Shown here in pieces: positions 1 through 64,000 of a stretch of DNA of 64,000 nucleotides. The translations under genes and the position numbers were made by a program. The DNA is from Hasllibacter sp. MH4015 (GTDB lineage Bacteria; Pseudomonadota; Alphaproteobacteria; Rhodobacterales; Rhodobacteraceae), in assembly GCF_020177575.1 (NCBI RefSeq), contig NZ_JAHTBK010000001.1:744001-808000 (forward strand), read 5' to 3'. Under the pieces are notes generated by a model that saw only the letters and a list, made by a program, of their open reading frames with translations, ran no database searches and was not told the origin of the DNA. How positions within the stretch are numbered: position 1 is the first letter of the stretch; each line of letters opens with the position of its first letter.

Positions 1-2
1 CG

Positions 3-95
3 CTGTCGCCCCTGGGCGTGCGGGATCTGGACATGCCGCTGACACCTTGCAAGATCTGGTCCGCCATCGCGGCGGCGGAAAGGGAGACCCCATGA
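3..95 (+). CDS. C-terminal end of a xanthine/CO dehydrogenase-type molybdopterin hydroxylase large subunit (partial)
   Basis: The first 30 codons of the window are open and end in TGA. They read as a C-terminal tail containing DLDMPLTPCKIW, the kind of ending found in large (molybdopterin-binding) subunits of the xanthine dehydrogenase / CO dehydrogenase family, where an 'xDMPLTPxKIW' helix closes the protein. The stop overlaps the ATG of the next gene as ATGA, which supports a real upstream gene in the same operon. The family oxidises substrates with a molybdenum cofactor, FeS clusters and FAD. Only the tail is visible, so the substrate and the assignment itself rest on about ten residues. 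Confidence 0.55.
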   Translation: MSPLGVRDLDMPLTPCKIWSAIAAAERETP

Positions 96-1045
96 ACTAC
101 AATCGCCTGGACGCCAAGGATTACGCGCGGGAGCATTTTCGCGGGATCTGGGCCGCCTGCTTGAATCCGTGGCGCACGGACGGCGCCTTCGACGAGGCCG
201 GGTTCCGGTCCAACATCCGGCACTGGATCGACGATCTGTCGATTGCCGGGTTCTTCATCGCGGGCAAGCAGGGGGAATTCTTCTCCATGTCGCTGGAGGA
301 GCGGAAGCGGAATATCGAGGTCGCGGTGGAGGAATGTGACGGGCGTGCGGGCACCATCTTCTCCGCGTCCGATCAGAATTTCGAAACGGTCGTGGAACTG
401 GCGCAACACGCGCAGGATTGCGGGGCGGATTACGTGGTGGTTCACGCGCCGGTTCTGCACTTCGTGACGGATCAGGACGAGGTTCTGTTCAACTATTACA
501 AGGCGATCTGCGAGCGGGTGGATATCGGCATCGCGATGTGGAGCCACCCCGACAGCGGCTACCTGATGTCCCCGCAACTTTGCGCGCGGATCGCGGAATT
601 GCCCAATATCGTGGCGATCAAGTATTCCGTGCCGCGCCCCCTCTACGCCGAACTGACCCGGCTAGCAGGCGACAAGATCCACGTCTCCACCGCGTCCGAG
701 GCTGAATGGCTGGACAATATCGAGGAGTTGGGGTGGATGCTCTACCTCTGCTCTTCCCCGCCGTACCAGATCCAGACCACGGCCGATCAACGGATGAACG
801 ATTATACGAAGCTGGCCTTCGAGGGGCGTTTCGACGAGGCGCGGCTGATCCGTGACAGCCTGAATCCGGTGCGCGAGGCGTTCAAACGCACCAAACCCGC
901 GGACAAGCCGCAGGCCCACGGGAAATACTGGCAGGAGTTGCTTGGACAGGTCGGCGGGCCGGTTCGCGCGCCGATGCTGAACCTGACAGATGCGGAGAAG
1001 GCCGCGACCCGCGAGGCGTTCGAGGGCTGTGGCCTGAAGGTTTAG
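92..1045 (+). CDS. Dihydrodipicolinate synthase/N-acetylneuraminate lyase (DapA) family protein
   Basis: A 317-residue TIM-barrel Schiff-base aldolase/lyase family protein. The Schiff-base lysine is visible in IVAIKYS (about residue 177), preceded by the barrel strand DIGIAMWSHPDSGY. The usual DapA YNxP tyrosine motif is replaced by WSHPDSGY, so it is probably not the lysine-biosynthesis enzyme but a catabolic lyase or hydratase acting on a 2-keto acid. The ATG at 92 is chosen because GGAAAGGGA lies upstream and it overlaps the previous stop by ATGA; an in-frame ATG at 47 would sit inside the preceding gene. The stop overlaps the convergent DUF6455 gene by 4 nt. Substrate unknown. Confidence 0.85.
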   Translation: MNYNRLDAKDYAREHFRGIWAACLNPWRTDGAFDEAGFRSNIRHWIDDLSIAGFFIAGKQGEFFSMSLEERKRNIEVAVEECDGRAGTIFSASDQNFETVVELAQHAQDCGADYVVVHAPVLHFVTDQDEVLFNYYKAICERVDIGIAMWSHPDSGYLMSPQLCARIAELPNIVAIKYSVPRPLYAELTRLAGDKIHVSTASEAEWLDNIEELGWMLYLCSSPPYQIQTTADQRMNDYTKLAFEGRFDEARLIRDSLNPVREAFKRTKPADKPQAHGKYWQELLGQVGGPVRAPMLNLTDAEKAATREAFEGCGLKV

Positions 1046-1266
1046 GCCATCAACCTGTCGCGGTTTCGGCAGAAGCTTGGCGGTGCGTCCAGCTGCGTCG
1101 CCGTCTCTTGCAGCTTCGCGCATCCGTCCGGGTTGCTGCATCCGCGGCACGCCATGACCATGGACCGGAATTGCCGGTAATTGTCCGGTGCCGTCAGGTC
1201 GAAGCCGGTCCGCTCGGCCATGCCCGCAACTAGTTCGGCGGCGTTGGTGATGCTGTTCTTGGCCAT
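1042..1266 (-). CDS. DUF6455 family small cysteine protein
   Basis: A 74-residue protein with four cysteines (40, 43, 49, 66) arranged as CRGC-x5-C ... PPSFCRN, the pattern of the DUF6455 family common in Rhodobacterales. The spacing suggests metal binding, but the function is unknown. The start is the ATG of MAKNSITNAAEL, 21 codons into a longer open frame. The gene is monocistronic, convergent with the DapA-family gene, and has a perfect FNR-type palindrome about 63 nt upstream of its start codon, which suggests induction under low oxygen. Family membership comes from the cysteine pattern and length; no function is implied. Confidence 0.75.
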   Translation of the reverse strand: MAKNSITNAAELVAGMAERTGFDLTAPDNYRQFRSMVMACRGCSNPDGCAKLQETATQLDAPPSFCRNRDRLMA

Positions 1267-1328
1267 GGGATCTGCCCCTTTGGGTTCAGTGGATGGGGCG
1301 ATGTTTGCCGATGGTCGGCGGGGCAACC

Positions 1329-1342
1329 TTGATCCAGATCAA
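1329..1342. promoter_or_regulatory. FNR/FnrL-type binding site
   Basis: TTGATCCAGATCAA is a perfect match to the FNR consensus TTGAT-N4-ATCAA, and with the flanking C and G it is a 16-bp perfect palindrome. It is centred about 70 bp upstream of the DUF6455 start codon and lies just beyond the stop of the leftward LacI gene, so DUF6455 is the natural target. Rhodobacteraceae carry an FNR orthologue (FnrL) with this specificity. That the site acts as an activator site is inferred from its distance. Confidence 0.75.
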
Positions 1343-1352
1343 GGAACGCGGC

Positions 1353-2360
1353 CTAGATCGGAAGATTTTCCCGCAGGATCAGGCTGAGCCGGGGCGGGAA
1401 GGGCGTATGGGGCAGATCGCGGGCCCGGGCGACGAGGATCGCCAGCGCCTCCCGCGCCTCGGCCCGCGCGTCCTGGTCGATCACGGCGTCGAGTGTCCCG
1501 CTGAGCAGCAGCGCGCGGTTGCTGTCCGTCACCTCATGGGCGGCGAAGACGATGTTGGCCTGCCGATCGGTCTGTTCCAGCGCCTCGGCGATGCCGGTGG
1601 TGCCGCCGCCCGCGTTGTAGATCGCCAGGAGGTCGGGGTGGTCGCGCAGAAGGGCGAGGGTCTGTTCGCGCGCGCGGTCCCGGTCCTCCCGGTTCTCGCG
1701 CAGGTCGAGGAGGGTGAGGCCGGGGTAATCCTGTGCGAGGATCTGGCGCAGCCCCATCTCCCGCTCCTGATGGCCGCGATAGGCGAGGGTGCCTGCGAAA
1801 AAGGCCACTTTTCCGGTGGGAGCGCCGCCAAGGAACCGTCCGATGACCTGACCCGCAAGGCGCCCGGCACGCTCGTTGTCGACCCCGACATAGGCCAGGC
1901 GTTCGGTCCCGGTCAGGTCGGTCGCGAGGGTCACGACGGGGATGCCGCGGTCGGTCAGCCGGGTGATGGCGTCGGCGACGCGCGGATGGTTGAACGCCAC
2001 GACAATGACCCCGTCCACGTCGCGGATGCGCGTCAGGATACGCGCCTGATCCTGCGGGTCGAGGCCGGGGTGTTCGTGGAGCGTCAGGGTAACGTTCTGC
2101 TGCCCCTTGGCCTGGTTTCCGAGCGCGTGGGCGAGGTCGCGGATGAACCGGTTCGTCCCCGCCGGAAGGATCGCCGCAAGGTGAACGGGGCGGGGCGGCG
2201 TCGCCTCCTCCTCCTGCGGAAGGTAGCCGATGCGCCGCGCGGCGGCGTGGACGAGGGCACGGGTGCGCGGGGAGACGCCGTCGCGGTTGTTGAGCACGCG
2301 GTCGACCGTGGCGGTGGAGACACCGGCGGCTTCGGCGAGGTCGGGGAGGGTGGGGCGCAT
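1353..2360 (-). CDS. LacI-family transcriptional regulator
   Basis: A 335-residue LacI/GalR-family repressor. The N-terminal helix-turn-helix is clear (LPDLAEAAGVSTATVDRVLN, residues 5-24), followed by a hinge helix region and a periplasmic-binding-protein-like effector domain of the ribose-binding type (VDGVIVVAFNHPRVADAI, VYIGVDNERAGRLAG-like strand). It is divergent from the oxygenase/Rieske operon, and an inverted repeat lies 22-40 bp upstream of its start. The substrate-binding-like fold fits sensing of a sugar or polyol. Targets are probably itself and the divergent operon; this is inferred from position. Confidence 0.9.
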   Translation of the reverse strand: MRPTLPDLAEAAGVSTATVDRVLNNRDGVSPRTRALVHAAARRIGYLPQEEEATPPRPVHLAAILPAGTNRFIRDLAHALGNQAKGQQNVTLTLHEHPGLDPQDQARILTRIRDVDGVIVVAFNHPRVADAITRLTDRGIPVVTLATDLTGTERLAYVGVDNERAGRLAGQVIGRFLGGAPTGKVAFFAGTLAYRGHQEREMGLRQILAQDYPGLTLLDLRENREDRDRAREQTLALLRDHPDLLAIYNAGGGTTGIAEALEQTDRQANIVFAAHEVTDSNRALLLSGTLDAVIDQDARAEAREALAILVARARDLPHTPFPPRLSLILRENLPI

Positions 2361-2381
2361 GGAGTATCCGTGACAGATGAT

Positions 2382-2400
2382 GTGAAATGATGTGTTTCAC
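2382..2400. promoter_or_regulatory. Inverted repeat, candidate operator for the upstream LacI regulator
   Basis: GTGAAA-N7-TTTCAC is a perfect 6-bp inverted repeat in the divergent spacer between the LacI gene and the oxygenase operon. Its odd length differs from the CG-centred operator of most LacI proteins (which is present at the second LacI locus), so another regulator is possible. A TTGACT at 2490-2495 could be a -35 element for the rightward operon. Confidence 0.4.
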
Positions 2401-2553
2401 GGGTGGCCAGTGATGTCAATTTTCTCTAGGTCTTGGCCTCATTCGTTGTTTGGCGGGCGTCGGATACATCATAAATCATCGAAAATGCATTGACTCTCGT
2501 CACGCGCCTCGCCACGCTTTCAGTGCGGTATTCTGGAGCGACATGGGGGGAGC

Positions 2554-3639
2554 ATGGACGGCGGAGCGCGCGATTATTCCCTGACCGGGCCGGACGGCGC
2601 GCGGGCTGTTGAAATCGGGCTCGCCTCGGCTGAGTGGTATCACACCGATGTGCCGCGCAAGACCATGAAAGGGCTGATGAAACGCACCGACGGGCCGGCG
2701 ACCCGGGACACGTTGATATGGTTGATGCTTTTGATCCTGTCCGCAGCTGGCGGCATCGCGCTTTGGGGCAGTTGGTGGGCCGTGCCGTTTTTCGCGGTCT
2801 ACGGCGTGCTTTACGGATCGGCGTGTGACAGCCGGTGGCACGAATGCGGCCACGGGACCGCGTTCAAGACCCAGTGGAAGAATGATTGGGTCTACGTGCT
2901 GGCCAGTTTCATGGTGCTGCGCAATCCAACCGCGTGGCGGTGGAGCCATGCGCGTCACCACACCGACACGATCATCGTCGGTCGCGACCCCGAGATCGCG
3001 TTCATGCGTCCACCCGATATCGCGCGCAAGGCGCTGGCCTTCATCGGCATTCCGGACGTGTTCGTCCATTTCGGCATCCTGCTCCGGCAGGCCGTGTCCG
3101 GCCCCAACGCGGAGGAGGCCGATTACATCCCCACGTCGGAAGTGCCGAAGGTGAAGTTCTGGGCGCGCCTCTTCGTGGCCATCCACCTCGCTGCAGGGTT
3201 AACGGCGCTGATGACCTGGTCGATCCTGCCCCTGATGCTGATCGGCGGGCCGCGCATTTACGGGGCGTGGCACATGGTGATGGTCGGTCTGTTGCAGCAC
3301 GGCGGGCTGGCGGAGGATGTGCTCGATCACCGTTTGAATTCACGCACCGTCCACATGAATCCGGTCAGCCGGTGGCTCTATTGGAACATGAATTACCACG
3401 TGGAACACCACATGTTCCCGATGGTCCCGTACCACGCGCTGCCCAAGCTGCATGAGGTCATCAAGGACGATCTGCCACCCGCGAACCCGTCCATCCCCCA
3501 TGCGTATAAGGAAATGATCGCCGCCGTCCTGCGCCAGCGGACGGAGCCGAATTACTGCGCGCCGCGAAGCCTTCCCGAGGGGGCGAAACCGTTCCGCGCT
3601 GGGTTTCACGACCGAACTGCATTGCCGGAGGCAGGATAA
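2554..3639 (+). CDS. Fatty-acid-desaturase-superfamily membrane di-iron oxygenase, MocD-like
   Basis: A 361-residue integral membrane protein of the fatty acid desaturase/alkane hydroxylase superfamily. The three histidine boxes that hold the di-iron centre are present: HECGH (96-100), HARHH (132-136) and HVEHH (282-286). Hydrophobic segments lie near residues 53-90 and 215-240. The next gene encodes a Rieske ferredoxin. This pair matches MocD/MocE of rhizopine catabolism, where MocDEF removes an O-methyl group from 3-O-methyl-scyllo-inosamine. Here dehydrogenase genes follow instead of lipid genes, so an O-demethylase or hydroxylase of a small polar substrate is more likely than a lipid desaturase. 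GGGGGGAG lies before the ATG. No MocF-type reductase gene is in the window. Confidence 0.8.
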   Translation: MDGGARDYSLTGPDGARAVEIGLASAEWYHTDVPRKTMKGLMKRTDGPATRDTLIWLMLLILSAAGGIALWGSWWAVPFFAVYGVLYGSACDSRWHECGHGTAFKTQWKNDWVYVLASFMVLRNPTAWRWSHARHHTDTIIVGRDPEIAFMRPPDIARKALAFIGIPDVFVHFGILLRQAVSGPNAEEADYIPTSEVPKVKFWARLFVAIHLAAGLTALMTWSILPLMLIGGPRIYGAWHMVMVGLLQHGGLAEDVLDHRLNSRTVHMNPVSRWLYWNMNYHVEHHMFPMVPYHALPKLHEVIKDDLPPANPSIPHAYKEMIAAVLRQRTEPNYCAPRSLPEGAKPFRAGFHDRTALPEAG

Positions 3640-3640
3640 G

Positions 3641-3952
3641 ATGAGTGACTGGATTGATGTGTGCGCCGCCGATGAGGTCGAGGAGGAGGATGTGATCCGG
3701 TTCGACCATGGCGGGCGCACCTTCGCCGTCTACAGGGACGAGGATGGCGCCGCGTTCTGCACCGATGGGCTATGCACCCACGAACAGGTGCATCTGGCCG
3801 AAGGCCTTGTTCTTGAAGATGAAATCGAGTGCCCGAAACATAACGGACGGTTCAATTACAAGACCGGCGCGGCGCTGCGAACCCCGGCCTGCGTGGCGCT
3901 TGCGACCTATCCCGCGCGGATCGAAGGCGGTCGCATCCAGGTGCAGATTTGA
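3641..3952 (+). CDS. Rieske [2Fe-2S] ferredoxin, MocE-like
   Basis: A 103-residue soluble Rieske ferredoxin. The cluster ligands are visible as C45-T-H47 and C64-P-K-H67 (CTHEQVHL and CPKHNGRF). It starts 1 nt after the oxygenase stop and overlaps the next SDR gene by 4 nt (TTGA), so the three are translationally linked. By analogy with MocE it should carry electrons to the membrane di-iron oxygenase. The reductase that reloads it is not encoded in the window and must come from elsewhere. Confidence 0.9.
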   Translation: MSDWIDVCAADEVEEEDVIRFDHGGRTFAVYRDEDGAAFCTDGLCTHEQVHLAEGLVLEDEIECPKHNGRFNYKTGAALRTPACVALATYPARIEGGRIQVQI

Positions 3953-4671
3953 GCGACCTGACCGGCAAGGTGATCCTCGTCACCGGGGCCGCGCAAGGGA
4001 TCGGCGCAGCCGCCGCGCTGGCATGCGAACGGGCCGGGGCGCAGGTGATCCGGACCGACAGGACGCCGGGCGCGGACATCGTGGCGGATCTGAGCGACGC
4101 CGATGCCCCGGAGGATTTGATCGCGCAAGCTGTGGCGCGGGCCGGGCGGCTGGACGGGTTGGTCAATGCCGCCGGTCTGACCACACGGGCATCTTTCACC
4201 GATGCCGATGTGGCGCGGTTCGACGAATTGATCGCGGTGAACCTGCGCGCGCCGTTCTTCCTCATGTCCGGTCTGATCCGCCATTTGTTGGGGCGGGGCG
4301 CGGGCGGCGCGATCGTGAACATCCAATCCATGAACGCCCATTGCGGCATCGCGGAGCTTGCGGTTTACGCGGCCACGAAGGGGGGTCTCCAGACCCTGAC
4401 CAAGAATGCGGCGCAGCATCACATGGCCGACAGGATCAGGGTTAACGGCATTAACCTTGGCTGGGTGGCCACGGAATCCGAACGCGCGCTGCGGGACGCG
4501 GAGAACGGCGAAGGCTGGATTGAGGCACAGGCCGCGCAGCAGCCATTGGGCCGCTTAGTCAGCGCCGAGGAATGCGCGGCGCAGGTCGTCTGGATGCTGT
4601 CGGATGCATCCGTGCCGATGTCGGGGTGTTGCATGGACCTGGAGCAATGGGTCGCGGGAGCCGCGCCGTGA
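3949..4671 (+). CDS. Short-chain dehydrogenase/reductase (SDR)
   Basis: A 240-residue classical SDR. It has the NAD(P) Rossmann motif VTGAAQGIG near the N terminus, NAAG in strand 4, and the catalytic Ser127, Tyr140 and Lys144 (IVNIQSMNA, VYAATKGG). The start codon is TTG, overlapping the Rieske stop as TTGA; no better in-frame ATG exists before the Rossmann fold. As third gene of the oxygenase operon it probably oxidises the hydroxyl exposed by, or neighbouring the site of, oxygenase action. Substrate unknown. It converges with the LacI gene at 4677, leaving 5 nt. Confidence 0.9.
   Translation: MSDLTGKVILVTGAAQGIGAAAALACERAGAQVIRTDRTPGADIVADLSDADAPEDLIAQAVARAGRLDGLVNAAGLTTRASFTDADVARFDELIAVNLRAPFFLMSGLIRHLLGRGAGGAIVNIQSMNAHCGIAELAVYAATKGGLQTLTKNAAQHHMADRIRVNGINLGWVATESERALRDAENGEGWIEAQAAQQPLGRLVSAEECAAQVVWMLSDASVPMSGCCMDLEQWVAGAAP
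4441..4455. repeat. GTTAAC-N3-GTTAAC-type palindrome, one mismatch
   Basis: GTTAACGGCATTAAC inside the SDR gene, codon-phased as Val-Asn-Gly-Ile-Asn. Confidence 0.5.
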
Positions 4672-4676
4672 TGGCC

Positions 4677-5696
4677 CTATCCCGGCGGCGCGGTGGAGCC
4701 GCGAATGACAAGCTCCACCGGCAAAAGCTCTTCCCTTGCGGGGGCTTGCGCGCCACGCAGCCGGTCGAGAAGGCGGTTGGCCGCCGTCTGACCCAGGCGC
4801 ACCCGATCTTGCCGGATCGTGGTCAGCGCGGGCACGTAGCTGCGCGCCATGTCGATGTCATCGAACCCCACGACGGAGATGTCGTCGGGCACGCGCAAAC
4901 CTCCGGCGGTGAGCCCGGCGATGAGCCCGAAAGCAACCATATCGGCGGCGCAGAACACCGCACTCGGCCGATCCGCCATGGCAAGGATGCGGCTGGCGGC
5001 CTCGTGCCCCGATTGCAGGGAGAAGTCGCCGCGAATGATCCAGTCCGACCGCGCGGGAAGGCGAAGGCGCGCGCGTTCTTCGACCATGCCCTGCCTGCGC
5101 ACGGCGGTCAGCACGTTGCCCTCGGGTCCTGTCACATGGGCGATCTTGCGATGCCCAAGCTCCGCAAGGTGCCGGATCGCGAGGCGCGCGCCTTCCTTGT
5201 TGTCGGATTGGATCGAGGGGAAACTTTGCCCCTCAACCCATTCACAGGCAAAGACAATCTTGCTGTCGAGGCCTTGGGCACGGCACTGGTCGAGCGCGCG
5301 GGCCGACAGGCCGCCGTCCAGGGAGATCACGCCATCGACGCGCCCTTGCGTGAAGTTGCCCGCAAGCTCCCCCTCCGACAGGGGGCTGTTTTCGGTGTCG
5401 GCGATCAGCACGGCATAGTCGCTGCCCGCGAAACCGTCCGAGATGCCGCGCAGGATCGCGGAATAGAACGGTTTTCCAAGGTTCGGGACGAGGACAAGAA
5501 CCGCGCCCGCCCGCTTCATGCGCAGGTTCCGGGCGGCCTGGTTCACCCTGTATCCGGTCGCCGCGATCGCCTCCATCACCTGCGCGCGGGTGCCGTCGGA
5601 CAAGAGGCCCGGATTGGACAGGGCCCGGCTGACCGTCGCGGTCGAGACGTTGGCCGCGCGGGCCACGTCCTGAATCGTTGCACTTTTGGGGGGCAT
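4677..5696 (-). CDS. LacI-family transcriptional regulator
   Basis: A 339-residue LacI/PurR-type repressor. The HTH (TIQDVARAANVSTATVSRAL, about residues 7-26) is followed by NPGLLSDGTRAQVMEAIAATGY and the hinge, then a sugar-binding-type effector domain (VLVLVPNLGKPFYSAILRG; VVGFDDIDMARSYVPALTTI). It is divergent from the large dehydrogenase/ABC operon that starts at 5859. The spacer holds two CG-centred 14-bp operator-like sites 43 bp apart, the arrangement expected for a LacI-type repressor that can loop DNA. It likely controls the 5859-16486 operon and itself in response to the imported substrate. Confidence 0.92.
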   Translation of the reverse strand: MPPKSATIQDVARAANVSTATVSRALSNPGLLSDGTRAQVMEAIAATGYRVNQAARNLRMKRAGAVLVLVPNLGKPFYSAILRGISDGFAGSDYAVLIADTENSPLSEGELAGNFTQGRVDGVISLDGGLSARALDQCRAQGLDSKIVFACEWVEGQSFPSIQSDNKEGARLAIRHLAELGHRKIAHVTGPEGNVLTAVRRQGMVEERARLRLPARSDWIIRGDFSLQSGHEAASRILAMADRPSAVFCAADMVAFGLIAGLTAGGLRVPDDISVVGFDDIDMARSYVPALTTIRQDRVRLGQTAANRLLDRLRGAQAPAREELLPVELVIRGSTAPPG

Positions 5697-5730
5697 GCGG
5701 CCTCCACCCTCGACGTGAATTATCGGCTTG

Positions 5731-5755
5731 ACTCGAATCCGATCACGGTTCGAGT
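5731..5755. promoter_or_regulatory. Inverted repeat ACTCGAA-N11-TTCGAGT
   Basis: A perfect 7-bp inverted repeat in the divergent LacI/SDR spacer, immediately left of the first LacI-type operator. It overlaps a TTGACT (5728-5733) that could be a -35 element for the rightward operon. It may be a site for a second regulator or part of the promoter architecture; its sequence differs from the LacI-type sites. Confidence 0.35.
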
Positions 5756-5756
5756 A

Positions 5757-5770
5757 TGTAATCGATTTCA
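5757..5770. promoter_or_regulatory. LacI-family operator, site 1
   Basis: TGTAATCGATTTCA is a CG-centred near-palindrome of the form TGnAAnCGnTTnCA, the general shape of LacI/CcpA-family operators. It pairs with site 2 as an inverted repeat (13 of 14 positions over GTAATCGATTTCAG), and the two centres are 43 bp apart, about four helical turns. Confidence 0.6.
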
Positions 5771-5799
5771 GTTTCCGGCCAGCGCAAATTTCCCGCGGC

Positions 5800-5813
5800 T
5801 GAAAACGATTACA
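5800..5813. promoter_or_regulatory. LacI-family operator, site 2
   Basis: TGAAAACGATTACA has the same CG-centred form in the opposite orientation to site 1, 46 nt upstream of the SDR start codon. It would sit downstream of or across the rightward promoter, where a bound repressor blocks transcription. Confidence 0.6.
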
Positions 5814-5858
5814 GAGGGGGACTTAGGTGGGGCGCTTGAACGGGTCAGGATGCATCGG

Positions 5859-6575
5859 ATGAGCGGCGCGCCACGGTTCAACGGTGCCGACGTACTGGTC
5901 GTGGGGGCCAGCCGTGGGGGGATCGGCGCGGCCATCGCGCGGGCATTCCAAGATGCGGGCGCGCGCGTGCGGATCACGGGGTTGGAGGACGCGCCCCTGG
6001 CCGACGACGCAGCGCGCTTCGACTACGTGCAGCTGGACGTCACCGACACCGACGCGGTCGCGGCTTTCGCAAAACCGGTTAACCGCCTTGACGTCTTGGT
6101 GAATTGCGCCGCCCTGACCCGCCGGGGGGAGGAGATGGATCCCGACTTCTTCGCCCATGTCGTGAACGTGAACCTGATCGGGTCGTTACGCTGCGCCGAT
6201 GCCCTGAAGGATGCGTTGCGGGGCGGATCGGTGATCAACATCGCGTCGATGTACGCGCGGTTCGGATCGCCGAGAAACCCGGCCTATGGTGCGTCCAAGG
6301 CCGGGGTGGAGCAAATGACGAAATCCCTCGCGATTGCCTGGGCCGAGCGCGACATCCGGGTCAACGCCATCGCGCCGGGATTCATCGTGACGGAACAATC
6401 GGCCCGCGCGCGCCAGGACCCCGCATTCACCAAAGCCATCGAGGATCGAACGCCCATGGGGCGCTGGGGGCAGCCGGAGGATATCGTGGGCCCGGCCCTG
6501 TTCCTTGCCAGCGACGACGCGCGGTTCATCACCGGGGCAACGATCCCGGTCGACGGGGGATATTCTGTTGTTTGA
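5859..6575 (+). CDS. Short-chain dehydrogenase/reductase (SDR)
   Basis: A 238-residue SDR, first gene of the operon running to 16486. It has LVVGASRGGIG at the Rossmann turn, catalytic Tyr143 and Lys147 (YGASKAGVEQM) and the C-terminal ITGATIPVDGGY typical of the family. The ATG at 5859 is preferred because CAGGA lies 8 nt before it; an ATG at 5850 has no useful ribosome site. The open frame extends leftward to about 4572, but that part is only the antisense of the LacI gene. Together with the following dehydrogenases it probably oxidises a polyol or sugar. Confidence 0.9.
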   Translation: MSGAPRFNGADVLVVGASRGGIGAAIARAFQDAGARVRITGLEDAPLADDAARFDYVQLDVTDTDAVAAFAKPVNRLDVLVNCAALTRRGEEMDPDFFAHVVNVNLIGSLRCADALKDALRGGSVINIASMYARFGSPRNPAYGASKAGVEQMTKSLAIAWAERDIRVNAIAPGFIVTEQSARARQDPAFTKAIEDRTPMGRWGQPEDIVGPALFLASDDARFITGATIPVDGGYSVV

Positions 6576-6584
6576 GAGGGGCTT

Positions 6585-7751
6585 ATGAGCGGTTTTTCAT
6601 CCTTGAATGCCGCTGTGATCGGCACCGGTTTCATCGGCACCGTCCATGTTCAGGCCCTTCGTCGGCTGGGCGTTCAGGTGCGCGGTGTGCTCGGGTCGTC
6701 GGCGGAGCGGGGCGCGGCCCGCGCGGCGGAGATCGGCGTGCCGAAAGCCTACCGCGACCTCGATGATCTGCTTGGCGACGGCGATGTCGACGTGGTCCAT
6801 GTCACGTCCCCGAACCACGCCCATTATGCCCAAGTGAAGGCCATCTTGAAGGCCGGCAAGCACGTGATTTGCGAAAAGCCGCTCGCGATGACCAGCGCCG
6901 AGAGTGCCGAGATGGTGGAGATCGCCAAGGCGTCGGGCAAGGTGGCGGCGGTGTGCTACAACATCCGCTTCTATCCGCTCAACCAGCAAGCGCATGGAAT
7001 GGTTAAGGACGGTCATCTTGGGGACATCCGCTTCGTGACCGGGCACTACCATCAGGATTGGCTTGCCAAGGACGACGATTGGAACTGGCGGCTGGTGGCG
7101 GAAGAGGGCGGTGCGCTGCGGTCGGTGGGCGATATCGGCACGCATTGGGTCGATCTGACGAGCTTCGTAGCCGGGCTGAAAGCGGACGCGGTGATGGCGG
7201 AACTGGCGACGTTCATCCCCGAACGGAAACGTCCAACCGGACCGGTCGAGACATTCGGGCGCGCGTCGGGCGCAGCGGAAACCGTTGAAATCACCACCGA
7301 CGACGCGGCGATGATCATGGTCCGTTATCCCGGCGGCGCACGCGGTGTGATGAGCACGAGCCAAGTCAATATGGGCCGGAAAAACTCACTGCAATGGGAC
7401 ATCGCGGGGCAGACGGCCAGCGCGGCCTGGGACAGTGAGACGCCGGATCACCTGTTTGTCGGGCATCGTGACCGACCCAACGAGATCCTGATGCGCGACT
7501 TCACCTTGATGAACGAGACCGGAACCCGCGCCGCGACGTTGCCACCGGGCCACGTCGAAGGCTTCGCGGACAGTTTTTTCAACTTTTTCAGGGCAGTATA
7601 CACGGACGTTCACAGCGGCGCACGGCAGGACGACAGTACGTGGGCAACGTTTGAGGATGGCCATTACGAGATGCTGTTTTGCGACGCCGTGATCCTGTCG
7701 GCGCGCGAAGGTCGCTGGGTAAGTTTGGACGAGATCGGGGGATCGGCATGA
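6585..7751 (+). CDS. Gfo/Idh/MocA-family oxidoreductase
   Basis: A 388-residue NAD(P)-dependent dehydrogenase. The Rossmann fold begins NAAVIGTGFIGTVHVQAL and the family signature lysine is in CEKPLAMT, followed by the C-terminal alpha/beta substrate domain. Members oxidise sugars, inositols and their derivatives (glucose-fructose oxidoreductase, inositol 2-dehydrogenase, rhizopine MocA). GAGAGGGG precedes the ATG; the stop overlaps the next ATG by ATGA. At 388 residues it matches the longer UDP-N-acetylglucosamine-3-dehydrogenase-like members, but the substrate cannot be read from sequence. Confidence 0.9.
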   Translation: MSGFSSLNAAVIGTGFIGTVHVQALRRLGVQVRGVLGSSAERGAARAAEIGVPKAYRDLDDLLGDGDVDVVHVTSPNHAHYAQVKAILKAGKHVICEKPLAMTSAESAEMVEIAKASGKVAAVCYNIRFYPLNQQAHGMVKDGHLGDIRFVTGHYHQDWLAKDDDWNWRLVAEEGGALRSVGDIGTHWVDLTSFVAGLKADAVMAELATFIPERKRPTGPVETFGRASGAAETVEITTDDAAMIMVRYPGGARGVMSTSQVNMGRKNSLQWDIAGQTASAAWDSETPDHLFVGHRDRPNEILMRDFTLMNETGTRAATLPPGHVEGFADSFFNFFRAVYTDVHSGARQDDSTWATFEDGHYEMLFCDAVILSAREGRWVSLDEIGGSA

Positions 7752-8662
7752 AACTTGGACTTTTGACGGCGCCGTTCGAGGACAGCGCGCTGATGGATGT
7801 GGCGGCATGGGCCGGGTCGAACGGATTTTCGGCATTCGAAGTTGCGTGCTGGCCTGACAGCGGCGGAGAGAAGCGTCGCTACGCGGGGACGTCGCACATC
7901 AACGTCGACGGGCTGAGCGCGGGTGCAGGCCAAGATATCATCGGGGGCCTTCGGGAACACGGGATCGAGGTCAGCGGTCTTGGTTATTACCCAAACCCGC
8001 TGCACGCCGATGCGAGCCACCGGGAGGAGGTGATCGGCCACCTGATGAAGGTCATCACCGCCGCCAGCACGATGGGGGTTAACGTCGTTAACACATTCGT
8101 GGGCGGGGACCGTAGCCTCAACGTCGATGAGAACTGGGCTCGCGCGGTTGAAATCTTCAATCCCATCGTCGCCCATGCACAGGCGTCCGGCGTGCGGTTT
8201 TGCTTCGAAAATTGCCCGATGATCTTCAGCTACGACGAATGGCCGGGCGGTCATAATATCGCCTACAGCCCAAAGATCTGGCGGCGCATTTTCGAGCAAT
8301 GGGGCGACGCGGTCGGCATGAATTTCGACCCCAGCCACCTGATCTGGCAATTCATCGACCAGACGCGGTTCATCAAGGAATTCGGGCCCCACATGGCCCA
8401 TGTCCACGCCAAGGACGTGATGGTGGACCGCGACGGGCTCTACGAGAACGGGGTCATGTCGACGGGCATGGGCTGGCAGGTGCCGCGCCTGTGCGGATTG
8501 GGCGATGTGGATTGGTCGGATTTCTTCAGCGGTCTTTATCGGGCCGGATATGACGGGCCCATCATCATCGAACACGAGGATCGCCTGTTTGAGGGCACCG
8601 ACGAAAAGATCAAGCGCGGCTTCCTTTTGGCCCGCGATGTCTTGCAACCATACATCAAGTAG
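7748..8662 (+). CDS. Sugar phosphate isomerase/epimerase (xylose-isomerase-like TIM barrel)
   Basis: A 304-residue AP-endonuclease-2/xylose-isomerase-like barrel of the IolE/IolH/hydroxypyruvate isomerase group. Likely metal ligands are the Glu in RFCFENCPM, the Asp and His in NFDPSHLIW, the His in MAHVHAKD and the Glu in IIIEHED. Such proteins epimerise, isomerise or dehydrate keto-sugars and inosose. It starts with an ATGA overlap on the preceding dehydrogenase, so a dehydrogenase product as substrate is a reasonable inference. Exact reaction unknown. Confidence 0.88.
   Translation: MKLGLLTAPFEDSALMDVAAWAGSNGFSAFEVACWPDSGGEKRRYAGTSHINVDGLSAGAGQDIIGGLREHGIEVSGLGYYPNPLHADASHREEVIGHLMKVITAASTMGVNVVNTFVGGDRSLNVDENWARAVEIFNPIVAHAQASGVRFCFENCPMIFSYDEWPGGHNIAYSPKIWRRIFEQWGDAVGMNFDPSHLIWQFIDQTRFIKEFGPHMAHVHAKDVMVDRDGLYENGVMSTGMGWQVPRLCGLGDVDWSDFFSGLYRAGYDGPIIIEHEDRLFEGTDEKIKRGFLLARDVLQPYIK
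8078..8092. repeat. GTTAAC-N3-GTTAAC palindrome, perfect
   Basis: GTTAACGTCGTTAAC inside the isomerase-like gene, read as Val-Asn-Val-Val-Asn. A weaker relative (ATTAACGTCGTTCAC) lies 1.2 kb on at 9254-9268. Confidence 0.6.
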
Positions 8663-8713
8663 AGGGTGCCAAGCCCCTGAAACTAAATACCAAATCCCAT
8701 GGGAGGAAAGACT

Positions 8714-9733
8714 ATGAAAAGACTTCTGACAAGTGCCGCCGTGATGGCCATGCTGGCCCCCGGCGCCGTGTTCGCGGACGGGCATTCGCCCTATACGATC
8801 GGCGTGTCGAACACGGTTCAGGGCAACGGGTGGCGTGAGCAGATGATCTGCGCCATGCGCGCGCAGGCGGCCGCCGAAGAGGACGTGGCCGAATTGATCG
8901 TGGCGCACCGCAACACCGATGCCGCCGGTCAGCTGGAAGACCTCAATAACCTGATCGAGGCGGGCGTGGACGCGATCGTACTGAACCCCGCGAACCCCGA
9001 CGCGCTGAACTCCGCGCTCGACGCGGCTATCGAGGCGGGCATCGTCGTCGTCGCCGTGGATGCCGGTGTGACGGCGGAAGGGGCCTATATTCTGTCCAAC
9101 AACCAGGAAGAATATGCCTATCTCGGTGCGCGCTGGCTGTTCGAACAGCTCGGCGGTGAAGGTGACGTCGTCTACATGCGCGGGATCGCGGGTGTGTCCG
9201 CCGATACGGACCGCGACAACGGGTTCCAGCGCGCCCTGGCGGAGTACCCGAACATTAACGTCGTTCACGAAGTCTTCACCGGCTGGCAGCAGGACCAGGG
9301 CAAGCAGCAGATGTTCGATTTCCTTGCCACGGGCATTCCGTTTGACGGTGTCTGGACGAGCGGAATCGACAACGTGATCGTGGATGCTTTCGTGGAATCC
9401 GGCGCGCCGCTGGTGCCGATCGTGGGTGCGGACAATGCGGGCTTCGTGCAGTACCTGGCCGAAACCGAAGGCTTGCAGGGCGCCGCCGTGACCAACCCCG
9501 GCTCCGTCGGCGGGGCGGGCATCGCGCTGGCCGTGGACATCCTGAACGGCGGAGCGCCGGAGGAGACGACGGTCCTGGTCGATCCGGTCCTTTGGGAGAA
9601 CACCACCGCAGAGGGGCAAGAGATCATCGCAGGCGCGTTGAACCCGAACCTCGATCCGGAATGGCCCGTCTCCGTCTCCATCCCCGGATGGACGGATTAC
9701 TCCATGGAGGAAATCATCGCCTGCGAAGGCTGA
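8714..9733 (+). CDS. Sugar ABC transporter substrate-binding protein (RbsB-like)
   Basis: A 339-residue periplasmic type-I binding protein of the CUT2 family. A signal peptide is clear (MKRLLTSAAVMAMLAPGAVFA, cleaved near FA-DG), followed by a ribose-binding-protein-like fold (LIEAGVDAIVLNPANPDALN, VVAVDAGV, GWQQDQGKQQMFDFLA). GGGAGG sits 8 nt before the ATG at 8714; the in-frame ATG at 8699 would include this Shine-Dalgarno and is rejected. It should deliver a sugar or cyclitol to the two permeases encoded downstream. A strong hairpin follows the gene. Confidence 0.92.
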   Translation: MKRLLTSAAVMAMLAPGAVFADGHSPYTIGVSNTVQGNGWREQMICAMRAQAAAEEDVAELIVAHRNTDAAGQLEDLNNLIEAGVDAIVLNPANPDALNSALDAAIEAGIVVVAVDAGVTAEGAYILSNNQEEYAYLGARWLFEQLGGEGDVVYMRGIAGVSADTDRDNGFQRALAEYPNINVVHEVFTGWQQDQGKQQMFDFLATGIPFDGVWTSGIDNVIVDAFVESGAPLVPIVGADNAGFVQYLAETEGLQGAAVTNPGSVGGAGIALAVDILNGGAPEETTVLVDPVLWENTTAEGQEIIAGALNPNLDPEWPVSVSIPGWTDYSMEEIIACEG

Positions 9734-9743
9734 TGTAACCCCT

Positions 9744-9771
9744 CCGCCCCCTGCGTGCTTGCGGGGGGCGG
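9744..9771 (+). terminator. GC-rich hairpin between binding-protein and ATPase genes (attenuator or 3'-end stabiliser)
   Basis: An 11-bp stem (CCGCCCCCTGC against GCGGGGGGCGG, one G-U pair) closes a 6-nt loop. No T-tract follows, so it is not a classical intrinsic terminator. In importer operons such a structure commonly protects the upstream mRNA from 3' decay and gives more binding protein than membrane components. Confidence 0.6.
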
Positions 9772-9804
9772 ATACCAACGCTCTCACAAAACACCAGAGG
9801 CACA

Positions 9805-11295
9805 ATGGCCGAGAATACGGGGCAGAGCCTCCTTGATGCGAGTGGCATCGCCAAGAGCTTCGGGGCCGTCCGGGCGTTGAGCGATGCGAGCCTGCATGTC
9901 GCGCGCGGCGAGGTCGTGGCCCTGATGGGGGCCAACGGGGCGGGCAAGTCGACGTTTGTGAAGATCATCACCGGCGCGCTCAAGCCCGACCAGGGGGAGG
10001 TGCTGATCCGCGGGCAGCGCGCCTTTGTGGGCAGTCCCGCGCAGGCCCGGCGCTCGGGCCTTGTCCCGGTCTATCAGGAACCCTCGCTGATCCCTGATCT
10101 GGACGTGTCCGACAACCTGCGCCTGGGTGACACGCCGGTGGAGTCATTTCTTAACTGGGTTAACGAATTGGGGATCGAGGGGCTGCGACTGGATCACATG
10201 ATCGCCGATCTGCCACTTGCGACGCTGCGCATCCTCGATCTGGCGCGTGCGCTGGCCGCGGAACCCAATGTCCTGTTGCTCGATGAGATGACGGCGGCGC
10301 TTCCCACCGACCTGGTGGAGCGGGTGCTGAAGGTCGTGCGCGGGCAGGCCGATGAGGGGCGGGGCGTGATCTATATCTCGCACCGTTTCACGGAAATATC
10401 CGAGCTTTGCGACAGCGCCACCGTGCTGCGCGACGGGCGAACGGTCGGCGACGTGAGGATCGAGCCGGGCGTGGAGGAGCGTGTGGTGGAAATGATGCTG
10501 GGCGCGAAGCTGGACCTCGGGGACCGCGCGGCGACGGTGCAGGCCGCCACCCAAGGTACGCCCCGACTGCGCGTGCGCCAGATGGCGGTCGCACCCAAGG
10601 TCACGGACGTCACCTTCGATCTGTACCGGGGCGAGGTCCTTGGCGTCGTGGCGCTGGAGGGGCAGGGGCAGGACGAGGTGTTCGACGTGCTGGCCGGCTT
10701 TTGCAAGGCCAGCGGCGGCACGGTCGAGGTTGATGGCAAGCGGATCAACTTCGCCCATCCCGCCGATGCAATTGTCGCGGGCCTGACGCTTGTACCGGGC
10801 GACCGGGCCGAGGCGCTTTTGCGCGAACGCTCGGTACGGGAAAACATCGCGTTGCCGTTTTCGGCGCGGGTGCGGGATTGGGGGCCGCTCAAGGGCAAGC
10901 GGGAAGCCGCGCGCGTCGATCACGCGATCGAAAAGTTGCAGATCGACACGCGCGCCCAGGGCGAAGTGCAGCGCCTGTCGGGCGGCAACCAGCAGAAGGT
11001 CACGATTGGCCGCTGGCTCGCCCACGGGGTCGAAACCCTGCTTCTGTTTGATCCGACCCGCGGCATCGACGTCCGCACCAAGCGGCAGATCTACCCGTTG
11101 GTCCGCGAATTGGCGGAGCAGGGGGCGGCGATCCTGTTCTACACCTCGGAACTGGAGGAGGTGCGCTTGGCCTGCGACCGGGCCGTGGTGATCTTCAATG
11201 GCCGCGTGGTGGATGTGATCGACGCCGCCGATGCCGATGAACAGACGCTGATGCGCGCGGCCTACGGGCTGACCGAGAAGAAAGTCGCATCATGA
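9805..11295 (+). CDS. Sugar ABC transporter ATP-binding protein (two NBDs, CUT2 type)
   Basis: A 496-residue double ATPase of the RbsA/MglA type. NBD1 has an intact Walker A (GANGAGKST) and Walker B/catalytic Glu (LLLDEMTAAL), but its signature region reads LPLATLRIL instead of LSxGExQ. NBD2 has the reverse pattern: Walker A degenerate (LEGQGQDEV), signature intact (LSGGNQQKV), and Walker B altered to LLLFDPTRGID. One complete composite ATP site (NBD1 Walker motifs with NBD2 signature) and one dead site are therefore predicted. AGAGG precedes the ATG. The stop overlaps the permease ATG by ATGA. Confidence 0.92.
   Translation: MAENTGQSLLDASGIAKSFGAVRALSDASLHVARGEVVALMGANGAGKSTFVKIITGALKPDQGEVLIRGQRAFVGSPAQARRSGLVPVYQEPSLIPDLDVSDNLRLGDTPVESFLNWVNELGIEGLRLDHMIADLPLATLRILDLARALAAEPNVLLLDEMTAALPTDLVERVLKVVRGQADEGRGVIYISHRFTEISELCDSATVLRDGRTVGDVRIEPGVEERVVEMMLGAKLDLGDRAATVQAATQGTPRLRVRQMAVAPKVTDVTFDLYRGEVLGVVALEGQGQDEVFDVLAGFCKASGGTVEVDGKRINFAHPADAIVAGLTLVPGDRAEALLRERSVRENIALPFSARVRDWGPLKGKREAARVDHAIEKLQIDTRAQGEVQRLSGGNQQKVTIGRWLAHGVETLLLFDPTRGIDVRTKRQIYPLVRELAEQGAAILFYTSELEEVRLACDRAVVIFNGRVVDVIDAADADEQTLMRAAYGLTEKKVAS
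10150..10164. repeat. GTTAAC-N3-GTTAAC-type palindrome, one mismatch
   Basis: CTTAACTGGGTTAAC inside NBD1 of the sugar ABC ATPase, read as Leu-Asn-Trp-Val-Asn. Confidence 0.5.
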
Positions 11296-12227
11296 ACGCG
11301 GTGCGCAAGAATGCCTGGGTGCTGGGGTTGCTGGTGCTTTTGGTCGTGCTGCTGGGCGTCACCAAGCTGATCCAGCCGAGTTTCGGCGCGACCGGCCTTG
11401 AAAGCCTCGCCCGCGCGGCGCTGCCCTTCGCGTTCGCCACGGCGGGCATGGCGATCGTGGTGATCGTGGGCGGCATCGACCTCAGCATCGCGTCGATCAT
11501 GGCGGTGTGCGGCGTGACGGCGGCGGTATTGATGCAAAGCATGGGCGCGGTACCGGCGGTAGTGATCACGCTGGCGCTTGGTGGAGTGATGGGGGCGATC
11601 AATGGCGGGCTGATCGTGGTGACGAAAGTGCCCGACATCGTGGTGACGCTGGCGATGCTGTTCGTGTGGGAGGGCGTGGCGCTCCTGATCCTCGAAAGTC
11701 CAGGCGGAACGGTGGCACCGGGCCTGCGCAGCCTGATCAACGGTTCGCTTGTTCCCTTCGTCCCGAACGCCCTTCTTGTGATCGTGATCGCCATTGCGAT
11801 CGTCTGGGTGCCCGTGCGCCGCTCGAAACTGGGCCTGTCGATCTATGCCGTCGGCTCGGATGAGCTGGCCGCCTTCCGCTCCGGTGTCTCGGTCGGTTGG
11901 ACCAAGGTGGCGGCATACGCCTTAGCGGGGGTTCTGGCGGGTATGGGTGGCCTCAGCCTCATCATGCTGACCGGGATCGGAGAGCCGGTGCCGGGCCCCT
12001 ACCTCTTGGCCTCAGTCGCGGCGGTTGTCCTCGGCGGCGTGGTCCTCGGTGGCGGGCGCGGGGGCCTGCTTGGCCCGATCATCGCGGTCTTCATCCTGCG
12101 CATCATCCGCACCATTCTGACGCTCGCTAACGTGGACCCGAATGTAACCACCATCGTGGAGGGCGTCGTGATGGTCGCCGTGGTGATGCTGGGCGCGGTT
12201 CTGACCTACAGGGGGACCCGAACATGA
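11292..12227 (+). CDS. Sugar ABC transporter permease (CUT2, RbsC-like)
   Basis: A 311-residue inner-membrane permease with about 8-10 hydrophobic segments. The BPD_transp_2 features VVIVGGIDLSIASIMAV near the N terminus and VLGGVVLGGGRGGLLGPI near the C terminus are characteristic of ribose/galactose-type permeases. It overlaps both neighbours by ATGA. With the second permease it probably forms a heterodimeric channel for the substrate delivered by the RbsB-like protein. Confidence 0.93.
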   Translation: MNAVRKNAWVLGLLVLLVVLLGVTKLIQPSFGATGLESLARAALPFAFATAGMAIVVIVGGIDLSIASIMAVCGVTAAVLMQSMGAVPAVVITLALGGVMGAINGGLIVVTKVPDIVVTLAMLFVWEGVALLILESPGGTVAPGLRSLINGSLVPFVPNALLVIVIAIAIVWVPVRRSKLGLSIYAVGSDELAAFRSGVSVGWTKVAAYALAGVLAGMGGLSLIMLTGIGEPVPGPYLLASVAAVVLGGVVLGGGRGGLLGPIIAVFILRIIRTILTLANVDPNVTTIVEGVVMVAVVMLGAVLTYRGTRT

Positions 12228-13237
12228 GCGAGACGCGCATCCACGCGGAAGCCGCCGAGGAACGCGGCCTCGTCCGCTTTGGCCGGTTCCTGCGCGACAA
12301 CCCGGTGATCCCGCTGATCTTCTTCCTGATCCTTCTGATCGTGGCACATTTCTACGTCGTCATGCCACTCAGAACCGGCAGGACGGGCGTGTTGTCCGCC
12401 TTCTGGGTCAACAACCTGATCAAGTTCGCGATACCGCTCGCGATGCTGGCGGCGTGCCAGGTCCTGACGATGCTGACGGCGGGCATCGACCTGTCGGCGG
12501 GGATCGTTGCGACGATTGCGGCCTTCGTCTGCGCAACGCTCGCACCGCTTATCGGCGTTCCGGGGGCGGTGGCCGTCGCGATGCTTTGCGGCCTGGCGGT
12601 GGGGTTGCTGAACGGCTTCGGCGTGGGCGTGGTGCGGGTGCACCCGCTGATCATGACGCTTGGCACAGGCCTGATCGCGACGGGTTGCTTGCAGGTCTAC
12701 CAACGTTTCGTGATCTCGACCGGAACGCTGGTCCCGGATTTCCTTGTCTGGCTTGGCACGGGCCGTACGGCGGGGTTGCCCAACGGCCTGTTCCTGTTCG
12801 TGCCGTTCGCCCTTTTCGTGTTGTGGCTGATGCGCTTCACCGGGTTCGGCCGACTTCTCTTCGCGCTCGGCTCGAACGAGAATGCGGCGAAGCTGAGCGG
12901 GGTGAAAAGCTGGCAGGTGTTCCTGGCGCTCTATGCCTTGTCTGGGCTGATCGCGTCCCTGGCCGGTCTGCTCTACCTTGGCATGATCCGGACGCCGTCC
13001 CTGCAACTGGCCAATCCGCTTCTCCTGCCGTCCGTTGCCGCGGCGGTGATTGGCGGTACGTCGATCTTCGGCGGGCGCGGCAGCTTCGCGGGGGCCATCG
13101 TGGGCGCGCTGATCCTACGGGTCATCGATACGATGCTGACGTTGTTGCAGATGCCGGAAGGCGCGCGGATCGCGCTCTTCGGCTTGATAATCTTGCTGGT
13201 GACGGCGCTTTATGTGCGGATCACGGGGAGTAGATGA
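12224..13237 (+). CDS. Sugar ABC transporter permease (CUT2, RbsC-like)
   Basis: A 337-residue permease paralogous to its neighbour. It shows the same membrane pattern, with MLTAGIDLSAGIVATIAAF, a Gly-rich ALGSNENAAKLSGVKSW loop and GGTSIFGGRGSFAGAIVGA near the C terminus. A cytoplasmic N-terminal arm of about 35 residues precedes the first membrane segment. Two different permease genes plus a double ATPase is normal for part of the CUT2 family. Confidence 0.93.
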   Translation: MSETRIHAEAAEERGLVRFGRFLRDNPVIPLIFFLILLIVAHFYVVMPLRTGRTGVLSAFWVNNLIKFAIPLAMLAACQVLTMLTAGIDLSAGIVATIAAFVCATLAPLIGVPGAVAVAMLCGLAVGLLNGFGVGVVRVHPLIMTLGTGLIATGCLQVYQRFVISTGTLVPDFLVWLGTGRTAGLPNGLFLFVPFALFVLWLMRFTGFGRLLFALGSNENAAKLSGVKSWQVFLALYALSGLIASLAGLLYLGMIRTPSLQLANPLLLPSVAAAVIGGTSIFGGRGSFAGAIVGALILRVIDTMLTLLQMPEGARIALFGLIILLVTALYVRITGSR

Positions 13238-13238
13238 C

Positions 13239-14312
13239 ATGACCTATCGCGTTGTCGGGATCAGCTTCGATCACATGCATATGGGCGACCTTCTGCGGAT
13301 GGTGGACGCGCATCCGGAGGCACAGATCGCGGGCCTGTTCGACCCGGACCGGGCAAAGATGCAAGGTGCCATCGACACCTTCAAGGTGCCCGATGACCGG
13401 GTGTTCACCGATTTCGACGCCTGCATGGAGGCGGGTCCCTACGATCTTGCCATCCTGTGCTGTGCCACGGCGGACCACGCGGACATGACCGAACGCCTCG
13501 CCCCCCACGGCGTCCATATCCATGTCGAAAAACCTTTTGCCGCAAGCGCCGACGATGCGCGGCGGATGATGCGGGCGATGGAGGGGACGGGGAAGATCAT
13601 GGCGATCAACTGGCCACTGGCTTGGGTCGAGTCGCACCTGACCGCCAAGCGCCTGATTGATGAGGGGATGATCGGGGAATTGCGCGAGGTGCATTTCTAC
13701 GACGGCAATCGCGGTCCGCTCTACCACCTCGCCGACAAGGTGGAGGTCAGCCCGGAGGAGGTGGAGCGCCAGAAGCCGGACAGCTGGTGGTACAAGCGAG
13801 CCTCGGGCGGGGGCAGCTTGCTTGACTACATGGGCTACGGTGCGACGCTTGGGACGTGGTACATGGGCGGCGAAGCTCCGCTGGAAGTCACCTGCACCGT
13901 GGATGAAACGCCGGGGATCGAGGTCGATCAACACGCCATCGCCGTGGTGCGCTACGCCAAGGGCCTGAGCAAGATGGAGACGCGCTGGGGCACCTTCACC
14001 GATCCCTGGACGACACAACCACAACCGACCTGCGGGTTCGTCATCGTGGGAAGCGACGGCACCATCGCCAGCCCGGATTACGCGCAATCCGTCACCGTGC
14101 AGACCCGCGCCCGGCCGGAGCGGCACGAGATCGCCGTTGATCCCTTGCCCGAGGGGCGCGGAAATCCGATCGAGTATATCCTTGGCTGTATCGCAGACGG
14201 GCGCGCGCCGGAAGGCCCGCTGGACCCTGCACTTTGCCTGATCGCGCAGCGGATCGTGGACACCGCAGCCCTATCGGCGCGCGAGAAACGCACGATGGAG
14301 CTTCTGCCATGA
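13239..14312 (+). CDS. Gfo/Idh/MocA-family oxidoreductase
   Basis: A 357-residue dehydrogenase. The nucleotide-binding start is atypical: VVGISFDHMHMGDLLRM replaces the usual GxGxxG turn, while the signature lysine is kept (HVEKPFAAS, about residue 97) and the substrate domain is complete. The missing glycine pattern may mean altered cofactor binding or a non-redox role; some family members are lyases or epimerases using bound NAD. The ATG at 13239 follows the permease stop by 1 nt. The stop overlaps the next gene by ATGA. Confidence 0.85.
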   Translation: MTYRVVGISFDHMHMGDLLRMVDAHPEAQIAGLFDPDRAKMQGAIDTFKVPDDRVFTDFDACMEAGPYDLAILCCATADHADMTERLAPHGVHIHVEKPFAASADDARRMMRAMEGTGKIMAINWPLAWVESHLTAKRLIDEGMIGELREVHFYDGNRGPLYHLADKVEVSPEEVERQKPDSWWYKRASGGGSLLDYMGYGATLGTWYMGGEAPLEVTCTVDETPGIEVDQHAIAVVRYAKGLSKMETRWGTFTDPWTTQPQPTCGFVIVGSDGTIASPDYAQSVTVQTRARPERHEIAVDPLPEGRGNPIEYILGCIADGRAPEGPLDPALCLIAQRIVDTAALSAREKRTMELLP

Positions 14313-15436
14313 CCGAAGACGCAACCAGGGACGCGGGCGACAGTGACACCTACGCCCTCAAGGCCGCCGATCTGCCCCGGATCGCGGCACCTGACGTGGC
14401 CTATCGCCCGCCGATGCCGAAGACGTACCGGCCCCGGATCGGGGTGATCGGGACGGGCGGCATCTCGGGCTCTCACCTCGATGCCTATCGCAAGGCCGGG
14501 TGGGAGGTCGGCGCGCTGTGGAATCGCACGCGCGCCAAGGCCGAGCAGAAGGCCGCGGAATACTGCCCCGACGCGCGGGTGGAGGAGGAGTGGCAAGCCA
14601 TCTTGTCGAACCCGGATATCGACGTGGTCGATGTGACGTTGCACCCCGAACACCGGGTGGAGATCATGGCCGCGGCCATCGACGCCGGAAAGCACGTGCT
14701 GAGCCAGAAGCCCTTCGTCACCGACCTTGATGTCGGGATCAAGCTGGTGGAGAAGGCGCAGGACAAGGGGGTGAAACTTGCCGTGAACCAGAACGCACGC
14801 TGGGCGCCCTATTTCGCCTATATGCGCGAGGCGGCGAAGGCGGGGCATATCGGCGATATTCTCAGCGTTCATCTGGCGATCCACTGGACCCACGGTTGGA
14901 CGGCCGGCACCCCTTTCGATGAGATCGAGGATCTGATCCTTTACGATTTCGGGGTGCATTGGTTCGACTTCGTGAATTCCCTGCTCGGCGACCGGGTTGA
15001 GGCCGTATTCGCAAACGCAACCCACGCGGCGGGGCAGGCCAACAAGGTGCCGCTGCTGGCGCAGGCCATGGTCCGGGTGGACGGGGGGCAGGCCTCGCTC
15101 GTTTTCGACGGCGGCATTCCGCACGGGCCGCGCGACACGACCTTCGTGGGCGGGACGGCGGGCAGCCTGGTCTCCGACGGTCCCGACCTGAGCCAGCAGC
15201 GTGTGACCCTGACGACGCCCGAGGGCATCGCGACGCCGGAGCTGGAGGGGCAATGGTTCAATGACGGGTTCGCCGGAACGATGGGTGAATTGCTCTGCGC
15301 GATCGAGGAGGATCGGGAGCCGTCCAATGGCGCGGCGGAAAACCTGCGCTCTCTTGCCATGGCCTTCGCGGCCGTCCGCTCCCGCATCCTGGGCCGCGAG
15401 GTCGAGATCGGGGAGGCGCGGCGGCTGGAAAGCTGA
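14309..15436 (+). CDS. Gfo/Idh/MocA-family oxidoreductase
   Basis: A 375-residue dehydrogenase with an unusual 45-residue N-terminal extension (ending PPMPKTYRP) before the Rossmann motif IGVIGTGGISGSHLDAY. The family lysine is in LSQKPFVTD (Gln replacing the common Glu of EKP). The C-terminal half keeps the HWFDFVNSLLG and active-site histidine region. ATGA overlap with the preceding gene. Substrate unknown; probably a step in the same polyol or sugar pathway. Confidence 0.88.
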   Translation: MTEDATRDAGDSDTYALKAADLPRIAAPDVAYRPPMPKTYRPRIGVIGTGGISGSHLDAYRKAGWEVGALWNRTRAKAEQKAAEYCPDARVEEEWQAILSNPDIDVVDVTLHPEHRVEIMAAAIDAGKHVLSQKPFVTDLDVGIKLVEKAQDKGVKLAVNQNARWAPYFAYMREAAKAGHIGDILSVHLAIHWTHGWTAGTPFDEIEDLILYDFGVHWFDFVNSLLGDRVEAVFANATHAAGQANKVPLLAQAMVRVDGGQASLVFDGGIPHGPRDTTFVGGTAGSLVSDGPDLSQQRVTLTTPEGIATPELEGQWFNDGFAGTMGELLCAIEEDREPSNGAAENLRSLAMAFAAVRSRILGREVEIGEARRLES

Positions 15437-15463
15437 AGGCACGCCGATGGGGAGGGCGATGCA

Positions 15464-16486
15464 GTGAAAGTTCTTATCGTGGGTCTGGGCAATATGGGCC
15501 GCAGCCATGCACTCGCGCACCATGCCGCGGACGGGGTCGAGATCGTGGGCCTCGTCAACCGATCACCCGTCGACTTGCCGGACGCGCTCGCGGAATATCC
15601 CCAGCTTCGGTCCTTTGAGGAGGGGATGGCGCTTGCCCCGGATCTGGTCGTGATCGCCACCTACTCCGACAGCCACGCCGACCTGGCCGTGGCAGCGTTG
15701 GAGGCGGGCGCCCATGTCTTTGTCGAGAAACCCCTTGCGACGAACGTGGCTGATGCGACGCGCGTGGTGGATTGTGCCAGGCGCACCGGGCGGAAACTCT
15801 GCGTCGGGTATATTCTGCGCCATCACCCAAGCTGGCAGCGCCTGATCGCGGAGGCGCGCGCACTGGGCGGGCCTTATGTCTTCCGCATGAACCTCAACCA
15901 GCAATCGACCGGCGCGGAATGGGCCACACACAAGGCGCTGATGGAGACGACGTCCCCCATCGTGGATTGCGGGGTTCATTACGTCGATGTCTGGTGCCAG
16001 ATCACCGATGCGCGCCCCGTCGCGGTCCACGGGATGGGGGTACGCCTGTCCGAGGAGGTGGCGGAGGACATGTACAATTACGGGCAGTTCCAGGTGATCT
16101 TCGACGACGGCTCCGCCGGGTGGTACGAGGCCGGGTGGGGGCCGATGATGAGCGAGACCGCGTTCTTCGTGAAGGACGTGGTGAGCCGGAACGGGTCGGT
16201 GTCGATTACCGATGCGGACATAGGCGACCGAGGCGACAGCGCAGATATCGACGGACATACGAAAGTGGGCGGTTTGCTGGTGCATCGACCGGACGGCGAC
16301 CGGTTGATCGCGCTCGACGATGAGCCGGGGCACCAGGAATTGTGCGACGCAGAGCAGGCTTTCATGCGCCGTGCGATTTTGGAGGATCTGGACCTGACGC
16401 GGCACATGGACGATGCCGTGCGGTCCCTGGCGATCTGCCTGGCCGCCGATGAAAGCGTGCGGACCGGGCGGCGCGTGGATTTGTGA
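15464..16486 (+). CDS. Gfo/Idh/MocA-family oxidoreductase
   Basis: A 340-residue dehydrogenase with a canonical Rossmann start (VLIVGLGNMGRSHALAH) and the signature HVFVEKPLATN. The start is GTG at 15464 with GGGGAGGG 8 nt upstream; there is no in-frame ATG before the Rossmann strand. It is the fourth member of this family in the operon and its last gene; a repeat/hairpin element follows. Confidence 0.9.
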   Translation: MKVLIVGLGNMGRSHALAHHAADGVEIVGLVNRSPVDLPDALAEYPQLRSFEEGMALAPDLVVIATYSDSHADLAVAALEAGAHVFVEKPLATNVADATRVVDCARRTGRKLCVGYILRHHPSWQRLIAEARALGGPYVFRMNLNQQSTGAEWATHKALMETTSPIVDCGVHYVDVWCQITDARPVAVHGMGVRLSEEVAEDMYNYGQFQVIFDDGSAGWYEAGWGPMMSETAFFVKDVVSRNGSVSITDADIGDRGDSADIDGHTKVGGLLVHRPDGDRLIALDDEPGHQELCDAEQAFMRRAILEDLDLTRHMDDAVRSLAICLAADESVRTGRRVDL

Positions 16487-16497
16487 GGGGCCGGTGG

Positions 16498-16575
16498 GCC
16501 CGCCCACCCACCCCTTTTGGGGGGCCAGCCCCCCGTCCTTGCGGACTCCCCCCCGAGGTATTTTTGAAGCAAAGA
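16498..16575. repeat. Rhodobacterales-type intergenic repeat with hairpin
   Basis: The element carries a hairpin (GGGGGG-CCAG-CCCCCC, 16519-16534), then TCCTTGCGGACT, and the block CCCCGAGGTATTTTTGAAG. I know closely similar short repeats from intergenic regions of many Rhodobacterales genomes, where they tend to lie at operon ends. It separates the rightward dehydrogenase operon from the leftward ridA gene and may act as a terminator. The assignment as a dispersed repeat rests on recognition; only one copy is in this window. Confidence 0.6.
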
Positions 16576-16603
16576 GGGGCGGGGGGGCGTGAGGATCCTG
16601 CCC

Positions 16604-16993
16604 TCACGGCGCGGCGGCGGTCACTTCGATTTCGACCAGGAATTCGGGCCGCGTGAAGCCCGACACGATGACGAGGGTGGAGGCGGGGAGGCGGTCAACC
16701 GTCGCAAGCCATGCATCGCGGGCTTCCATGTAGCCTGCCATATGGGCGCGATCGGTGACGAAGGCGTTGATGCGGATCACATCGCCCGGACCCATCCCGG
16801 CCTCGGCCAGGATGGCGGCACAATTGGCAAAGCACAGCTGCGCCTGCGCTTTCGCGCCCTCCGGAACCGTTCCGTCCGCTGCCAAGGGCAATTGCCCGGA
16901 TGTGACCGCCAACCGGTATCCGGCAGGCACTTCGACGCCGTGGGCATAGCGCGCGAAGGGCGCGGCGATGGAGGGGGGAGAGAGAACGCGCAT
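16604..16993 (-). CDS. RidA/YjgF family protein (enamine/imine deaminase)
   Basis: A 129-residue RidA-family protein. Family features are VTSGQLPLAADGTVP, the central INAFVTDRAHMAGYMEARDAW and the C-terminal VSGFTRPEFLVEIEV. RidA proteins hydrolyse reactive enamine/imine intermediates formed by PLP enzymes or amine oxidases. Subgroups in catabolic clusters act on pathway-specific intermediates, which suits the neighbouring nitrogen-compound operon. It is transcribed divergently from the binding-protein gene at 17220. Confidence 0.9.
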   Translation of the reverse strand: MRVLSPPSIAAPFARYAHGVEVPAGYRLAVTSGQLPLAADGTVPEGAKAQAQLCFANCAAILAEAGMGPGDVIRINAFVTDRAHMAGYMEARDAWLATVDRLPASTLVIVSGFTRPEFLVEIEVTAAAP

Positions 16994-17051
16994 GGGGCAG
17001 GCCTTTTCGGGGTCGCGCCATTGAACCCCACACGGGCGGATGGCGCAAATC

Positions 17052-17081
17052 TTGCCTTGGAATGCGCCTGTAACCTGCTAC
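17052..17081 (+). promoter_or_regulatory. Possible sigma-70-type promoter for the 17220-25135 operon
   Basis: TTGCCT (17052-17057) and TGCTAC (17076-17081) are separated by 18 bp. Match to consensus is moderate. If used, it would give a leader of about 130 nt before the first gene. Confidence 0.3.
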
Positions 17082-17119
17082 GGTTTTGAGCAGGGCGCGC
17101 GAATGTCGCCTAAGAAACA

Positions 17120-17169
17120 GGCAGGGACCTGGCTGCACAGGACGGCGCCTGCCATCGGCTTGAAGCCGA
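17120..17169 (+). promoter_or_regulatory. Potential structured 5' leader (nested stem plus hairpin)
   Basis: GGCAGG (17120-17125) pairs with CCTGCC (17148-17153) around an inner hairpin, CCTG (17128-17131) with CAGG (17138-17141). A second hairpin follows at once: TCGGCT-TGA-AGCCGA (17155-17169). This is a compact two-helix element about 50 nt before the first gene of a transport/catabolic operon, where a riboswitch or attenuator could sit. It does not match a riboswitch class I can recognise; TPP and purine motifs are absent. Confidence 0.35.
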
Positions 17170-17219
17170 AGACGCGGACCCGTTCAGTCGGTTCTGCGAT
17201 GGCGAAACAGGGGGTTTTG

Positions 17220-18218
17220 ATGACCAAACGACTTTCCACGAGCGCGGGCCTGATGGCCGCGACGATTCTGGCCGCCGGACCGGCGCTGGCCGATGGCCAT
17301 TTGACATCCGTCTCCTTCGGGACGAACTGGGTGGCGCAGGCCGAACATGGCGGCTTCTACCAATCGGTCGCCGACGGCACCTATGCCGAATGCGGGCTGG
17401 ACGTGACGATCGTTCCGGGTGGACCGCAGGTGAACAACCAGGCGCTGCTGCTGGCGGGTCGGATCGACTTCTACATGGGCGGGACGCTCGACGTGCTGTT
17501 CGGCGTGGCGGAGGGGCTGCCGCTCGTCAACGTCATGGCCTCGTTCCAGAAGGACCCGCAGGTGATCCTGACCCATCCGGGCCGCGTCTCCTCCTTCGCG
17601 GAGCTGACGGACCTGACGATGATCGTGCAGGACGGCGCGCCGTATTACGAGTGGATGAAATCGGCCTATGGGTTCACCGATGACCAGCGCCAGACCTACA
17701 CGTTCAACTCCGCCCCGTTCCTGGTGAACGAGGATGCGGCGCAGCAGGGATATCTGTCCTCCGAGCCCTTCGCGATCGAGCGGGAGACCGGGTGGGCCCC
17801 CGACGTCTACCTGATCGCGGATGCCGGGTTCGGAGCCTATTCCACGACGGTCCAGACCCTTGCGGACACGATCGAGGAGCGGCCAGACGTGGTGGAATGC
17901 TTCGTCAACGGATCAATCCTCGGTTGGGCCAATTACATGTATGGCGACCGGGCGGCGGCCAATGAGCTGATCATGGCGGACAATCCCGACATGACCCAGG
18001 AGGCCATCGACTTCGCCGTGGCCGCGATGCTGGATAACGGCATCGTCGATTCCGGTGATACGACGGAGCTGGGCATCGGTGCGATGACCGATGAGCGGAT
18101 GGCGGACTTCTACGCCACGATGGTCGAAGCGGGTGTGGTGCCGGAAGGCCTCGATATCTCGGGCGCCTATACGACCCAATTCGTCAATCAGGGCCTCGGC
18201 AACGATATTCGTCCCTGA
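17220..18218 (+). CDS. ABC transporter substrate-binding protein, NMT1/SsuA-like (taurine/thiamine-pyrimidine type)
   Basis: A 332-residue periplasmic binding protein. The signal peptide MTKRLSTSAGLMAATILAAG ends near ALA-DGH. The mature N terminus VSFGTNWVAQAEHGGFYQSV is typical of NMT1/THI5-like proteins, which bind small heterocycles, sulfonates or pyrimidines. The ATG at 17220 has GGGGG just upstream; an in-frame ATG at 17199 has none. It heads an operon of nine genes. The ligand is unknown; the amidohydrolase and creatininase-like genes suggest a nitrogen-containing ring or amide. Confidence 0.9.
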   Translation: MTKRLSTSAGLMAATILAAGPALADGHLTSVSFGTNWVAQAEHGGFYQSVADGTYAECGLDVTIVPGGPQVNNQALLLAGRIDFYMGGTLDVLFGVAEGLPLVNVMASFQKDPQVILTHPGRVSSFAELTDLTMIVQDGAPYYEWMKSAYGFTDDQRQTYTFNSAPFLVNEDAAQQGYLSSEPFAIERETGWAPDVYLIADAGFGAYSTTVQTLADTIEERPDVVECFVNGSILGWANYMYGDRAAANELIMADNPDMTQEAIDFAVAAMLDNGIVDSGDTTELGIGAMTDERMADFYATMVEAGVVPEGLDISGAYTTQFVNQGLGNDIRP

Positions 18219-18288
18219 GGACCGTACCTGACCCCGACCGCGCGCGGCATCCATCGCGCGCGGCATCCCCCTGAAACGCCCCCGGACC

Positions 18289-19095
18289 TTGTCCCCGCCC
18301 GTGACCGCGCCAGCCCCCATCGCCGACACACCAGAGACGATCCTGCGCATGACGGAGGTCGACAAGACCTTCACGGGCAATGTCGTGGCGCTGCGCCAGA
18401 TGTCGATGGAGGTGCACCAGGGGGATTTCATTTCCTTGCTTGGCCCATCGGGCTGCGGGAAATCGACGGCGCTGCGTCTGATCGCCGGCCTGATGCGCCC
18501 GACCACGGGGCTGATCAATTGGGTGGGGGACACGGATGGCGAGGATCTCGGCGTCGTCTTCCAGGAACCGACCCTGATGCCCTGGGCGACGGTGGAAAAG
18601 AACGTCTGGCTGCCGTTCCGCCTGCGTGGCAAATCCTTCACGTCTTGCCGGGACCAGATTTACGAGGCGTTGGAGCTGGTGGGCCTGAAAGGGTTCGAGA
18701 AACGCTACCCGAGGGAGCTGTCGGGCGGTATGAAGATGCGCGTGTCCATCGCCCGGGCACTGGTGACCAATCCACGGCTGATCCTGATGGATGAGCCCTT
18801 CGCCGCGTTGGATGAGATCACGCGCCAGAAGTTGAACGACGATCTGCTGTCGCTCAAGGCCAAGACCAACGCGACGGTGATTTTCGTCACCCATTCGGTG
18901 TTCGAGAGCGTGTTCCTGTCCAACCGCATCCTTGTCATGGCCGCGCGCCCCGGTCGGGTCGTGACGGAATTGCAGGTCCCCGAAGGCTATCCCCGCGGCG
19001 CGGATTGGCGCAATTCGCACGCCTATGTCGACATGGCGCAAAAGACATCCGAGGCGTTGCAGGCGACCCTGCACCCGGAAAGTGAGGCGGTTTGA
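18289..19095 (+). CDS. ABC transporter ATP-binding protein (nitrate/sulfonate/pyrimidine family)
   Basis: A 268-residue ATPase with Walker [11 protein letters not shown]-loop FQEPTLMPW, signature [15 protein letters not shown] and Walker [13 protein letters not shown]. It resembles SsuB/ThiZ/TauB. The start is uncertain: TTG at 18289, GTG at 18301 and ATG at 18349 are all in frame and none has a good Shine-Dalgarno; I give the longest. The 70-nt spacer before it holds a short tandem repeat (CGCGCGCGGCATC twice). Confidence 0.9.
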
Positions 19096-19096
19096 C

Positions 19097-19966
19097 ATGG
19101 CAGTGATCGACGGACCCCGCACCGGCCAATCCCCCGCCGCGCCCCTCATCGACCCCGAGGAGGAGCGGATCGCGCGCCGCCAGCGGAACGAGGCGATTGC
19201 GCGTTGGGTCATTCCCTTCGTCGTCATGGCGCTTGCGATCTTCATCTGGCACCGGGTGGTGACGGTCAACGAGATCCCCCATTACGTGCTGCCCGGCCCG
19301 GGATTGGTGCTGGAGACGCTCTGGACCGACCGAGAGATCCTGTTCTCCGCGCTGCTGGTCACGCTCAAGATCACGGCTTTGGCGCTTCTGGTGGCGGTGA
19401 TCGGGGGCGTCGGCCTTGCCATCCTCTTCGCGCAATCGAAATTCGCGGAAATGTCGTTTTCGCCGTTCGCGGTGATCTTACAGGTCACGCCCATCGTCTC
19501 CATCGCGCCGCTGATCTTCATCTATATCGAGAACCGTCTGGTGGGCCTTCTGCTCTGTGCCTGGATCGTGGCGTTCTTCCCGGTGCTGGCAAACACGACG
19601 CTGGGGCTGAAATCGGCGGATCACAATCTGCGGGACCTCTTCAGCATCTATCGCGCAAGCCGGTGGCAAAGGTTGATCCACCTGCAACTGCCCTCCGCGT
19701 TGCCGTATTTCCTGGGCGGTCTGAAAATCGCCGGGGGCCTGGCGCTGATCGGGGCGGTGGTGGCGGAATATGTCGCGGGCTCGGGCGGGATGGCCTCGGG
19801 CCTTGCCTTCCGCATTCTTGAGGCCGGGTATCGCCTGAACATCCCGCGCATGTTCGCGGCCCTCATCCTGATCGCGGCGACCGGGGTGGTGATCTATGCC
19901 GCGACGTCCCTGACGGCCCATCTGGCTTTGCGCAAATGGCACGAATCTGCCTTGAAACGGGAGTAG
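19097..19966 (+). CDS. ABC transporter permease (nitrate/sulfonate/pyrimidine family)
   Basis: A 289-residue inner-membrane permease of the SsuC/ThiX type. After a charged N-terminal arm (PEEERIARRQRNEAIARW) there are about six membrane segments, and the EAA-like cytoplasmic loop FSIYRASRWQRLIHLQLPSA contacts the ATPase. GAGG lies 9 nt before the ATG at 19097, 1 nt after the ATPase gene. One permease suggests a homodimer. Confidence 0.92.
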   Translation: MAVIDGPRTGQSPAAPLIDPEEERIARRQRNEAIARWVIPFVVMALAIFIWHRVVTVNEIPHYVLPGPGLVLETLWTDREILFSALLVTLKITALALLVAVIGGVGLAILFAQSKFAEMSFSPFAVILQVTPIVSIAPLIFIYIENRLVGLLLCAWIVAFFPVLANTTLGLKSADHNLRDLFSIYRASRWQRLIHLQLPSALPYFLGGLKIAGGLALIGAVVAEYVAGSGGMASGLAFRILEAGYRLNIPRMFAALILIAATGVVIYAATSLTAHLALRKWHESALKRE

Positions 19967-19969
19967 GAT

Positions 19970-21238
19970 TTGGACTTCAAGGCTCTGCCCACTGGCGATG
20001 TGCGACTTGAGAATGTGACGATACCGGGCTGCCTTGTGGGACAGTCGGGGCTGGTGAAAACGGACCTATCCGTGGTGGGCGGCAAGCTCGCGGCATCGGG
20101 CGGACAGGCCGTCGATATGGGTGGCGCGATGGTTTTTCCCTGCTTCGTCGACATGCACACCCATCTGGACAAGGGCCATATCTGGCCCCGCTCCCCCAAT
20201 CCCGATGGCACGTTCGACGGCGCGCTGGAAACGGTGCGCGACGACAAACCCGGCAAATGGGACGCGCGCGATCTGCCGCCCCGGATGACGTTCAGCCTGC
20301 GCTGCGCTTATGCCCATGGCACCCGCGCGATCCGCACCCATCTCGATTATTTCGGGGAGACGGATGACGCGCGGATCAGTTGGGATGTCTTCGCGGAATT
20401 GCGCGACGCATGGGCGGGACGGATCGCGCTCCAGGCGTCGGTTCTGACCGGCATCGACATGGCGCAGGACGTCGGCGCGGTTGCGGTCTGCGCCGATTTG
20501 GTGGCCGCCCATGACGGGGTGCTCGGGGCCGTGACCTATCCCGAACCGGACCTGCGCGATTGGTTGAAGACCTATTTCGCGGCGGCGATGGACCGGGGCA
20601 TGGACCTTGATTTCCACGTGGATGAGACGATGGACCCGAGCGTCAATACGCTTCGCGACATCGCGGAGATCGCGCTGGAGATGGGGTTTGAGGGCAAGAT
20701 CACCGTGGGGCATCTCTGTTCGCTATCGGTGATGGAAGACGCCGTCGCGGACGCGACCATGGACCTTGTGGCGCGCGCGGGCCTGCATGTCGTCAGCCTG
20801 CCGATGTGCAACCTCTACCTTCAGGATCGCCATGGCGGGTGCACCCCGCGCGGGCGGGGCATCACGCTGGTCCATGAGATGAAGGCGCGTGGTATCAACG
20901 TCTCCTTCGCCTCCGACAACACGCGTGATCCGTTCTACGCCTACGGCGACATGGACATGGTGGAGGTGATGCGGGAAGCCACGCGGATCGGCCATCTGGA
21001 CCATTCTGCCGACGACTGGACCCATGCGTTTCTGGGCAACCCGGCGCAGGCTTGCGGGTTTGAAGCGCCCGCGCTCAGCCCCGGCGCGCCCGCTGATCTG
21101 GTGATTTGCCGCGCGCGCGAATGGACGGAGCTTTTCGCGCGCCCGCAATCCGACCGGATCGTGATGCGGGATGGCAAGGCCATCGACCGCTCCTTGCCCG
21201 ATTACGCCGAACTCGACTTTCTGATGGAGGCTCCATGA
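19970..21238 (+). CDS. Amidohydrolase family protein, cytosine-deaminase-like
   Basis: A 422-residue metal-dependent hydrolase of the cytosine deaminase/N-isopropylammelide hydrolase branch. Metal ligands are visible as H63-x-H65 (FVDMHTHLDKGH), the His in LDFHVDETMD, the His in TVGHLCSLS and the Asp in FASDNTRDPF. This matches CodA-type spacing, including the LDKGH after the first motif. It probably deaminates or opens an N-heterocycle imported by the adjacent ABC system. The start is TTG at 19970 with GGGAGTAGGA overlapping the permease stop. The stop overlaps the next ATG by ATGA. Confidence 0.88.
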   Translation: MDFKALPTGDVRLENVTIPGCLVGQSGLVKTDLSVVGGKLAASGGQAVDMGGAMVFPCFVDMHTHLDKGHIWPRSPNPDGTFDGALETVRDDKPGKWDARDLPPRMTFSLRCAYAHGTRAIRTHLDYFGETDDARISWDVFAELRDAWAGRIALQASVLTGIDMAQDVGAVAVCADLVAAHDGVLGAVTYPEPDLRDWLKTYFAAAMDRGMDLDFHVDETMDPSVNTLRDIAEIALEMGFEGKITVGHLCSLSVMEDAVADATMDLVARAGLHVVSLPMCNLYLQDRHGGCTPRGRGITLVHEMKARGINVSFASDNTRDPFYAYGDMDMVEVMREATRIGHLDHSADDWTHAFLGNPAQACGFEAPALSPGAPADLVICRAREWTELFARPQSDRIVMRDGKAIDRSLPDYAELDFLMEAP

Positions 21239-22638
21239 ATATCCAGGCCGCAATCGACACGCTTGAAGCCAAGGGGATCGAGGTCGATCTCAACCCCGCA
21301 TCCGTCAAATCCAAGTCGCGCGATTTCTTCTGGTACTCGCCGGTCCTCAAGGACCGGCTGGACCACGTGACCGCCGATTTCGTTGCTACCCCCAAGGATG
21401 AGGGGGAGGTCATCACGATCCTCGCCACCTGTTTCGCCCACGATGTCCCTGTCACGACGCGGGGCACCGGCACCGGCAATTACGGGCAGGCCATGCCACT
21501 TGCGGGCGGCTGTGTCCTGCACCTGCACAAGATGGATGCGGTCAAGGACATCCAGCCCGGGCGCGTGGTGGTGGAGCCGGGATGCCTGTTGAAGGATTTG
21601 GACGCGGCAGCCAATGAGACCGGCCAGGAAATCCGCATGTTTTCCAGCACATGGGCCACGGCGACGATCGGCGGGTTCATCGCCGGCGGCTCCGGTGGCG
21701 TCGGGTCGGTCCATTGGGGCGCGCTGCGCGACGTGGGCAACATCATCCGCCTGCGCGTCGTCACGATGGAGGAAAGCCCCCGCGTGATGGAGATCACGGG
21801 CGAGGATCTGCACCGCGTCTCCCATGCCTATGGCACCAATGGGATCATAACGGAAATCGAGATCCCGCTGGCCCCGGCCTACGACTGGGTGGGCCTGTTC
21901 GTAGCCTTCGACACGTTTGACGAGGCGCTGCACTATTCCTATGACCTTGCGTCCTGTGACGGCCTGCTCCTCAAGCTCGTCACCGCATTCGAGAATCCAA
22001 TCGCCAAGGCCTATTTCCAGCGCGTCGCCCCCCATGTGGAGGAGAGCGATGCCCTCGTCGCCCTGATGGTCGCCCCCCATTCCATGCCGGGGTGGGAGAC
22101 GTTTACGAACGCCTACAACGCGCGGGTGATCTATCGCTCCGACGACAACGATTGGCCCAAGACGCCGGGCCATGTGTTCGAATACGGCTGGAACCACACG
22201 ACCCTCCGGGCGCTCAAGGTCGACCCGTCGATCACCTATCTGCAGATCGCCTATGGCACCGACGATCCGGTGGCCCTCGCGTTGAAGATGCGCGACAAGC
22301 TCAGCCCGGAATGCCTGCAACATATCGAGGTGATGCGGATGGGCGGCAAGGTGTCCATGGCTGGTCTGACCCTCGTGAAATTCTCCACCGAAGCGCGCCT
22401 GGACGAGATCGTGGCGGCCCACGAGGCGGAAGGCGCGATGAATTTCAACCCCCACCGCTACACGTTGGAGGAAGGCGGGCGGCAGGCAGTCGATGAACGC
22501 CAGCTCGAGTTCAAGCGAGAGGCCGACCCCAAGGGCCTTCTCAATCCCGGCAAGATGATCGGATGGCACGACCCCGATTGGGGATACGACAAGATGTACG
22601 CCTGGACCGGCCTGCAACCGAAAGCGGCGGCGGAGTGA
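21235..22638 (+). CDS. FAD-binding oxidase (PCMH/GlcD type)
   Basis: A 467-residue flavoprotein of the FAD-linked oxidase family (glycolate oxidase GlcD, D-lactate dehydrogenase, alkyl-DHAP synthase group). The PCMH FAD-binding region is seen in VTTRGTGTGNYGQAMPLAGG and STWATATIGGFIAGGSGG; the C terminus KREADPKGLLNPGKM is typical. It probably oxidises a 2-hydroxy acid or similar product of the pathway. It overlaps both neighbours (ATGA upstream; GTGA downstream). Confidence 0.88.
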   Translation: MNIQAAIDTLEAKGIEVDLNPASVKSKSRDFFWYSPVLKDRLDHVTADFVATPKDEGEVITILATCFAHDVPVTTRGTGTGNYGQAMPLAGGCVLHLHKMDAVKDIQPGRVVVEPGCLLKDLDAAANETGQEIRMFSSTWATATIGGFIAGGSGGVGSVHWGALRDVGNIIRLRVVTMEESPRVMEITGEDLHRVSHAYGTNGIITEIEIPLAPAYDWVGLFVAFDTFDEALHYSYDLASCDGLLLKLVTAFENPIAKAYFQRVAPHVEESDALVALMVAPHSMPGWETFTNAYNARVIYRSDDNDWPKTPGHVFEYGWNHTTLRALKVDPSITYLQIAYGTDDPVALALKMRDKLSPECLQHIEVMRMGGKVSMAGLTLVKFSTEARLDEIVAAHEAEGAMNFNPHRYTLEEGGRQAVDERQLEFKREADPKGLLNPGKMIGWHDPDWGYDKMYAWTGLQPKAAAE

Positions 22639-23132
22639 CAGACCTGTACGCGGTCACGGTCCCGGTACTGCGTCACTACCTCGGGCGATTGCGCGCATTG
22701 GTGCAGGGGCAGGCCGACGGGGTGCTTGACCGCAAGCTGGCGGCGGGCGGGTTCTCAGGGTCGGAACACTTCCAATGCGCGATCGGATTTTCCCTGCGCG
22801 CCACGCTGCCCGTGCTGGGGCAGGAGGTGGTGGATTTGCCCGATGGCGCCCTGACCGGCGCGGCGCTCAGTGAGCAGGCAAAGATGGCGGATGGCGTGCT
22901 TGCGGGCATCGACCCCGCCACGTTCAGCGCGCGCAGCAGTGTGACGATCCGGCACGAAGCGGGGCAACATTGGATCACGCAAGACGCGGTCGATTACGTC
23001 ACGCGCTTCGCCTTGCCGAACTTCTTCTTCCACCTCAGCCTTGGCTACGCGACGTTGCGCATGGCCGGTGCGCCCGTGGGCAAGGCGGATTTCGATGGCC
23101 TTCACCGTTACGCGGCGGGGTTTGAATTCTGA
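22635..23132 (+). CDS. DUF1993 family protein
   Basis: A 165-residue protein with DUF1993 features: an N-terminal helix with YAVTVPVLRHYLGRLRALV, the central ENFQCAIGF-like stretch (here EHFQCAIGFSLRA) and the C-terminal FFFHLSLGYATLRMAGAPVGKADFDG. The family is predicted to have a DinB-like four-helix fold; its activity is unknown. The start is GTG at 22635 overlapping the oxidase stop; the stop shares one base with the next ATG. Such tight coupling suggests a structural or enzymatic role in this pathway. Confidence 0.8.
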   Translation: MTDLYAVTVPVLRHYLGRLRALVQGQADGVLDRKLAAGGFSGSEHFQCAIGFSLRATLPVLGQEVVDLPDGALTGAALSEQAKMADGVLAGIDPATFSARSSVTIRHEAGQHWITQDAVDYVTRFALPNFFFHLSLGYATLRMAGAPVGKADFDGLHRYAAGFEF

Positions 23133-23713
23133 TGCCGCGCGCCTTGGTCATTTACGCCCACCCGGTGCCGGAAAGCTTCAACGCGGCGATCCATGGCACG
23201 GTGACAGCAACCCTGCGTGCGCAGGGATGGGAGGTGGATGATTGCGACCTCTACGCCGAAAAATTCGACCCCGTCCTGTCGATGGAAGAGCGGCGTAATT
23301 ACCACGACACGTCCATCAACACCGCGCCGGTGCAGGGCTACGTGGACCGGGTCCGCGCCGCCGATGCGCTCGTGTTCTGCTTCCCGGTGTGGAATTTCGG
23401 CTTCCCCGCGATCCTCAAGGGCTGGTTCGACCGGGTGCTTCTGCCCGGCGTCCTTTTCACCATTGAGGACGGAAAACTGAACATGTGCCTCGACAACATC
23501 CGCAAAGTTGCGGCAGTTACGACATATGGAGCGACGCCGATGCGGGCCTTCCTGGCTGGGGACCCGCCGCGAAAGCTCATCAAACGGGTGGTCCTGGGGT
23601 CCATCAGACCGGCAAAAGTCCGGTACATCGCCCAGTATGACATGAACAACATCACGCCTGACGGGCGTGACGTGTTCCTGTCCCGTGTGAGAAAGGAAAT
23701 GGAGGCATTCTGA
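23132..23713 (+). CDS. NAD(P)H-dependent oxidoreductase, flavodoxin-like fold (NQO/MdaB-like)
   Basis: A 193-residue flavodoxin-fold protein of the NAD(P)H:quinone oxidoreductase/KefF type. Seen features: ALVIYAHPVPESFNAAIHGT at the FMN phosphate site and FPVWNFGFPAILKGWFDRV at the flavin-ring loop. It would bind FMN or FAD and reduce a quinone or activated substrate. It is followed 1 nt later by a paralogue; the two may form a heterodimer or act on successive intermediates. Confidence 0.88.
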   Translation: MPRALVIYAHPVPESFNAAIHGTVTATLRAQGWEVDDCDLYAEKFDPVLSMEERRNYHDTSINTAPVQGYVDRVRAADALVFCFPVWNFGFPAILKGWFDRVLLPGVLFTIEDGKLNMCLDNIRKVAAVTTYGATPMRAFLAGDPPRKLIKRVVLGSIRPAKVRYIAQYDMNNITPDGRDVFLSRVRKEMEAF

Positions 23714-23714
23714 A

Positions 23715-24353
23715 ATGCGCGCGCTGGTCGTCTATTGTCACCCCAAGGAAGGCTCCTTCGCATCCGCCGTCCGCGATACCGTCATGGACAGGTTGAACGC
23801 GGCGGGGGCGGAAACGCGCCTGCGCGACCTCTACGCCGAAGGCTTCCAGCCGGTGCTGAGCAATGGCGAATGGTCCGATTACCTGGATGCGCCCGCGAAC
23901 CGCGCGCCGGTGGAAAGCCATGTCAGCGACCTGGAATGGTGTGACACGCTGATCTTCGTCTATCCGACATGGTGGTACGGCCTGCCAGCGATGCTGAAGG
24001 GCTGGCTCGACCGCGTGCTGCTGCCCGATGTCGCCTTCCTCATGCCCAAGGCGGAGGGGGAGACGATCCGCCCCGGCCTCCATCATATCGAACGCATGGG
24101 GGTGTTCACGACCTGCGGGGCCAGTTGGTGGCTGACCCGGATCGTCGGCGCACCGGGCAAACGGACGCTCCTGCGCGGGGTCGGCTTCCTGATCAAGCCC
24201 CGCGCGCGGAAGATCTTCGCCGCCACCTACCTGATGGACAGTGCCACGGACGCGCAGTTGCAGTCGCATTTGCGGAACGTCGCGGCCAAGACCGACAAGC
24301 TGATCGGCGGCACGCGGACGGCCCCCGCGATGGCGCAGGCCGCCGCCCAATGA
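23715..24353 (+). CDS. NAD(P)H-dependent oxidoreductase, flavodoxin-like fold
   Basis: A 212-residue paralogue of the preceding gene, with LVVYCHPKEGSFASAVRDT at the FMN phosphate site and YPTWWYGLPAMLKGWLDRVL at the flavin loop. Both share the phrase RDLYAEGFQPVLSNGEW/ CDLYAEKFDPVLSMEE, supporting recent duplication. A reduction step in an otherwise hydrolytic and oxidative operon is unexpected and hints that a ring must be reduced before hydrolysis, as in reductive pyrimidine breakdown (inference). Confidence 0.88.
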   Translation: MRALVVYCHPKEGSFASAVRDTVMDRLNAAGAETRLRDLYAEGFQPVLSNGEWSDYLDAPANRAPVESHVSDLEWCDTLIFVYPTWWYGLPAMLKGWLDRVLLPDVAFLMPKAEGETIRPGLHHIERMGVFTTCGASWWLTRIVGAPGKRTLLRGVGFLIKPRARKIFAATYLMDSATDAQLQSHLRNVAAKTDKLIGGTRTAPAMAQAAAQ

Positions 24354-25135
24354 GCCGCTATTGGATCGACTATCCCGCCACGGATCTGCGCATCGACCCG
24401 GACCGCACCATCGCGATCCTGCCCACCGCGGCAGTGGAACAGCACGGCCCCCATCTGCCCGTGGGTGTCGACACGATGATCAACCAGGGTCTGTGCGATT
24501 TGCTGGTCGAACGATGCCCGCAGGACCTCGACATTCGCCTCCTGCCGATCCAGGCGGTGGGGAAATCCAACGAGCACCTTTGGGCGCCCGGCACCCTGAC
24601 CCTGACCGCGGACACGGCGCTCCGGGCCTGGGTGGAAATCGGGCTGTCGGTGGCCCGCGCGGGTGTGCGCAAGATGCTGATCGTCAATTCCCATGGCGGC
24701 AACATGGACCTCAATTCCATCATCGCGCGCGAATTGCGGGTGCGGGCGGGCATGTTCTGCGTCCGCATGGGATGGGGGGCGACGGGTATGCCCGAGGGCG
24801 TCTATTCCGAACAGGAACTGGCGCAGGGCATCCATGGCGGCGACAATGAGACGTCGCTGATGCTGCATTTCCGGCCCGATACTGTCGACATGTCCAAGGC
24901 ACAGGACTTCCGCTGGACCCACCAGCAGGGAGAAATACCGCCCGTGGGGCCCATAGCGCACGGCTGGATCGCGTCGGACGTGAACCCGGACGGCGTCGCC
25001 GGGGAGGCGCACCTGGCCAATGCCGAGAAGGGCCGCATCACGGCGGAACATTACGTGGCGGGTGCCATCGACGTGTTGCAGAAGATCGCGGCGCAAAAGC
25101 TCGACCGGTTCGATCCGGTGGATCAGCCTTACTGA
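24350..25135 (+). CDS. Creatininase family protein
   Basis: A 261-residue metal-dependent amidohydrolase of the creatininase family. Metal ligands are visible: E30 and H32 (AAVEQHGPHLP), D41 (GVDT), the His in VNSHGGN and the Glu in HGGDNETSLM. Family members hydrolyse creatinine, other cyclic amides and related compounds; some act in cofactor maturation. It overlaps the preceding gene by ATGA and is the last gene of the operon. Its end overlaps the end of convergent soxG by 7 nt. Creatinine itself would lead through creatine to sarcosine, the substrate of the neighbouring oxidase, but the family is too broad to call this. Confidence 0.85.
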   Translation: MSRYWIDYPATDLRIDPDRTIAILPTAAVEQHGPHLPVGVDTMINQGLCDLLVERCPQDLDIRLLPIQAVGKSNEHLWAPGTLTLTADTALRAWVEIGLSVARAGVRKMLIVNSHGGNMDLNSIIARELRVRAGMFCVRMGWGATGMPEGVYSEQELAQGIHGGDNETSLMLHFRPDTVDMSKAQDFRWTHQQGEIPPVGPIAHGWIASDVNPDGVAGEAHLANAEKGRITAEHYVAGAIDVLQKIAAQKLDRFDPVDQPY

Positions 25136-25620
25136 CGGCCCGCCAGCCAGCTGGTCATGTAGGTCGCCTGCGCGGCCTCCACCCATAGCTCCGCTGTTTC
25201 CCCGCGCCGGGTCAACAGGCAGACCAACCCGGCGAAAAGCACGGCAGCGGAGGGGGAGCCTGCCTCCAGATCCGCGCTCGTCCCCTCCGCCAAGGCCGCA
25301 GCCACGCCCGGTCCGCTGAGGTCGAAGCGTGCGTAAAGCCCCGTGGCCGGGCTGATCGCGTAGCCGTCCCGCCACTCCGCCCCTGCCTCGCACCCGACCA
25401 ACATCACGCGGTCGCGGGCGATGCGGATCGCGGCTCGCTCAGGTCGGTCCTGATCGAGCCCTACAAAGGGCGCGCCGGCGCAGAGCGCGGCAATGGCCGC
25501 CTCAAGATCCCCGGATACGAGGCAGGCTTGCTCCGGCGCGGCGCGTTCCGCGACAAGGCCCGCCGCTTCGATCCGCTGACCCACCGCCAGCGGGCGGTTC
25601 GTCCAGTCCCGTTCCCGCAT
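25129..25620 (-). CDS. soxG: Sarcosine oxidase gamma subunit
   Basis: A 163-residue SoxG-family protein, the least conserved subunit of heterotetrameric sarcosine oxidase (alpha-beta-gamma-delta). It is identified by position after soxA and by the GcvT/folate-binding-like C-terminal half (ISPATGLYARFDLSGPGVAAAL, AAVLFAGLVCLL). The start used is the ATG sharing one base with the soxA TGA; a GTG one codon upstream is also possible. Last gene of the seven-gene demethylation operon. Confidence 0.82.
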   Translation of the reverse strand: MRERDWTNRPLAVGQRIEAAGLVAERAAPEQACLVSGDLEAAIAALCAGAPFVGLDQDRPERAAIRIARDRVMLVGCEAGAEWRDGYAISPATGLYARFDLSGPGVAAALAEGTSADLEAGSPSAAVLFAGLVCLLTRRGETAELWVEAAQATYMTSWLAGRQ

Positions 25621-28409
25621 CACAGGCGCTCCCCTTCCGGATCGAAGGCGCAGGGCGCGGTCACGGTGGCGGTTTGCACGATGCCATCCTGAAACACCCC
25701 AACGCTCTGCCCGATCCGCGCCGCGCCGCCCTCCAGAAGCGCCAAGGCGATGGGCCGCCCAAGCGCCGGGCTGTCATGGCTCGACGTCACGAACCCAAGC
25801 GACCGTCGCGGCCCTTCCAGCGGCACCAGATGCGCGCCCACCGGCAGGGCCTCACCGTCGACGCGCAAGCCCACCAATTGCCTGCGATCGGGCGCATTCG
25901 CGGCCTCCGTCCGCAGCGAGGCGCGGCCAAGGTAATCATCCTCGCGCCGGTCTCTCGGCCCGCCCCAGCCCAGATCCTGGGGCATCGTCAATCCGTCCGT
26001 GTCCTTGCCGACAAGGATGTATCCCTTCTCGGCCCGCAGGATCATCACCGCCTCCAACCCGATCCAGTGCCCGTTCAGCTTGGTGCGCGCCGATTCTAGA
26101 CGGGCATGGAGCGCGGGGCCTTTGGGCAGGGGAACCGACAGCTCAAAGGACCGATCCCCGGTGAAGCTGATCCGCGCGATGCGCAGGGGAAAACCGTCCA
26201 GCGTCACCTCCTCCAGGCCCATATGGGGAATGTCGGTCGCGATCCCCGCCGCCCGCAGCAGGTCCTGCGCGCGGGGGCCGGTCACGGTCAAGGTGGTGTA
26301 GGCCTGCGTAACGTCATGGATCGCCACTTGCGACGGGTCGAACCGATCCTGTCGCGGGTCTTCGAGGATGAAGCGCACCGCATCCACATGGGCGGAGGAG
26401 GCGGAGACGATGAACCGGTCCTCCGCCGGGCGAAGCACGACGCCGTCATCGAACACGATCCCGCTTTCCTGTAGAAGAAAGGCATACCGTGCGCGCCCCG
26501 GTTCAAGGGTCGACAGGCGATTGTAGAAGGCGAAATCCAGAAGCGCGGGCGCGCCGGGGCCGATCACCTCCAATTTGCCGAGGGGGGAGGCATCGTAGAT
26601 CGCCACGTTGTCGCGTGCGGCCTGGGCCTCCGACAGGGCGGCGTCACGCTCCTCTTCCCCGTATGCTGATGGACGCAGCCAGCCGCCATATTCGCGGAAC
26701 TGCGCGCCCGCCGTGCGGTGCAACTCCTCCAACGCCAGACGTTTGGGCGGGTTGAACAAATCGCCCCGACGACGCCCGCCAAGCACGGTCAGGGCCAGGG
26801 GCTGCACGGGTGGTCGGAAGGTCGTGGTCCCGGTCTCGGGGATCGTGCGATCCGTCGCGTCAGCCATCGCCGCAAGCCCCGTGAAATTCGCGGTGCGCCC
26901 CTGATCGGTCGCCATGCCGAGTGTTGTGTACCGTTTCAGGTGCTCGACGGAGGTGAACCCTTCCCGCGCGGCCAACTTCACGTCCTTGAGCGTCACGTCG
27001 TTTTGCAGATCGATCCAGATGCGACCCCTCTGCTCCGGGTAGGGACGGACGGGGTGCCAATGCCAATCGGTTGTGTCAGCGGAGGTCACACCGGCCTCAA
27101 CCAAGGCCGCCCCAAGGCCGAACGCGCCATTCGCGGCGCCCACGACCTCCATGTGCGACGTGCCGGCGCGTGGCACCAACGCATCCTTGCCCGCGTCCCA
27201 ATCCAGTTTCCCGCCGGCCTGGCAATGCAGATGCACGGACGGCGTCCAGCCGCCGGAAACCAAGAGCGTATCGGCGCTGTGGAAGGCGTCGTTCAGGGTA
27301 ACACCGAACAGCTCCCGCCGCCCCTGCACCGATTGCAGGCGCTGGTTCGTCAAGTGCCGCACCCCCGTTGGGGCATCGGGCGTCTCGGCCCGGCGGTCGG
27401 CCAAGGTCACGACCGCGCCCGCTTGCGCCAGTGCGGCGGCGGTGGCGTAGCCCGAGTCCGCGCCTGTCGCCAGCACGATGCGCCGCCCCGCCACGGCCCC
27501 GTAGAGTGTCAGGTAATAATGCGCCGCCTCCGCCGACATCACGCCGGGCCGATCATTGCCAGCGGGCCAGAGCGGGCGTTCGACCGCACCGGTGGCCAAG
27601 ATCGTGCGCCCAGGACGGATTTGCCAATGCAGGTGAGCCTCCGCCTGATGCGCCGCGATCAACCCGTGATCGAACGCCCCCCACGCCGTCGTGCCGGTCA
27701 GGATCTTGCCTCCCGATGCAAGAACCCTGGCCCGCGTGTCCTCAACGAAATCCCACCACAGCGCGCCGTCGATCACACCGCCGCGCCACCGTAACGCCCC
27801 GCCCAGATGCGCGGATTGCTCGATTAGCCAGACCTCCTCTCCGGCGTCCACGGCCTTGCGCGCCGCCACCAGCCCCGCAACGCCCGCGCCGATGATGAGC
27901 GTCCCGCACGTGGCGTGGCGCGTCTGCACCTCTGCGGGCGGCGTCGTGTTCGGATCAAGCCGCCCCAGCCCGGCCATGGCGCGAATGCGCGGCTCATAGA
28001 GATGCCAACCACCCGCCATGAAGGTCTTGTAGTAGAAGCCCGCTGGGATCACCTGATGCAACAGGTCCAGCCAACGATGCCGGTCCCGCTCCGCCGTGGG
28101 GGTCGCGTTCACGGCGCGGGCCAGCAAACCGTGCTCCAGGGGCGTGAGGGTAGCGCGGGCGTTGGGCTCCGTCACGCCGTCGCGGACCACGTCGAACAGC
28201 GCATTCGGCTCCTCCGCCCCGAACCCGTAAAGGCCCCTTGGCCGGTGATACTTGAAACTGCGCGCGATGGTACGCGGGCCGGACGCGAGCAGGGCGGAGG
28301 CGAGCGTATCCCCCGCAAACCCGTCGATGGGCGTCCAGTCCACCTTGGCGCGGCGGGGTTCTGAACGGTCGATCTCCGTCCCCAATGTCGGATGCCGCCA
28401 GCCGCTCAT
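25620..28409 (-). CDS. soxA: Sarcosine oxidase alpha subunit
   Basis: A 929-residue SoxA. The N-terminal domain carries GDTLASALLASG and ARSFKYHRPRG, a hallmark of the family; the NAD-binding domain begins TLIIGAGVAGLVAARKAV. The C-terminal third is a GcvT/aminomethyltransferase-like folate domain (YDASPLGKLEVIGPGAP; GEALPVGAHLVPL). The heterotetramer oxidises sarcosine to glycine and transfers the methyl carbon to tetrahydrofolate as 5,10-methylene-THF (or releases formaldehyde). It overlaps soxD by 4 nt. It is slightly shorter than the about 1000 residues common for SoxA. Confidence 0.95.
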   Translation of the reverse strand: MSGWRHPTLGTEIDRSEPRRAKVDWTPIDGFAGDTLASALLASGPRTIARSFKYHRPRGLYGFGAEEPNALFDVVRDGVTEPNARATLTPLEHGLLARAVNATPTAERDRHRWLDLLHQVIPAGFYYKTFMAGGWHLYEPRIRAMAGLGRLDPNTTPPAEVQTRHATCGTLIIGAGVAGLVAARKAVDAGEEVWLIEQSAHLGGALRWRGGVIDGALWWDFVEDTRARVLASGGKILTGTTAWGAFDHGLIAAHQAEAHLHWQIRPGRTILATGAVERPLWPAGNDRPGVMSAEAAHYYLTLYGAVAGRRIVLATGADSGYATAAALAQAGAVVTLADRRAETPDAPTGVRHLTNQRLQSVQGRRELFGVTLNDAFHSADTLLVSGGWTPSVHLHCQAGGKLDWDAGKDALVPRAGTSHMEVVGAANGAFGLGAALVEAGVTSADTTDWHWHPVRPYPEQRGRIWIDLQNDVTLKDVKLAAREGFTSVEHLKRYTTLGMATDQGRTANFTGLAAMADATDRTIPETGTTTFRPPVQPLALTVLGGRRRGDLFNPPKRLALEELHRTAGAQFREYGGWLRPSAYGEEERDAALSEAQAARDNVAIYDASPLGKLEVIGPGAPALLDFAFYNRLSTLEPGRARYAFLLQESGIVFDDGVVLRPAEDRFIVSASSAHVDAVRFILEDPRQDRFDPSQVAIHDVTQAYTTLTVTGPRAQDLLRAAGIATDIPHMGLEEVTLDGFPLRIARISFTGDRSFELSVPLPKGPALHARLESARTKLNGHWIGLEAVMILRAEKGYILVGKDTDGLTMPQDLGWGGPRDRREDDYLGRASLRTEAANAPDRRQLVGLRVDGEALPVGAHLVPLEGPRRSLGFVTSSHDSPALGRPIALALLEGGAARIGQSVGVFQDGIVQTATVTAPCAFDPEGERL

Positions 28410-28654
28410 CCCAGATCCTCCGCGCCCAGGATCTCACGGGTCTGCGTATCGCGGGTCATCAGGAAATAGGTGCCGCAGGTGACGTGCAGCCACATCTCCC
28501 GCGCGGGGCCTTTCGGGGCGTCCACATCGTAGAGGTAGGCCGCCCAGTCCGCGTCGGACGGCGCGCCATCGGGGCGGGGATGCCCGGCCTCCACCGCGAA
28601 GTGAAACTCCGTCTCCGCGCGCGGACCGCAGAAAGGGCAGGGGAAGCGTTGCAT
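28406..28654 (-). CDS. soxD: Sarcosine oxidase delta subunit
   Basis: An 82-residue zinc protein. Zinc ligands fit the family: C6 and C9 (FPCPFCG), H57 and C60 (WLHVTCGTYF). Length and motif spacing match SoxD. It lies 12 nt after soxB and overlaps soxA by ATGA, the canonical soxBDAG order. Confidence 0.95.
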   Translation of the reverse strand: MQRFPCPFCGPRAETEFHFAVEAGHPRPDGAPSDADWAAYLYDVDAPKGPAREMWLHVTCGTYFLMTRDTQTREILGAEDLG

Positions 28655-28666
28655 GTCCTCTCCCTC

Positions 28667-29914
28667 CTAATGCGCGATGCCGGACCCTGCGGCCTCGTCG
28701 ATCAGGCGGCCGGTGCGAAACCGGTCCAGATCGAAGGGGCGCGAGATCGCGTGGTGATCGCCCGTCGCCAGCATATGGGCCAGAAGCGTGCCGCCCGCCG
28801 GGATCGCCTTGAATCCGCCCGTCCCCCAGCCGCAATTCAGGAACACTCCCTCCGGCCCTGCGGGCCCCAGAATGGGAGAGCTGTCGGGGACCACATCCAC
28901 GACCCCGCCCCATTGCCGCAATAATTTCAGCTGCCCGAAGCTCGGAAACATCTCTAGCACCCCGCTCAGCACCTGTTCCTGCGCCGGAAGATTGCCCTTC
29001 TGCCCGTGGGTCGGCACCCGGTCGAGGCCGCCGCCGATCACAAGCTCCCCCTTGTCCGACTGGCTCAGATAGGTGCCGGTTCCAAGGTAAAGCAGAACGG
29101 TGTCGAGGATCGGCTTCACCGGCTCCGACACGAAGGCCTGCAGCGCATAGGTGTGGATCGGCAGGCGCACCCCGACCTTGGCCGCCAGACCCGGCGTGGC
29201 CCCCGCGGCGGCAAGACCAAGGCGGTTGGTGCGGATGGGCCCGAGATTGGTCTCCACCCCCGTCACGCGGCCCGCCTCCACCACGATGTCTTGCACGTCG
29301 CAGCCCTCGATGATGTCGACGCCCATCCGTGATGCCGCGCGCGCGTAGCCCCACGCGACTGCATCGTGACGCGCCACGCCCGCGCGCCCCTGCCATATGC
29401 CACCCATCAGCCGATACCGCGCGTCCGCAGCCTGGTTGGCCAGCGGCACCCGCGCCGCCGCCTCCTCCGCATCCATCAGGCGGCCATCGACACCGTTGAG
29501 CTGCATGGCATTCGCGATGCGGTTGCAGATCTCCATCTGCGCGGGCGTGTGGGCCGCGATCAACATGCCGCGCTGGCTGAGCATGACGTTGTAATTCAAC
29601 TCCCGGCTCAGCCCTTCGTAAAGCCGCAGCGCCAGATCGTAGAGCGCGACACTTTCGGGGTAGAAGTAATTCGACCGGATCACGGTCGTGTTCCGCCCCG
29701 TATTCCCGCCGCCGATCCAGCCCTTTTCCAGCACCGCGACGCGGGACAGCCCGTGGGTCTTCGCCAGATAATAGGCCGTCGCCAGACCATGCCCGCCGCC
29801 GCCCACGATCACCGCGTCATAGGCCGCCTTGGGCCGGGCCTTCGCCCAGGCCTCGGGCCAATGGCGATGGCCGCGCAACGCCTCCCGGGCAAGCGTGACG
29901 GCGGAATACTTCAC
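28667..29914 (-). CDS. soxB: Sarcosine oxidase beta subunit
   Basis: A 415-residue flavoprotein of the DAO family. The FAD dinucleotide-binding motif is DAVIVGGGGHGLATAYYLA (about residues 32-50), followed by LEKGWIGGGNTGRNTTVIRSNY, which holds the region for covalent FMN attachment in SoxB. The C terminus has VFLNCGWGTGGFKAIPAGG. This subunit contains the sarcosine-oxidising site. It overlaps the upstream TetR gene by ATGA. Confidence 0.95.
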   Translation of the reverse strand: MKYSAVTLAREALRGHRHWPEAWAKARPKAAYDAVIVGGGGHGLATAYYLAKTHGLSRVAVLEKGWIGGGNTGRNTTVIRSNYFYPESVALYDLALRLYEGLSRELNYNVMLSQRGMLIAAHTPAQMEICNRIANAMQLNGVDGRLMDAEEAAARVPLANQAADARYRLMGGIWQGRAGVARHDAVAWGYARAASRMGVDIIEGCDVQDIVVEAGRVTGVETNLGPIRTNRLGLAAAGATPGLAAKVGVRLPIHTYALQAFVSEPVKPILDTVLLYLGTGTYLSQSDKGELVIGGGLDRVPTHGQKGNLPAQEQVLSGVLEMFPSFGQLKLLRQWGGVVDVVPDSSPILGPAGPEGVFLNCGWGTGGFKAIPAGGTLLAHMLATGDHHAISRPFDLDRFRTGRLIDEAAGSGIAH

Positions 29915-30573
29915 CGTTGCGCGACCTTCAGCGCGAAGGCCGTGAAATCCGCAATCTCGGCCTCCGATGGGGCGCGCCCGGTGAAATGCTCCAGGAACCC
30001 CGCAAGCCGCCCCATCCGCGTCTCCATCGCCTCCCGCAATTCCAGCGCGTGATATCCGATCTGCATGAAATACAGGATACGGGCGCGGATATCGGCCTCT
30101 TCCGCGTTATAACCATGCGCGCGGAACATCCCCGTCACGGCGGCAAGCCGCGCGGTATCGGCGGCGTCGATGCGGCCGCGCACCCTTGCATCCCGGCGCG
30201 ACCATTCGCGGATCGCGAAATCCAGATGCGGCTCAAAGATCGTGTCGTCCACGAAGCACATGAAGAAGTTGCACAAACCTTCCGTAATCGTGTCCGAAGG
30301 CAGGGTGCATTGATGCAGGATCGGGGCGGTATTGCGCGCCTCCCAATCGTCCAGAAGCGCCTCCAACAGGTCCGCGCGGGAGCCGAAATACCAGTAGAAC
30401 GAGGACCGGGAGACGCCCAGATGCTGCGCAAGGGTCAGGATCTTCACCTCGCCCGCGCCGTCGCGGATCAGCACGTCGCGGGCCGTGGCGAGCCAATCCT
30501 GCTGCGTGACTTTCACATGACCTGTCGGGAGTGGCTTCCCTTCGCGGGTCAGAACGGGCTGGGGGCGTGGCAT
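29911..30573 (-). CDS. TetR/AcrR-family transcriptional regulator
   Basis: A 220-residue TetR-family regulator. The HTH lies at about residues 45-64 (TLAQHLGVSRSSFYWYFGSR), followed by an all-helical ligand domain. Its gene sits inside the operon between mttB and soxB, abutting the former and overlapping the latter, so it is co-transcribed with the enzymes it probably controls. A 16-bp palindrome upstream of the first gene of the operon (34553-34568) is a suitable operator. The ligand may be a methylated amine or betaine-type compound (inference). Confidence 0.92.
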   Translation of the reverse strand: MPRPQPVLTREGKPLPTGHVKVTQQDWLATARDVLIRDGAGEVKILTLAQHLGVSRSSFYWYFGSRADLLEALLDDWEARNTAPILHQCTLPSDTITEGLCNFFMCFVDDTIFEPHLDFAIREWSRRDARVRGRIDAADTARLAAVTGMFRAHGYNAEEADIRARILYFMQIGYHALELREAMETRMGRLAGFLEHFTGRAPSEAEIADFTAFALKVAQR

Positions 30574-32097
30574 TCAACTCTCCGGATAGGCGCCACCCCG
30601 TCCGGTTCCGCGCGCGATATAGTCTTCTAGCGCAGCCAACCGGTCGGGGTCGATATCGGGCGCGCCGGGATTGGCCAATATCCCCTGCCAGACGTCCCGC
30701 GCGCGGGTGGAGGCATCCTTGGCCCCCCGCTCCGTCCAGGTGCCGAAATTGGCGTAATCGTGGACGATGGGCTCATAGAACTCCGTCTGGTACCGCTCCA
30801 TGGTTTGTGCGGCGGCAAAGAAATGCCCGCTGGGCTGGGTTTCCGCGATGGCGTCAAACCCGATCTCCGCCGCTCCCGCCTGGGCACCCGCGCACAACTC
30901 CGCCACCATGTTGAGCACTTCGGCATCCGTCACCAGTTTCTCGTAGGAGACGGACAAGCCCCCCTCCAGCCACCCGGCGGAATGGATCACCACCGTCGCA
31001 CCCGCCATCAGGCACCCCCAGAGGCCGAACTGGTTCTCGTTGGCGGCCTGCACATCGTTGAGGTTCGCCGCCGATCCCGCCGCCGACCTCCAGGGCAGGC
31101 CGATGCGCCGCGCCAATTGTCCGGCGGCCAGCGAGGCCTGGAAGTGCGAAGGTGTGCCAAAGGCGGGCGCGCCGGATTTCATATCCACGTTGGAGGTGAA
31201 GGTGCCGTAGCACACGGGCGCGCCGGGCTGTGCCAGTTGCGTGAGCGTCAGCGCCGCCAACGCCTCCGCATGGGACAGCGTGATGGCCCCCGCCACCGTG
31301 ATCGGTGCCATCGCCCCCATCAGCGTGAAGGGCGTGATGATCGACATCTGCCGCGCGCGGGCGAAATCAATCAGCCCCTGCGCCATGGGAATGTCGAGCG
31401 TGCGCGGCGAATTGGTGTTGATGATCGTGTAGCAATGGGGATTGGCGGCGAAGTCTTCGTCACTCAGGCCCCGGAACGCCTGCAACATCTCCAGACTTTC
31501 GCGCACTTGCGGGGTGCCGCGCGCGAAGATGAATGGAAACTTGTCGGACTGCGTAAGCTGCGCCTGCAACGTGAAATAATGGCGGATATTGGTGGCCACG
31601 TCCTGCGGCTCCACCAGGGGCGGCAGCATCTGGAATACGTCGAAATGGTGGGTGAGCTGCAAAAGCTCCGTGAAATCGCGCGCCGAACCGGGGCGGCGGC
31701 CGCGGATTTCGTCGGTCGCATGGGGCGCGCCCGCGCCGGGCTGAAAGACCAGCGATCCAAGCTCCAGCGTCACGTCCCGCTTGCGCGCGCCGGCCCGCGC
31801 CTCGATCCGTTTGGGGGCCGTGGCAAGGGCGGCCTCCACCATGTCGCGCCCGATATGGACCATGTCGCCCTTCACGACCGCGCCGCCCTTGTTGAACAGT
31901 GCCACCGCCTCGGGCAGCAGGACCCTGACGCCCAAATCTTCCAGCACCCGAAACGCGGCGTCGTGCATCGCCTCGATCCGGTCGGCGGAAAAGACATCCA
32001 TCGGCGGGAACGGGTTCTTGAGTTGCCCGTACTCCGTCAACCGGGCGGAGGGGCGTGGCCCATCGCGGTTGCGGCGTCTGGCGCGGGGCTCGCTCAT
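30574..32097 (-). CDS. Trimethylamine methyltransferase (MttB) family protein, non-pyrrolysine
   Basis: A 507-residue MttB-superfamily methyltransferase. Family features include VLEDLGVRVLLPEAVALF near the N terminus, the barrel strands FARGTPQVRESLEML and TPFTLMGAMAPITVAGA, and the C-terminal HFFAAAQTMERYQTEFYEP. The reading frame has no internal amber codon, so it lacks the pyrrolysine of true MttB. A characterised non-pyrrolysine member, MtgB, moves a methyl group from glycine betaine to a corrinoid protein. No corrinoid-protein gene is in the window. Lying between the dimethylglycine-dehydrogenase-like and tetR-sox genes, demethylation of a quaternary amine such as glycine betaine is the likeliest role (inference). 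Overlaps the upstream gene by 4 nt. Confidence 0.88.
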   Translation of the reverse strand: MSEPRARRRNRDGPRPSARLTEYGQLKNPFPPMDVFSADRIEAMHDAAFRVLEDLGVRVLLPEAVALFNKGGAVVKGDMVHIGRDMVEAALATAPKRIEARAGARKRDVTLELGSLVFQPGAGAPHATDEIRGRRPGSARDFTELLQLTHHFDVFQMLPPLVEPQDVATNIRHYFTLQAQLTQSDKFPFIFARGTPQVRESLEMLQAFRGLSDEDFAANPHCYTIINTNSPRTLDIPMAQGLIDFARARQMSIITPFTLMGAMAPITVAGAITLSHAEALAALTLTQLAQPGAPVCYGTFTSNVDMKSGAPAFGTPSHFQASLAAGQLARRIGLPWRSAAGSAANLNDVQAANENQFGLWGCLMAGATVVIHSAGWLEGGLSVSYEKLVTDAEVLNMVAELCAGAQAGAAEIGFDAIAETQPSGHFFAAAQTMERYQTEFYEPIVHDYANFGTWTERGAKDASTRARDVWQGILANPGAPDIDPDRLAALEDYIARGTGRGGAYPES

Positions 32098-34502
32098 CCC
32101 CGCATCGCCTTGCCCGCCGGATCGTAGGGGGAGGGGGGGATCACACGTGCCGCACGCTCCACGCCGACGATATGGGTGGTCAGCGCCGTACCCTCCGCCG
32201 CGACATCGGCATTGACCATCGCCATGGCCAGCGACGTGCCGATCGTGTGGCCATACCCGCCCGACGTGACAAAGCCGACCTTGTCGCCCTTGTGCCAGAC
32301 CGGCTCATACCCCGTCGCATCCGCGTCGCCATCCTCGATCTCCAGCGTCACGATCCGCTGCGCCGGGCCATTGCCGTCACGCTCCGCCAATGCCGCCGCC
32401 TTGCCCGTGAAATCGCCCTTGTCCCAAGCGATCCAGCGATCCATGCCGGTCATCCCCGCCGTGTAGCCTTGGGTGAATTCCGCCGACCAGATGCCAAAGC
32501 TCTTTTCCAGCCGCAGCGACAGAAGCGCGTTGAAGCCGACCTCGCGGATGCCCTCATCCGCGCCCGCATCCAGCAGCATCCGGCGCAAGGTGATGTGGTC
32601 GCCGTAGCGGCAATTGATCTCGTATCCCGCCTCCCCCGTCACGGACAGGCGCGCGACACGGGCGCGGATCAGCCCGACATCGAAGGTCGCGCAGCCCATG
32701 AACGGCATCGGGGACAGGTCGTTGGTGACAAGCTTCTGCAAGACATCTGCGGATTTCGGGCCGGAGAGCGAGAAGCCGCAATATTCCTCCCCCAGATCGC
32801 GGATCGTCACCCCGTCTTCCAGGTGATCGTTGAACCACCGCATGTGCCAGGTGCGCAGGTAATAGCTGCCCATGATCCAATAGGTGCCGTCCCCCCAGTT
32901 GAATAGCGTCAGGTCCCCTTGCAACCTTCCCGACGATGCGAGCATCGGTGCCAGGCGCGCCCGGCCCGGTCCCGGCAAGCGGGAGGCCATCATCTTGTCG
33001 AGCCACGCTTCCGCCCCCGGCCCCGACACCTCGTAGCGGGAGAAGGCGGAGATATCGAGAAGCCCCACGCCGTCCCGCACCGCGCGGCATTCCTCGGCCA
33101 CGATATCGAATGCGTTGGAGCGTTTGAGTGTCAGGTTTTCCTCGAACTCAGCCGATGGCGCGAAATAGAGCGGGACTTCCAGATCCCAGCTTTGCCCCCA
33201 CCGCGCCCCGGCGGCATCCATATCCGAATAGGCGGGCGCGCGTTTCAGGGGCCGCCCGGCGGGCAGCTGCTCATTCGGATAGGACATCACGAAGCGGCGG
33301 GAATAGAACTGGCCGGTGGTCTGGCGGATGTATTCCCGGTTCTCTGCGAATGCACCGTAGCGCGCCACGTCCATGCCGTAGACATCGGCCTCCGGCTCCC
33401 CCTCGATCATCCATTCGGCCAGGCTCTTGCCCACGCCACCGCCCTGCAAGAACCCCGCCATGACGGCGCAGGCGCTCCAATACCCGCGCTTTCCGGGGAC
33501 CGGGCCGACCAGCGGATTGCCATCGGGGGAGAAGGTAAAGGCCCCGTTCACCCAGGTCTTCACGCCGACCTCCTGCAACGCGGGATACCGCTCAAAGCCC
33601 AGGATCAGCTCCTTCTCGATCCGGTCGGTTTGTTCCTGGAACAGCTCCATCCCGTAATCCCACGGCGCGCCGTCCATCGCCCAATGTTCGTGATCGACCT
33701 CGTAGATCCCCAGCAGCAGACCCTTCTGGTCCTGCCGCATATAGGTGAACCCTTCCAGGTCCACGGTCATCGGCACCTCGAAATCCAGCGCCTCCAGCTC
33801 CGGGATCGTGTCGGAGATCAGGTAATGGTGCTTGAGCGGTGATACGGGCAATTCGATCCCCGCCATGCGCCCCACCTGCTTGGCCCAAAGCCCCGCGGCA
33901 TTGACCACGTGCTCGCAGTCGATCACGCCCTTGTTGGTGGTCACGCGCCAGCCATCCGCCGTCTGGTCCAGGCTCTCCACCTTGGTATGCTCGAAGACGG
34001 ACGCCCCGCGCTTCTTGGCTGCGCCGGCATAGGCGTGGACGGTCCCGGTCGTGTCGATATACCCCTCCCGATCCGCCCAGAGCCCGCCAAGGAAGCCGTC
34101 GGTCGTCATGATCGGGCACAAGTCGTGCGCTTCTTTCGGGGTGACGAGCCGGCAATCCTCGATCCCGATGGACTGGAACACCCGATAGGCCGATTGCAGC
34201 CATTCCCACCGCTCCGGCGTGCCCGCCATGGTCAGGCCGCCGGTCATGTGCAGGCCGATATCCTGCCCACTCTCCTTCTCGATCTCCGGCAGAAGGTCGA
34301 TCGTATAGGCCTGAAGCGCCGCGATATTCGGGTCCGCGTTCAGGGCATGGATGCCCCCCGCCGCGTGCCAGCTCGATCCCGCCGTCAGGACGGAGCGTTC
34401 CAGCAGGCACACATCCGTCCAGCCCAGCTTGGCAAGGTGATACAGCACCGATGCGCCCACAACGCCGCCCCCAATGACGACAACACGATAATGCGAATTC
34501 AT
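32094..34502 (-). CDS. FAD-dependent oxidoreductase/GcvT fusion, dimethylglycine dehydrogenase-like
   Basis: An 802-residue two-domain enzyme. The N-terminal DAO domain has VVVIGGGVVGASVLYHLAKL (FAD) and TAGSSWHAAGGIHAL, where family members attach FAD covalently to the His. From about residue 430 it is a GcvT-like folate domain (NAFDIVAEECRAVRDGVGLLDISAFSRYEV pattern). Length and order match dimethylglycine/sarcosine dehydrogenases, which oxidise an N-methyl group and pass the carbon to THF. It is the first gene of the operon. Substrate choice between dimethylglycine, sarcosine and related betaines cannot be made from sequence. Confidence 0.9.
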   Translation of the reverse strand: MNSHYRVVVIGGGVVGASVLYHLAKLGWTDVCLLERSVLTAGSSWHAAGGIHALNADPNIAALQAYTIDLLPEIEKESGQDIGLHMTGGLTMAGTPERWEWLQSAYRVFQSIGIEDCRLVTPKEAHDLCPIMTTDGFLGGLWADREGYIDTTGTVHAYAGAAKKRGASVFEHTKVESLDQTADGWRVTTNKGVIDCEHVVNAAGLWAKQVGRMAGIELPVSPLKHHYLISDTIPELEALDFEVPMTVDLEGFTYMRQDQKGLLLGIYEVDHEHWAMDGAPWDYGMELFQEQTDRIEKELILGFERYPALQEVGVKTWVNGAFTFSPDGNPLVGPVPGKRGYWSACAVMAGFLQGGGVGKSLAEWMIEGEPEADVYGMDVARYGAFAENREYIRQTTGQFYSRRFVMSYPNEQLPAGRPLKRAPAYSDMDAAGARWGQSWDLEVPLYFAPSAEFEENLTLKRSNAFDIVAEECRAVRDGVGLLDISAFSRYEVSGPGAEAWLDKMMASRLPGPGRARLAPMLASSGRLQGDLTLFNWGDGTYWIMGSYYLRTWHMRWFNDHLEDGVTIRDLGEEYCGFSLSGPKSADVLQKLVTNDLSPMPFMGCATFDVGLIRARVARLSVTGEAGYEINCRYGDHITLRRMLLDAGADEGIREVGFNALLSLRLEKSFGIWSAEFTQGYTAGMTGMDRWIAWDKGDFTGKAAALAERDGNGPAQRIVTLEIEDGDADATGYEPVWHKGDKVGFVTSGGYGHTIGTSLAMAMVNADVAAEGTALTTHIVGVERAARVIPPSPYDPAGKAMRG

Positions 34503-34552
34503 GGGGTCCTCCCGCCGCGCGATTCCCTTGGTCGCGTCAGGCTAGGGGCTTA

Positions 34553-34568
34553 TGGACACTTGTGTCCA
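34553..34568. promoter_or_regulatory. 16-bp palindrome, candidate TetR operator of the demethylation operon
   Basis: TGGACACTTGTGTCCA is a perfect palindrome (7-bp arms, TT centre) 51-66 bp upstream of the first gene of the operon. Size and symmetry fit a TetR-family operator, and the operon encodes a TetR regulator. Confidence 0.6.
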
Positions 34569-34573
34569 GACTG

Positions 34574-34607
34574 TTCGCGACACGCCAACCGCGCTTTCGC
34601 GACACGC
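34574..34607. repeat. Two direct repeats TTCGCGACACGC
   Basis: Exact 12-bp copies at 34574-34585 and 34596-34607 are 22 bp apart, about two helical turns, and lie just beyond the palindrome in the same promoter region. Same-face tandem sites suggest a second DNA-binding protein (activator) or extended operator. Confidence 0.45.
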
Positions 34608-34637
34608 TATCCGCGCGTTTGAGACGCGGGGGATTGC

Positions 34638-36275
34638 CTATCCGCCACACAGATCCGCCGGGGCCGGTACACCGGGGGAGAGGAAGAGGCGCAGGGTCAC
34701 GGGGCTGAAATTGCCGATGTTGATGCCGGAAACCTCCGTCACATCCGCAACGCCCCCCGGCGTGCCCGGCACCAGGGCCGGGTCGATCCACGCGGCGCGA
34801 CCCGGGCCTTGGGACAGATGGGCAAGCGCTCCTTCTGCGTCGGTCAGCAGGGTCTCGGTGCCAAGGCGGAACACGGCGGACGGCTCCCCGAAACCCGCAA
34901 TTGCGACCGGGCCGCTCAGGCAGCCATGGGCGGCGGTCGCGGCGGCCAACCGGTCCGAGATCCAGAATTCCGTCGCCGCGGGCAGCGCCGCGCCGGTCAA
35001 TGTCCAGCCCACCGTGAGACCGGATAATGTCAGGGCGGCAAGGGCCTGGACGACCTCTCTACGCCACAGGAAAACCGCCCCGGCCAGGGCCGACAGGCAC
35101 AGGATGACGCCCCCGATCGTGGCCCAGATATCTAGCCCGTCCCCGAACCGCACCGGCCCCCAGATCGCCACCACGCTCAGGAACGCAAGCGCGCCGCCCC
35201 ATGGCACAAGTCCGACAGCCAGCGGCCACCGCCCCAGCCGTTCTGCCCCGTCATGGATGCGCACAAGGGCCGCCGCGACCAGAAGCGCAAGGGCCGGGTA
35301 AAGCGGCAACGTATAATGGACGAGCTTCACCGGCACCGCCTCGAACACCAGCCATCCGGGGATCAGCCAGCCAAGCAGAATGGCCGTCTCCGCCGTGGCG
35401 CGTGTCCTCCAGGCATGGATCAGGGCGACCGGGATAAACAGCGACCACGGAAAGAAGGTCCACCACATCGTCAGCAGGTACAGGCCCGGCGGGCTGCCGC
35501 TATGTTCGCCCTCCGCGGTGATCTTGTCGCTTAGATCGGTGCCAAGGGATGCCGACCAGAACGCCCCTTCGGTCAGGATCGTGATCGCGATAAACCATGG
35601 GCTGACGAGCAATGCGAACCACGCCAGACCGGGCAGGGGGGAAAGGCGCCGGGTCCAGCCCAGATCGCGCGTCCTCACCCATAGCCACGCCAAGGCACCA
35701 AGGACCGGCACGGCGACCATCGGACCTTTCAGCAAGAACCCCGCCGCCAATGCGGTCCAGAAGATCGCGGCGACCGAGACTTTCCGCGCGCTGGTCAGAA
35801 AGGCATGGGCCAGCGCCCCCATCGCAAGGATGACCGACAGCAGAAGGGCCGCATCGGTCTTGGCCGTGCGCGCCTCGGCATGGACCATGTAGATGGTGGC
35901 GCAGATGATCCCGGCCAGCACCGCCGCCCGCCGCCCGACAACCGGCGTTCCGGCCCAGATCAGCGCCAGCGCCGAAAGCGCCCCGGCGAGGTAGGAGGGC
36001 AGGCGATGCACCCAGATCGGGCTATCCTGTCCGCTTCCCGTCAGGAAGATCGCGGCACTTTGCAGCCAGTAGATCAGCGCCGGCTTGTTGTGGCGCGGCG
36101 CGTCCTGAAGCCGAATGTCGATGAAATCGAGCGTCTCGGCCATCTGTCGACTGGCCTGGGCGAACCGCGCCTCGTCCCGGTCCTGCACCGGCAATTCGGC
36201 CAGACCGACGAACAGGCTGGCCAGCGCCAGCACGAATACCGCCCAGGGCGCGAACCTGTGGCGCAGGATGTCCAT
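34638..36275 (-). CDS. ArnT-like glycosyltransferase (GT39/GT83 family membrane protein)
   Basis: A 545-residue polytopic membrane protein. The first loop carries the family catalytic signature VQDRDEARFAQASRQM, and PRHNKPALIYWLQ follows; about 10-12 membrane segments run to a periplasmic C-terminal part. Relatives (ArnT, protein O-mannosyltransferases) move a sugar from a polyprenyl-phosphate carrier to lipid A or protein on the periplasmic side. The adjacent GT2 gene encodes a polyprenyl-phosphate glycosyltransferase, which would make the donor. Acceptor unknown. Confidence 0.88.
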   Translation of the reverse strand: MDILRHRFAPWAVFVLALASLFVGLAELPVQDRDEARFAQASRQMAETLDFIDIRLQDAPRHNKPALIYWLQSAAIFLTGSGQDSPIWVHRLPSYLAGALSALALIWAGTPVVGRRAAVLAGIICATIYMVHAEARTAKTDAALLLSVILAMGALAHAFLTSARKVSVAAIFWTALAAGFLLKGPMVAVPVLGALAWLWVRTRDLGWTRRLSPLPGLAWFALLVSPWFIAITILTEGAFWSASLGTDLSDKITAEGEHSGSPPGLYLLTMWWTFFPWSLFIPVALIHAWRTRATAETAILLGWLIPGWLVFEAVPVKLVHYTLPLYPALALLVAAALVRIHDGAERLGRWPLAVGLVPWGGALAFLSVVAIWGPVRFGDGLDIWATIGGVILCLSALAGAVFLWRREVVQALAALTLSGLTVGWTLTGAALPAATEFWISDRLAAATAAHGCLSGPVAIAGFGEPSAVFRLGTETLLTDAEGALAHLSQGPGRAAWIDPALVPGTPGGVADVTEVSGINIGNFSPVTLRLFLSPGVPAPADLCGG

Positions 36276-36276
36276 C

Positions 36277-36615
36277 TCAGGGCTCGTCGCGGGCGCCGTG
36301 GACCGCGTCGGCTTCTTTTTTCTTCGCCCGGTGGATCAGCATCAGGTTCCGGGCATAGACGATGACGCCTGTGGACTGACCAAGGATGAAGACCGGGTCC
36401 TGCCGATAGAGCGCGTAGGCCAGCATCAAGATCCCGCCGCTGATCGACAGGTACCAGAACGAGATCGGCACGTGGGACCGTCCCGCCCGTTCCGAGGCGA
36501 TCCATTGCACGATGAACCGCGACGCGAAAATGGCCTGCGCAAGGAAGCCAAGCGCGACCCACCAGAACTCGAACCAATTGTCCAGGTTGAACAGCTCAAA
36601 CAGCCACTCCTGCAT
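36277..36615 (-). CDS. Stand-alone lipid-A-disaccharide-synthase N-terminal-like (LAB_N) membrane protein
   Basis: A 112-residue protein with three predicted membrane segments and the LAB_N pattern: WVALGFLAQAIFASRFIVQWIASE, HVPISFWYLSISGG and GQSTGVIVYARNLMLI. The domain takes its name from an N-terminal part of some LpxB proteins but is often separate, beside GT2 and ArnT-like genes, where it may act as a small membrane partner or flippase-like subunit. The ATG at 36615 is used; a longer frame upstream lies inside the GT2 gene. It is separated from both neighbours by 1-2 nt. Confidence 0.88.
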   Translation of the reverse strand: MQEWLFELFNLDNWFEFWWVALGFLAQAIFASRFIVQWIASERAGRSHVPISFWYLSISGGILMLAYALYRQDPVFILGQSTGVIVYARNLMLIHRAKKKEADAVHGARDEP

Positions 36616-36617
36616 GG

Positions 36618-37376
36618 TCACGGCCCCTCCGCGCGGGTGATCTCGGCCTCGGAGGGATGGACCTTGCGACGGCGCCGGATCAGCCACGCAACCCCGATCA
36701 GGTCGGACAGCCCCACGATTGCGCGCCCCAGATTGGTGTATTTGGACGTGCCGGCCACCCGCGGCCTGTGGGCCACGTCCACATGGGCGATCTGCCAACC
36801 ATCCCGCTGGAACAGCGCGGGAAGATAGCGGTGCATGTGGTCGAAATAGGGCAGCGCCAGATAGGCGTCGCGGCGGAAGGCTTTCAGGCCGCATCCAGTA
36901 TCTCGCGTCCCGTCCTTGAGCAGCATTTTCCTCAGCGTATTCGCGGCCTTGGACGCGATGCGCTTGGCGGGCGGGTCGTCTCGCTTGACCCGTTGACCGG
37001 CCACGAGGCCCAGGGTCTCCTCGCCTTCGAGCAAGGCCGCGATCAGCTTTGGCAATTCCTCGGGCGGGTTCTGCCCATCCCCGTCAAGCGTGGCGATGAT
37101 CGGCGCGCGGGCGGCGCGCACGGCGGCGTGGATGGCCGCCGATTGGCCCGCCGGACGCGGATGGTTAATCACGGTAAGGTTTGCGAGCGGATGCGCCCGC
37201 CCGAAGGCCAGCAGCGCGTCTTGCGTGGCGTCGGTGGAGCCGTCATTGGTCACGCAGATCTCGAACGGGCCAATGGGCGCCGCCGCCGCGACGCACCCGC
37301 CCAACAGGTCGGGCACGGTCTGGGCTTCGTTCAGCATCGGGATCGCGATGGCAAAGCGGGGCGCTGGGTTGGTCAT
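36618..37376 (-). CDS. Glycosyltransferase family 2, polyprenyl-phosphate sugar transferase-like
   Basis: A 252-residue GT-A fold enzyme resembling dolichol-phosphate mannose synthase and ArnC. Seen: FAIAIPMLNEAQTVPDLL, the nucleotide-binding TNDGSTDATQDAL, the metal-binding TLDGDGQNPPEELP and the C-terminal RVAGTSKYTNLGRA. It lacks the C-terminal membrane helices of ArnC, unless the LAB_N protein supplies the membrane part. First gene of the three-gene envelope operon. Confidence 0.92.
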   Translation of the reverse strand: MTNPAPRFAIAIPMLNEAQTVPDLLGGCVAAAAPIGPFEICVTNDGSTDATQDALLAFGRAHPLANLTVINHPRPAGQSAAIHAAVRAARAPIIATLDGDGQNPPEELPKLIAALLEGEETLGLVAGQRVKRDDPPAKRIASKAANTLRKMLLKDGTRDTGCGLKAFRRDAYLALPYFDHMHRYLPALFQRDGWQIAHVDVAHRPRVAGTSKYTNLGRAIVGLSDLIGVAWLIRRRRKVHPSEAEITRAEGP

Positions 37377-37444
37377 CTCGCCCTCCTTCGGGCCGTTCGC
37401 GCCGGTTTAGGCTGAAACCGCGCGGGCCGGAAGGGGGGCTGATC

Positions 37445-38356
37445 CTAAAGGGCAGAAAGCCGCGCCTCCTGCCGCGCGATCAGCGTCTCGATTTCGGCGA
37501 TGGCCGCCTCGCTCAGCGCGGGCCCCGGCTTGCGTGCCGTCGGATGGGCGATCGCCCCGCGTTTGGCGAGGATATACTTGCGCACCGCCAAGCCGTAGCC
37601 GGGTTGGGATTCGTAACGGATCAGCGGCAGGTAGGCATCGAAAATGTCGCGCGCGCGGTCCGGGTCCGAATGGGCCAGCGCCGTGATATCGCGCATCATC
37701 TCGGGATACGCGAACCCGGTCATCGCCCCGTCGGCCCCGCGCCGCACCTCCTCCAGCAGGAATTGCCCGCCATTGCCGCACAGGATGGAGATCTTGCGCG
37801 CCCCCGCCGCCTCCTGTTCACGCAAGGCGCTGATCTTTTCCAGCCCCGGCCAATCCTCGTGCTTGAGCATCTTGCAGGTCGGGCAGGCATCGAAAATCCG
37901 CCGCAGGACCTTCGGCGTGATCTGCACGCCCGTCACAAGCGGGAAGTCCTGCAAGACCCATGGGACGTCGCCCAGAACATCCGCAACATTCTGAAAATAC
38001 GACGCAATCTGGTCGTCGGTCCGCAGATTGCCCGGCGGGGCGACCATGACGCCGGCTGCCCCTTTCTCCATCGCCGCAAGGCTCAGGGCGCGGATCGCGG
38101 CAAGCCCGGGGGCGGACACGCCGACGATGACCGGCACGTCACTGCGCGCCGTCACCCGCGCGATGACGGCGACGGATTCCTCCGACGACAGCTTGCCCGC
38201 TTCGCCCATGATGCCCAGGATCGTAAGCCCCGTCGCACCCCGCTCAACATAGAAATCCACCATCGTGTCGACGCTCTCCAGATCCAGCGCCCCGTCCGGC
38301 AGGAACGGGGTGGCGGCGATCGTGAAGACGCCTGCGGCGCGCTCATCCAACATCAT
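37445..38356 (-). CDS. Dihydrodipicolinate synthase (DapA) family protein
   Basis: A 303-residue TIM-barrel lyase family protein. The Schiff-base lysine is in CKMLKHEDWPG and the substrate carboxylate loop in LGIMGEAGKLSSEE (GxxGE). The YNxP tyrosine motif of DapA reads QDFP, so it is not the biosynthetic enzyme. It follows the racemase gene with an ATGA overlap and has GGAGAG just upstream; a second ATG one codon later is also possible. As last gene of the hydantoinase-like cluster it may cleave or form a keto-acid product. Confidence 0.85.
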   Translation of the reverse strand: MMLDERAAGVFTIAATPFLPDGALDLESVDTMVDFYVERGATGLTILGIMGEAGKLSSEESVAVIARVTARSDVPVIVGVSAPGLAAIRALSLAAMEKGAAGVMVAPPGNLRTDDQIASYFQNVADVLGDVPWVLQDFPLVTGVQITPKVLRRIFDACPTCKMLKHEDWPGLEKISALREQEAAGARKISILCGNGGQFLLEEVRRGADGAMTGFAYPEMMRDITALAHSDPDRARDIFDAYLPLIRYESQPGYGLAVRKYILAKRGAIAHPTARKPGPALSEAAIAEIETLIARQEARLSAL

Positions 38357-39036
38357 GTCTCTCCAACTCTGTGGGTCTGGTTCAGGGCGATGCGCGGCAA
38401 TGCCATCGCGACGGCGGCCTGGCACGGTTCGACCACCGGAATGTCCAGGGCTTTCTCCAGCGGCAAGCGGAACCGCGCCATTCCGGCACAGCCCATGATA
38501 AGGACATCCGCACCGTCCTGATCGCGCAGGCGGCGCCCGACCTCTTCCATCCGCGAAAGCGTCTTTCCGGCATCGTTAAGCTCGTTAACGTGCAGATCGA
38601 CCGCCCGGTCACCGGCGAGCCGATCCAGCACATTCATCGCCCCGAGGCTGCGCAGATGGCGGGGGATTGAGCCTCGCAATATGGCAATGATCCCAAAGCG
38701 TTGACCCAGGGACATGGCCGTCAGGACCGCACTTTCCTGTATGCCGAGCACGGGCTTTCGCGTCCGGTCACGCAAGGCGTGCAGGCCCGGATCGCCAAAA
38801 CACGCAATCACGAACCCGGCCGCGTCGTCCTCGACCCGGGCGGCGGTTTCCAGGGTCTGGGCAATGGTCAGGTCCGCCTGCGCCTTCGTCTCGATCCCCA
38901 TCGGCCCGCGGGCATTCGTCATGCAGATGATCCGGCGCCCGAACCCTTTCAGCGGGTCAACGGCGGCTTCGATACCGGCTGTCACGGCCTCGGACGAATT
39001 CGGGTTAAGGACGTAAAGGGATCGCTCGTCCGCCAT
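38353..39036 (-). CDS. Asp/Glu/hydantoin racemase family protein
   Basis: A 227-residue racemase-fold protein with the two catalytic cysteines in VIACFGDPGL and IMGCAGMARF, and YVLNPNSSEAVT at the N terminus as in hydantoin racemase HyuE and allantoin racemase. The ATG at 39036 is used, 4 nt after the VOC stop; an in-frame GTG at 39048 would overlap it. Next to a dihydropyrimidinase-family hydrolase it probably racemises a hydantoin- or ureide-type substrate. Confidence 0.88.
   Translation of the reverse strand: MADERSLYVLNPNSSEAVTAGIEAAVDPLKGFGRRIICMTNARGPMGIETKAQADLTIAQTLETAARVEDDAAGFVIACFGDPGLHALRDRTRKPVLGIQESAVLTAMSLGQRFGIIAILRGSIPRHLRSLGAMNVLDRLAGDRAVDLHVNELNDAGKTLSRMEEVGRRLRDQDGADVLIMGCAGMARFRLPLEKALDIPVVEPCQAAVAMALPRIALNQTHRVGET
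38575..38589. repeat. GTTAAC-N3-GTTAAC-type palindrome, one mismatch
   Basis: GTTAAGCTCGTTAAC inside the racemase gene; on the coding strand it reads Val-Asn-Glu-Leu-Asn. Confidence 0.5.
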
Positions 39037-39040
39037 CGGC

Positions 39041-39436
39041 TCAGGCACCGGGTCGCGTCGCCGATTGGATCTCGATCTGGTAGCCCTCGGGATCGTTGAA
39101 GACGAACGCTCGGATCCCGATGGCGTCGTTCACGAACATCTCCGACAGGTTCGCCACGTCCTGCGTCTCGATATAGGCGTACCACGCATCCACGTCCGGA
39201 ACGCGCACGCAGAACTGGATCGGCTTGACCTCCGCCCATTTGTTCATGCCATGGGCCTCGTCCACCAACCCGATATGGGCGCCCGGACAGACGCGCATGA
39301 TCTTCGCAAGGCCCTGTTGGTCGATCACCAGCGGAAAGCCCATTACGTCGCGATAAAACGCCTCCGCGCGCGGCAGATCCTTGTAGTAAAGGAAGGTAAT
39401 GGCCAGTTCGTTCGGCGCGTCTGGGCGGTCCGTCAT
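39041..39436 (-). CDS. VOC (glyoxalase/dioxygenase superfamily) protein
   Basis: A 131-residue vicinal-oxygen-chelate fold protein: ITFLYYKDLPRAEAFYRDVMGF, IGLVDEAHGMN, and the C-terminal RAFVFNDPEGYQIEIQS with the metal-binding Glu. GGAG lies 7 nt before the ATG, which overlaps the hydantoinase stop by ATGA. VOC proteins isomerise, epimerise or cleave small substrates, or only bind them. Its role in this cluster is not known. Confidence 0.85.
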   Translation of the reverse strand: MTDRPDAPNELAITFLYYKDLPRAEAFYRDVMGFPLVIDQQGLAKIMRVCPGAHIGLVDEAHGMNKWAEVKPIQFCVRVPDVDAWYAYIETQDVANLSEMFVNDAIGIRAFVFNDPEGYQIEIQSATRPGA

Positions 39437-40839
39437 TGCAGTCTCCGATTCCTGTAAGTGCCCGGTTCGGGCCGATTGATCCATTGGCCATCGCCCGGTT
39501 CGGCGGTCAGTGATCCGTCCGCGATTATTCGCGCGCCACGTCGAAAAACGTACACGGGCCAGCCCTTTACGCGGCGTCCTTCATGCGGATTGTACCCGAC
39601 ATTGTCGTGCAGATCATCCGCGCCGTAGGTGTGGCTCCGCGTCGGATCCCAAAGCGTGATGTCCGCATCCGCACCGATTGCCAGGCGTCCCTTGCGCGGT
39701 AGGCCGTAGATGTCCGCGGCATTGCGACACGCAAGTGCCGTGAATTGCCCCGGATGCGTGGCATCGAAAATCAGCGGTGCGCGCGTCTCCAGCCCCGGTT
39801 GACCATTGGCAATGTCGGGAAACGGCGGCGTCGGCCCCGCGCGCAATTTCCCCGTCTTGTCAGAGCGATAGGGCGCATGGTCCGATGAGATCAGGTCAAG
39901 CGTCCCATCGCCGATCGCCGCCCATAGCGCGGCCTGATCGTCGCGCGTGCGTTGCGGGGGCGAGCACATGAATTTCGCGCCCTCCATGCCCGGTTGGTCG
40001 AGGATTTCCGCCGTCTGGAACAGGTAATGGGGGCAGGTTTCGGCATGGACCGGCGCGCCATCGGCCTTCGCGGCGCGCACCTCCTGCGCCGCGTCGGCAC
40101 AGGTGACATGGAAGATCATCACTGGCGCACCCACCTCGTGGGCCGTCGCGCAAATACGGGCAACTGCCAGGCGTTCAGCCTCCTTCGGACGGGCAAGTGC
40201 ATGGTGCTTGGGGCGCGTTTTCCCCTCGGAAATCAGTTTGTTGCGCGCCTCGATTAAAGTCGCGTCGTCTTCCGCGTGCACGCAAGTAAGCGCCCCCGCG
40301 GGCCCGGTGATCTCAAGGATGCGCGTGATTTCCGCGTGGCTCAACGCGATGTCGTAGGTCGTGAAAACCTTGACGGAGCGGTGCCCCTCGGCAATCAGCG
40401 CGCGCAGGTCCTCCTCGAAATGCGGAACGCTCGGGTCCGACAGGCTCAGGTGAAACGCATAGTCGATCATTGCCCCGCGCCGGGCGCGCGCCGCGTAATC
40501 CGTAACGACATCCATCAGCCGGTCGCCCTTGCCCTGCGCAGCAAAGGAAATAACGGATGTCGTCCCCCCGAACGCGGCAGACCGCGTCGCGGTTTCGAAC
40601 GTATCGGCGTTCATTAGCCCCATGCCGGAGCGTTGTTCGATATGCGCGTGCGGATCGACACCGCCGGGCGTTACAATCAGGCCACTGGCGTCAAGAACCG
40701 TGCCGTCGTCGCCCAGATCCGGCGCGATTTCGTCGATCCGGTCGCCCACGACCCGGATATCCGCGCGCACCAGCCCGGCGTCGGTCACGATCTCCGCGCC
40801 GCGGATGGTCAGTATTCTAGTGTCACGCATCCCGCCCAT
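39433..40839 (-). CDS. Dihydropyrimidinase/hydantoinase family amidohydrolase
   Basis: A 468-residue cyclic-amide hydrolase. Metal ligands: H64-x-H66 in PGGVDPHAHIE, the carboxylated-lysine candidate in RSVKVFTTYD, His in LTCVHAEDD and FHVTCADA, and Asp in LISSDHAPY. The C-terminal RRGARIIADG is typical of dihydropyrimidinases. It opens dihydropyrimidine, hydantoin or allantoin-like rings. The ATG at 40839 is the first plausible start, but its Shine-Dalgarno is poor; ATG 40830 is the alternative. It heads the operon with VOC, racemase and DapA-family genes. Confidence 0.9.
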   Translation of the reverse strand: MGGMRDTRILTIRGAEIVTDAGLVRADIRVVGDRIDEIAPDLGDDGTVLDASGLIVTPGGVDPHAHIEQRSGMGLMNADTFETATRSAAFGGTTSVISFAAQGKGDRLMDVVTDYAARARRGAMIDYAFHLSLSDPSVPHFEEDLRALIAEGHRSVKVFTTYDIALSHAEITRILEITGPAGALTCVHAEDDATLIEARNKLISEGKTRPKHHALARPKEAERLAVARICATAHEVGAPVMIFHVTCADAAQEVRAAKADGAPVHAETCPHYLFQTAEILDQPGMEGAKFMCSPPQRTRDDQAALWAAIGDGTLDLISSDHAPYRSDKTGKLRAGPTPPFPDIANGQPGLETRAPLIFDATHPGQFTALACRNAADIYGLPRKGRLAIGADADITLWDPTRSHTYGADDLHDNVGYNPHEGRRVKGWPVYVFRRGARIIADGSLTAEPGDGQWINRPEPGTYRNRRLQ

Positions 40840-40894
40840 TGCGAGAGCATGGGCCGTGGCTGCTGCAGGAGCAAGCGCGTGCGACGCCCGATGC

Positions 40895-40915
40895 TGGGGA
40901 TAAGTCTGTGGATAA
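40895..40915 (-). promoter_or_regulatory. Two tandem DnaA-box-like sites
   Basis: On the minus strand, TTATCCACA (40907-40915) is identical to the classical DnaA 9-mer, and TTATCCCCA (40895-40903) differs from it at one position. They are direct repeats with a 12-bp period, 56-76 bp upstream of the hydantoinase start. The rest of the spacer to 41029 shows nothing else I can name, and no AT-rich unwinding region, so an origin is unlikely; DnaA-linked regulation is possible. Confidence 0.45.
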
Positions 40916-41029
40916 CGCACCCAAGATACGGGATCGGAGCGCTCAGTTAATTCACTATTGCCACGCAAAACCGACGGAAATTCCCGTCCGAAGCGAAGGA
41001 AATATCACATCCTCCACCCCGATCCACAC

Positions 41030-42409
41030 TCAGGACAGGATCGACGCACGAACCTCCGCCAATGCGGCCTGAACCACCTCCGCGTCGTCGCGCGCCTCTA
41101 TGTTCAGCCGCAATAGCGGTTCGGTGTTCGACGCCCTGAGGTTCATGCGCCACTTGTCGAAGGATAGGCTCAGCCCGTCCGTGTCGTCCCGTGCCACGGC
41201 CTTGGGGGCGAACTCCTCCTCGATCCGCGCGATGGTTTTCGCCGCGTCATCGACCACGAAATTCACCTCGCCGGAGGACGGGAACCGCGCGGCCCGGTCC
41301 GCCACCAGCGCCTTCAGGCTCTGGCCCGTCCGCCCCAGCAACTCCGCCACCAGAAGCCACGGGATCATCCCACTGTCGCAGAAGAAGAAATCGCGGAAAT
41401 AGTGATGCGCGGACATCTCTCCGCCATAGGCCGCGTCGGTCTCGCGCAGCACGCGCTTGATCTTCGAGTGGCCGCATTCGGACATGATCGCCTGGCCGCC
41501 CGCGCGTTCGATGGCGTCCTGCGTGCTCCAGATAATCCTCGGATCGTGGACGATCTTCGCGCCCGGCTCCTTGGCGAGATAGACCTCCGCCAAAAGGCCC
41601 ACGACATATTCACCGGGCACGAAATTGCCCTCGTGGTCGAAGAAAAAGCAGCGGTCGAAATCGCCGTCCCACGCAACCGCGATATCCGCGCCTTCCGCCA
41701 CAACCGCCCGTGCCGTGGCCGGTTGGTTTTCCGGCAAAAGCGGGTTGGGTATGCCATTGGGAAACGTGCCGTCGGGCGCGTGGTGCATCCGCACAAACGT
41801 CCACGGCGCGCCCCGTCGCTCCAGCGCCTCAGCGATCGCATCGAAGGTGGGGCCGGCTGCGCCATTTCCCGCATTCACGAGTATTTTCAAAGGCTTGAGG
41901 TCGGGGATCGACACGAAGCCAAGGCAGCATTCCACGTAATCCGCCCGGGTGGAGGAGATGTCCGTCACGCGCCCGCCGGATACATCATCGGCGAATGCGC
42001 CACTTTCTGCCAGCGCCTTGATCGCGCCCATCCCCTCATCCGCGCCGATCGGGGCGGACCCGGCTTTGACCATCTTCATGCCGTTGTAATCCATCGGGTT
42101 GTGGGACGCCGTCACGCAGATCCCGCCGCAGGCCCCGTGGTGCGACACGGCGAAATACGTCTCTTCCGTGCCCGACAGTCCCAGGTCCAGAACCTCGACC
42201 CCCGCCGCCATCAACCCGTCCGCGATCGCGCGCGCCAACCCTTCCGACGATGGCCGGACGTCGCGCCCGATCACGACGCGGTCGGCGCCCATCACCTCGG
42301 CAAAGGCGCGCCCGATGCGATAGGCGTTGGCCTCCGTCAGGTCTTCGTCCAGCCGACCGCGAATGTCGTAGGCCTTGAAACAGGTTAGCGGTTTTTCCAA
42401 CCTTTGCAT
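41030..42409 (-). CDS. Phosphomannomutase/phosphoglucomutase
   Basis: A 459-residue alpha-D-phosphohexomutase. The phosphoserine loop is VTASHNPMDYNG (Ser102), the Mg-binding loop DGDFDRCFFFD, the sugar-specificity loop GEMSAHH, and the phosphate-binding loop RASNTEPLLR. GEMSAHH is the form found in PMM/PGM enzymes (AlgC, ManB), which interconvert mannose or glucose 1- and 6-phosphate for exopolysaccharide and LPS precursors. Monocistronic here. Confidence 0.95.
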   Translation of the reverse strand: MQRLEKPLTCFKAYDIRGRLDEDLTEANAYRIGRAFAEVMGADRVVIGRDVRPSSEGLARAIADGLMAAGVEVLDLGLSGTEETYFAVSHHGACGGICVTASHNPMDYNGMKMVKAGSAPIGADEGMGAIKALAESGAFADDVSGGRVTDISSTRADYVECCLGFVSIPDLKPLKILVNAGNGAAGPTFDAIAEALERRGAPWTFVRMHHAPDGTFPNGIPNPLLPENQPATARAVVAEGADIAVAWDGDFDRCFFFDHEGNFVPGEYVVGLLAEVYLAKEPGAKIVHDPRIIWSTQDAIERAGGQAIMSECGHSKIKRVLRETDAAYGGEMSAHHYFRDFFFCDSGMIPWLLVAELLGRTGQSLKALVADRAARFPSSGEVNFVVDDAAKTIARIEEEFAPKAVARDDTDGLSLSFDKWRMNLRASNTEPLLRLNIEARDDAEVVQAALAEVRASILS

Positions 42410-42546
42410 GGCGCGGCTCCCTCAATCCTCGTCCCAGCTATAGGATGCGGTGCCGCCGGGGGCCAGACCGGCATTTGGCGTGGCGCGCATTAACGCTATG
42501 GTTCCGGTCAGTGCCGGGATGCCCCGATGACCCACGAAAGGGCCGC

Positions 42547-43233
42547 ATGTTCATTTTGTCGCCAGAGACCTTGCTCAATCCGGGCGTGCTGGAAACGCGC
42601 TCCCTGCCCAAGAAGATCTTCGGGCGGGTGCAGATCATTCCGCGCGCCGGGTCGGTCGGTCTCTGGGCGCGGTTGATCTTCGAGATGCAGGTCGTCCGCT
42701 ACCTCGCCGCCCTGCTGCCGTTCCTGATTGTGCTTTTGTTTTCAAGGGATATGGCCCTTCCCGTCACGCAAGCGCCCCTGGCCATGATCCTCGTGATCGG
42801 GGTGGTGGAGCTGAAGGTTCTGCGCCTGTCGGACCGCGCGCGAGAGCGGTTGATGAGCGAGGCGGAGGCGGAAAGGATCCTCGATGCCTTTGCCTTCCGG
42901 GCGCGCGCCGCGTTGCGAGAAATCGCGGCCCGACACGGCATCGAAAGCGGTGAGATCATGGTCTTCGCGGAGCAATCGGAACTCGCCCGCGTTCCGCCGT
43001 TAACCTTGCTGTCGGTCCAATCCGCCGAACCGGACCCCCGCGTCCTTTCCCTCGACCCCGCCGACCGGGCCGCGCTTGCGGCGATCTTCGACGCGGACCT
43101 CACGGAGCAAGACTTCCACCGCGCCAATCTCCGCGCCGGAGAGATGATGCGAGAGGTGCGGATCGAGGCGCGCAGCGTCTCGGCCCATGCCCGGCTCGCG
43201 GCGCGCATCACTCCCAGACCGGCGGAGGCATAG
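42547..43233 (+). CDS. Predicted membrane protein, unknown function
   Basis: A 228-residue protein that I do not recognise as a family. Seen: a charged N terminus with RSLPKKIFGRVQIIPRAGSV, two adjacent hydrophobic segments (about residues 49-85: YLAALLPFLIVLLFS and APLAMILVIGVVEL), then a soluble, charged, helix-rich C-terminal domain rich in Arg and Glu. It lies 3 nt before the MoxR gene and reads in the same direction, so it may be a membrane anchor or partner for the MoxR/VWA pair. The ATG at 42547 has only a weak AAAGGG; the frame is open further upstream. Confidence 0.7.
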   Translation: MFILSPETLLNPGVLETRSLPKKIFGRVQIIPRAGSVGLWARLIFEMQVVRYLAALLPFLIVLLFSRDMALPVTQAPLAMILVIGVVELKVLRLSDRARERLMSEAEAERILDAFAFRARAALREIAARHGIESGEIMVFAEQSELARVPPLTLLSVQSAEPDPRVLSLDPADRAALAAIFDADLTEQDFHRANLRAGEMMREVRIEARSVSAHARLAARITPRPAEA

Positions 43234-43236
43234 GCC

Positions 43237-44331
43237 ATGGCGATCAACGCAACCAAGGTGTCCGCGGGCGAAGCCCTGCGCGTGCTGCGTGCCGGATGGG
43301 GCGCCCAATCCGCGGGCGATCTGCGCGTCAGCTGGATGCTGCACGGGCGCCCGGGTGTGGGAAAAACCGAGATCATTCAGACCCTTGCGGATGAGGTTGG
43401 GGCGAAACTCTTCGATCTTCGCCTCACCACGATCGAGCCGCAGGATCTGCGCGGCCTGCCATTCTATGACCATGACGCGGGCAAGACGGTCTGGTACCGG
43501 CCCGAGGATTTGCCCGACACGGACGCCCCCGCGATCCTGTTTCTCGATGAATTGACCGCCGCGCCGCCCGCCCTGCAACCGACCGTCTACGGGCTTATTC
43601 AGGAACGCCGCGTGGGCCGCCACACATTGCCCGATTCCGTTCTGATCGTGGCCGCGGGCAACATGGTGGAAGACGGCGCCGTCGCCTACGAAATGGGCAC
43701 GGCATTGTCCGACCGATTGGTCCATATCGTGGTGCAGGCCGACGCGACCGATTGGTTAACCCACTACGCGCCGGGGGCGGGCATCCACCCGGCGGTCGCG
43801 GCCTTCCTCAAGACCCGCCCGGACCTTCTGGAGACGACCGAAGACGCGCTCCGCCGGGGGGAGGCGGTGGCCTGCACGCCGCGCGCCTGGACCCGCGTGT
43901 CTCGGATCATGGACGCGATCCCCGACCGGGCCACGCGGCAGATCATGGTGGCGGGCACGGTGGGGGAAGCTGCCGCCGCCGAATTCGCCCTGATCGCCGA
44001 CGACATCGCCGCCTCGGTCCGCATCGACGCGATGCTCGCGGCCTCCCGCGCCGAACGGCAGGACATGTATCCAACCACCCTTCACGGGATCACCGCCCTC
44101 GTCTACGGGCTCTCGGGCGCGGTGGACCGGTCGCAACTCCCTGAAGCGATTGAGGTTTTGGCCGATCTGCGGGGCGAGGCGATCAACGGTCTCCCGGTGT
44201 CGGAAATGGCCACTTTCGGGTTCGAGATGTTGATCGCGCGCGCCCTCACGAACGGCTGGGAAGACGTGTTCGCGGCGTCCGCGGCCTATGCGGATTACGC
44301 CAGAGACCGTGCGCAAGCGGGTCTTCCGTGA
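43237..44331 (+). CDS. MoxR-type AAA+ ATPase
   Basis: A 364-residue AAA+ ATPase. Walker A is GRPGVGKT (37-44), Walker B ILFLDELTAAP, and sensor-1 is in LIVAAGNMVEDGAV. The motif GLIQERRVGRHTLP is the helix-2-insert-like region of MoxR relatives. MoxR ATPases work with VWA-domain proteins, encoded next to them, to remodel or activate target complexes; the next gene is such a protein (GTGA overlap). Target unknown. Confidence 0.9.
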   Translation: MAINATKVSAGEALRVLRAGWGAQSAGDLRVSWMLHGRPGVGKTEIIQTLADEVGAKLFDLRLTTIEPQDLRGLPFYDHDAGKTVWYRPEDLPDTDAPAILFLDELTAAPPALQPTVYGLIQERRVGRHTLPDSVLIVAAGNMVEDGAVAYEMGTALSDRLVHIVVQADATDWLTHYAPGAGIHPAVAAFLKTRPDLLETTEDALRRGEAVACTPRAWTRVSRIMDAIPDRATRQIMVAGTVGEAAAAEFALIADDIAASVRIDAMLAASRAERQDMYPTTLHGITALVYGLSGAVDRSQLPEAIEVLADLRGEAINGLPVSEMATFGFEMLIARALTNGWEDVFAASAAYADYARDRAQAGLP

Positions 44332-45542
44332 CCCATTCCACCCGGGCTCGCACCGCCCTTGCCCGTTTGGGGGAGGAGGATCCGGCGCTTGCCGTCCTCG
44401 CGCTCTGGTGCCGACACCGCGACGCGGAGGGGGGGGTGCGAACCCATGGAAATACAATCCTCTACGGGCCGTCTTTCACCCTGCTCGGCCTGCCGGAACA
44501 GGTGGGCCTTGTGGCCCACCACGTCCTCCACGTGGCGTTGCAGCATTCCGATCGCCAGGCCGCGCTAGCGGAACGTCTGGGCGCGCGTTTCGACAAGGGG
44601 CTGTTCGCACTGGCCGCTGATTCCATCCTGAACGAGACGTTGCAACTGGCCGGCCACGCGCTGCGTCGTCCGGCGGTTCTGCTGACCGACCTGCTGGAAA
44701 GCATCGACCAGCCCGCGAAATCAGCGATTTCCGCGCTGGCGGACTGGGACACGGATCGCCTCGCCATGTACCTTCACAACGACCCACAACGCTCGGAAAA
44801 AGCAAGGAAATTCGGACAGTCCCGGGGGTTCCGAACCGATTTGGAAGCAGGCGAGCCCGATGGAAACGCCGACGGCCGGTCCGCGGCCGATTGGCGAAAC
44901 CAGCTCGTCCGCGCGTTGGAGGCTGGGCGCAAGGCAGGCACTGGCATTGGCAAATTCGGGGCGATCCTGGCCGATCTCGCCCCGCCCGGCATCCCGTGGG
45001 AGGTGCAGTTGCGCCGCATCCTCGCCAAGGCGCTGGCGCAGGAGCCGCAGGTGTCCTTCCGCCGCCCGGCCGGGCGCTGGGTCGCGATGACCTCCGACGC
45101 CATGGCGCGCCGCGCGCCGGAGCCGGTGTTCGAGCCGGGGCGCAGCCGGGATGCCATGCGTCCGCGCCTCGTCGTGGCGCTTGACACGTCCAGCTCCATA
45201 GATCCCGGCACGCTGGCGCTTTTTTCGTCGGAGGCGCAGGGGGTTAGCCGCCGAACCGGGGCCGAGGTGCATCTGCTGGCCTTTGATGAGGACGTCCATG
45301 TCGCGCGCCGTCTGGACGCCAAAGGGCCGCGTCTCGTGGATCTGGACATGCGGGTCGGCGGCGGCACCGATTTCGCGCCGGTGCTGGCCCATGCCACGGG
45401 TCTGGACCCCTCGCTCCTGATCGTGCTGACCGACCTCGATGGCCCGCTCGGTGCGGCACCGGCCTATCCCGTCCTCTGGGCTGTGCCGGGGCAGGGGTCG
45501 GTGGCACCGCCCTTCGGCCGCGTTCTGCGGATCGGCGACTGA
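44328..45542 (+). CDS. VWA-like/DUF2201 putative metallopeptidase with altered HExxH
   Basis: A 404-residue protein of the DUF2201 family: an N-terminal metallopeptidase-like domain and a C-terminal VWA-like domain. The VWA metal-ion site starts at Asp286 (VVALDTSSSID) with the later Thr and Asp of GGGTDFAPV and VLTDLDG. In the N-terminal domain the expected HExxH reads HHVLH (64-68), so the catalytic glutamate is missing and peptidase activity is doubtful. The start is GTG overlapping the MoxR stop. Partner of the MoxR ATPase by context. Confidence 0.85.
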   Translation: MTHSTRARTALARLGEEDPALAVLALWCRHRDAEGGVRTHGNTILYGPSFTLLGLPEQVGLVAHHVLHVALQHSDRQAALAERLGARFDKGLFALAADSILNETLQLAGHALRRPAVLLTDLLESIDQPAKSAISALADWDTDRLAMYLHNDPQRSEKARKFGQSRGFRTDLEAGEPDGNADGRSAADWRNQLVRALEAGRKAGTGIGKFGAILADLAPPGIPWEVQLRRILAKALAQEPQVSFRRPAGRWVAMTSDAMARRAPEPVFEPGRSRDAMRPRLVVALDTSSSIDPGTLALFSSEAQGVSRRTGAEVHLLAFDEDVHVARRLDAKGPRLVDLDMRVGGGTDFAPVLAHATGLDPSLLIVLTDLDGPLGAAPAYPVLWAVPGQGSVAPPFGRVLRIGD

Positions 45543-45544
45543 TC

Positions 45545-47215
45545 CTATTCTGCCGCCTGGGCCAGCGCGTGGCTTTCGCGCTGCGCATGTCGCCAATCCG
45601 GCGCGATCCACGCCTCCAGGTTTTCCGACGGCAGGGACCGCCCCAGGACGTGATCGGCTGCCTTCTCCCCCACCATGATCGACGGGGCGTTCAGATTACC
45701 GTTTGGAATCAACGGGAAGATGGAGCTGTCGGCCAGGCGAAGCCCATCCACACCGATCACGCGATTGGCTGGATCAACCACCGACATCGGATCGTCCCGC
45801 CGCCCCATTCGCGCCGTCCCGCAGGGGTGATAGGCTGATTCCGCATGCTCCCGGATCACCGCGTCCAAGGCCTCGTCGCTGTCCGCCGCGTCGCCCGGCT
45901 GCAATTCGTGGTCCACGAAACCCGCCAGCGGTGCGGTCCGGGCAATCTCCCGGGTCAGGCGGATGGCGCGGCGGAAATCGTGCCAGTCCTTCTCGTGGGC
46001 CATGTAATTGAACACGATGCGCGGTGCCTCGGCCGCCTGTGCGCTGCGCAGCGTCACTTCGCCCCGGGAAGGGGAGCGCATTGGCCCGGTATGGATCTGG
46101 AACCCATGCCCGCTTGGCGGTCGCGTGCCGTCGTACCGGATCGCGATGGGCAGGAAGTGATACTGGATGTCGGGATATTCGATGCCCTTGTCGGACCGGA
46201 TAAACCCGCAAGCCTCGAAATTGTTGGAGGCGCCGAGCCCGGTCTTGGTAAACAGCCATTGCGCGCCGACCAGCGCCTTGCCCCAAAGCGACCAATAGGG
46301 TGCGATCGACACCGGTTGGGAGGCCGCGAACTGAATGTAAAGCTCCAGGTGATCTTGCAGGTTCTGCCCCACGCCGCTTCGGTCCGCCAGAACCGGAATT
46401 CCGTGTTCCGTCAGGTGCTTGCCGGGCCCAATTCCACTAAGCATTAGAATTTTAGGCGAATTGATCGCTCCGGCGCATAGGATCACTTCCGCCCGCGCGC
46501 GGATCACCTTGCCGCCCGCAAGGCGCACGCCCGTCGCGCGGCCCTCCTCGATCTCGATCCGTTCCACCAAGCCGCGCACCAAGGCGCAATTCGGGCGACG
46601 GAGCGCGGGTTTGAGGTAGGCGGACGCAGCGGACCAGCGTTTGCCGCGGTAGATCGACGTCTCGAATGCGCCGAACCCCTCCTGCCGGTAGCCGTTGTAA
46701 TCGTCCGTCGCGCCGTATCCCGCCGCGACACCGGCATCTATGAACGCCTGGTAAAGCGGGTTTTTTCGCGGCCCGCGCGTGATATGCACCGGGCCGTCAT
46801 GGCCGCGATAGGCCGGGTCGCCCGTCCCCCCGTGCCACGTCTCGGCCCGTTTGAAATAGGGCAATACGTCGGCGTAGGACCACCCGTCGGCCCCCATCGC
46901 CGCCCAAGTGTCGAAGTCGCGCGCATGGCCGCGCACGTAGATCATCCCGTTGATCGACGACGACCCGCCGATCACCTTGCCGCGTGGCACCGCCATGCGC
47001 CGCCCGCCCATATGCGGCTCCGGCTCCGTGGCGTAGCCCCAATCGTAACGTTTCATGCCCATGGGATAGCTCAGCGCGGCGGGCATGTTGATGAACGGCC
47101 CCCAGTCCGAGCCGCCATGCTCCACCACCAGCACCGATTTCCCTGCCTCAGTCAGGCGATACGCCATGGCGCAGCCCGCGGACCCCGCGCCGATGACGAC
47201 ATAATCCGCTTCCAT
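45545..47215 (-). CDS. betA: Choline dehydrogenase (GMC oxidoreductase)
   Basis: A 556-residue GMC flavoenzyme. Features: FAD motif [18 protein letters not shown], the GMC signatures [18 protein letters not shown] and [15 protein letters not shown], and the active-site HPCGTARMG and [10 protein letters not shown] (catalytic His and Asn). It oxidises choline to betaine aldehyde at the membrane. Order betI-betC-betB-betA with TGATG overlaps fixes the assignment. It converges with the VWA gene, leaving 2 nt. Confidence 0.95.
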
Positions 47216-48660
47216 CAGAACGCGGCCTCCACCGGGGACATGCCGACATAAACGGTCTTGAGTTGCGAATAATGCTCGATGGCCGCCTTCGAATTCTCCC
47301 GCCCGAGGCCCGAGCCTTTCATGCCGCCAAACGGCACCTCCACCGGCGTCAGGTTGTATTGGTTGATCCAGACGGAGCCTGCGTCAATCGCGTGGACCAC
47401 CCTGTGTCCGCGCGTCAGGTCGGCGGTGAACACGGCGCCCGAAAGCCCCAGATCGGTGGCATTGGCCCGCGCGATCACCTCGTCCTCGGTCTCGAAATCC
47501 AGCACGGACATCACGGGGCCGAAAATCTCTTCTTGCGCGATACTCATGTCGTCGGTCACGTCCGCGAAAATCGCGGGTTCTATGAAGCAGCCTGGCCGGT
47601 CCAGGCGCGTGCCGCCATGGATAAGCCGCGCGCCTTCGGACAGACCTTTTTCGATGTAGGAACAGGTGATTGCGAGCTGTTCTTCACTCACCATCGGCCC
47701 GAAATTCGTGGCCTCGTCCCGGGGATCGCCGATCACCGCCTTGGAGGTTCTGGCCACCAGCCGGTCCAGAAACGCCTCCTTGATCCCCGATTGCACGAAG
47801 ACCCGCGTGCCGTTGGAACAGACCTGGCCCGAGGCATAGAAATTCGCGTTGATCGCCGCCGAAACGGCGCTTTCCAGATCCGCGTCGTCGAAGATGATCA
47901 GGGGCGACTTGCCGCCCAACTCCATCGTCGCATGTTTCATCTGCGCGGCGGCGGCGGCGTAGACGCGTTTGCCCGTGGGGGCGGACCCTGTCAGGGAGAC
48001 CTTTGCCGTGCGCGCGTCCTCGACCAGCGCCTTGCCGACCGCTCCCGCCCCTTGCAACACGTTGTAGACGCCAGGCGGCGCTCCGGCCTCCGTCAGGATT
48101 TCCGCGACTTTCAAGGCACATAGCGGCGTCTGTTCGGACGGTTTGAAGATCATCGAATTGCCGCAAGCCAGCGCAGGCGCGCCCTTCCACGCCGCGATCT
48201 GCGTCGGGTAATTCCACGCGCCGATCCCCACGCACACACCCAACGGCACCCGCATCGTATAGGCCCAATCGCCGCCCAGGGGCACGTGCTCGCCCGTCAG
48301 CGTCGCGGCCAATCCGCCGAAGTATTCCAACGCATCAGCCGCCGAGGTGGCGTCGGCCACCAGCGTTTCCTGCAACGGCTTGCCGGTATCGAGCGTTTCC
48401 AATTCCGACAATTCGCGGTTCCGGTCCCGCATGATATCCGCCGCCCGCCGCAACACGCGGCCCCGCTCCACCGGCATCCACGCGGCCCAGTCCTTCTGCG
48501 CCTCGGACGCCGCGGCCAAAGCCGCCTCCACGATGGCTGGCGTGGCCTCATGGACCAACGCGATCTGCTCGCCCGTGGCCGGAAAGATGACAGGCATCTC
48601 CGCGCCCGCCTTGTCCTCGACATAGGCGCCGTTGATGTAGTGGGAGGCCGTGGGTTGCAT
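47215..48660 (-). CDS. betB: Betaine-aldehyde dehydrogenase
   Basis: A 481-residue aldehyde dehydrogenase. Seen: the NAD-site [20 protein letters not shown], the GSAPTGKRV loop, catalytic Glu in TMELGGKSP, catalytic Cys in [12 protein letters not shown] and the C-terminal [15 protein letters not shown]. It oxidises betaine aldehyde to glycine betaine. Two consecutive ATG codons are present; the second is preferred because GAGG lies 6 nt before it. It overlaps betC by one base. Confidence 0.96.
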
Positions 48661-50168
48661 CATTCACCTCGGGGAAAGCGTTGATTTTCCTCAACAACGT
48701 TGAGGTCCATGTGATTGCGCATATAGCGGTTGGAGGCGTCGCGGAGGGGCTGGAAATCCCACGGGTAATAGGCCCCGTTGCGCAAACTCTCGTAGATGAC
48801 CCAGCGGCGGGCCTGGCTTTCGCGGACATCCGCGTCGAAGGCTTCCAGATCCCAGCGCGCGGCGGCCAGAACGCGAAACTGCTCCAGCGTGGCGGCATGG
48901 GCGGGGTCTTCGGCAAGGTTCTTCAATTCCGGCGGATCGGCCTGCATGTCGAACAATTGCTCGGGGTCGATGGCGCAATTGGTGTATTTCCAGCGGCCCT
49001 CGCGCAGGGCGATCAGGGGCGAATAAGACGCCTCTGCCGCGTATTCCATCGCCACCGGGTTAACGCGGTTAACGCCTTGGCCAAGCGGCACGAGGCTTTC
49101 GCCGTCGGTCCACGGCATCACGTCCGCCATGCTGACGCCCGCCAGATCACACAGCGTCGGGCACAGGTCGATGGTCGAAACCGGTGCCTCCACCAGTCCC
49201 GCCTCCATCCCCGGCGCGGAAATCATCAATGGCACCCGGGCCGAGCCCTCGAAGAACGTCATCTTGAACCACAGGCCCCGCTCGCCAAGCATGTCGCCGT
49301 GGTCCGACACGAAGATCACGATCGCCTCCTGCCGGGTGCGCTCCAGCACGTCCAGCACGCCGCCGATCTTCTCATCGAGGTAGGAGATATTGGCGAAATA
49401 GGCCCGCCGCGACCGCCTGATATCCTCATCCGAAATCTCGAAATTTTCCCGGTCATTCGCATCCAGAATCCGCTGAGAATGCGGGTCCTGATCGTCGTAG
49501 GGCAGGGCGCCCACCTCCGGCATCAGGTGCTCGCAATCCGCGTAGAGGTCCCAAAACCGCTTGCGCGCGACATAGGGGTCATGGGGATGGGTGAAGCTGA
49601 CCGTCAGGCACCAGGGCCGGTCGTCGTGCCCACGGCTGAGGTCATAAAGCTTCTGCTCCGCCTCGAACGCGACCGCGTCATCATATTCCATCTGGTTGGT
49701 GATCTCGGCCACACCCGCGCCGGTGACGGAGCCCATGTTGTGATACCACCAGTCGATCCGCTCCCCCGGTTTACGGTAATCCGGCGTCCAGCCGAAATCG
49801 GCGGGGTAGATATCGGTCGTCAGCCGCTGCTCGAACCCGTGCAACTGATCCGGGCCGACGAAATGCATCTTGCCGGACAGGGCGGTGTAATACCCCGCGC
49901 GGCGCAGGTGATGGGCATAGGTCGGGATCGAGGAGGCGAATTCGGCCGCATTGTCATAAACGCCCGTGCGCGACGGCAATTGCCCCGACATGAAACTCGC
50001 CCGGCCCGGCGCACACAGGGGCGACGCGGTGTAGCTGTTGGCAAACCGCGTGGACCGCGCCGCCAGGGCTTTGAGGTTTGGCGCGTGCAGCCAATCGGCG
50101 GGCCCGTCGGGAAACAGCGTCCCGTTCAACTGGTCCACCATCAGGATCAGGATGTTCGGCTTGCTCAT
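48660..50168 (-). CDS. betC: Choline-sulfatase
   Basis: A 502-residue type-I sulfatase. The formylglycine site is C52-A-P-G-R56 ([14 protein letters not shown]); metal ligands are in [11 protein letters not shown] (Asp11) and in [12 protein letters not shown]. The C-terminal part [11 protein letters not shown] is typical of choline sulfatases. It hydrolyses choline-O-sulfate to choline and sulfate in the cytoplasm. The Cys-type site requires a formylglycine-generating system, which is not in the window. It overlaps betI by 4 nt. Confidence 0.95.
49059..49073. repeat. GTTAAC-N3-GTTAAC palindrome, perfect
   Basis: GTTAACGCGGTTAAC inside betC, read on the coding strand as Val-Asn-Arg-Val-Asn. 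Confidence 0.6.
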
Positions 50169-50737
50169 GCGATGGCCCCGTTGAGGTAATCCATGACGCG
50201 CGCCACCGCGGCGTTGCCGTCGGGCGGGCCGATCTCCGCCAGGGCATGGCGGATATAGAGCCCGTCGATGAGGGCGGCGGCGGTCTGCGCGATCTGTCCC
50301 GGCGTATCGGTTAACGGCGTTAACGCATGGGTCAGGTTGGACACGAGCCGATGCTGGTAGACCCTGAGCAGGCGCGCCGCCTCCGCGTCCCGCTGCGCCA
50401 TGACGTAGAAGGTCAGCCAGGCCGACACGACCTCCGGGTTGAAGTTCGGCCCCGCGAAACTGGCCCGCGCGATCGCCTCCAGCCGTTCCATCGGCGTGGC
50501 CGCGCGGGACAGCTCCGCCCGCGCCGCCGCCCCGAACTCCCGCAAGATCGCGCGCATCGCCGCCAGCAGCAGGTCGTCCTTCGATCCGAAATAGTGATGC
50601 GCCAGCGCGCTGCTCACGCCCGCGACCTTGGCGATCTGGCCAACGGTCACGTCAAGGCTGCCCGCGCGCCCGATCTCGCTAATCGTCGCGTTGACAAGCG
50701 CGTCCTTCCGTATAGCCATCATACCTGTGCGGGGCAT
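50165..50737 (-). CDS. betI: TetR-family choline-responsive repressor BetI
   Basis: A 190-residue TetR-family regulator. The N terminus MPRTGMMAIRKDALVNATI matches the BetI start pattern, and the HTH is VGQIAKVAGVSSALAHHYF. AGGAG sits 8 nt before the ATG at 50737. It leads the betICBA operon and is divergent from choX; a palindrome in the spacer (50781-50794) is the likely operator for both. BetI represses in the absence of choline. Confidence 0.93.
   Translation of the reverse strand: MPRTGMMAIRKDALVNATISEIGRAGSLDVTVGQIAKVAGVSSALAHHYFGSKDDLLLAAMRAILREFGAAARAELSRAATPMERLEAIARASFAGPNFNPEVVSAWLTFYVMAQRDAEAARLLRVYQHRLVSNLTHALTPLTDTPGQIAQTAAALIDGLYIRHALAEIGPPDGNAAVARVMDYLNGAIA
50310..50324. repeat. 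GTTAAC-N3-GTTAAC palindrome, perfect
   Basis: GTTAACGGCGTTAAC inside betI, 1.25 kb from the betC copy. It sits in a different codon phase (Leu-Thr-Pro-Leu-Thr), which argues that DNA, not protein, sequence is conserved. Confidence 0.6.
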
Positions 50738-50780
50738 CGCGATCACTCCTAGACTGCGTTGCCCCTGAAATACCATTTTA

Positions 50781-50794
50781 ATTGACTGGTCAAT
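50781..50794. promoter_or_regulatory. Candidate BetI operator
   Basis: ATTGACTGGTCAAT is an inverted repeat (ATTGAC-TG-GTCAAT) in the 96-bp spacer between betI and choX, and its TTGACT could also serve as a -35 element for choX. Its position and TetR-type symmetry fit BetI control of both transcripts. Confidence 0.65.
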
Positions 50795-50833
50795 CAACAA
50801 AGCGACCAGCCATCAATCGGGAGATGACACACC

Positions 50834-51778
50834 ATGACTTTCTTGCGCAAAACCGCCGTCAGCGCGCTGGCCCTTACCGTCAGCGCGGGCGCCGCGATGG
50901 CCGATGCCCATGCCGAATGCGGCACCGTGACCTTCTCGGATGTGGGATGGACGGACATCACCGCGACCACCGCCGCCACGACCGTCGTGCTGGAAGCCCT
51001 GGGATACGAGACCGAGATTCTCGTCCTGTCCGTCCCGGTCACCTACACCTCGCTGGCCGAAGGCGACGTCGACATCTTCCTCGGCAACTGGATGCCCACG
51101 ATGGAGGCTGACATCGCCCCCTACCGTGAGGCCGGCACCGTCGACACCGTGCGCGCGAACCTCGAAGGCGCGAAATACACGCTCGCCACCAACGCCGCGG
51201 GCGCCGCGCTGGGTATCACCGATTTCGCCTCCATTGTGGAAGCCATCGACGAACTGGATGCGGAGATCTACGGGATCGAGCCCGGCAATGACGGCAACCG
51301 GCTCATCATGGACATGATCGAGGCCGACGCCTTCGGCCTGTCGGGGTTCGAGGTCGTGGAATCCTCCGAACAGGGCATGCTTGCCCAGGTCGCCCGCGCC
51401 TCCGACCGGGATGAGCCGATCGTCTTCCTCGGCTGGGAACCCCACCCGATGAACGCCAACTTTGACCTCACTTACCTTGAGGGCGGCGACGAATGGTTCG
51501 GCCCGAACCTGGGCGGCGCGACCGTCTACACCAACACCCGCGCGGGTTATGTGGAGGAATGCGCCAACGTGGGCGCGCTCCTGAATAATCTGGAATTCAG
51601 CCTCGCCATGGAAAACGAGATCATGGGCGCGATCCTGAATGACGGGGAAGAGCCCGCCGATGCCGCCACCGCTTGGATACAGGCCAACCCCGACGCGGTC
51701 ATGGCATGGCTCGACGGCGTGACCACGTTCGACGGCGGTGATGCGGCCGAGGCTGTCAGCACGGCGCTGGGGCTGTAA
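50834..51778 (+). CDS. choX: Choline ABC transporter substrate-binding protein
   Basis: A 314-residue periplasmic binding protein of the glycine betaine/proline/choline (OpuAC/ChoX) family. A signal peptide ends near AMA-DAHA; the mature start is CGTVTFSDVGWTDITATTAA and FLGNWMPTMEADIAPY lies in the ligand-binding region. It is divergent from betI with a shared operator. Its permease and ATPase partners (choW, choV) lie 2.4 kb further on, past two genes on the opposite strand; a terminator directly follows choX. Confidence 0.93.
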   Translation: MTFLRKTAVSALALTVSAGAAMADAHAECGTVTFSDVGWTDITATTAATTVVLEALGYETEILVLSVPVTYTSLAEGDVDIFLGNWMPTMEADIAPYREAGTVDTVRANLEGAKYTLATNAAGAALGITDFASIVEAIDELDAEIYGIEPGNDGNRLIMDMIEADAFGLSGFEVVESSEQGMLAQVARASDRDEPIVFLGWEPHPMNANFDLTYLEGGDEWFGPNLGGATVYTNTRAGYVEECANVGALLNNLEFSLAMENEIMGAILNDGEEPADAATAWIQANPDAVMAWLDGVTTFDGGDAAEAVSTALGL

Positions 51779-51800
51779 GCCAGGCGAGAAGAGTAGGGGA

Positions 51801-51830
51801 GGCCCCGCCCGGAAACGGCGGGGCCTTTCT
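51801..51830 (+). terminator. Intrinsic terminator after choX
   Basis: GGCCCCGCC (51801-51809) pairs with GGCGGGGCC (51817-51825) across a 7-nt loop, followed by TTTCTCGTTTT. It would end choX transcription before the convergent channel gene. Confidence 0.85.
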
Positions 51831-51885
51831 CGTTTTGCCCGACCGGCTCCCCCACCAAGGGGCGTCTCAGCCGCGGCTTACTGGA

Positions 51886-52560
51886 TCAGTCGGAGTGGCC
51901 GGTTGTGTGCATCCCGACCAATCTCGACAGCAGCAAGACCGTGTAAAGGGTCCCGGCAATCGCCTGGAACGCGGCCATGGATTGCGCGACGTGGCCCACG
52001 GGCAAGACATCCCCGTACCCCAACGTTGTCAGCGTGACATAGCTGTAATAGAGCAATTGCTGCCATCCGACCTCCCCGCCGGTGGCGGAGGTGAAAGCGC
52101 CCGGATCGAACCAGAAAATCACCCCGTAAATCGCGGCAAATACCGATCCCAGGATGAGGTAAAGCGACGTGGCCGCCAGGATGACCTCCGTGAACACCTT
52201 GCGCCTCGAAAATGTGTAGAGGGTGAGCACGATCAGGATCACCAGGTGATGCGCGATCGACGTCCCATAAACGGCAAGCGCCGCCCCGGGCGACGGGGTG
52301 TAGGAATTCACGATGCCCGCTGCAAACGCCGCAAGGGACGTGACGGTCGCGGCGAGGCGCAAGCCCCGATCCGAGGTCAGAACCCATGCCCCGGCCCAGA
52401 ACATCGCGGCATAGAACGCGTAGAAGATCGCGGGCCAAACACCGCCCCACGTGCTGATCGGGTAGATCAGGTTATGGACGATGACCGCGACCATCAGGCC
52501 GCCGGTCTTGGCCACTTCCGACAGCGCAGGCACCGGTCTAACGTCGTGGCTTGCGGTCAC
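51886..52560 (-). CDS. Potassium-channel-like two-pore-helix ion channel protein
   Basis: A 224-residue membrane protein. The C-terminal third contains a pore with selectivity filter TTLGYGDVLP (T-x-GYGD) between two membrane helices, as in the ion-channel-2 family. Four or five further membrane segments precede it, more than in a minimal two-helix channel, so it resembles a voltage-sensor-like or unusual six-helix layout without a clear Arg-rich S4. The start is GTG overlapping the ltrA stop by GTGA. Role: K+ conductance, perhaps in osmotic response; inferred. Confidence 0.82.
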   Translation of the reverse strand: MTASHDVRPVPALSEVAKTGGLMVAVIVHNLIYPISTWGGVWPAIFYAFYAAMFWAGAWVLTSDRGLRLAATVTSLAAFAAGIVNSYTPSPGAALAVYGTSIAHHLVILIVLTLYTFSRRKVFTEVILAATSLYLILGSVFAAIYGVIFWFDPGAFTSATGGEVGWQQLLYYSYVTLTTLGYGDVLPVGHVAQSMAAFQAIAGTLYTVLLLSRLVGMHTTGHSD

Positions 52561-53747
52561 GATGCGGCCTCTCCTGCAACCGGCCGATCCGGGTTTGCCA
52601 GCGCGACAGGCAGCATCACGACTAGCATCCCCAGGCCCAGCACGATGCCCGACGCATGGGTGCTGTGGACCAGCCACCCGACGATTGGCATCGCCACGAA
52701 AGGAACGGCGTAGGTCCACGGAATGCGCCGCCCCAGCGTGCGGCGGAACAGGATATTGCCGACCATGAAGATCATCGGGCCTGCACAGGCGATCAGAATG
52801 GACGGCAAATACACGGCATCGGTCGGATGGGCCACGATCACCTCGATAGCGACGGCCACAACGATGGCCCCGCACACCATGATGCCGTGGGCATAGGCCA
52901 GGCCCGCACGCGCCAGCTTGGCCTGTTGCTCGGCGGAATGAAACGCCTCCTCCCCCGCCTCGCCGGAATGCACGAAGTAAAGCCACCACATCGACACGAT
53001 CAGCGCGAATCCGATGGCCGCCGTCAGGAACAGGGGCGCCGTCAGATCGGCCCCGACCATCGTGCCGCCCAGCAAAAGAATGCTCTCCCCAAGCGCGATG
53101 ATGAAGATCAACTGGTTGCGCTCAAGCAGATGCAGGCCCTTCAATGTCCATGTTTCCATCGGCGTGCGGCCGTGATTTGGGACGAAGAAGCCCGCATAGG
53201 GTCCGGCATAGTCGATCAGGACCGCGATGATCCAAAGCGGCAGGCGCAGCGGTTCGATCAACGCCCCGGCGATCCAGAAGACGCCCGACAGGACCGACCA
53301 CATCCCCAATTGCCAGTAATTCTGCCCCATCTGCGTGTCGCGCATGACGGCGGCCATGTAGAAGGCCCGGATCAGCGCCATTGCCACGTAGGCGATGGCG
53401 AACAGCCACGCGCGGTACCCGAACGCGTAGTGGATGGCGACGGCCATCATCAGTGCGCAGGCCATCAGGACAAGCATCAGCACACGACCCTGCAATTTGT
53501 CGGGGTCGATCCAGTTCGCCGCCCATGCCGTGTAGTTCCAAGCCCACCAGACACCGGCAAACAGCGTTGCCGCCTCCAGCGCCCCCAACCATGTCTGGTG
53601 TTCCAGCAGGTAGTGGGACAATTGGATTATGGTGAAGACGTAAACGAGGTCGAAAAACAGCTCGACGGTCGAAACTTTCAGGTGCGGACCGCTGTCTCTG
53701 TTGCGCAGGCAAGAGGTCGGCGCGAGCCGTTCTAGGAAGGCGTGCAT
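52557..53747 (-). CDS. Low temperature requirement protein A (LtrA) family membrane protein
   Basis: A 396-residue polytopic membrane protein. The LtrA signature VSTVELFFDLVYVFTIIQLSH opens the domain, and ERNQLIFIIALGESILLLG is the second conserved block. About 10 membrane segments. Named from a Listeria cold-growth gene; the activity is unknown. Co-transcribed with the channel-like gene (4-nt overlap), inserted between the binding-protein and membrane genes of the choline transporter, on the opposite strand. Confidence 0.88.
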   Translation of the reverse strand: MHAFLERLAPTSCLRNRDSGPHLKVSTVELFFDLVYVFTIIQLSHYLLEHQTWLGALEAATLFAGVWWAWNYTAWAANWIDPDKLQGRVLMLVLMACALMMAVAIHYAFGYRAWLFAIAYVAMALIRAFYMAAVMRDTQMGQNYWQLGMWSVLSGVFWIAGALIEPLRLPLWIIAVLIDYAGPYAGFFVPNHGRTPMETWTLKGLHLLERNQLIFIIALGESILLLGGTMVGADLTAPLFLTAAIGFALIVSMWWLYFVHSGEAGEEAFHSAEQQAKLARAGLAYAHGIMVCGAIVVAVAIEVIVAHPTDAVYLPSILIACAGPMIFMVGNILFRRTLGRRIPWTYAVPFVAMPIVGWLVHSTHASGIVLGLGMLVVMLPVALANPDRPVAGEAAS

Positions 53748-54151
53748 GGTTCAATCCCCGTGGTCCAGCGTTACCCTGTTATCGCAAGCGGTAACTGCCT
53801 TCATCCCCAAATTTCCAGTTTGCAAGGGACGATTGCGGCGCGGCAGGCGGATCGTCCGGGTGGCATCGCGCAACCATTATGGGCAAAACCCTCCACCCCG
53901 CGCTGCCGTGGTATTGGTCTCAACCGGCCTCGAAGCGACGCCGCGTCTCGTCCAGTCATTTGCGCGTCCACGGGTCCCAGCGTCCCGCAAGGACCTTAAC
54001 AAACCCTTAACGCCCACACTCCTTACCCAACAAAATCAACACCTTAACCCCCCTTATCACGCGTGATAACCCACACCCCACACCTCCCCCCCTTTCCATC
54101 CCGACCCACCCGCGCCATGATCCCCTCGAATGACCGAAGGGACATCGAGAC
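53748..54151. other. 404-bp intergenic region between ltrA and choW
   Basis: This is the only gap above 300 bp. It must hold the ltrA promoter (left part) and the choW promoter (right part). The stretch from about 53990 to 54110 is strikingly poor in G on the top strand, with CTTAAC at 53995 and 54006 and runs of C. It ends in a 16-bp palindrome (54054-54069). An open frame across part of the gap has no coding character. Confidence 0.7.
54054..54069. promoter_or_regulatory. Perfect 16-bp palindrome TTATCACGCGTGATAA
   Basis: A perfect palindrome 83-98 bp upstream of the choW start and the only strong symmetry in this gap. It is unlike the BetI site at choX, so choWV may answer to another regulator (GntR- or MarR-type dimensions). 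The regulator is unknown. Confidence 0.55.
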
Positions 54152-55138
54152 ATGAGCTGGTGGAGCGATCTGCGCGCCTGGTGGGCGGAGGACGGCATTG
54201 CGGAATGCACCTTCCCCAACGACCCCGATGTGACCGGTCCCGTCAGCTTCCTCACCGAATGCAAACTGCGCATCGGCGACGCTGCGGAAACCGCATTCGA
54301 ATGGATGCAGAGCAGCTTTTCCGGCGTCTTCGATCTGATCGCCGTGGGGCTGGAGGCGATGATCGAAGCCATCCTAGCCCTTCTGCAGGAGCCGCCAAAT
54401 ACGAGCTGGATCTCCGAAATCCGTCTTCGCGATGCCAGTTTCCTCTACCCGCCCGAATACCACCCGTTTCTCATCATCGCGATCTTCGCGGGCCTTGCCT
54501 ATTGGCTCCACCGCGGCTGGAAAGTGCCGCTGCTGGTCGTGGTGGGGTTCCTCTTCATCGTCAACCAGGGCTATTGGGAGGAGACGACCGAAAGCCTCAC
54601 CCTCGTCCTCTCGGCCTGCGTCGTCTGCATGGCCGTGGGCGTACCCATCGGCATCCTCGTCGCCCACAAACCGCGCCTTTACGCGGCGATGCGACCGGTG
54701 CTCGACCTCATGCAGACGCTGCCAACCTTCGTCTATCTTATCCCCGCCATCGTCTTTTTCGGCATAGGCATGGTGCCCGGCCTGATCGCCACGGTGATCT
54801 TCGTCGTCCCCGCCCCGATCCGCCTGACGCATCTGGGCATTTCCTCCACGCCCAAGGCGCTGCTGGAAGCGGCGGAGGCGTTCGGCGCGTCCAACCGGCA
54901 AAAGCTCTGGAAGGTGGAGCTTCCCTACGCCCTGCCGCAGATCATGGCGGGGTTGAACCAGACCATCATGCTGTCGCTCTCCATGGTCGTGATCGCAGCG
55001 CTCGTGGGGGCAGACGGGCTTGGCGTGCCGGTCGTTCGCGCGCTCAACCAGGTGAATACGGGGCTGGGGTTCGAGGCGGGGCTGATCATCGTCGTCGTCG
55101 CGATCGTTCTGGACCGCGCATTGAGGATCAAGACATGA
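54152..55138 (+). CDS. choW: Choline ABC transporter permease
   Basis: A 328-residue permease of the ProW/ChoW type. A periplasmic or cytoplasmic N-terminal part of about 100 residues (with ECTFPNDPDVTGPVSFLTEC) precedes six or so membrane segments; the ATPase-contact loop is EAAEAFGASNRQKLWKVELP. The N-terminal LSFLTECKLRIGD-like cysteine-containing region matches ChoW. It overlaps the GFA gene by ATGA. Confidence 0.93.
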   Translation: MSWWSDLRAWWAEDGIAECTFPNDPDVTGPVSFLTECKLRIGDAAETAFEWMQSSFSGVFDLIAVGLEAMIEAILALLQEPPNTSWISEIRLRDASFLYPPEYHPFLIIAIFAGLAYWLHRGWKVPLLVVVGFLFIVNQGYWEETTESLTLVLSACVVCMAVGVPIGILVAHKPRLYAAMRPVLDLMQTLPTFVYLIPAIVFFGIGMVPGLIATVIFVVPAPIRLTHLGISSTPKALLEAAEAFGASNRQKLWKVELPYALPQIMAGLNQTIMLSLSMVVIAALVGADGLGVPVVRALNQVNTGLGFEAGLIIVVVAIVLDRALRIKT

Positions 55139-55545
55139 GCGTCAACGCCTCCTGCCATTGCGGTGCCGTGCAGCTGCGCGTGACCCTGTCAGACGGCATC
55201 GCCTCCGCCCGGCGTTGCGATTGTTCGATGTGCCGGATGCGCGGGGCCGTGGCCGTCTCCGCCCCACTCGACGGGTTGGAGATCGTGCAGGGCGCCGATC
55301 ACCTGACGCTTTACCAATTCAACACCCGCGTCGCGGAGCATTACTTCTGCAAGACCTGCGGCATCTACACCCATCACCGGCGACGGTCGAACCCCAACGA
55401 ATACGGCGTCAACCTGGCGTGTATCGAAGGGATGTCCCCCTTCGATCTGGCTGAGATCATCGTCCATGACGGCCACAGCCACCCGTCGGATGGGGGGCCA
55501 AAGGACGGTGTGGCGGGCATCCTGCGGTACGAGGCGAACCGATGA
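55135..55545 (+). CDS. GFA (glutathione-dependent formaldehyde-activating-like) family zinc protein
   Basis: A 136-residue CENP-V/GFA-fold protein with seven zinc-site cysteines: C7, C9 (SCHCGAV), C28, C30, C33 (CDCSMC) and C72, C75 (FCKTCG). The family was named for S-hydroxymethylglutathione formation from formaldehyde and glutathione, though this activity is disputed for many members. Inserted between choW and choV with ATGA overlaps on both sides. A tie to formaldehyde released in choline/betaine demethylation is possible but unproven. Confidence 0.9.
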   Translation: MSVNASCHCGAVQLRVTLSDGIASARRCDCSMCRMRGAVAVSAPLDGLEIVQGADHLTLYQFNTRVAEHYFCKTCGIYTHHRRRSNPNEYGVNLACIEGMSPFDLAEIIVHDGHSHPSDGGPKDGVAGILRYEANR

Positions 55546-56555
55546 GCACGGCCGTTTCCTTCAAGGATGTTTGCATCATGTTCGGCCCGCGCCCGGCGCG
55601 CGCCCTGAAACTGGCCGATGACGGCAAGACCCGGTCGGAGATCCAGCGGGAGACCGAGCACGTGCTTGGCGTCCACGATTGTTCGCTCGACGTGGAGGCG
55701 GGGGAAATCCTTGTCCTGATGGGCTTGTCCGGGTCGGGGAAGTCCACGTTGCTGCGCGCGGTTAATGGCCTCAACCCGGTGGCGCGCGGCAAGGTGGAGG
55801 TGCGCGACGGCGATTGGTCCTGCACGCTCCCCGGCACCACGAAACAGGATTTGCGCTACCTTCGCCAGAACTGCGTGTCGATGGTGTTCCAGCAATTCGG
55901 CTTGCTGCCTTGGCGCAGTGTGCGAGAAAACGTGGGCCTGGGCCTGGAACTTGCAGGTCAGAACGCGGCGTCGCGCAATGAGGCGGTGGAACGTCAGCTG
56001 GCGCTGGTGAACCTCAGCGAATGGGCGGACCGCAAGGTGGGTGAGCTTTCGGGCGGCATGCAACAGCGCGTGGGTCTGGCCCGCGCATTCGTCACCGACG
56101 CGCCGATCCTGTTGATGGATGAACCGTTCTCCGCGCTTGATCCGCTGATCCGCTCGAAGTTGCAGGACGAACTGCTGGACCTGCAACGGGATCTGAAGCG
56201 CACCATCATTTTCGTGAGCCATGATCTGGACGAGGCGTTCAAGATCGGCAACCGCATCGCGATCCTTGAGGGCGGGCGCATCGTGCAGATCGGCACGCCG
56301 CGGCAGATCTTTTCGGAACCCGCCACCGAATACGTCGCCGAATTCGTGTCGAACATGAACCCCCTGGGAGTTCTGACCGCGCGCGACGTGATGCAGGACA
56401 TCCCCAGCACCGCGCCCCGTATCCCCGTCGAGATGCCGGTGAAGGACATTCTGACCCGCTTCGCCGAAAGCCCCGCGCCATTGGCGGTAGAGGAGAATGG
56501 GGAGGTCATAGGCACCGTCACCACGGACAGCATCGCCGCCCGCCTCGGCGCCTGA
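55542..56555 (+). CDS. choV: Choline ABC transporter ATP-binding protein
   Basis: A 337-residue ATPase of the ProV/ChoV type. The N-terminal IMFGPRPARALKLADDGKTRSEI is typical of ChoV. Walker A is GLSGSGKST, signature LSGGMQQRVGLARAF, Walker B ILLMDEPFSALD. After the ATPase domain comes a short tail with a CBS-like region (PVKDILTRFAESPAPLAVEENGEVIGTVTTD), which in related ATPases senses ionic strength. It converges with the acyl-CoA dehydrogenase gene. Confidence 0.94.
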   Translation: MSTAVSFKDVCIMFGPRPARALKLADDGKTRSEIQRETEHVLGVHDCSLDVEAGEILVLMGLSGSGKSTLLRAVNGLNPVARGKVEVRDGDWSCTLPGTTKQDLRYLRQNCVSMVFQQFGLLPWRSVRENVGLGLELAGQNAASRNEAVERQLALVNLSEWADRKVGELSGGMQQRVGLARAFVTDAPILLMDEPFSALDPLIRSKLQDELLDLQRDLKRTIIFVSHDLDEAFKIGNRIAILEGGRIVQIGTPRQIFSEPATEYVAEFVSNMNPLGVLTARDVMQDIPSTAPRIPVEMPVKDILTRFAESPAPLAVEENGEVIGTVTTDSIAARLGA

Positions 56556-56595
56556 AATAGGGCGTTTTCCCTGTTTAAGAACCCGAAAACGGCGC

Positions 56596-57666
56596 TTAAG
56601 CGTCCGCCAGCCGCGCCATCAACCGTTCCAGGTGCCAATCGGTATCGCCAAGCTGGTGGTCGATCATCACCAGCCGTTTCGCGTAATGGGCCACGGGGTA
56701 TTCCCACGTGATCCCGATCCCGCCATGCATCTGGATCGCCTCTTCACTCACCTGCCGCGCGATCTTCCCCACCAGGTGTTTCGCCTGGCTGGTGCGGTGG
56801 CTCTGGTCCGGCCCGTTCAGGGCGTCGGCGGCCAGAATGACGGAGGATCGCGCCTGTTCGACCTCGATCATCAGGTCGATCGCGCGGTGTTGCAGGGCCT
56901 GGAACGCGCCGAGGGGTTGGCCGAATTGCTTGCGGGTGCCGAGGTAGTCGGTCAGCGCGGCCATTGTGGCCTCCATCGCGCCCAGGGCTTCGGCGGAGAG
57001 GGCCAGGGCACCGGCCTCCATCGCGTCCTCGACCGCCGCGCGGGCATCGCGCAGCACCAATGTCGCGGGCGTTTCGTCCAGAAAAACCTCCCCCGCCGGG
57101 CCGCCGTCGATCATGCCAAACGGCGTCACCTCGGCTTGCGGCGCGTCGACCGCGAAGACGGCCAATGCGTCGCCCATGCGTGCCACGATCAACAGCCGAT
57201 CCGCCACCGCGCTGCCATAGACGACCGATTTGCGGCCCGTCAGGTGCCAGGTGCCGTCCCGCTCGACAGCCTGGGTCTTGATCCCGTCCAGATCATAGGG
57301 CGCGTCCAATTCGCCGATGCCGATTGCGTATTTGGTGCCGGTCAGAAGCGGGTCCAAGTCTTGCCCCGCTGCCGCAAGCAACCGAATGGCCAACAATGCG
57401 GGCAGCACCGGTTCGGGGCAGAGCGCGCGGCCAAGCGCCTCGAACACCACGGCGATGTCGAAACCGGACCCGCCCATGCCGCCCGCGCCCTCATCGGCCA
57501 AGGCATAAAGCGTGCCAAGCTCGACCAAGCCGTCCCAAGCCGCGGGCGCGTGCCACGGCGCGTCATAGGCCACGTCCACACGACGCTCCACCGGGCAATG
57601 CTCTGCCAGGAAACGGGTCAACGTGTCCGACAGCATGCGACGGTCATCCGACATCTCGAAATTCAT
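56596..57666 (-). CDS. Acyl-CoA dehydrogenase family protein (smaller subunit-like)
   Basis: A 356-residue ACAD-fold flavoprotein: N-terminal helical domain (MSDDRRMLSDTLTRFLAEH), beta domain, and C-terminal helices with LGTRKQFGQPLGAFQALQH and AIQMHGGIGITWEYPVAHYAKR. It is translationally coupled to the next ACAD gene (4-nt overlap). Such paired, unequal ACADs are known to form alpha2beta2 heterotetramers acting on bulky acyl-CoAs (as FadE28-FadE29 in actinobacterial steroid breakdown). Substrate unknown. Confidence 0.88.
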   Translation of the reverse strand: MNFEMSDDRRMLSDTLTRFLAEHCPVERRVDVAYDAPWHAPAAWDGLVELGTLYALADEGAGGMGGSGFDIAVVFEALGRALCPEPVLPALLAIRLLAAAGQDLDPLLTGTKYAIGIGELDAPYDLDGIKTQAVERDGTWHLTGRKSVVYGSAVADRLLIVARMGDALAVFAVDAPQAEVTPFGMIDGGPAGEVFLDETPATLVLRDARAAVEDAMEAGALALSAEALGAMEATMAALTDYLGTRKQFGQPLGAFQALQHRAIDLMIEVEQARSSVILAADALNGPDQSHRTSQAKHLVGKIARQVSEEAIQMHGGIGITWEYPVAHYAKRLVMIDHQLGDTDWHLERLMARLADA

Positions 57667-58847
57667 CGGCCCATCATCCCCTTGGCCAGGATGTTGCGCT
57701 GGATTTCGTTCGAGCCGCCGTAGATGGAAATCTTGCGATTGTTGAAATATCCCGCCGCATTGTGCGCGTGGCCCGGTGGCGCGATGGCGAGGTTATCCAG
57801 ATCCTCGGACGGGAAGGGGGCGGCGGCCGGGCCAAGGGCGCGGCGCGACAGGTCGTTGATCGCCTGCCGGATCACGGTGCCCTTGATCTTGAGCATCGAC
57901 GGCTCAGCCGTCAGCCGCCCGCCCGCCGCCGCTTTGGACAGCATCCGCATGTTGGTCAGCCGCATCGCGTCCAGCTCCGCCTCCAGGCTCGCCATGCGCG
58001 CGGCGAAAAGAGGGTTCTGGATCAACGGCTTGCCGCCGCGCGTCACTTGCCGCGCGAGGGATTTGAGCTGCGCGAAGGCCTGAACGGAAAACCCGGTCCC
58101 GGCGATGTTGGTGCGTTCGTGGCCAAGCAGATACTTGGCGATGGTCCAACCCGCATTCTCCTCCCCCACAAGGTTTTCGACGGGCACGCGGACATCGGTA
58201 AAAAAGACCTCGTTGACCTCATATCCCCCCTCGATCAGGCGGATCGGGCGCATCTCGATCCCGGCGGTGTCGAGGTCGATCAGCAGGAACGAAATCCCCT
58301 CCTGCGGTTTGCCGTCGAACTTGGTCCGCACGAGGCAGAAGATGCGATTGGCGAATTGGCCAAGCGTGGTCCAGGTCTTCTGGCCGTTGACGATGTAATG
58401 GTCGCCGTCGCGGTCCGCCCGGGTCTTGAGGCTGGCCAGATCGGACCCCGCGCCGGGTTCGGAATAGCCCTGACACCACCAATCCCGACCATCGAGGATG
58501 CGCGGCAGATACTCCGCCTGTTGCTCAGCCGTGCCGAATTTCATCAGCACGGGCCCCAGCATTTTCAGGCCGAACGGCACGATCCGGGGGGCGTTGGCAA
58601 GCGCGCATTCCTCCTCGAAGATGTGCAACTCGATCGGGCCCCAGCCTTGGCCACCGAACGCCTCCGGCCAGGTCCCGGCCAGCCAACCCTTGTCGTTCAG
58701 GATCGCGTGCCAGCGCTCCATATCGTCGCGTGTGGGCTCTTCACCGCGTCCGACACGCGCAGCAATCTCGGGCGGCAAGGCCTCGGCCAGAAAGGCACGG
58801 ACCTCGGATTGAAAGGCCTGTTGTTCCGGTGAAAAAGCCAGATCCAT
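57663..58847 (-). CDS. Acyl-CoA dehydrogenase family protein (larger subunit-like)
   Basis: A 394-residue ACAD. Features: EVRAFLAEALPPEI and WHAILNDKGWLAGTWPEAFGG at the N terminus, the flavin-binding WWCQGYSEPGAGSDLASL and FVNGQKTWTT-like YIVNGQKTWTTLGQFAN, and the C-terminal SIYGGSNEIQRNILAKGMM. The position of the catalytic Glu in YEGT-type ACADs is Gly here (YGGS), so the base must come from elsewhere or from the partner. First gene of the two-gene operon. Confidence 0.9.
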   Translation of the reverse strand: MDLAFSPEQQAFQSEVRAFLAEALPPEIAARVGRGEEPTRDDMERWHAILNDKGWLAGTWPEAFGGQGWGPIELHIFEEECALANAPRIVPFGLKMLGPVLMKFGTAEQQAEYLPRILDGRDWWCQGYSEPGAGSDLASLKTRADRDGDHYIVNGQKTWTTLGQFANRIFCLVRTKFDGKPQEGISFLLIDLDTAGIEMRPIRLIEGGYEVNEVFFTDVRVPVENLVGEENAGWTIAKYLLGHERTNIAGTGFSVQAFAQLKSLARQVTRGGKPLIQNPLFAARMASLEAELDAMRLTNMRMLSKAAAGGRLTAEPSMLKIKGTVIRQAINDLSRRALGPAAAPFPSEDLDNLAIAPPGHAHNAAGYFNNRKISIYGGSNEIQRNILAKGMMGR

Positions 58848-58916
58848 CGCGTTCTCCCTTCGCTTGTCGCTTAGGGTAGCACCGGATCGTCAAAGCGCCA
58901 GCGCGACGCTGCGGGA

Positions 58917-59246
58917 TTACATGGAAAACGACGTGCCGCAGCCGCAGGACGAGGTGGCGTTGGGGTTCTCGATCGTGAAGCGAGCGCCGATCAGTTCCTC
59001 GGTGAAGTCGATCACCGCATCGGTTAGGAACGGCAGGGAGACGCTGTCGACGACCACCTTCTGGCCGTTTCCTTCCAGCACCAGATCGTCATCCGCCGGT
59101 GCATCCAGCTTGATCTCGTACTGGAACCCGGAACATCCGCCCCCTTCCACCGCCACGCGCAAGGCCTTGGGCGTATCGGCGTCTTCATTGATCTCGGCCA
59201 GGCGCGCGAAGGCGCGGTCGGTCACTTTGGGGGGCAAGCTCAGCAT
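58917..59246 (-). CDS. erpA: A-type iron-sulfur carrier, ErpA/HesB family
   Basis: A 109-residue A-type carrier with the three conserved cysteines C38, C101 and C103 (GGGCSGFQY and SSCGCGTSFSM). It delivers Fe-S clusters to apo-proteins. The ATG at 59246 has AGGTGA 5 nt upstream; an in-frame ATG at 59264 has none. Divergent from dgt, with start codons 87 nt apart. The symbol follows the usual Rhodobacteraceae annotation; IscA-type naming is possible. Confidence 0.9.
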   Translation of the reverse strand: MLSLPPKVTDRAFARLAEINEDADTPKALRVAVEGGGCSGFQYEIKLDAPADDDLVLEGNGQKVVVDSVSLPFLTDAVIDFTEELIGARFTIENPNATSSCGCGTSFSM

Positions 59247-59333
59247 TCGGATCACCTGTCGCATTCAGCGTGTCGTGAATATATGAAGGGCAGGGGGCCG
59301 GGACAAGGCATGGCCCCGGCACTGGAGGCACCC

Positions 59334-60506
59334 ATGCGCGCAGTCTATGCCTGCGATCCGATGATGACGCGCGGCCGCCTGGTGGCGGAGGAAGAAAGCG
59401 CCCACCGCTCTCCGTTTCAGCGGGACCGCGACCGGATCATCCATTCCAGCGCGTTTCGCAGGTTGAAGCACAAGACCCAGGTGTTCGTGGAGCATGAGGG
59501 CGATTATTTCCGGACCCGCCTGACCCATTCGCTAGAGGTTGCGCAGGTGGCCCGCACCATGGCCCGCGCCCTTGGGCTGGACGAGGATCTGACGGAAACG
59601 GTCGCGCTGGCCCACGATCTTGGCCACCCGCCATTCGGCCATACCGGGGAGGAGGCGCTGGCGGCGCTGATGGCCCCCTATGGTGGCTATGACCACAACG
59701 CGCAGGCCTTGCGGATCGTGACCCATCTGGAACGCCATTATGCCGAATTCGATGGCTTGAACCTCACCTGGGAAACCCTTGAAGGCATTGCGAAACACAA
59801 CGGCCCGGTGACGCCGCCCTTGCCTTGGGCGCTGGAGGCGAGTTGCGCAGGGCTGGACCTTGAGCTGGACACCCATGCAAGCGCCGAGGCGCAGGTCGCG
59901 GCCCTGGCCGATGATATCGCCTATAATCACCACGATTTGCACGACGGGTTGCGGGCGGAGTTGTTTTCGACCGACGAGCTGGCCGAATTGCCGATCCTCG
60001 ACCGGTGCTTTGCCGCCGTAGATGCCCGCTATCCGGGTCTGAACTACTACCGCCGCCGTCACGAGGCGTTGCGGCGCTTCTTCGGCGTCCTGGTGGAGGA
60101 TGTGCTGGCCAATGCGCGGGCGGCGCTGAACGTTGTCGATCCATCCTCCGCTCAGGAAATCCGCGAGGCCGGGCGGCCGATCATCCGCTTTTCCAACGGC
60201 TTGTTCGACGACCTCAAAGTCATCCGGACATTTTTATTCAAACGCATGTACCGCGCGCCCTCGGTGATCGTGATGCGGGCGGAGGTGACAGAGGTGGTGG
60301 AGGATCTGTTTCCCTTCTTCCTGCAAAACCCGTCCGATTTGCCCAAGCAATGGCGCAAGGACGTGGAAGATGTGGCGGGCGATGCCACGGCGCTGGCGCG
60401 GATCGTGTCGGACTACATCTCCGGCATGACGGACCGCTTCGCGCTGGAAAGCCACCAAAGGTTGATCGGGGGGCCGGATCGCGGCACAGTGAAGACACCC
60501 CTCTAG
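59334..60506 (+). CDS. dgt: Deoxyguanosinetriphosphate triphosphohydrolase (dGTPase, HD family)
   Basis: A 390-residue HD-domain dNTPase. HD metal ligands: H65 (TRLTHSLEVAQVAR), H94-D95 (LAHDLGHPPFGHTGE) and a later Asp in ALADDIAYNHHDL. The N-terminal SPFQRDRDRIIHSSAFRRLKHKTQVF is the family hallmark. It removes triphosphate from dNTPs and controls nucleotide pools. The ATG at 59334 has GGAGG upstream; a longer frame to 59283 lacks one. Confidence 0.94.
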   Translation: MRAVYACDPMMTRGRLVAEEESAHRSPFQRDRDRIIHSSAFRRLKHKTQVFVEHEGDYFRTRLTHSLEVAQVARTMARALGLDEDLTETVALAHDLGHPPFGHTGEEALAALMAPYGGYDHNAQALRIVTHLERHYAEFDGLNLTWETLEGIAKHNGPVTPPLPWALEASCAGLDLELDTHASAEAQVAALADDIAYNHHDLHDGLRAELFSTDELAELPILDRCFAAVDARYPGLNYYRRRHEALRRFFGVLVEDVLANARAALNVVDPSSAQEIREAGRPIIRFSNGLFDDLKVIRTFLFKRMYRAPSVIVMRAEVTEVVEDLFPFFLQNPSDLPKQWRKDVEDVAGDATALARIVSDYISGMTDRFALESHQRLIGGPDRGTVKTPL

Positions 60507-60526
60507 CTCAATTTCGGAGCGTGCCG

Positions 60527-60892
60527 ATGCCTATTTCCCTCCGCCTCGCCGCAATGGTGGCGGCCCTTTTTGCGTCGCTGAACGTGGCCGCGGCTTTTCC
60601 GCAAGACGGCCTTTTTCATCAAGGACTTATCTGCCCGGTCGACGGGTTCGAGCCGGGTACGGAACGCACCGCCTCTTTGTCCTTCCCCACGCTTTGCCTG
60701 GTGGATATGTGCTGCGATCTGTCCAACCCGATCAACATCCGCGACATGGATCAGACATTTCTCTACGACGGGGCCTGCACCGACACCGGCGGCGCGTTCG
60801 AGGCGCGTCTGCTGGTAGGGGAAGCCGCCATTGATGGCGTGATCGTCGTGTTCAACAATGTCGCCCATACCTATGCGCGGTGTGAACCCTGA
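60527..60892 (+). CDS. Small secreted cysteine protein, unknown function
   Basis: A 121-residue protein with a signal peptide (MPISLRLAAMVAALFASLNV, cleavage near AAA-FP). The mature part has six cysteines, including CLVDMCC and the C-terminal ending HTYARCEP, which suggests disulfides in the periplasm. I do not recognise the family. It starts 20 nt after dgt. It appears distantly related to the next gene: both are about 120 residues, secreted, and end in Tyr-x-Arg-Cys-x-Pro. Confidence 0.75.
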   Translation: MPISLRLAAMVAALFASLNVAAAFPQDGLFHQGLICPVDGFEPGTERTASLSFPTLCLVDMCCDLSNPINIRDMDQTFLYDGACTDTGGAFEARLLVGEAAIDGVIVVFNNVAHTYARCEP

Positions 60893-60935
60893 TTTCAAAC
60901 GCCGCGCGCCTCTTTTGACGCAAGGAATTTGAACC

Positions 60936-61283
60936 ATGATACCGAGAAAACTGGGCATGTGCGCCCTCTTGATCGTCACGGGCGCCAGCACGGCGTCGGC
61001 GCAGGTGGCCAATGGCCGCTACCAGATCGGCACCTGTACGACCCATCCCGAAGAAACCGTTGTGCGGTTGGAAAACAACGTGCTGACATTCTACGAATCC
61101 GTCTGCACGCTGGCCAATCCGCAGCCGATCGACGGCACGGACGGCTTCTCCTACGTGGGGAACTGCGCCGGCGAAGGTCAGGAATGGCAGGCCAACATGC
61201 TGCTTATCCCGCTTCAGGATGGACAGGTCATGCGGATGATCCGCGACGGCATCGTGCTCGACTATCAGCGCTGCACCCCCTGA
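60936..61283 (+). CDS. Small secreted cysteine protein, unknown function
   Basis: A 115-residue protein with a signal peptide (MIPRKLGMCALLIVTGASTA, cleavage near ASA-QV). The mature part has four cysteines (GTCTTHP, SVCTLAN, GNCAGEG, DYQRCTP). The C-terminal VLDYQRCTP resembles AHTYARCEP of its neighbour. Family not recognised. Between dgt and argS, 55 nt before argS, in the same direction. Confidence 0.75.
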   Translation: MIPRKLGMCALLIVTGASTASAQVANGRYQIGTCTTHPEETVVRLENNVLTFYESVCTLANPQPIDGTDGFSYVGNCAGEGQEWQANMLLIPLQDGQVMRMIRDGIVLDYQRCTP

Positions 61284-61338
61284 TTGACGCCGCAGGCCTT
61301 CGTGATACACCGCGCGGTGACCCAACAAGGACACCGCC

Positions 61339-63066
61339 ATGACCCTGTTTGCCCAGATCCGCGAAACCGTTTTGCGCGCCATCGACGCGCTGGCCGCCGA
61401 AGGGGTCCTGCCCGCCGGGCTGGAGACGCGCGCCATCACGGTGGAGCCGCCGCGCGACGCGGCCCATGGCGATATGGCAACCAACGCCGCGATGGTGCTG
61501 GCCAAACCCGCCGGCATGAAACCGCGCGACATCGCGGACGCCTTGGCCCGTGCGCTTTCGGATGACGACAGGATCGACAGCGCGGACGTGGCGGGGCCGG
61601 GCTTTCTGAACCTGCGTCTTGCGCCGTCGGTCTGGCAGGGCGTCGTGGCCGAGGTGTTGCAATCCGGCGATGCCTATGGGCGGTCTGCAACAGGTCAGGG
61701 TCAGCGCGTAAACGTCGAATATGTCAGCGCAAATCCAACCGGCCCGTTGCATGTGGGCCACACACGCGGCGCGGTCTTCGGCGATGCGTTGGCGAGCCTT
61801 CTGGCCGCGGCCGGATACGACGTGACGCGCGAATATTACATCAATGACGGCGGCGCGCAGGTCGATGTCCTGGCCCGCTCCGTCTACCTCCGCTACCTGG
61901 AGGCGCACGGGCAGGAGGTCGCGTTCGAGGATGGAACCTATCCCGGCGATTACCTGATTGAGGTGGGTCAGGCGCTTAAGAACAAGGTCGGCGACCAGTT
62001 CGTCGGCAAGGGGGAGCAATACTGGCTGGCCGAAACCCGCGAATTTGCGACCGAAAAGATGATGGACCTGATCCGGGAGGATCTGGCGCTTCTGGGCGTG
62101 GAGATGGACGTGTTCTACAGCGAGAAATCGCTCTACGGCACCGGACGGATCGAGGCGGCCATCGACGATCTGCGCGACAAGGGTCTGATCTACGAAGGCT
62201 ACCTTGAACCGCCCAAGGGAAAAAAGCCCGAGGATTGGGAACCGCGCGAACAGACCTTGTTCAAATCCACCGCGCACGACGATGACGTGGACCGTCCGGT
62301 GATGAAATCCGACGGCTCCTGGACCTATTTCGCGCCGGACATCGCCTATCATTTCGATAAGGTTTCCAGGGGGTTCGATGCTCTTATTGATGTATTCGGC
62401 GCGGATCACGGCGGCTATGTCAAACGGATGAAGGCGGCGGTGTCGGCGCTGTCGGACGGGCGCGTGCCGCTGGATGTGAAGCTCACTCAATTGGTCAAGC
62501 TGCGCCGCGGCGAGGAGGAGCTGAAGATGTCCAAGCGCGCGGGCACTTTCGTGACCCTGCGCGACGTGGTGGAGATGGTGGGCGCCGACGTCACCCGCTT
62601 CCACATGCTGACCCGCAAGAACGACGCGCCGCTTGATTTCGACGTGGACAAGGTGCGGGAACAGTCCAAGGACAACCCGGTCTGGTACGTCCAATACGCC
62701 CATGCGCGCATCCAATCGGTGTTGCGCAAGGCGGCGGAGGCGGGGATCACGCCGGACGTGGCAAACGTTAACGCTGTTGACGATCCCGCCGAACTGGCGC
62801 TGGCCGCGAAGGTGGCGGAATACCCGCGCCTGATCGAGATCGCGGCCCAGGCCAATGAGCCGCACCGGATCGCCTTCTACCTCTATGACCTTGCCTCGGA
62901 ATTTCACGCGCTGTGGAACAAGGGCAATGCCGAGCCGCATCTGCGCTTCTTCCAGGAGGATGATCCATCGGCAACATCCGGGAAATTATGCCTGATTTCC
63001 GCCGTGGCGATTGTCATTTCGAACGGTCTTGGTATTTTGGGCGTGACCCCGGTCGACCAGATGTGA
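61339..63066 (+). CDS. argS: Arginyl-tRNA synthetase
   Basis: A 575-residue class-I tRNA synthetase. Signatures: HVGH (138-141, in [20 protein letters not shown]), KMSK (396-399, [11 protein letters not shown]) and the anticodon-binding C-terminal DALR domain ending [14 protein letters not shown]. It charges tRNA-Arg with arginine. The length and C terminus are normal for alphaproteobacterial ArgS. Confidence 0.97.
62767..62781. repeat. GTTAAC-N3-GTTAAC-type palindrome, one mismatch
   Basis: GTTAACGCTGTTGAC near the 3' end of argS (Val-Asn-Ala-Val-Asp), 0.84 kb from the perfect copy in the next gene. Confidence 0.5.
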
Positions 63067-63153
63067 GGCATCAAGACCTTCCTCGGCCGGGATAAACAGG
63101 CAAACAACCCGGATCAGACCATGAAATTGGCGCTTCGGGTCAGTGAGGCGGGC

Positions 63154-64000
63154 ATGGCAGATATCCAATATTCCGGGGGCAATTCCCCCGAGTACGGCTA
63201 CGACTATTCCGAATATCCTGATGAAACGGCGGCGGGCCACGGCGCGCCCGGTGACGCATCGCGCGTGACGCAGCTTGTGAACTGGGCGGGTGCGCTGGTG
63301 TCGATGGGCCTTGTCATTGGCATGGGCGTCTGGGCGTGGCAATTGATGATGCGCGACGTGGCCGATGTGCCGGTGATCCGTGCGCTGGAAGGTCCGATGC
63401 GCATCGCGCCGGAAAACCCCGGCGGCTCGGTCGCCGAAAACCAGGGCCTCGCGGTCAACCGCCTGGCAGAAGGGGAGGAGGCCGCGCCGGTCCCCGACCA
63501 ACTCACCGTGGCACCCGGCCCGATCGAGCTGATCGAAGTGCCGCAGATCGCCGCGGACGTGCAAGAGCAGGAATTCGACAATGCGTCCGCCGCGACGCCG
63601 CAGCCAGAGGTTAACGCCGTTAACGAGCCGGTCGAGGAGGTCGCAGCGGCAGAGCCGGAAGACACCGACGCGCTGATCGAACGCCTGTTGGCCGAAGCGC
63701 AGCCTCTTGCGGGGATTGAGGAGAGTGGCTTGCCGAATGCGGCCGACACGCCGGACACCGCGACGCCCGACCTCGTGGCGCGCGCGGATACGATCCCGAT
63801 TTCCATCCCCGGCGTCCGCCGGTCCCCGCGCCCCGCCACGCGCCCCGCCGATCTTCAGGCCCGCGCCTTGGCCGCCGCCGCCGTTGCGGCCCCGGCCGCG
63901 CCCGAGGCAGAGGCCGAGGCGGCCGCCACCGGCGTTACGGAGGACGACGCAGGGTTCGAGATTGCCGCCGCGGAGCTGGAAACCGGCACCCGCCTGGTCC
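63154..64000 (+). CDS. SPOR-domain-containing protein, N-terminal part (truncated by window end)
   Basis: 282 codons are visible before the window ends. It starts with an acidic Tyr-rich stretch (EYGYDYSEYPDE), then one membrane segment (LVNWAGALVSMGLVIGMGVW, about residues 42-61), and a long Ala/Glu/Pro-rich periplasmic region. In Rhodobacteraceae a protein of this build with a C-terminal SPOR domain follows argS and precedes nagZ; the SPOR domain binds denuded peptidoglycan at the septum. Here the SPOR domain itself lies beyond the edge, so the name is from gene order and build. GAGG precedes the ATG at 63154; an in-frame ATG at 63121 is the alternative. Confidence 0.75.
   Translation, partial: MADIQYSGGNSPEYGYDYSEYPDETAAGHGAPGDASRVTQLVNWAGALVSMGLVIGMGVWAWQLMMRDVADVPVIRALEGPMRIAPENPGGSVAENQGLAVNRLAEGEEAAPVPDQLTVAPGPIELIEVPQIAADVQEQEFDNASAATPQPEVNAVNEPVEEVAAAEPEDTDALIERLLAEAQPLAGIEESGLPNAADTPDTATPDLVARADTIPISIPGVRRSPRPATRPADLQARALAAAAVAAPAAPEAEAEAAATGVTEDDAGFEIAAAELETGTRLV
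63610..63624. repeat. GTTAAC-N3-GTTAAC palindrome, perfect
   Basis: GTTAACGCCGTTAAC inside the low-complexity periplasmic region of the SPOR-type gene (Val-Asn-Ala-Val-Asn), where protein constraint should be weak. Confidence 0.6.

Follow-up and report, generated by a model that had tools for sequence, protein, structure and literature searches.

A gapped GTTAAC palindrome concentrated around dif is probably the site of a putative terminus-domain protein in part of a genus that is most likely Roseicyclus

Among described chromosomal sites, the closest in build to the one reported here is matS, through which MatP marks the Ter macrodomain of Enterobacterales and their relatives; matS has the degenerate 13-bp consensus GTGAC-RNY-GTCAC. 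KOPS (consensus GGGNAGGG) are polar and directed along the chromosome arms to dif, and the nucleoid-occlusion sites of the SlmA and Noc type are depleted at the terminus. CtrA sites have the form TTAA-N7-TTAA. The MatP site of P. thracensis, GTTACNNNGTAAC, was found by ranking words by their distance to the terminus (PMC8669397). The sites of the Caulobacter protein ZapT lie mostly inside open reading frames near the terminus and yielded no consensus (PMC7188993).

We analysed a 64-kb window (C1:744001-808000) of a genome of two contigs and 3,713,265 bases, 3,684,207 of which are in the main contig, C1; positions given below without a contig name are those of the window. The word GTTAAC-N3-GTTAAC is present there in four perfect and four one-mismatch copies, all eight of which the earlier note had located correctly. 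It is the commonest 6+6 palindrome in the window when spacings of 0 to 12 are compared, and where two GTTAAC start less than 60 bp apart the only gap between them is 3, seen four times. We counted 16 GTTAAC in the window, 12 of them in perfect or one-mismatch pairs, as the earlier note had estimated, but its expectation of about seven hexamers per window was too high, since the genome average gives about three. The TTAA cores of the perfect copies are N5 apart, and a CtrA site was rejected on this ground.

The perfect copies are at 8078..8092 (GTTAACGTCGTTAAC; predicted ORF 7679-8662, plus strand, read as VNVVN), 49059..49073 (GTTAACGCGGTTAAC; ORF 48660-50168, minus strand, probably a choline sulfatase, read as VNRVN), 50310..50324 (GTTAACGGCGTTAAC; ORF 50165-50800, minus strand, betI according to the earlier note) and 63610..63624 (GTTAACGCCGTTAAC; predicted ORF 63121-64002, plus strand, read as VNAVN). 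Those with one mismatch are at 4441..4455 (GTTAACGGCATTAAC; predicted ORF 3949-4671, plus strand, codons GTT AAC GGC ATT AAC), 10150..10164 (CTTAACTGGGTTAAC; predicted ORF 9805-11295, plus strand, read as LNWVN), 38575..38589 (GTTAAGCTCGTTAAC; ORF 38353-39048 of the Asp/Glu racemase family, minus strand) and 62767..62781 (GTTAACGCTGTTGAC; predicted ORF 61339-63066, plus strand). Two of the three weaker relatives proposed earlier, at 6078..6092 (GTTAACCGCCTTGAC) and 9254..9268 (ATTAACGTCGTTCAC; predicted ORF 8699-9733, plus strand), have two mismatches and are either weak copies or background, and the third, at 55761, has more than two. The codon phasing also agrees with what had been noticed before, with seven of the eight perfect and one-mismatch copies in phase 0, of the VNxVN type, and the betI copy in phase 2, where it is read as ALTPLT and uses two TTA codons. 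TTA makes up 18 of the 1,974 leucine codons in the window genes.

The number of copies is far above expectation. The whole genome has 183 GTTAAC and contains seven perfect pairs, compared with about 0.01 expected by simple multiplication, together with nine one-mismatch pairs. The same pattern read backwards, used as a control, gives one perfect copy and 18 with at most one mismatch, but is an unfair yardstick for copy number because its hexamer is five times commoner (896 versus 183). At the two-mismatch level, mostly background, there are 13 further copies versus 106 for the control. The comparison with codon-preserving shuffles that the earlier note had proposed came out in its favour: in 500 synonymous-codon shuffles of the 62 predicted window genes the mean was 0.04 perfect copies (four observed) and 0.51 one-mismatch copies (four observed), and only 20 shuffles had any perfect copy. 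The window holds eight of the 16 copies in the genome, a density in any 64 kb that was reached in none of 20,000 random placements. In the examined stretches of several genomes, 58 of 66 distinct copies lie in ORFs called by a simple, crude predictor and are divided between phase 0 (26 copies) and phase 2 (32 copies); phase 1, which would place TAA in frame, is not among them. The motif was the top gapped palindrome in the stretches examined from this genome and from G002, and 400 kb of G001, a genome without the site, has nothing as strong. The strongest palindrome in that G001 stretch was AAACT-N2-AGTTT, seen five times versus 0.08 expected.

The copies are concentrated in the half of the chromosome that surrounds dif. 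A dif-like 26-bp word, with zero to two changes, is found exactly once in each of the 13 genomes of the genus. In our genome it is at 1,473,351, and KOPS switch strand between 1.45 and 1.50 Mb. At the dif-like site KOPS polarity flips cleanly in the G002 and G006 stretches and, on the basis of few KOPS, in G010; G011 shows a few exceptions, and the picture in G004 is mixed. The window itself yielded no convincing dif, and a GC-skew switch near 24 kb, considered as a possible terminus, was rejected; the terminus is placed by the dif-like site and the KOPS flip. All 16 copies with at most one mismatch in our genome are in the dif-proximal half, between 703,514 and 2,074,684, so that the site is not genome-wide as first supposed. 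None of them lies between 1.20 and 1.85 Mb, an interval that includes dif, or within 0.27 Mb of dif. The G011 copies at the same level, 47 in number, are likewise all dif-proximal (1,614,358-2,861,528 of 3,621,968 bp, dif-like site at 2,137,486; four copies for the control); counts by distance at this level are for these two genomes.

For perfect copies, the numbers in the dif half are 7 of 7 in our genome, 19 of 19 in G011, 20 of 21 in G002, 17 of 17 in G004 and 15 of 15 in G010. Pooling these five chromosomes, for which the lists of positions are complete, gives 78 of 79 perfect copies with the confinement to the terminus domain that is typical of matS. The binomial p of about 3e-22 overstates the significance, since the chromosomes inherited some of their copies in common. 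This test leaves aside G006, with 19 perfect copies whose positions were not listed, and the drafts G008 and G009. The 78 copies lie within 0.9 Mb of dif (the farthest at 0.87 Mb), and the one exception is a G002 copy 1.83 Mb away. The spread is uneven, the 15 copies of G010 all being on one side of dif.

The name of the genus is most likely Roseicyclus, as judged from the similarity of one 502-residue window protein, for which the closest named records come from Roseicyclus isolates (92 and 91% identity), followed by a Rhodobacterales bacterium and Roseicyclus marinus (85% each). Perfect copies per genome number 21, 19, 19, 17, 15, 7, 5 and 4, and zero in the remaining five of the 13 genomes, one of which, G061, is only 83% complete; among the matches listed, these five have a single one-mismatch copy, in G061. 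At the level of at most one mismatch there are 61 copies in G002 (control 12), 58 in G006 (8), 19 in isolate 2-1281 (15), 2 in isolate 2-496 (10) and 2 in R. marinus (5), and a 21.5-kb locus of isolate 2-1281 holds five one-mismatch copies. Outside the genus the family shows only background: 21 of the 393 genomes sampled from its other genera (at least 90% complete) carry a copy, and two of the 21 carry a second. A tree built from the ihfA region splits the site-bearing genomes into two groups; next to one stands a clade of four site-less genomes and next to the other G061, and several forks have support of only 56-84. Both site-bearing groups have the copies at window 4441, window 50310 and C1:1202790, and the simplest reading of this sharing is an ancestral system followed by later losses. 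With five genomes out of 13 free of perfect copies, and G008 and G009 carrying only four and five, the function would be dispensable or replaceable.

Conservation was assessed by aligning G011 with a contiguous 400 kb of G002, where 17 of 45 queried copies align. All 12 specified bases are kept in 10 of these 17. In G002, 12 of the 17 deviate from the motif at one position or none and 15 at no more than two, and five carry two or more mismatches. Flanking frames are identical at such positions in 316 of 4,920 cases (6.4%), which gives a p of about 1.5e-8 that is rough because the frames overlap. A variant run on G002 stretches partly chosen around known copies gave 11 of 17, and we rely on the contiguous run. 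In that alignment conservation of the three-base centre (92%) matches that of the 12 specified bases (93%); the test therefore shows that the place is conserved, and not the 12 letters alone. Most mismatches in G011 affect the outermost G/C or the C/G beside the centre, which itself usually reads GNC. The earlier note had proposed a test of conservation in relatives; the site is conserved above flanking sequence between G011 and G002, and only partly for the copies of our own genome. Of the latter, 13 of 16 were queried and seven aligned to site-bearing genomes; four of the seven have a counterpart with no more than one mismatch in one or more of these genomes. G002 and G011 both have, at the orthologous position, the same 15 bases as at 4441, with flanks 72% identical. 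The betI copy at 50310 is kept as a perfect word in G004 (gapped alignment), with one mismatch in G002 and in isolate 2-1281 and with two in G011, and is absent at the aligned place in L131, L132 and L133. The copy at 49059 has a one-mismatch version in isolate 2-1281 (L130) and is absent at the aligned place in G002, G011, L131 and L133, so that neither of these two copies has a counterpart in L131 and L133, which are from site-poor genomes. The copy at 62767 has a two-mismatch counterpart at the aligned place in G002. At 8078 the aligned place has three mismatches in G002 and four in G011, and 10150 is not conserved in aligned G002 or G011. Conversely, our genome has no site at the aligned G011/G002 places except C1:1202790, and G001 has none at those that could be aligned.

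These data bear on several other explanations. That chance, or selection on a VNxVN peptide, produced the copies is extremely unlikely: most window copies do translate in this way, but the codon shuffles, the second phase with its TTA codons, the dif-centred distribution and the conservation all contradict it. A scattered regulon, in which the copies are operators of one transcription factor, is distinctly unlikely. Palindromes of this size are typical operators, and eight of the 66 copies are outside the ORFs of our crude predictor, but the other 58 are inside, four carrier genes checked against Pfam are unrelated (racemase, ammonium transporter, CinA and dihydrouridine synthase), and the distribution around dif would be left unexplained. 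Sites of the SlmA or Noc type would likewise be palindromic, multi-copy and mostly intragenic as here, but their distribution is the opposite of the one seen here, where the dif half holds 78 of 79 perfect copies, and we regard this reading as very unlikely. The earlier suggestion of a methylase target or a general nucleoid-protein site also leaves the terminus bias unexplained.

That the site is read by ZapT, a terminus protein of the MerR family whose gene follows ihfA in Caulobacter, is unlikely, even though the Caulobacter sites are also near the terminus and mostly within ORFs (PMC7188993). A MerR-like gene, judged by eye and by position, follows ihfA in 13 of 13 genomes, and perfect sites are in eight of 13. 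Two residues in the N-terminal region of its product partly track the sites: RGVQKMI or RGVQKLI is found in eight of eight site-bearing genomes and WLDV in seven of eight, versus RGVKKMI and WLGV in the clade of four site-less species. Against this, our own genome has WLGV, G061, which has no perfect copy and is 83% complete, carries both residues in their site-bearing form, the rest of the N-terminal region is nearly identical in all 13 genomes, and the motif is only background elsewhere in the family. ZapT sequence specificity in vitro is low (PMC7188993). With the gene in all 13 genomes and an N-terminal region almost unchanged but for the two residues, a zapT-like reader is possible but not favoured. 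Screens for genes that G001 lacks although their neighbours are conserved, covering parts of our genome, G011 and G002, did not find the binding protein. Seven screened proteins searched in Pfam were a SelR protein, a Rieske protein, a P-type ATPase and four without a match, and the sole DNA-binding candidate was a MerR gene beside a P-type ATPase (L088, 4090-4476) that resembles a copper regulator by eye. A phage origin, in which the site belongs to a domesticated phage-derived regulator or phages use a host protein, is also improbable. In viral contigs scanned for GTTAACGNCGTTAAC at least 120 stretches match, and most of the 80 listed have one copy, compatible with chance. Related uncultured marine podoviruses have seven or eight copies with at most one mismatch in L225, L229, L330, L332 and L333, the last three sharing one arrangement and being near-copies, and in two prophage-like contigs GTTAAC arrays adjoin an ORF that appears HTH-like by eye. 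Genes of the podovirus group include terminase, primase/helicase and DNA polymerase A; among the matches listed for the primase, the nearest include pelagiphages and roseophages, all below 60% identity. On the other side, the DNA polymerase is the sole phage ORF with a relative in the Roseicyclus stretches examined (part of each genome), the site-adjacent protein of L225 matches, at the limits used, neither PHROGs nor Pfam nor the phage collection, and with 2.9 million contigs in the collection one shared word may be coincidence. The word shared by podoviruses and Roseicyclus may reflect a functional link or coincidence. Among the other viral contigs with two or more copies, those inspected include L287, a terminator-like hairpin, and L219 and L260, which look unrelated.

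The reading we prefer, by analogy with MatP and matS, is that GTTAAC-GNC-GTTAAC is probably the site of a putative, probably dimeric protein by which some members of the genus mark their terminus domain. The distribution over the terminus half favours such a role, like that of matS, over one like that of SlmA or Noc; the earlier proposal of a DNA-level site comparable to all three thus stands, from shuffles, phase, distribution and conservation, for the matS build and falls for the other two. The putative protein would bind the copies and, as MatP suggests by analogy, might then bridge or condense terminus DNA, which could tie this DNA to division, SMC unloading or late segregation. In the site-less four-species clade the protein would have been lost and the copies would have decayed. 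MatP itself (PF06303) was found in none of the 13 Roseicyclus-group genomes at E<=1, in a search that on 14 control genomes gave a signal in four, including E. coli, and one above the cut-off. It is possible, though doubtful, that this is an independently evolved MatP-free terminus system, with a new DNA-binding protein and dozens of chromosomal sites, that was lost together with these sites in the sister clade and whose protein marine podoviruses carrying clusters of the word either donated or exploit. A search of literature mostly other than subscription journals and preprints found no report of the motif. A clean site, mapped positions and sister species with and without it make the origin and loss of a terminus domain, and a substitute for MatP, testable.

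Compared with known systems, the site shares with KOPS and dif that all are terminus-related sequence signals of the chromosome, but it is palindromic and multi-copy where KOPS are polar and dif is single-copy. It resembles ZapT sites in being alphaproteobacterial, terminus-biased and mostly within ORFs (PMC7188993); Caulobacter ZapT sites, in contrast, have no known consensus, and the zapT-like gene is also present in site-less genomes. The likeness to MatP/matS lies in a short palindrome with an unspecified three-base centre and several to many copies near the terminus, here mostly intragenic. This site differs from matS in being 15 bp and not 13, in its half-site GTTAAC, and in being genus-specific, absent from a sister clade and present up to 0.87 Mb from dif. 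In letters, the P. thracensis MatP site GTTACNNNGTAAC is close to GTTAACNNNGTTAAC, and is the nearest known to us (PMC8669397).

Clusters of GTTAACGNCGTTAAC are present in related uncultured marine podoviruses (viral contigs L225, L229, L269, L211, L213, L330, L332 and L333). The podovirus cluster encloses a conserved protein of approximately 170-190 aa, the gene for which holds its own copy of the site, read as VNxVN; the L225 copy of this protein, used as query, matched no family. Tandem GTTAAC arrays were observed in two prophage-like contigs (L325:3300-3500 and L316:6200-6300), where, by eye, they lie at the start of an ORF having an HTH-like N-terminus and adjoining a terminase-like gene. 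These arrays are possibly the site of a packaging protein.

Within the window, GC skew turns from positive to negative at approximately 24000, coinciding with a change in gene orientation and 0.7 Mb from the terminus. The dif-like 26-bp word GGCCAGTAATCATGATTATGTTAAAT, allowing up to 2 changes, occurs once in each of 13/13 genomes (G000:C1:1473351 in the Hasllibacter genome, plus 12 others).

Three species, site-less ones among them, have GTTAATCACATTAAC or its complement (G000:C1:1120416, G001:C1:1731895 and G003:C5:25831), possibly a conserved regulatory site unrelated to GTTAAC-N3-GTTAAC. The Hasllibacter genome also contains GTTAAC-N5-GTTAAC pairs, at G000:C1:812859 (L012:4859-4875) and G000:C1:437-453, which are distinct from the GTTAAC-N3-GTTAAC site. 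Their spacing, TTAA-N7-TTAA, matches that of CtrA sites.
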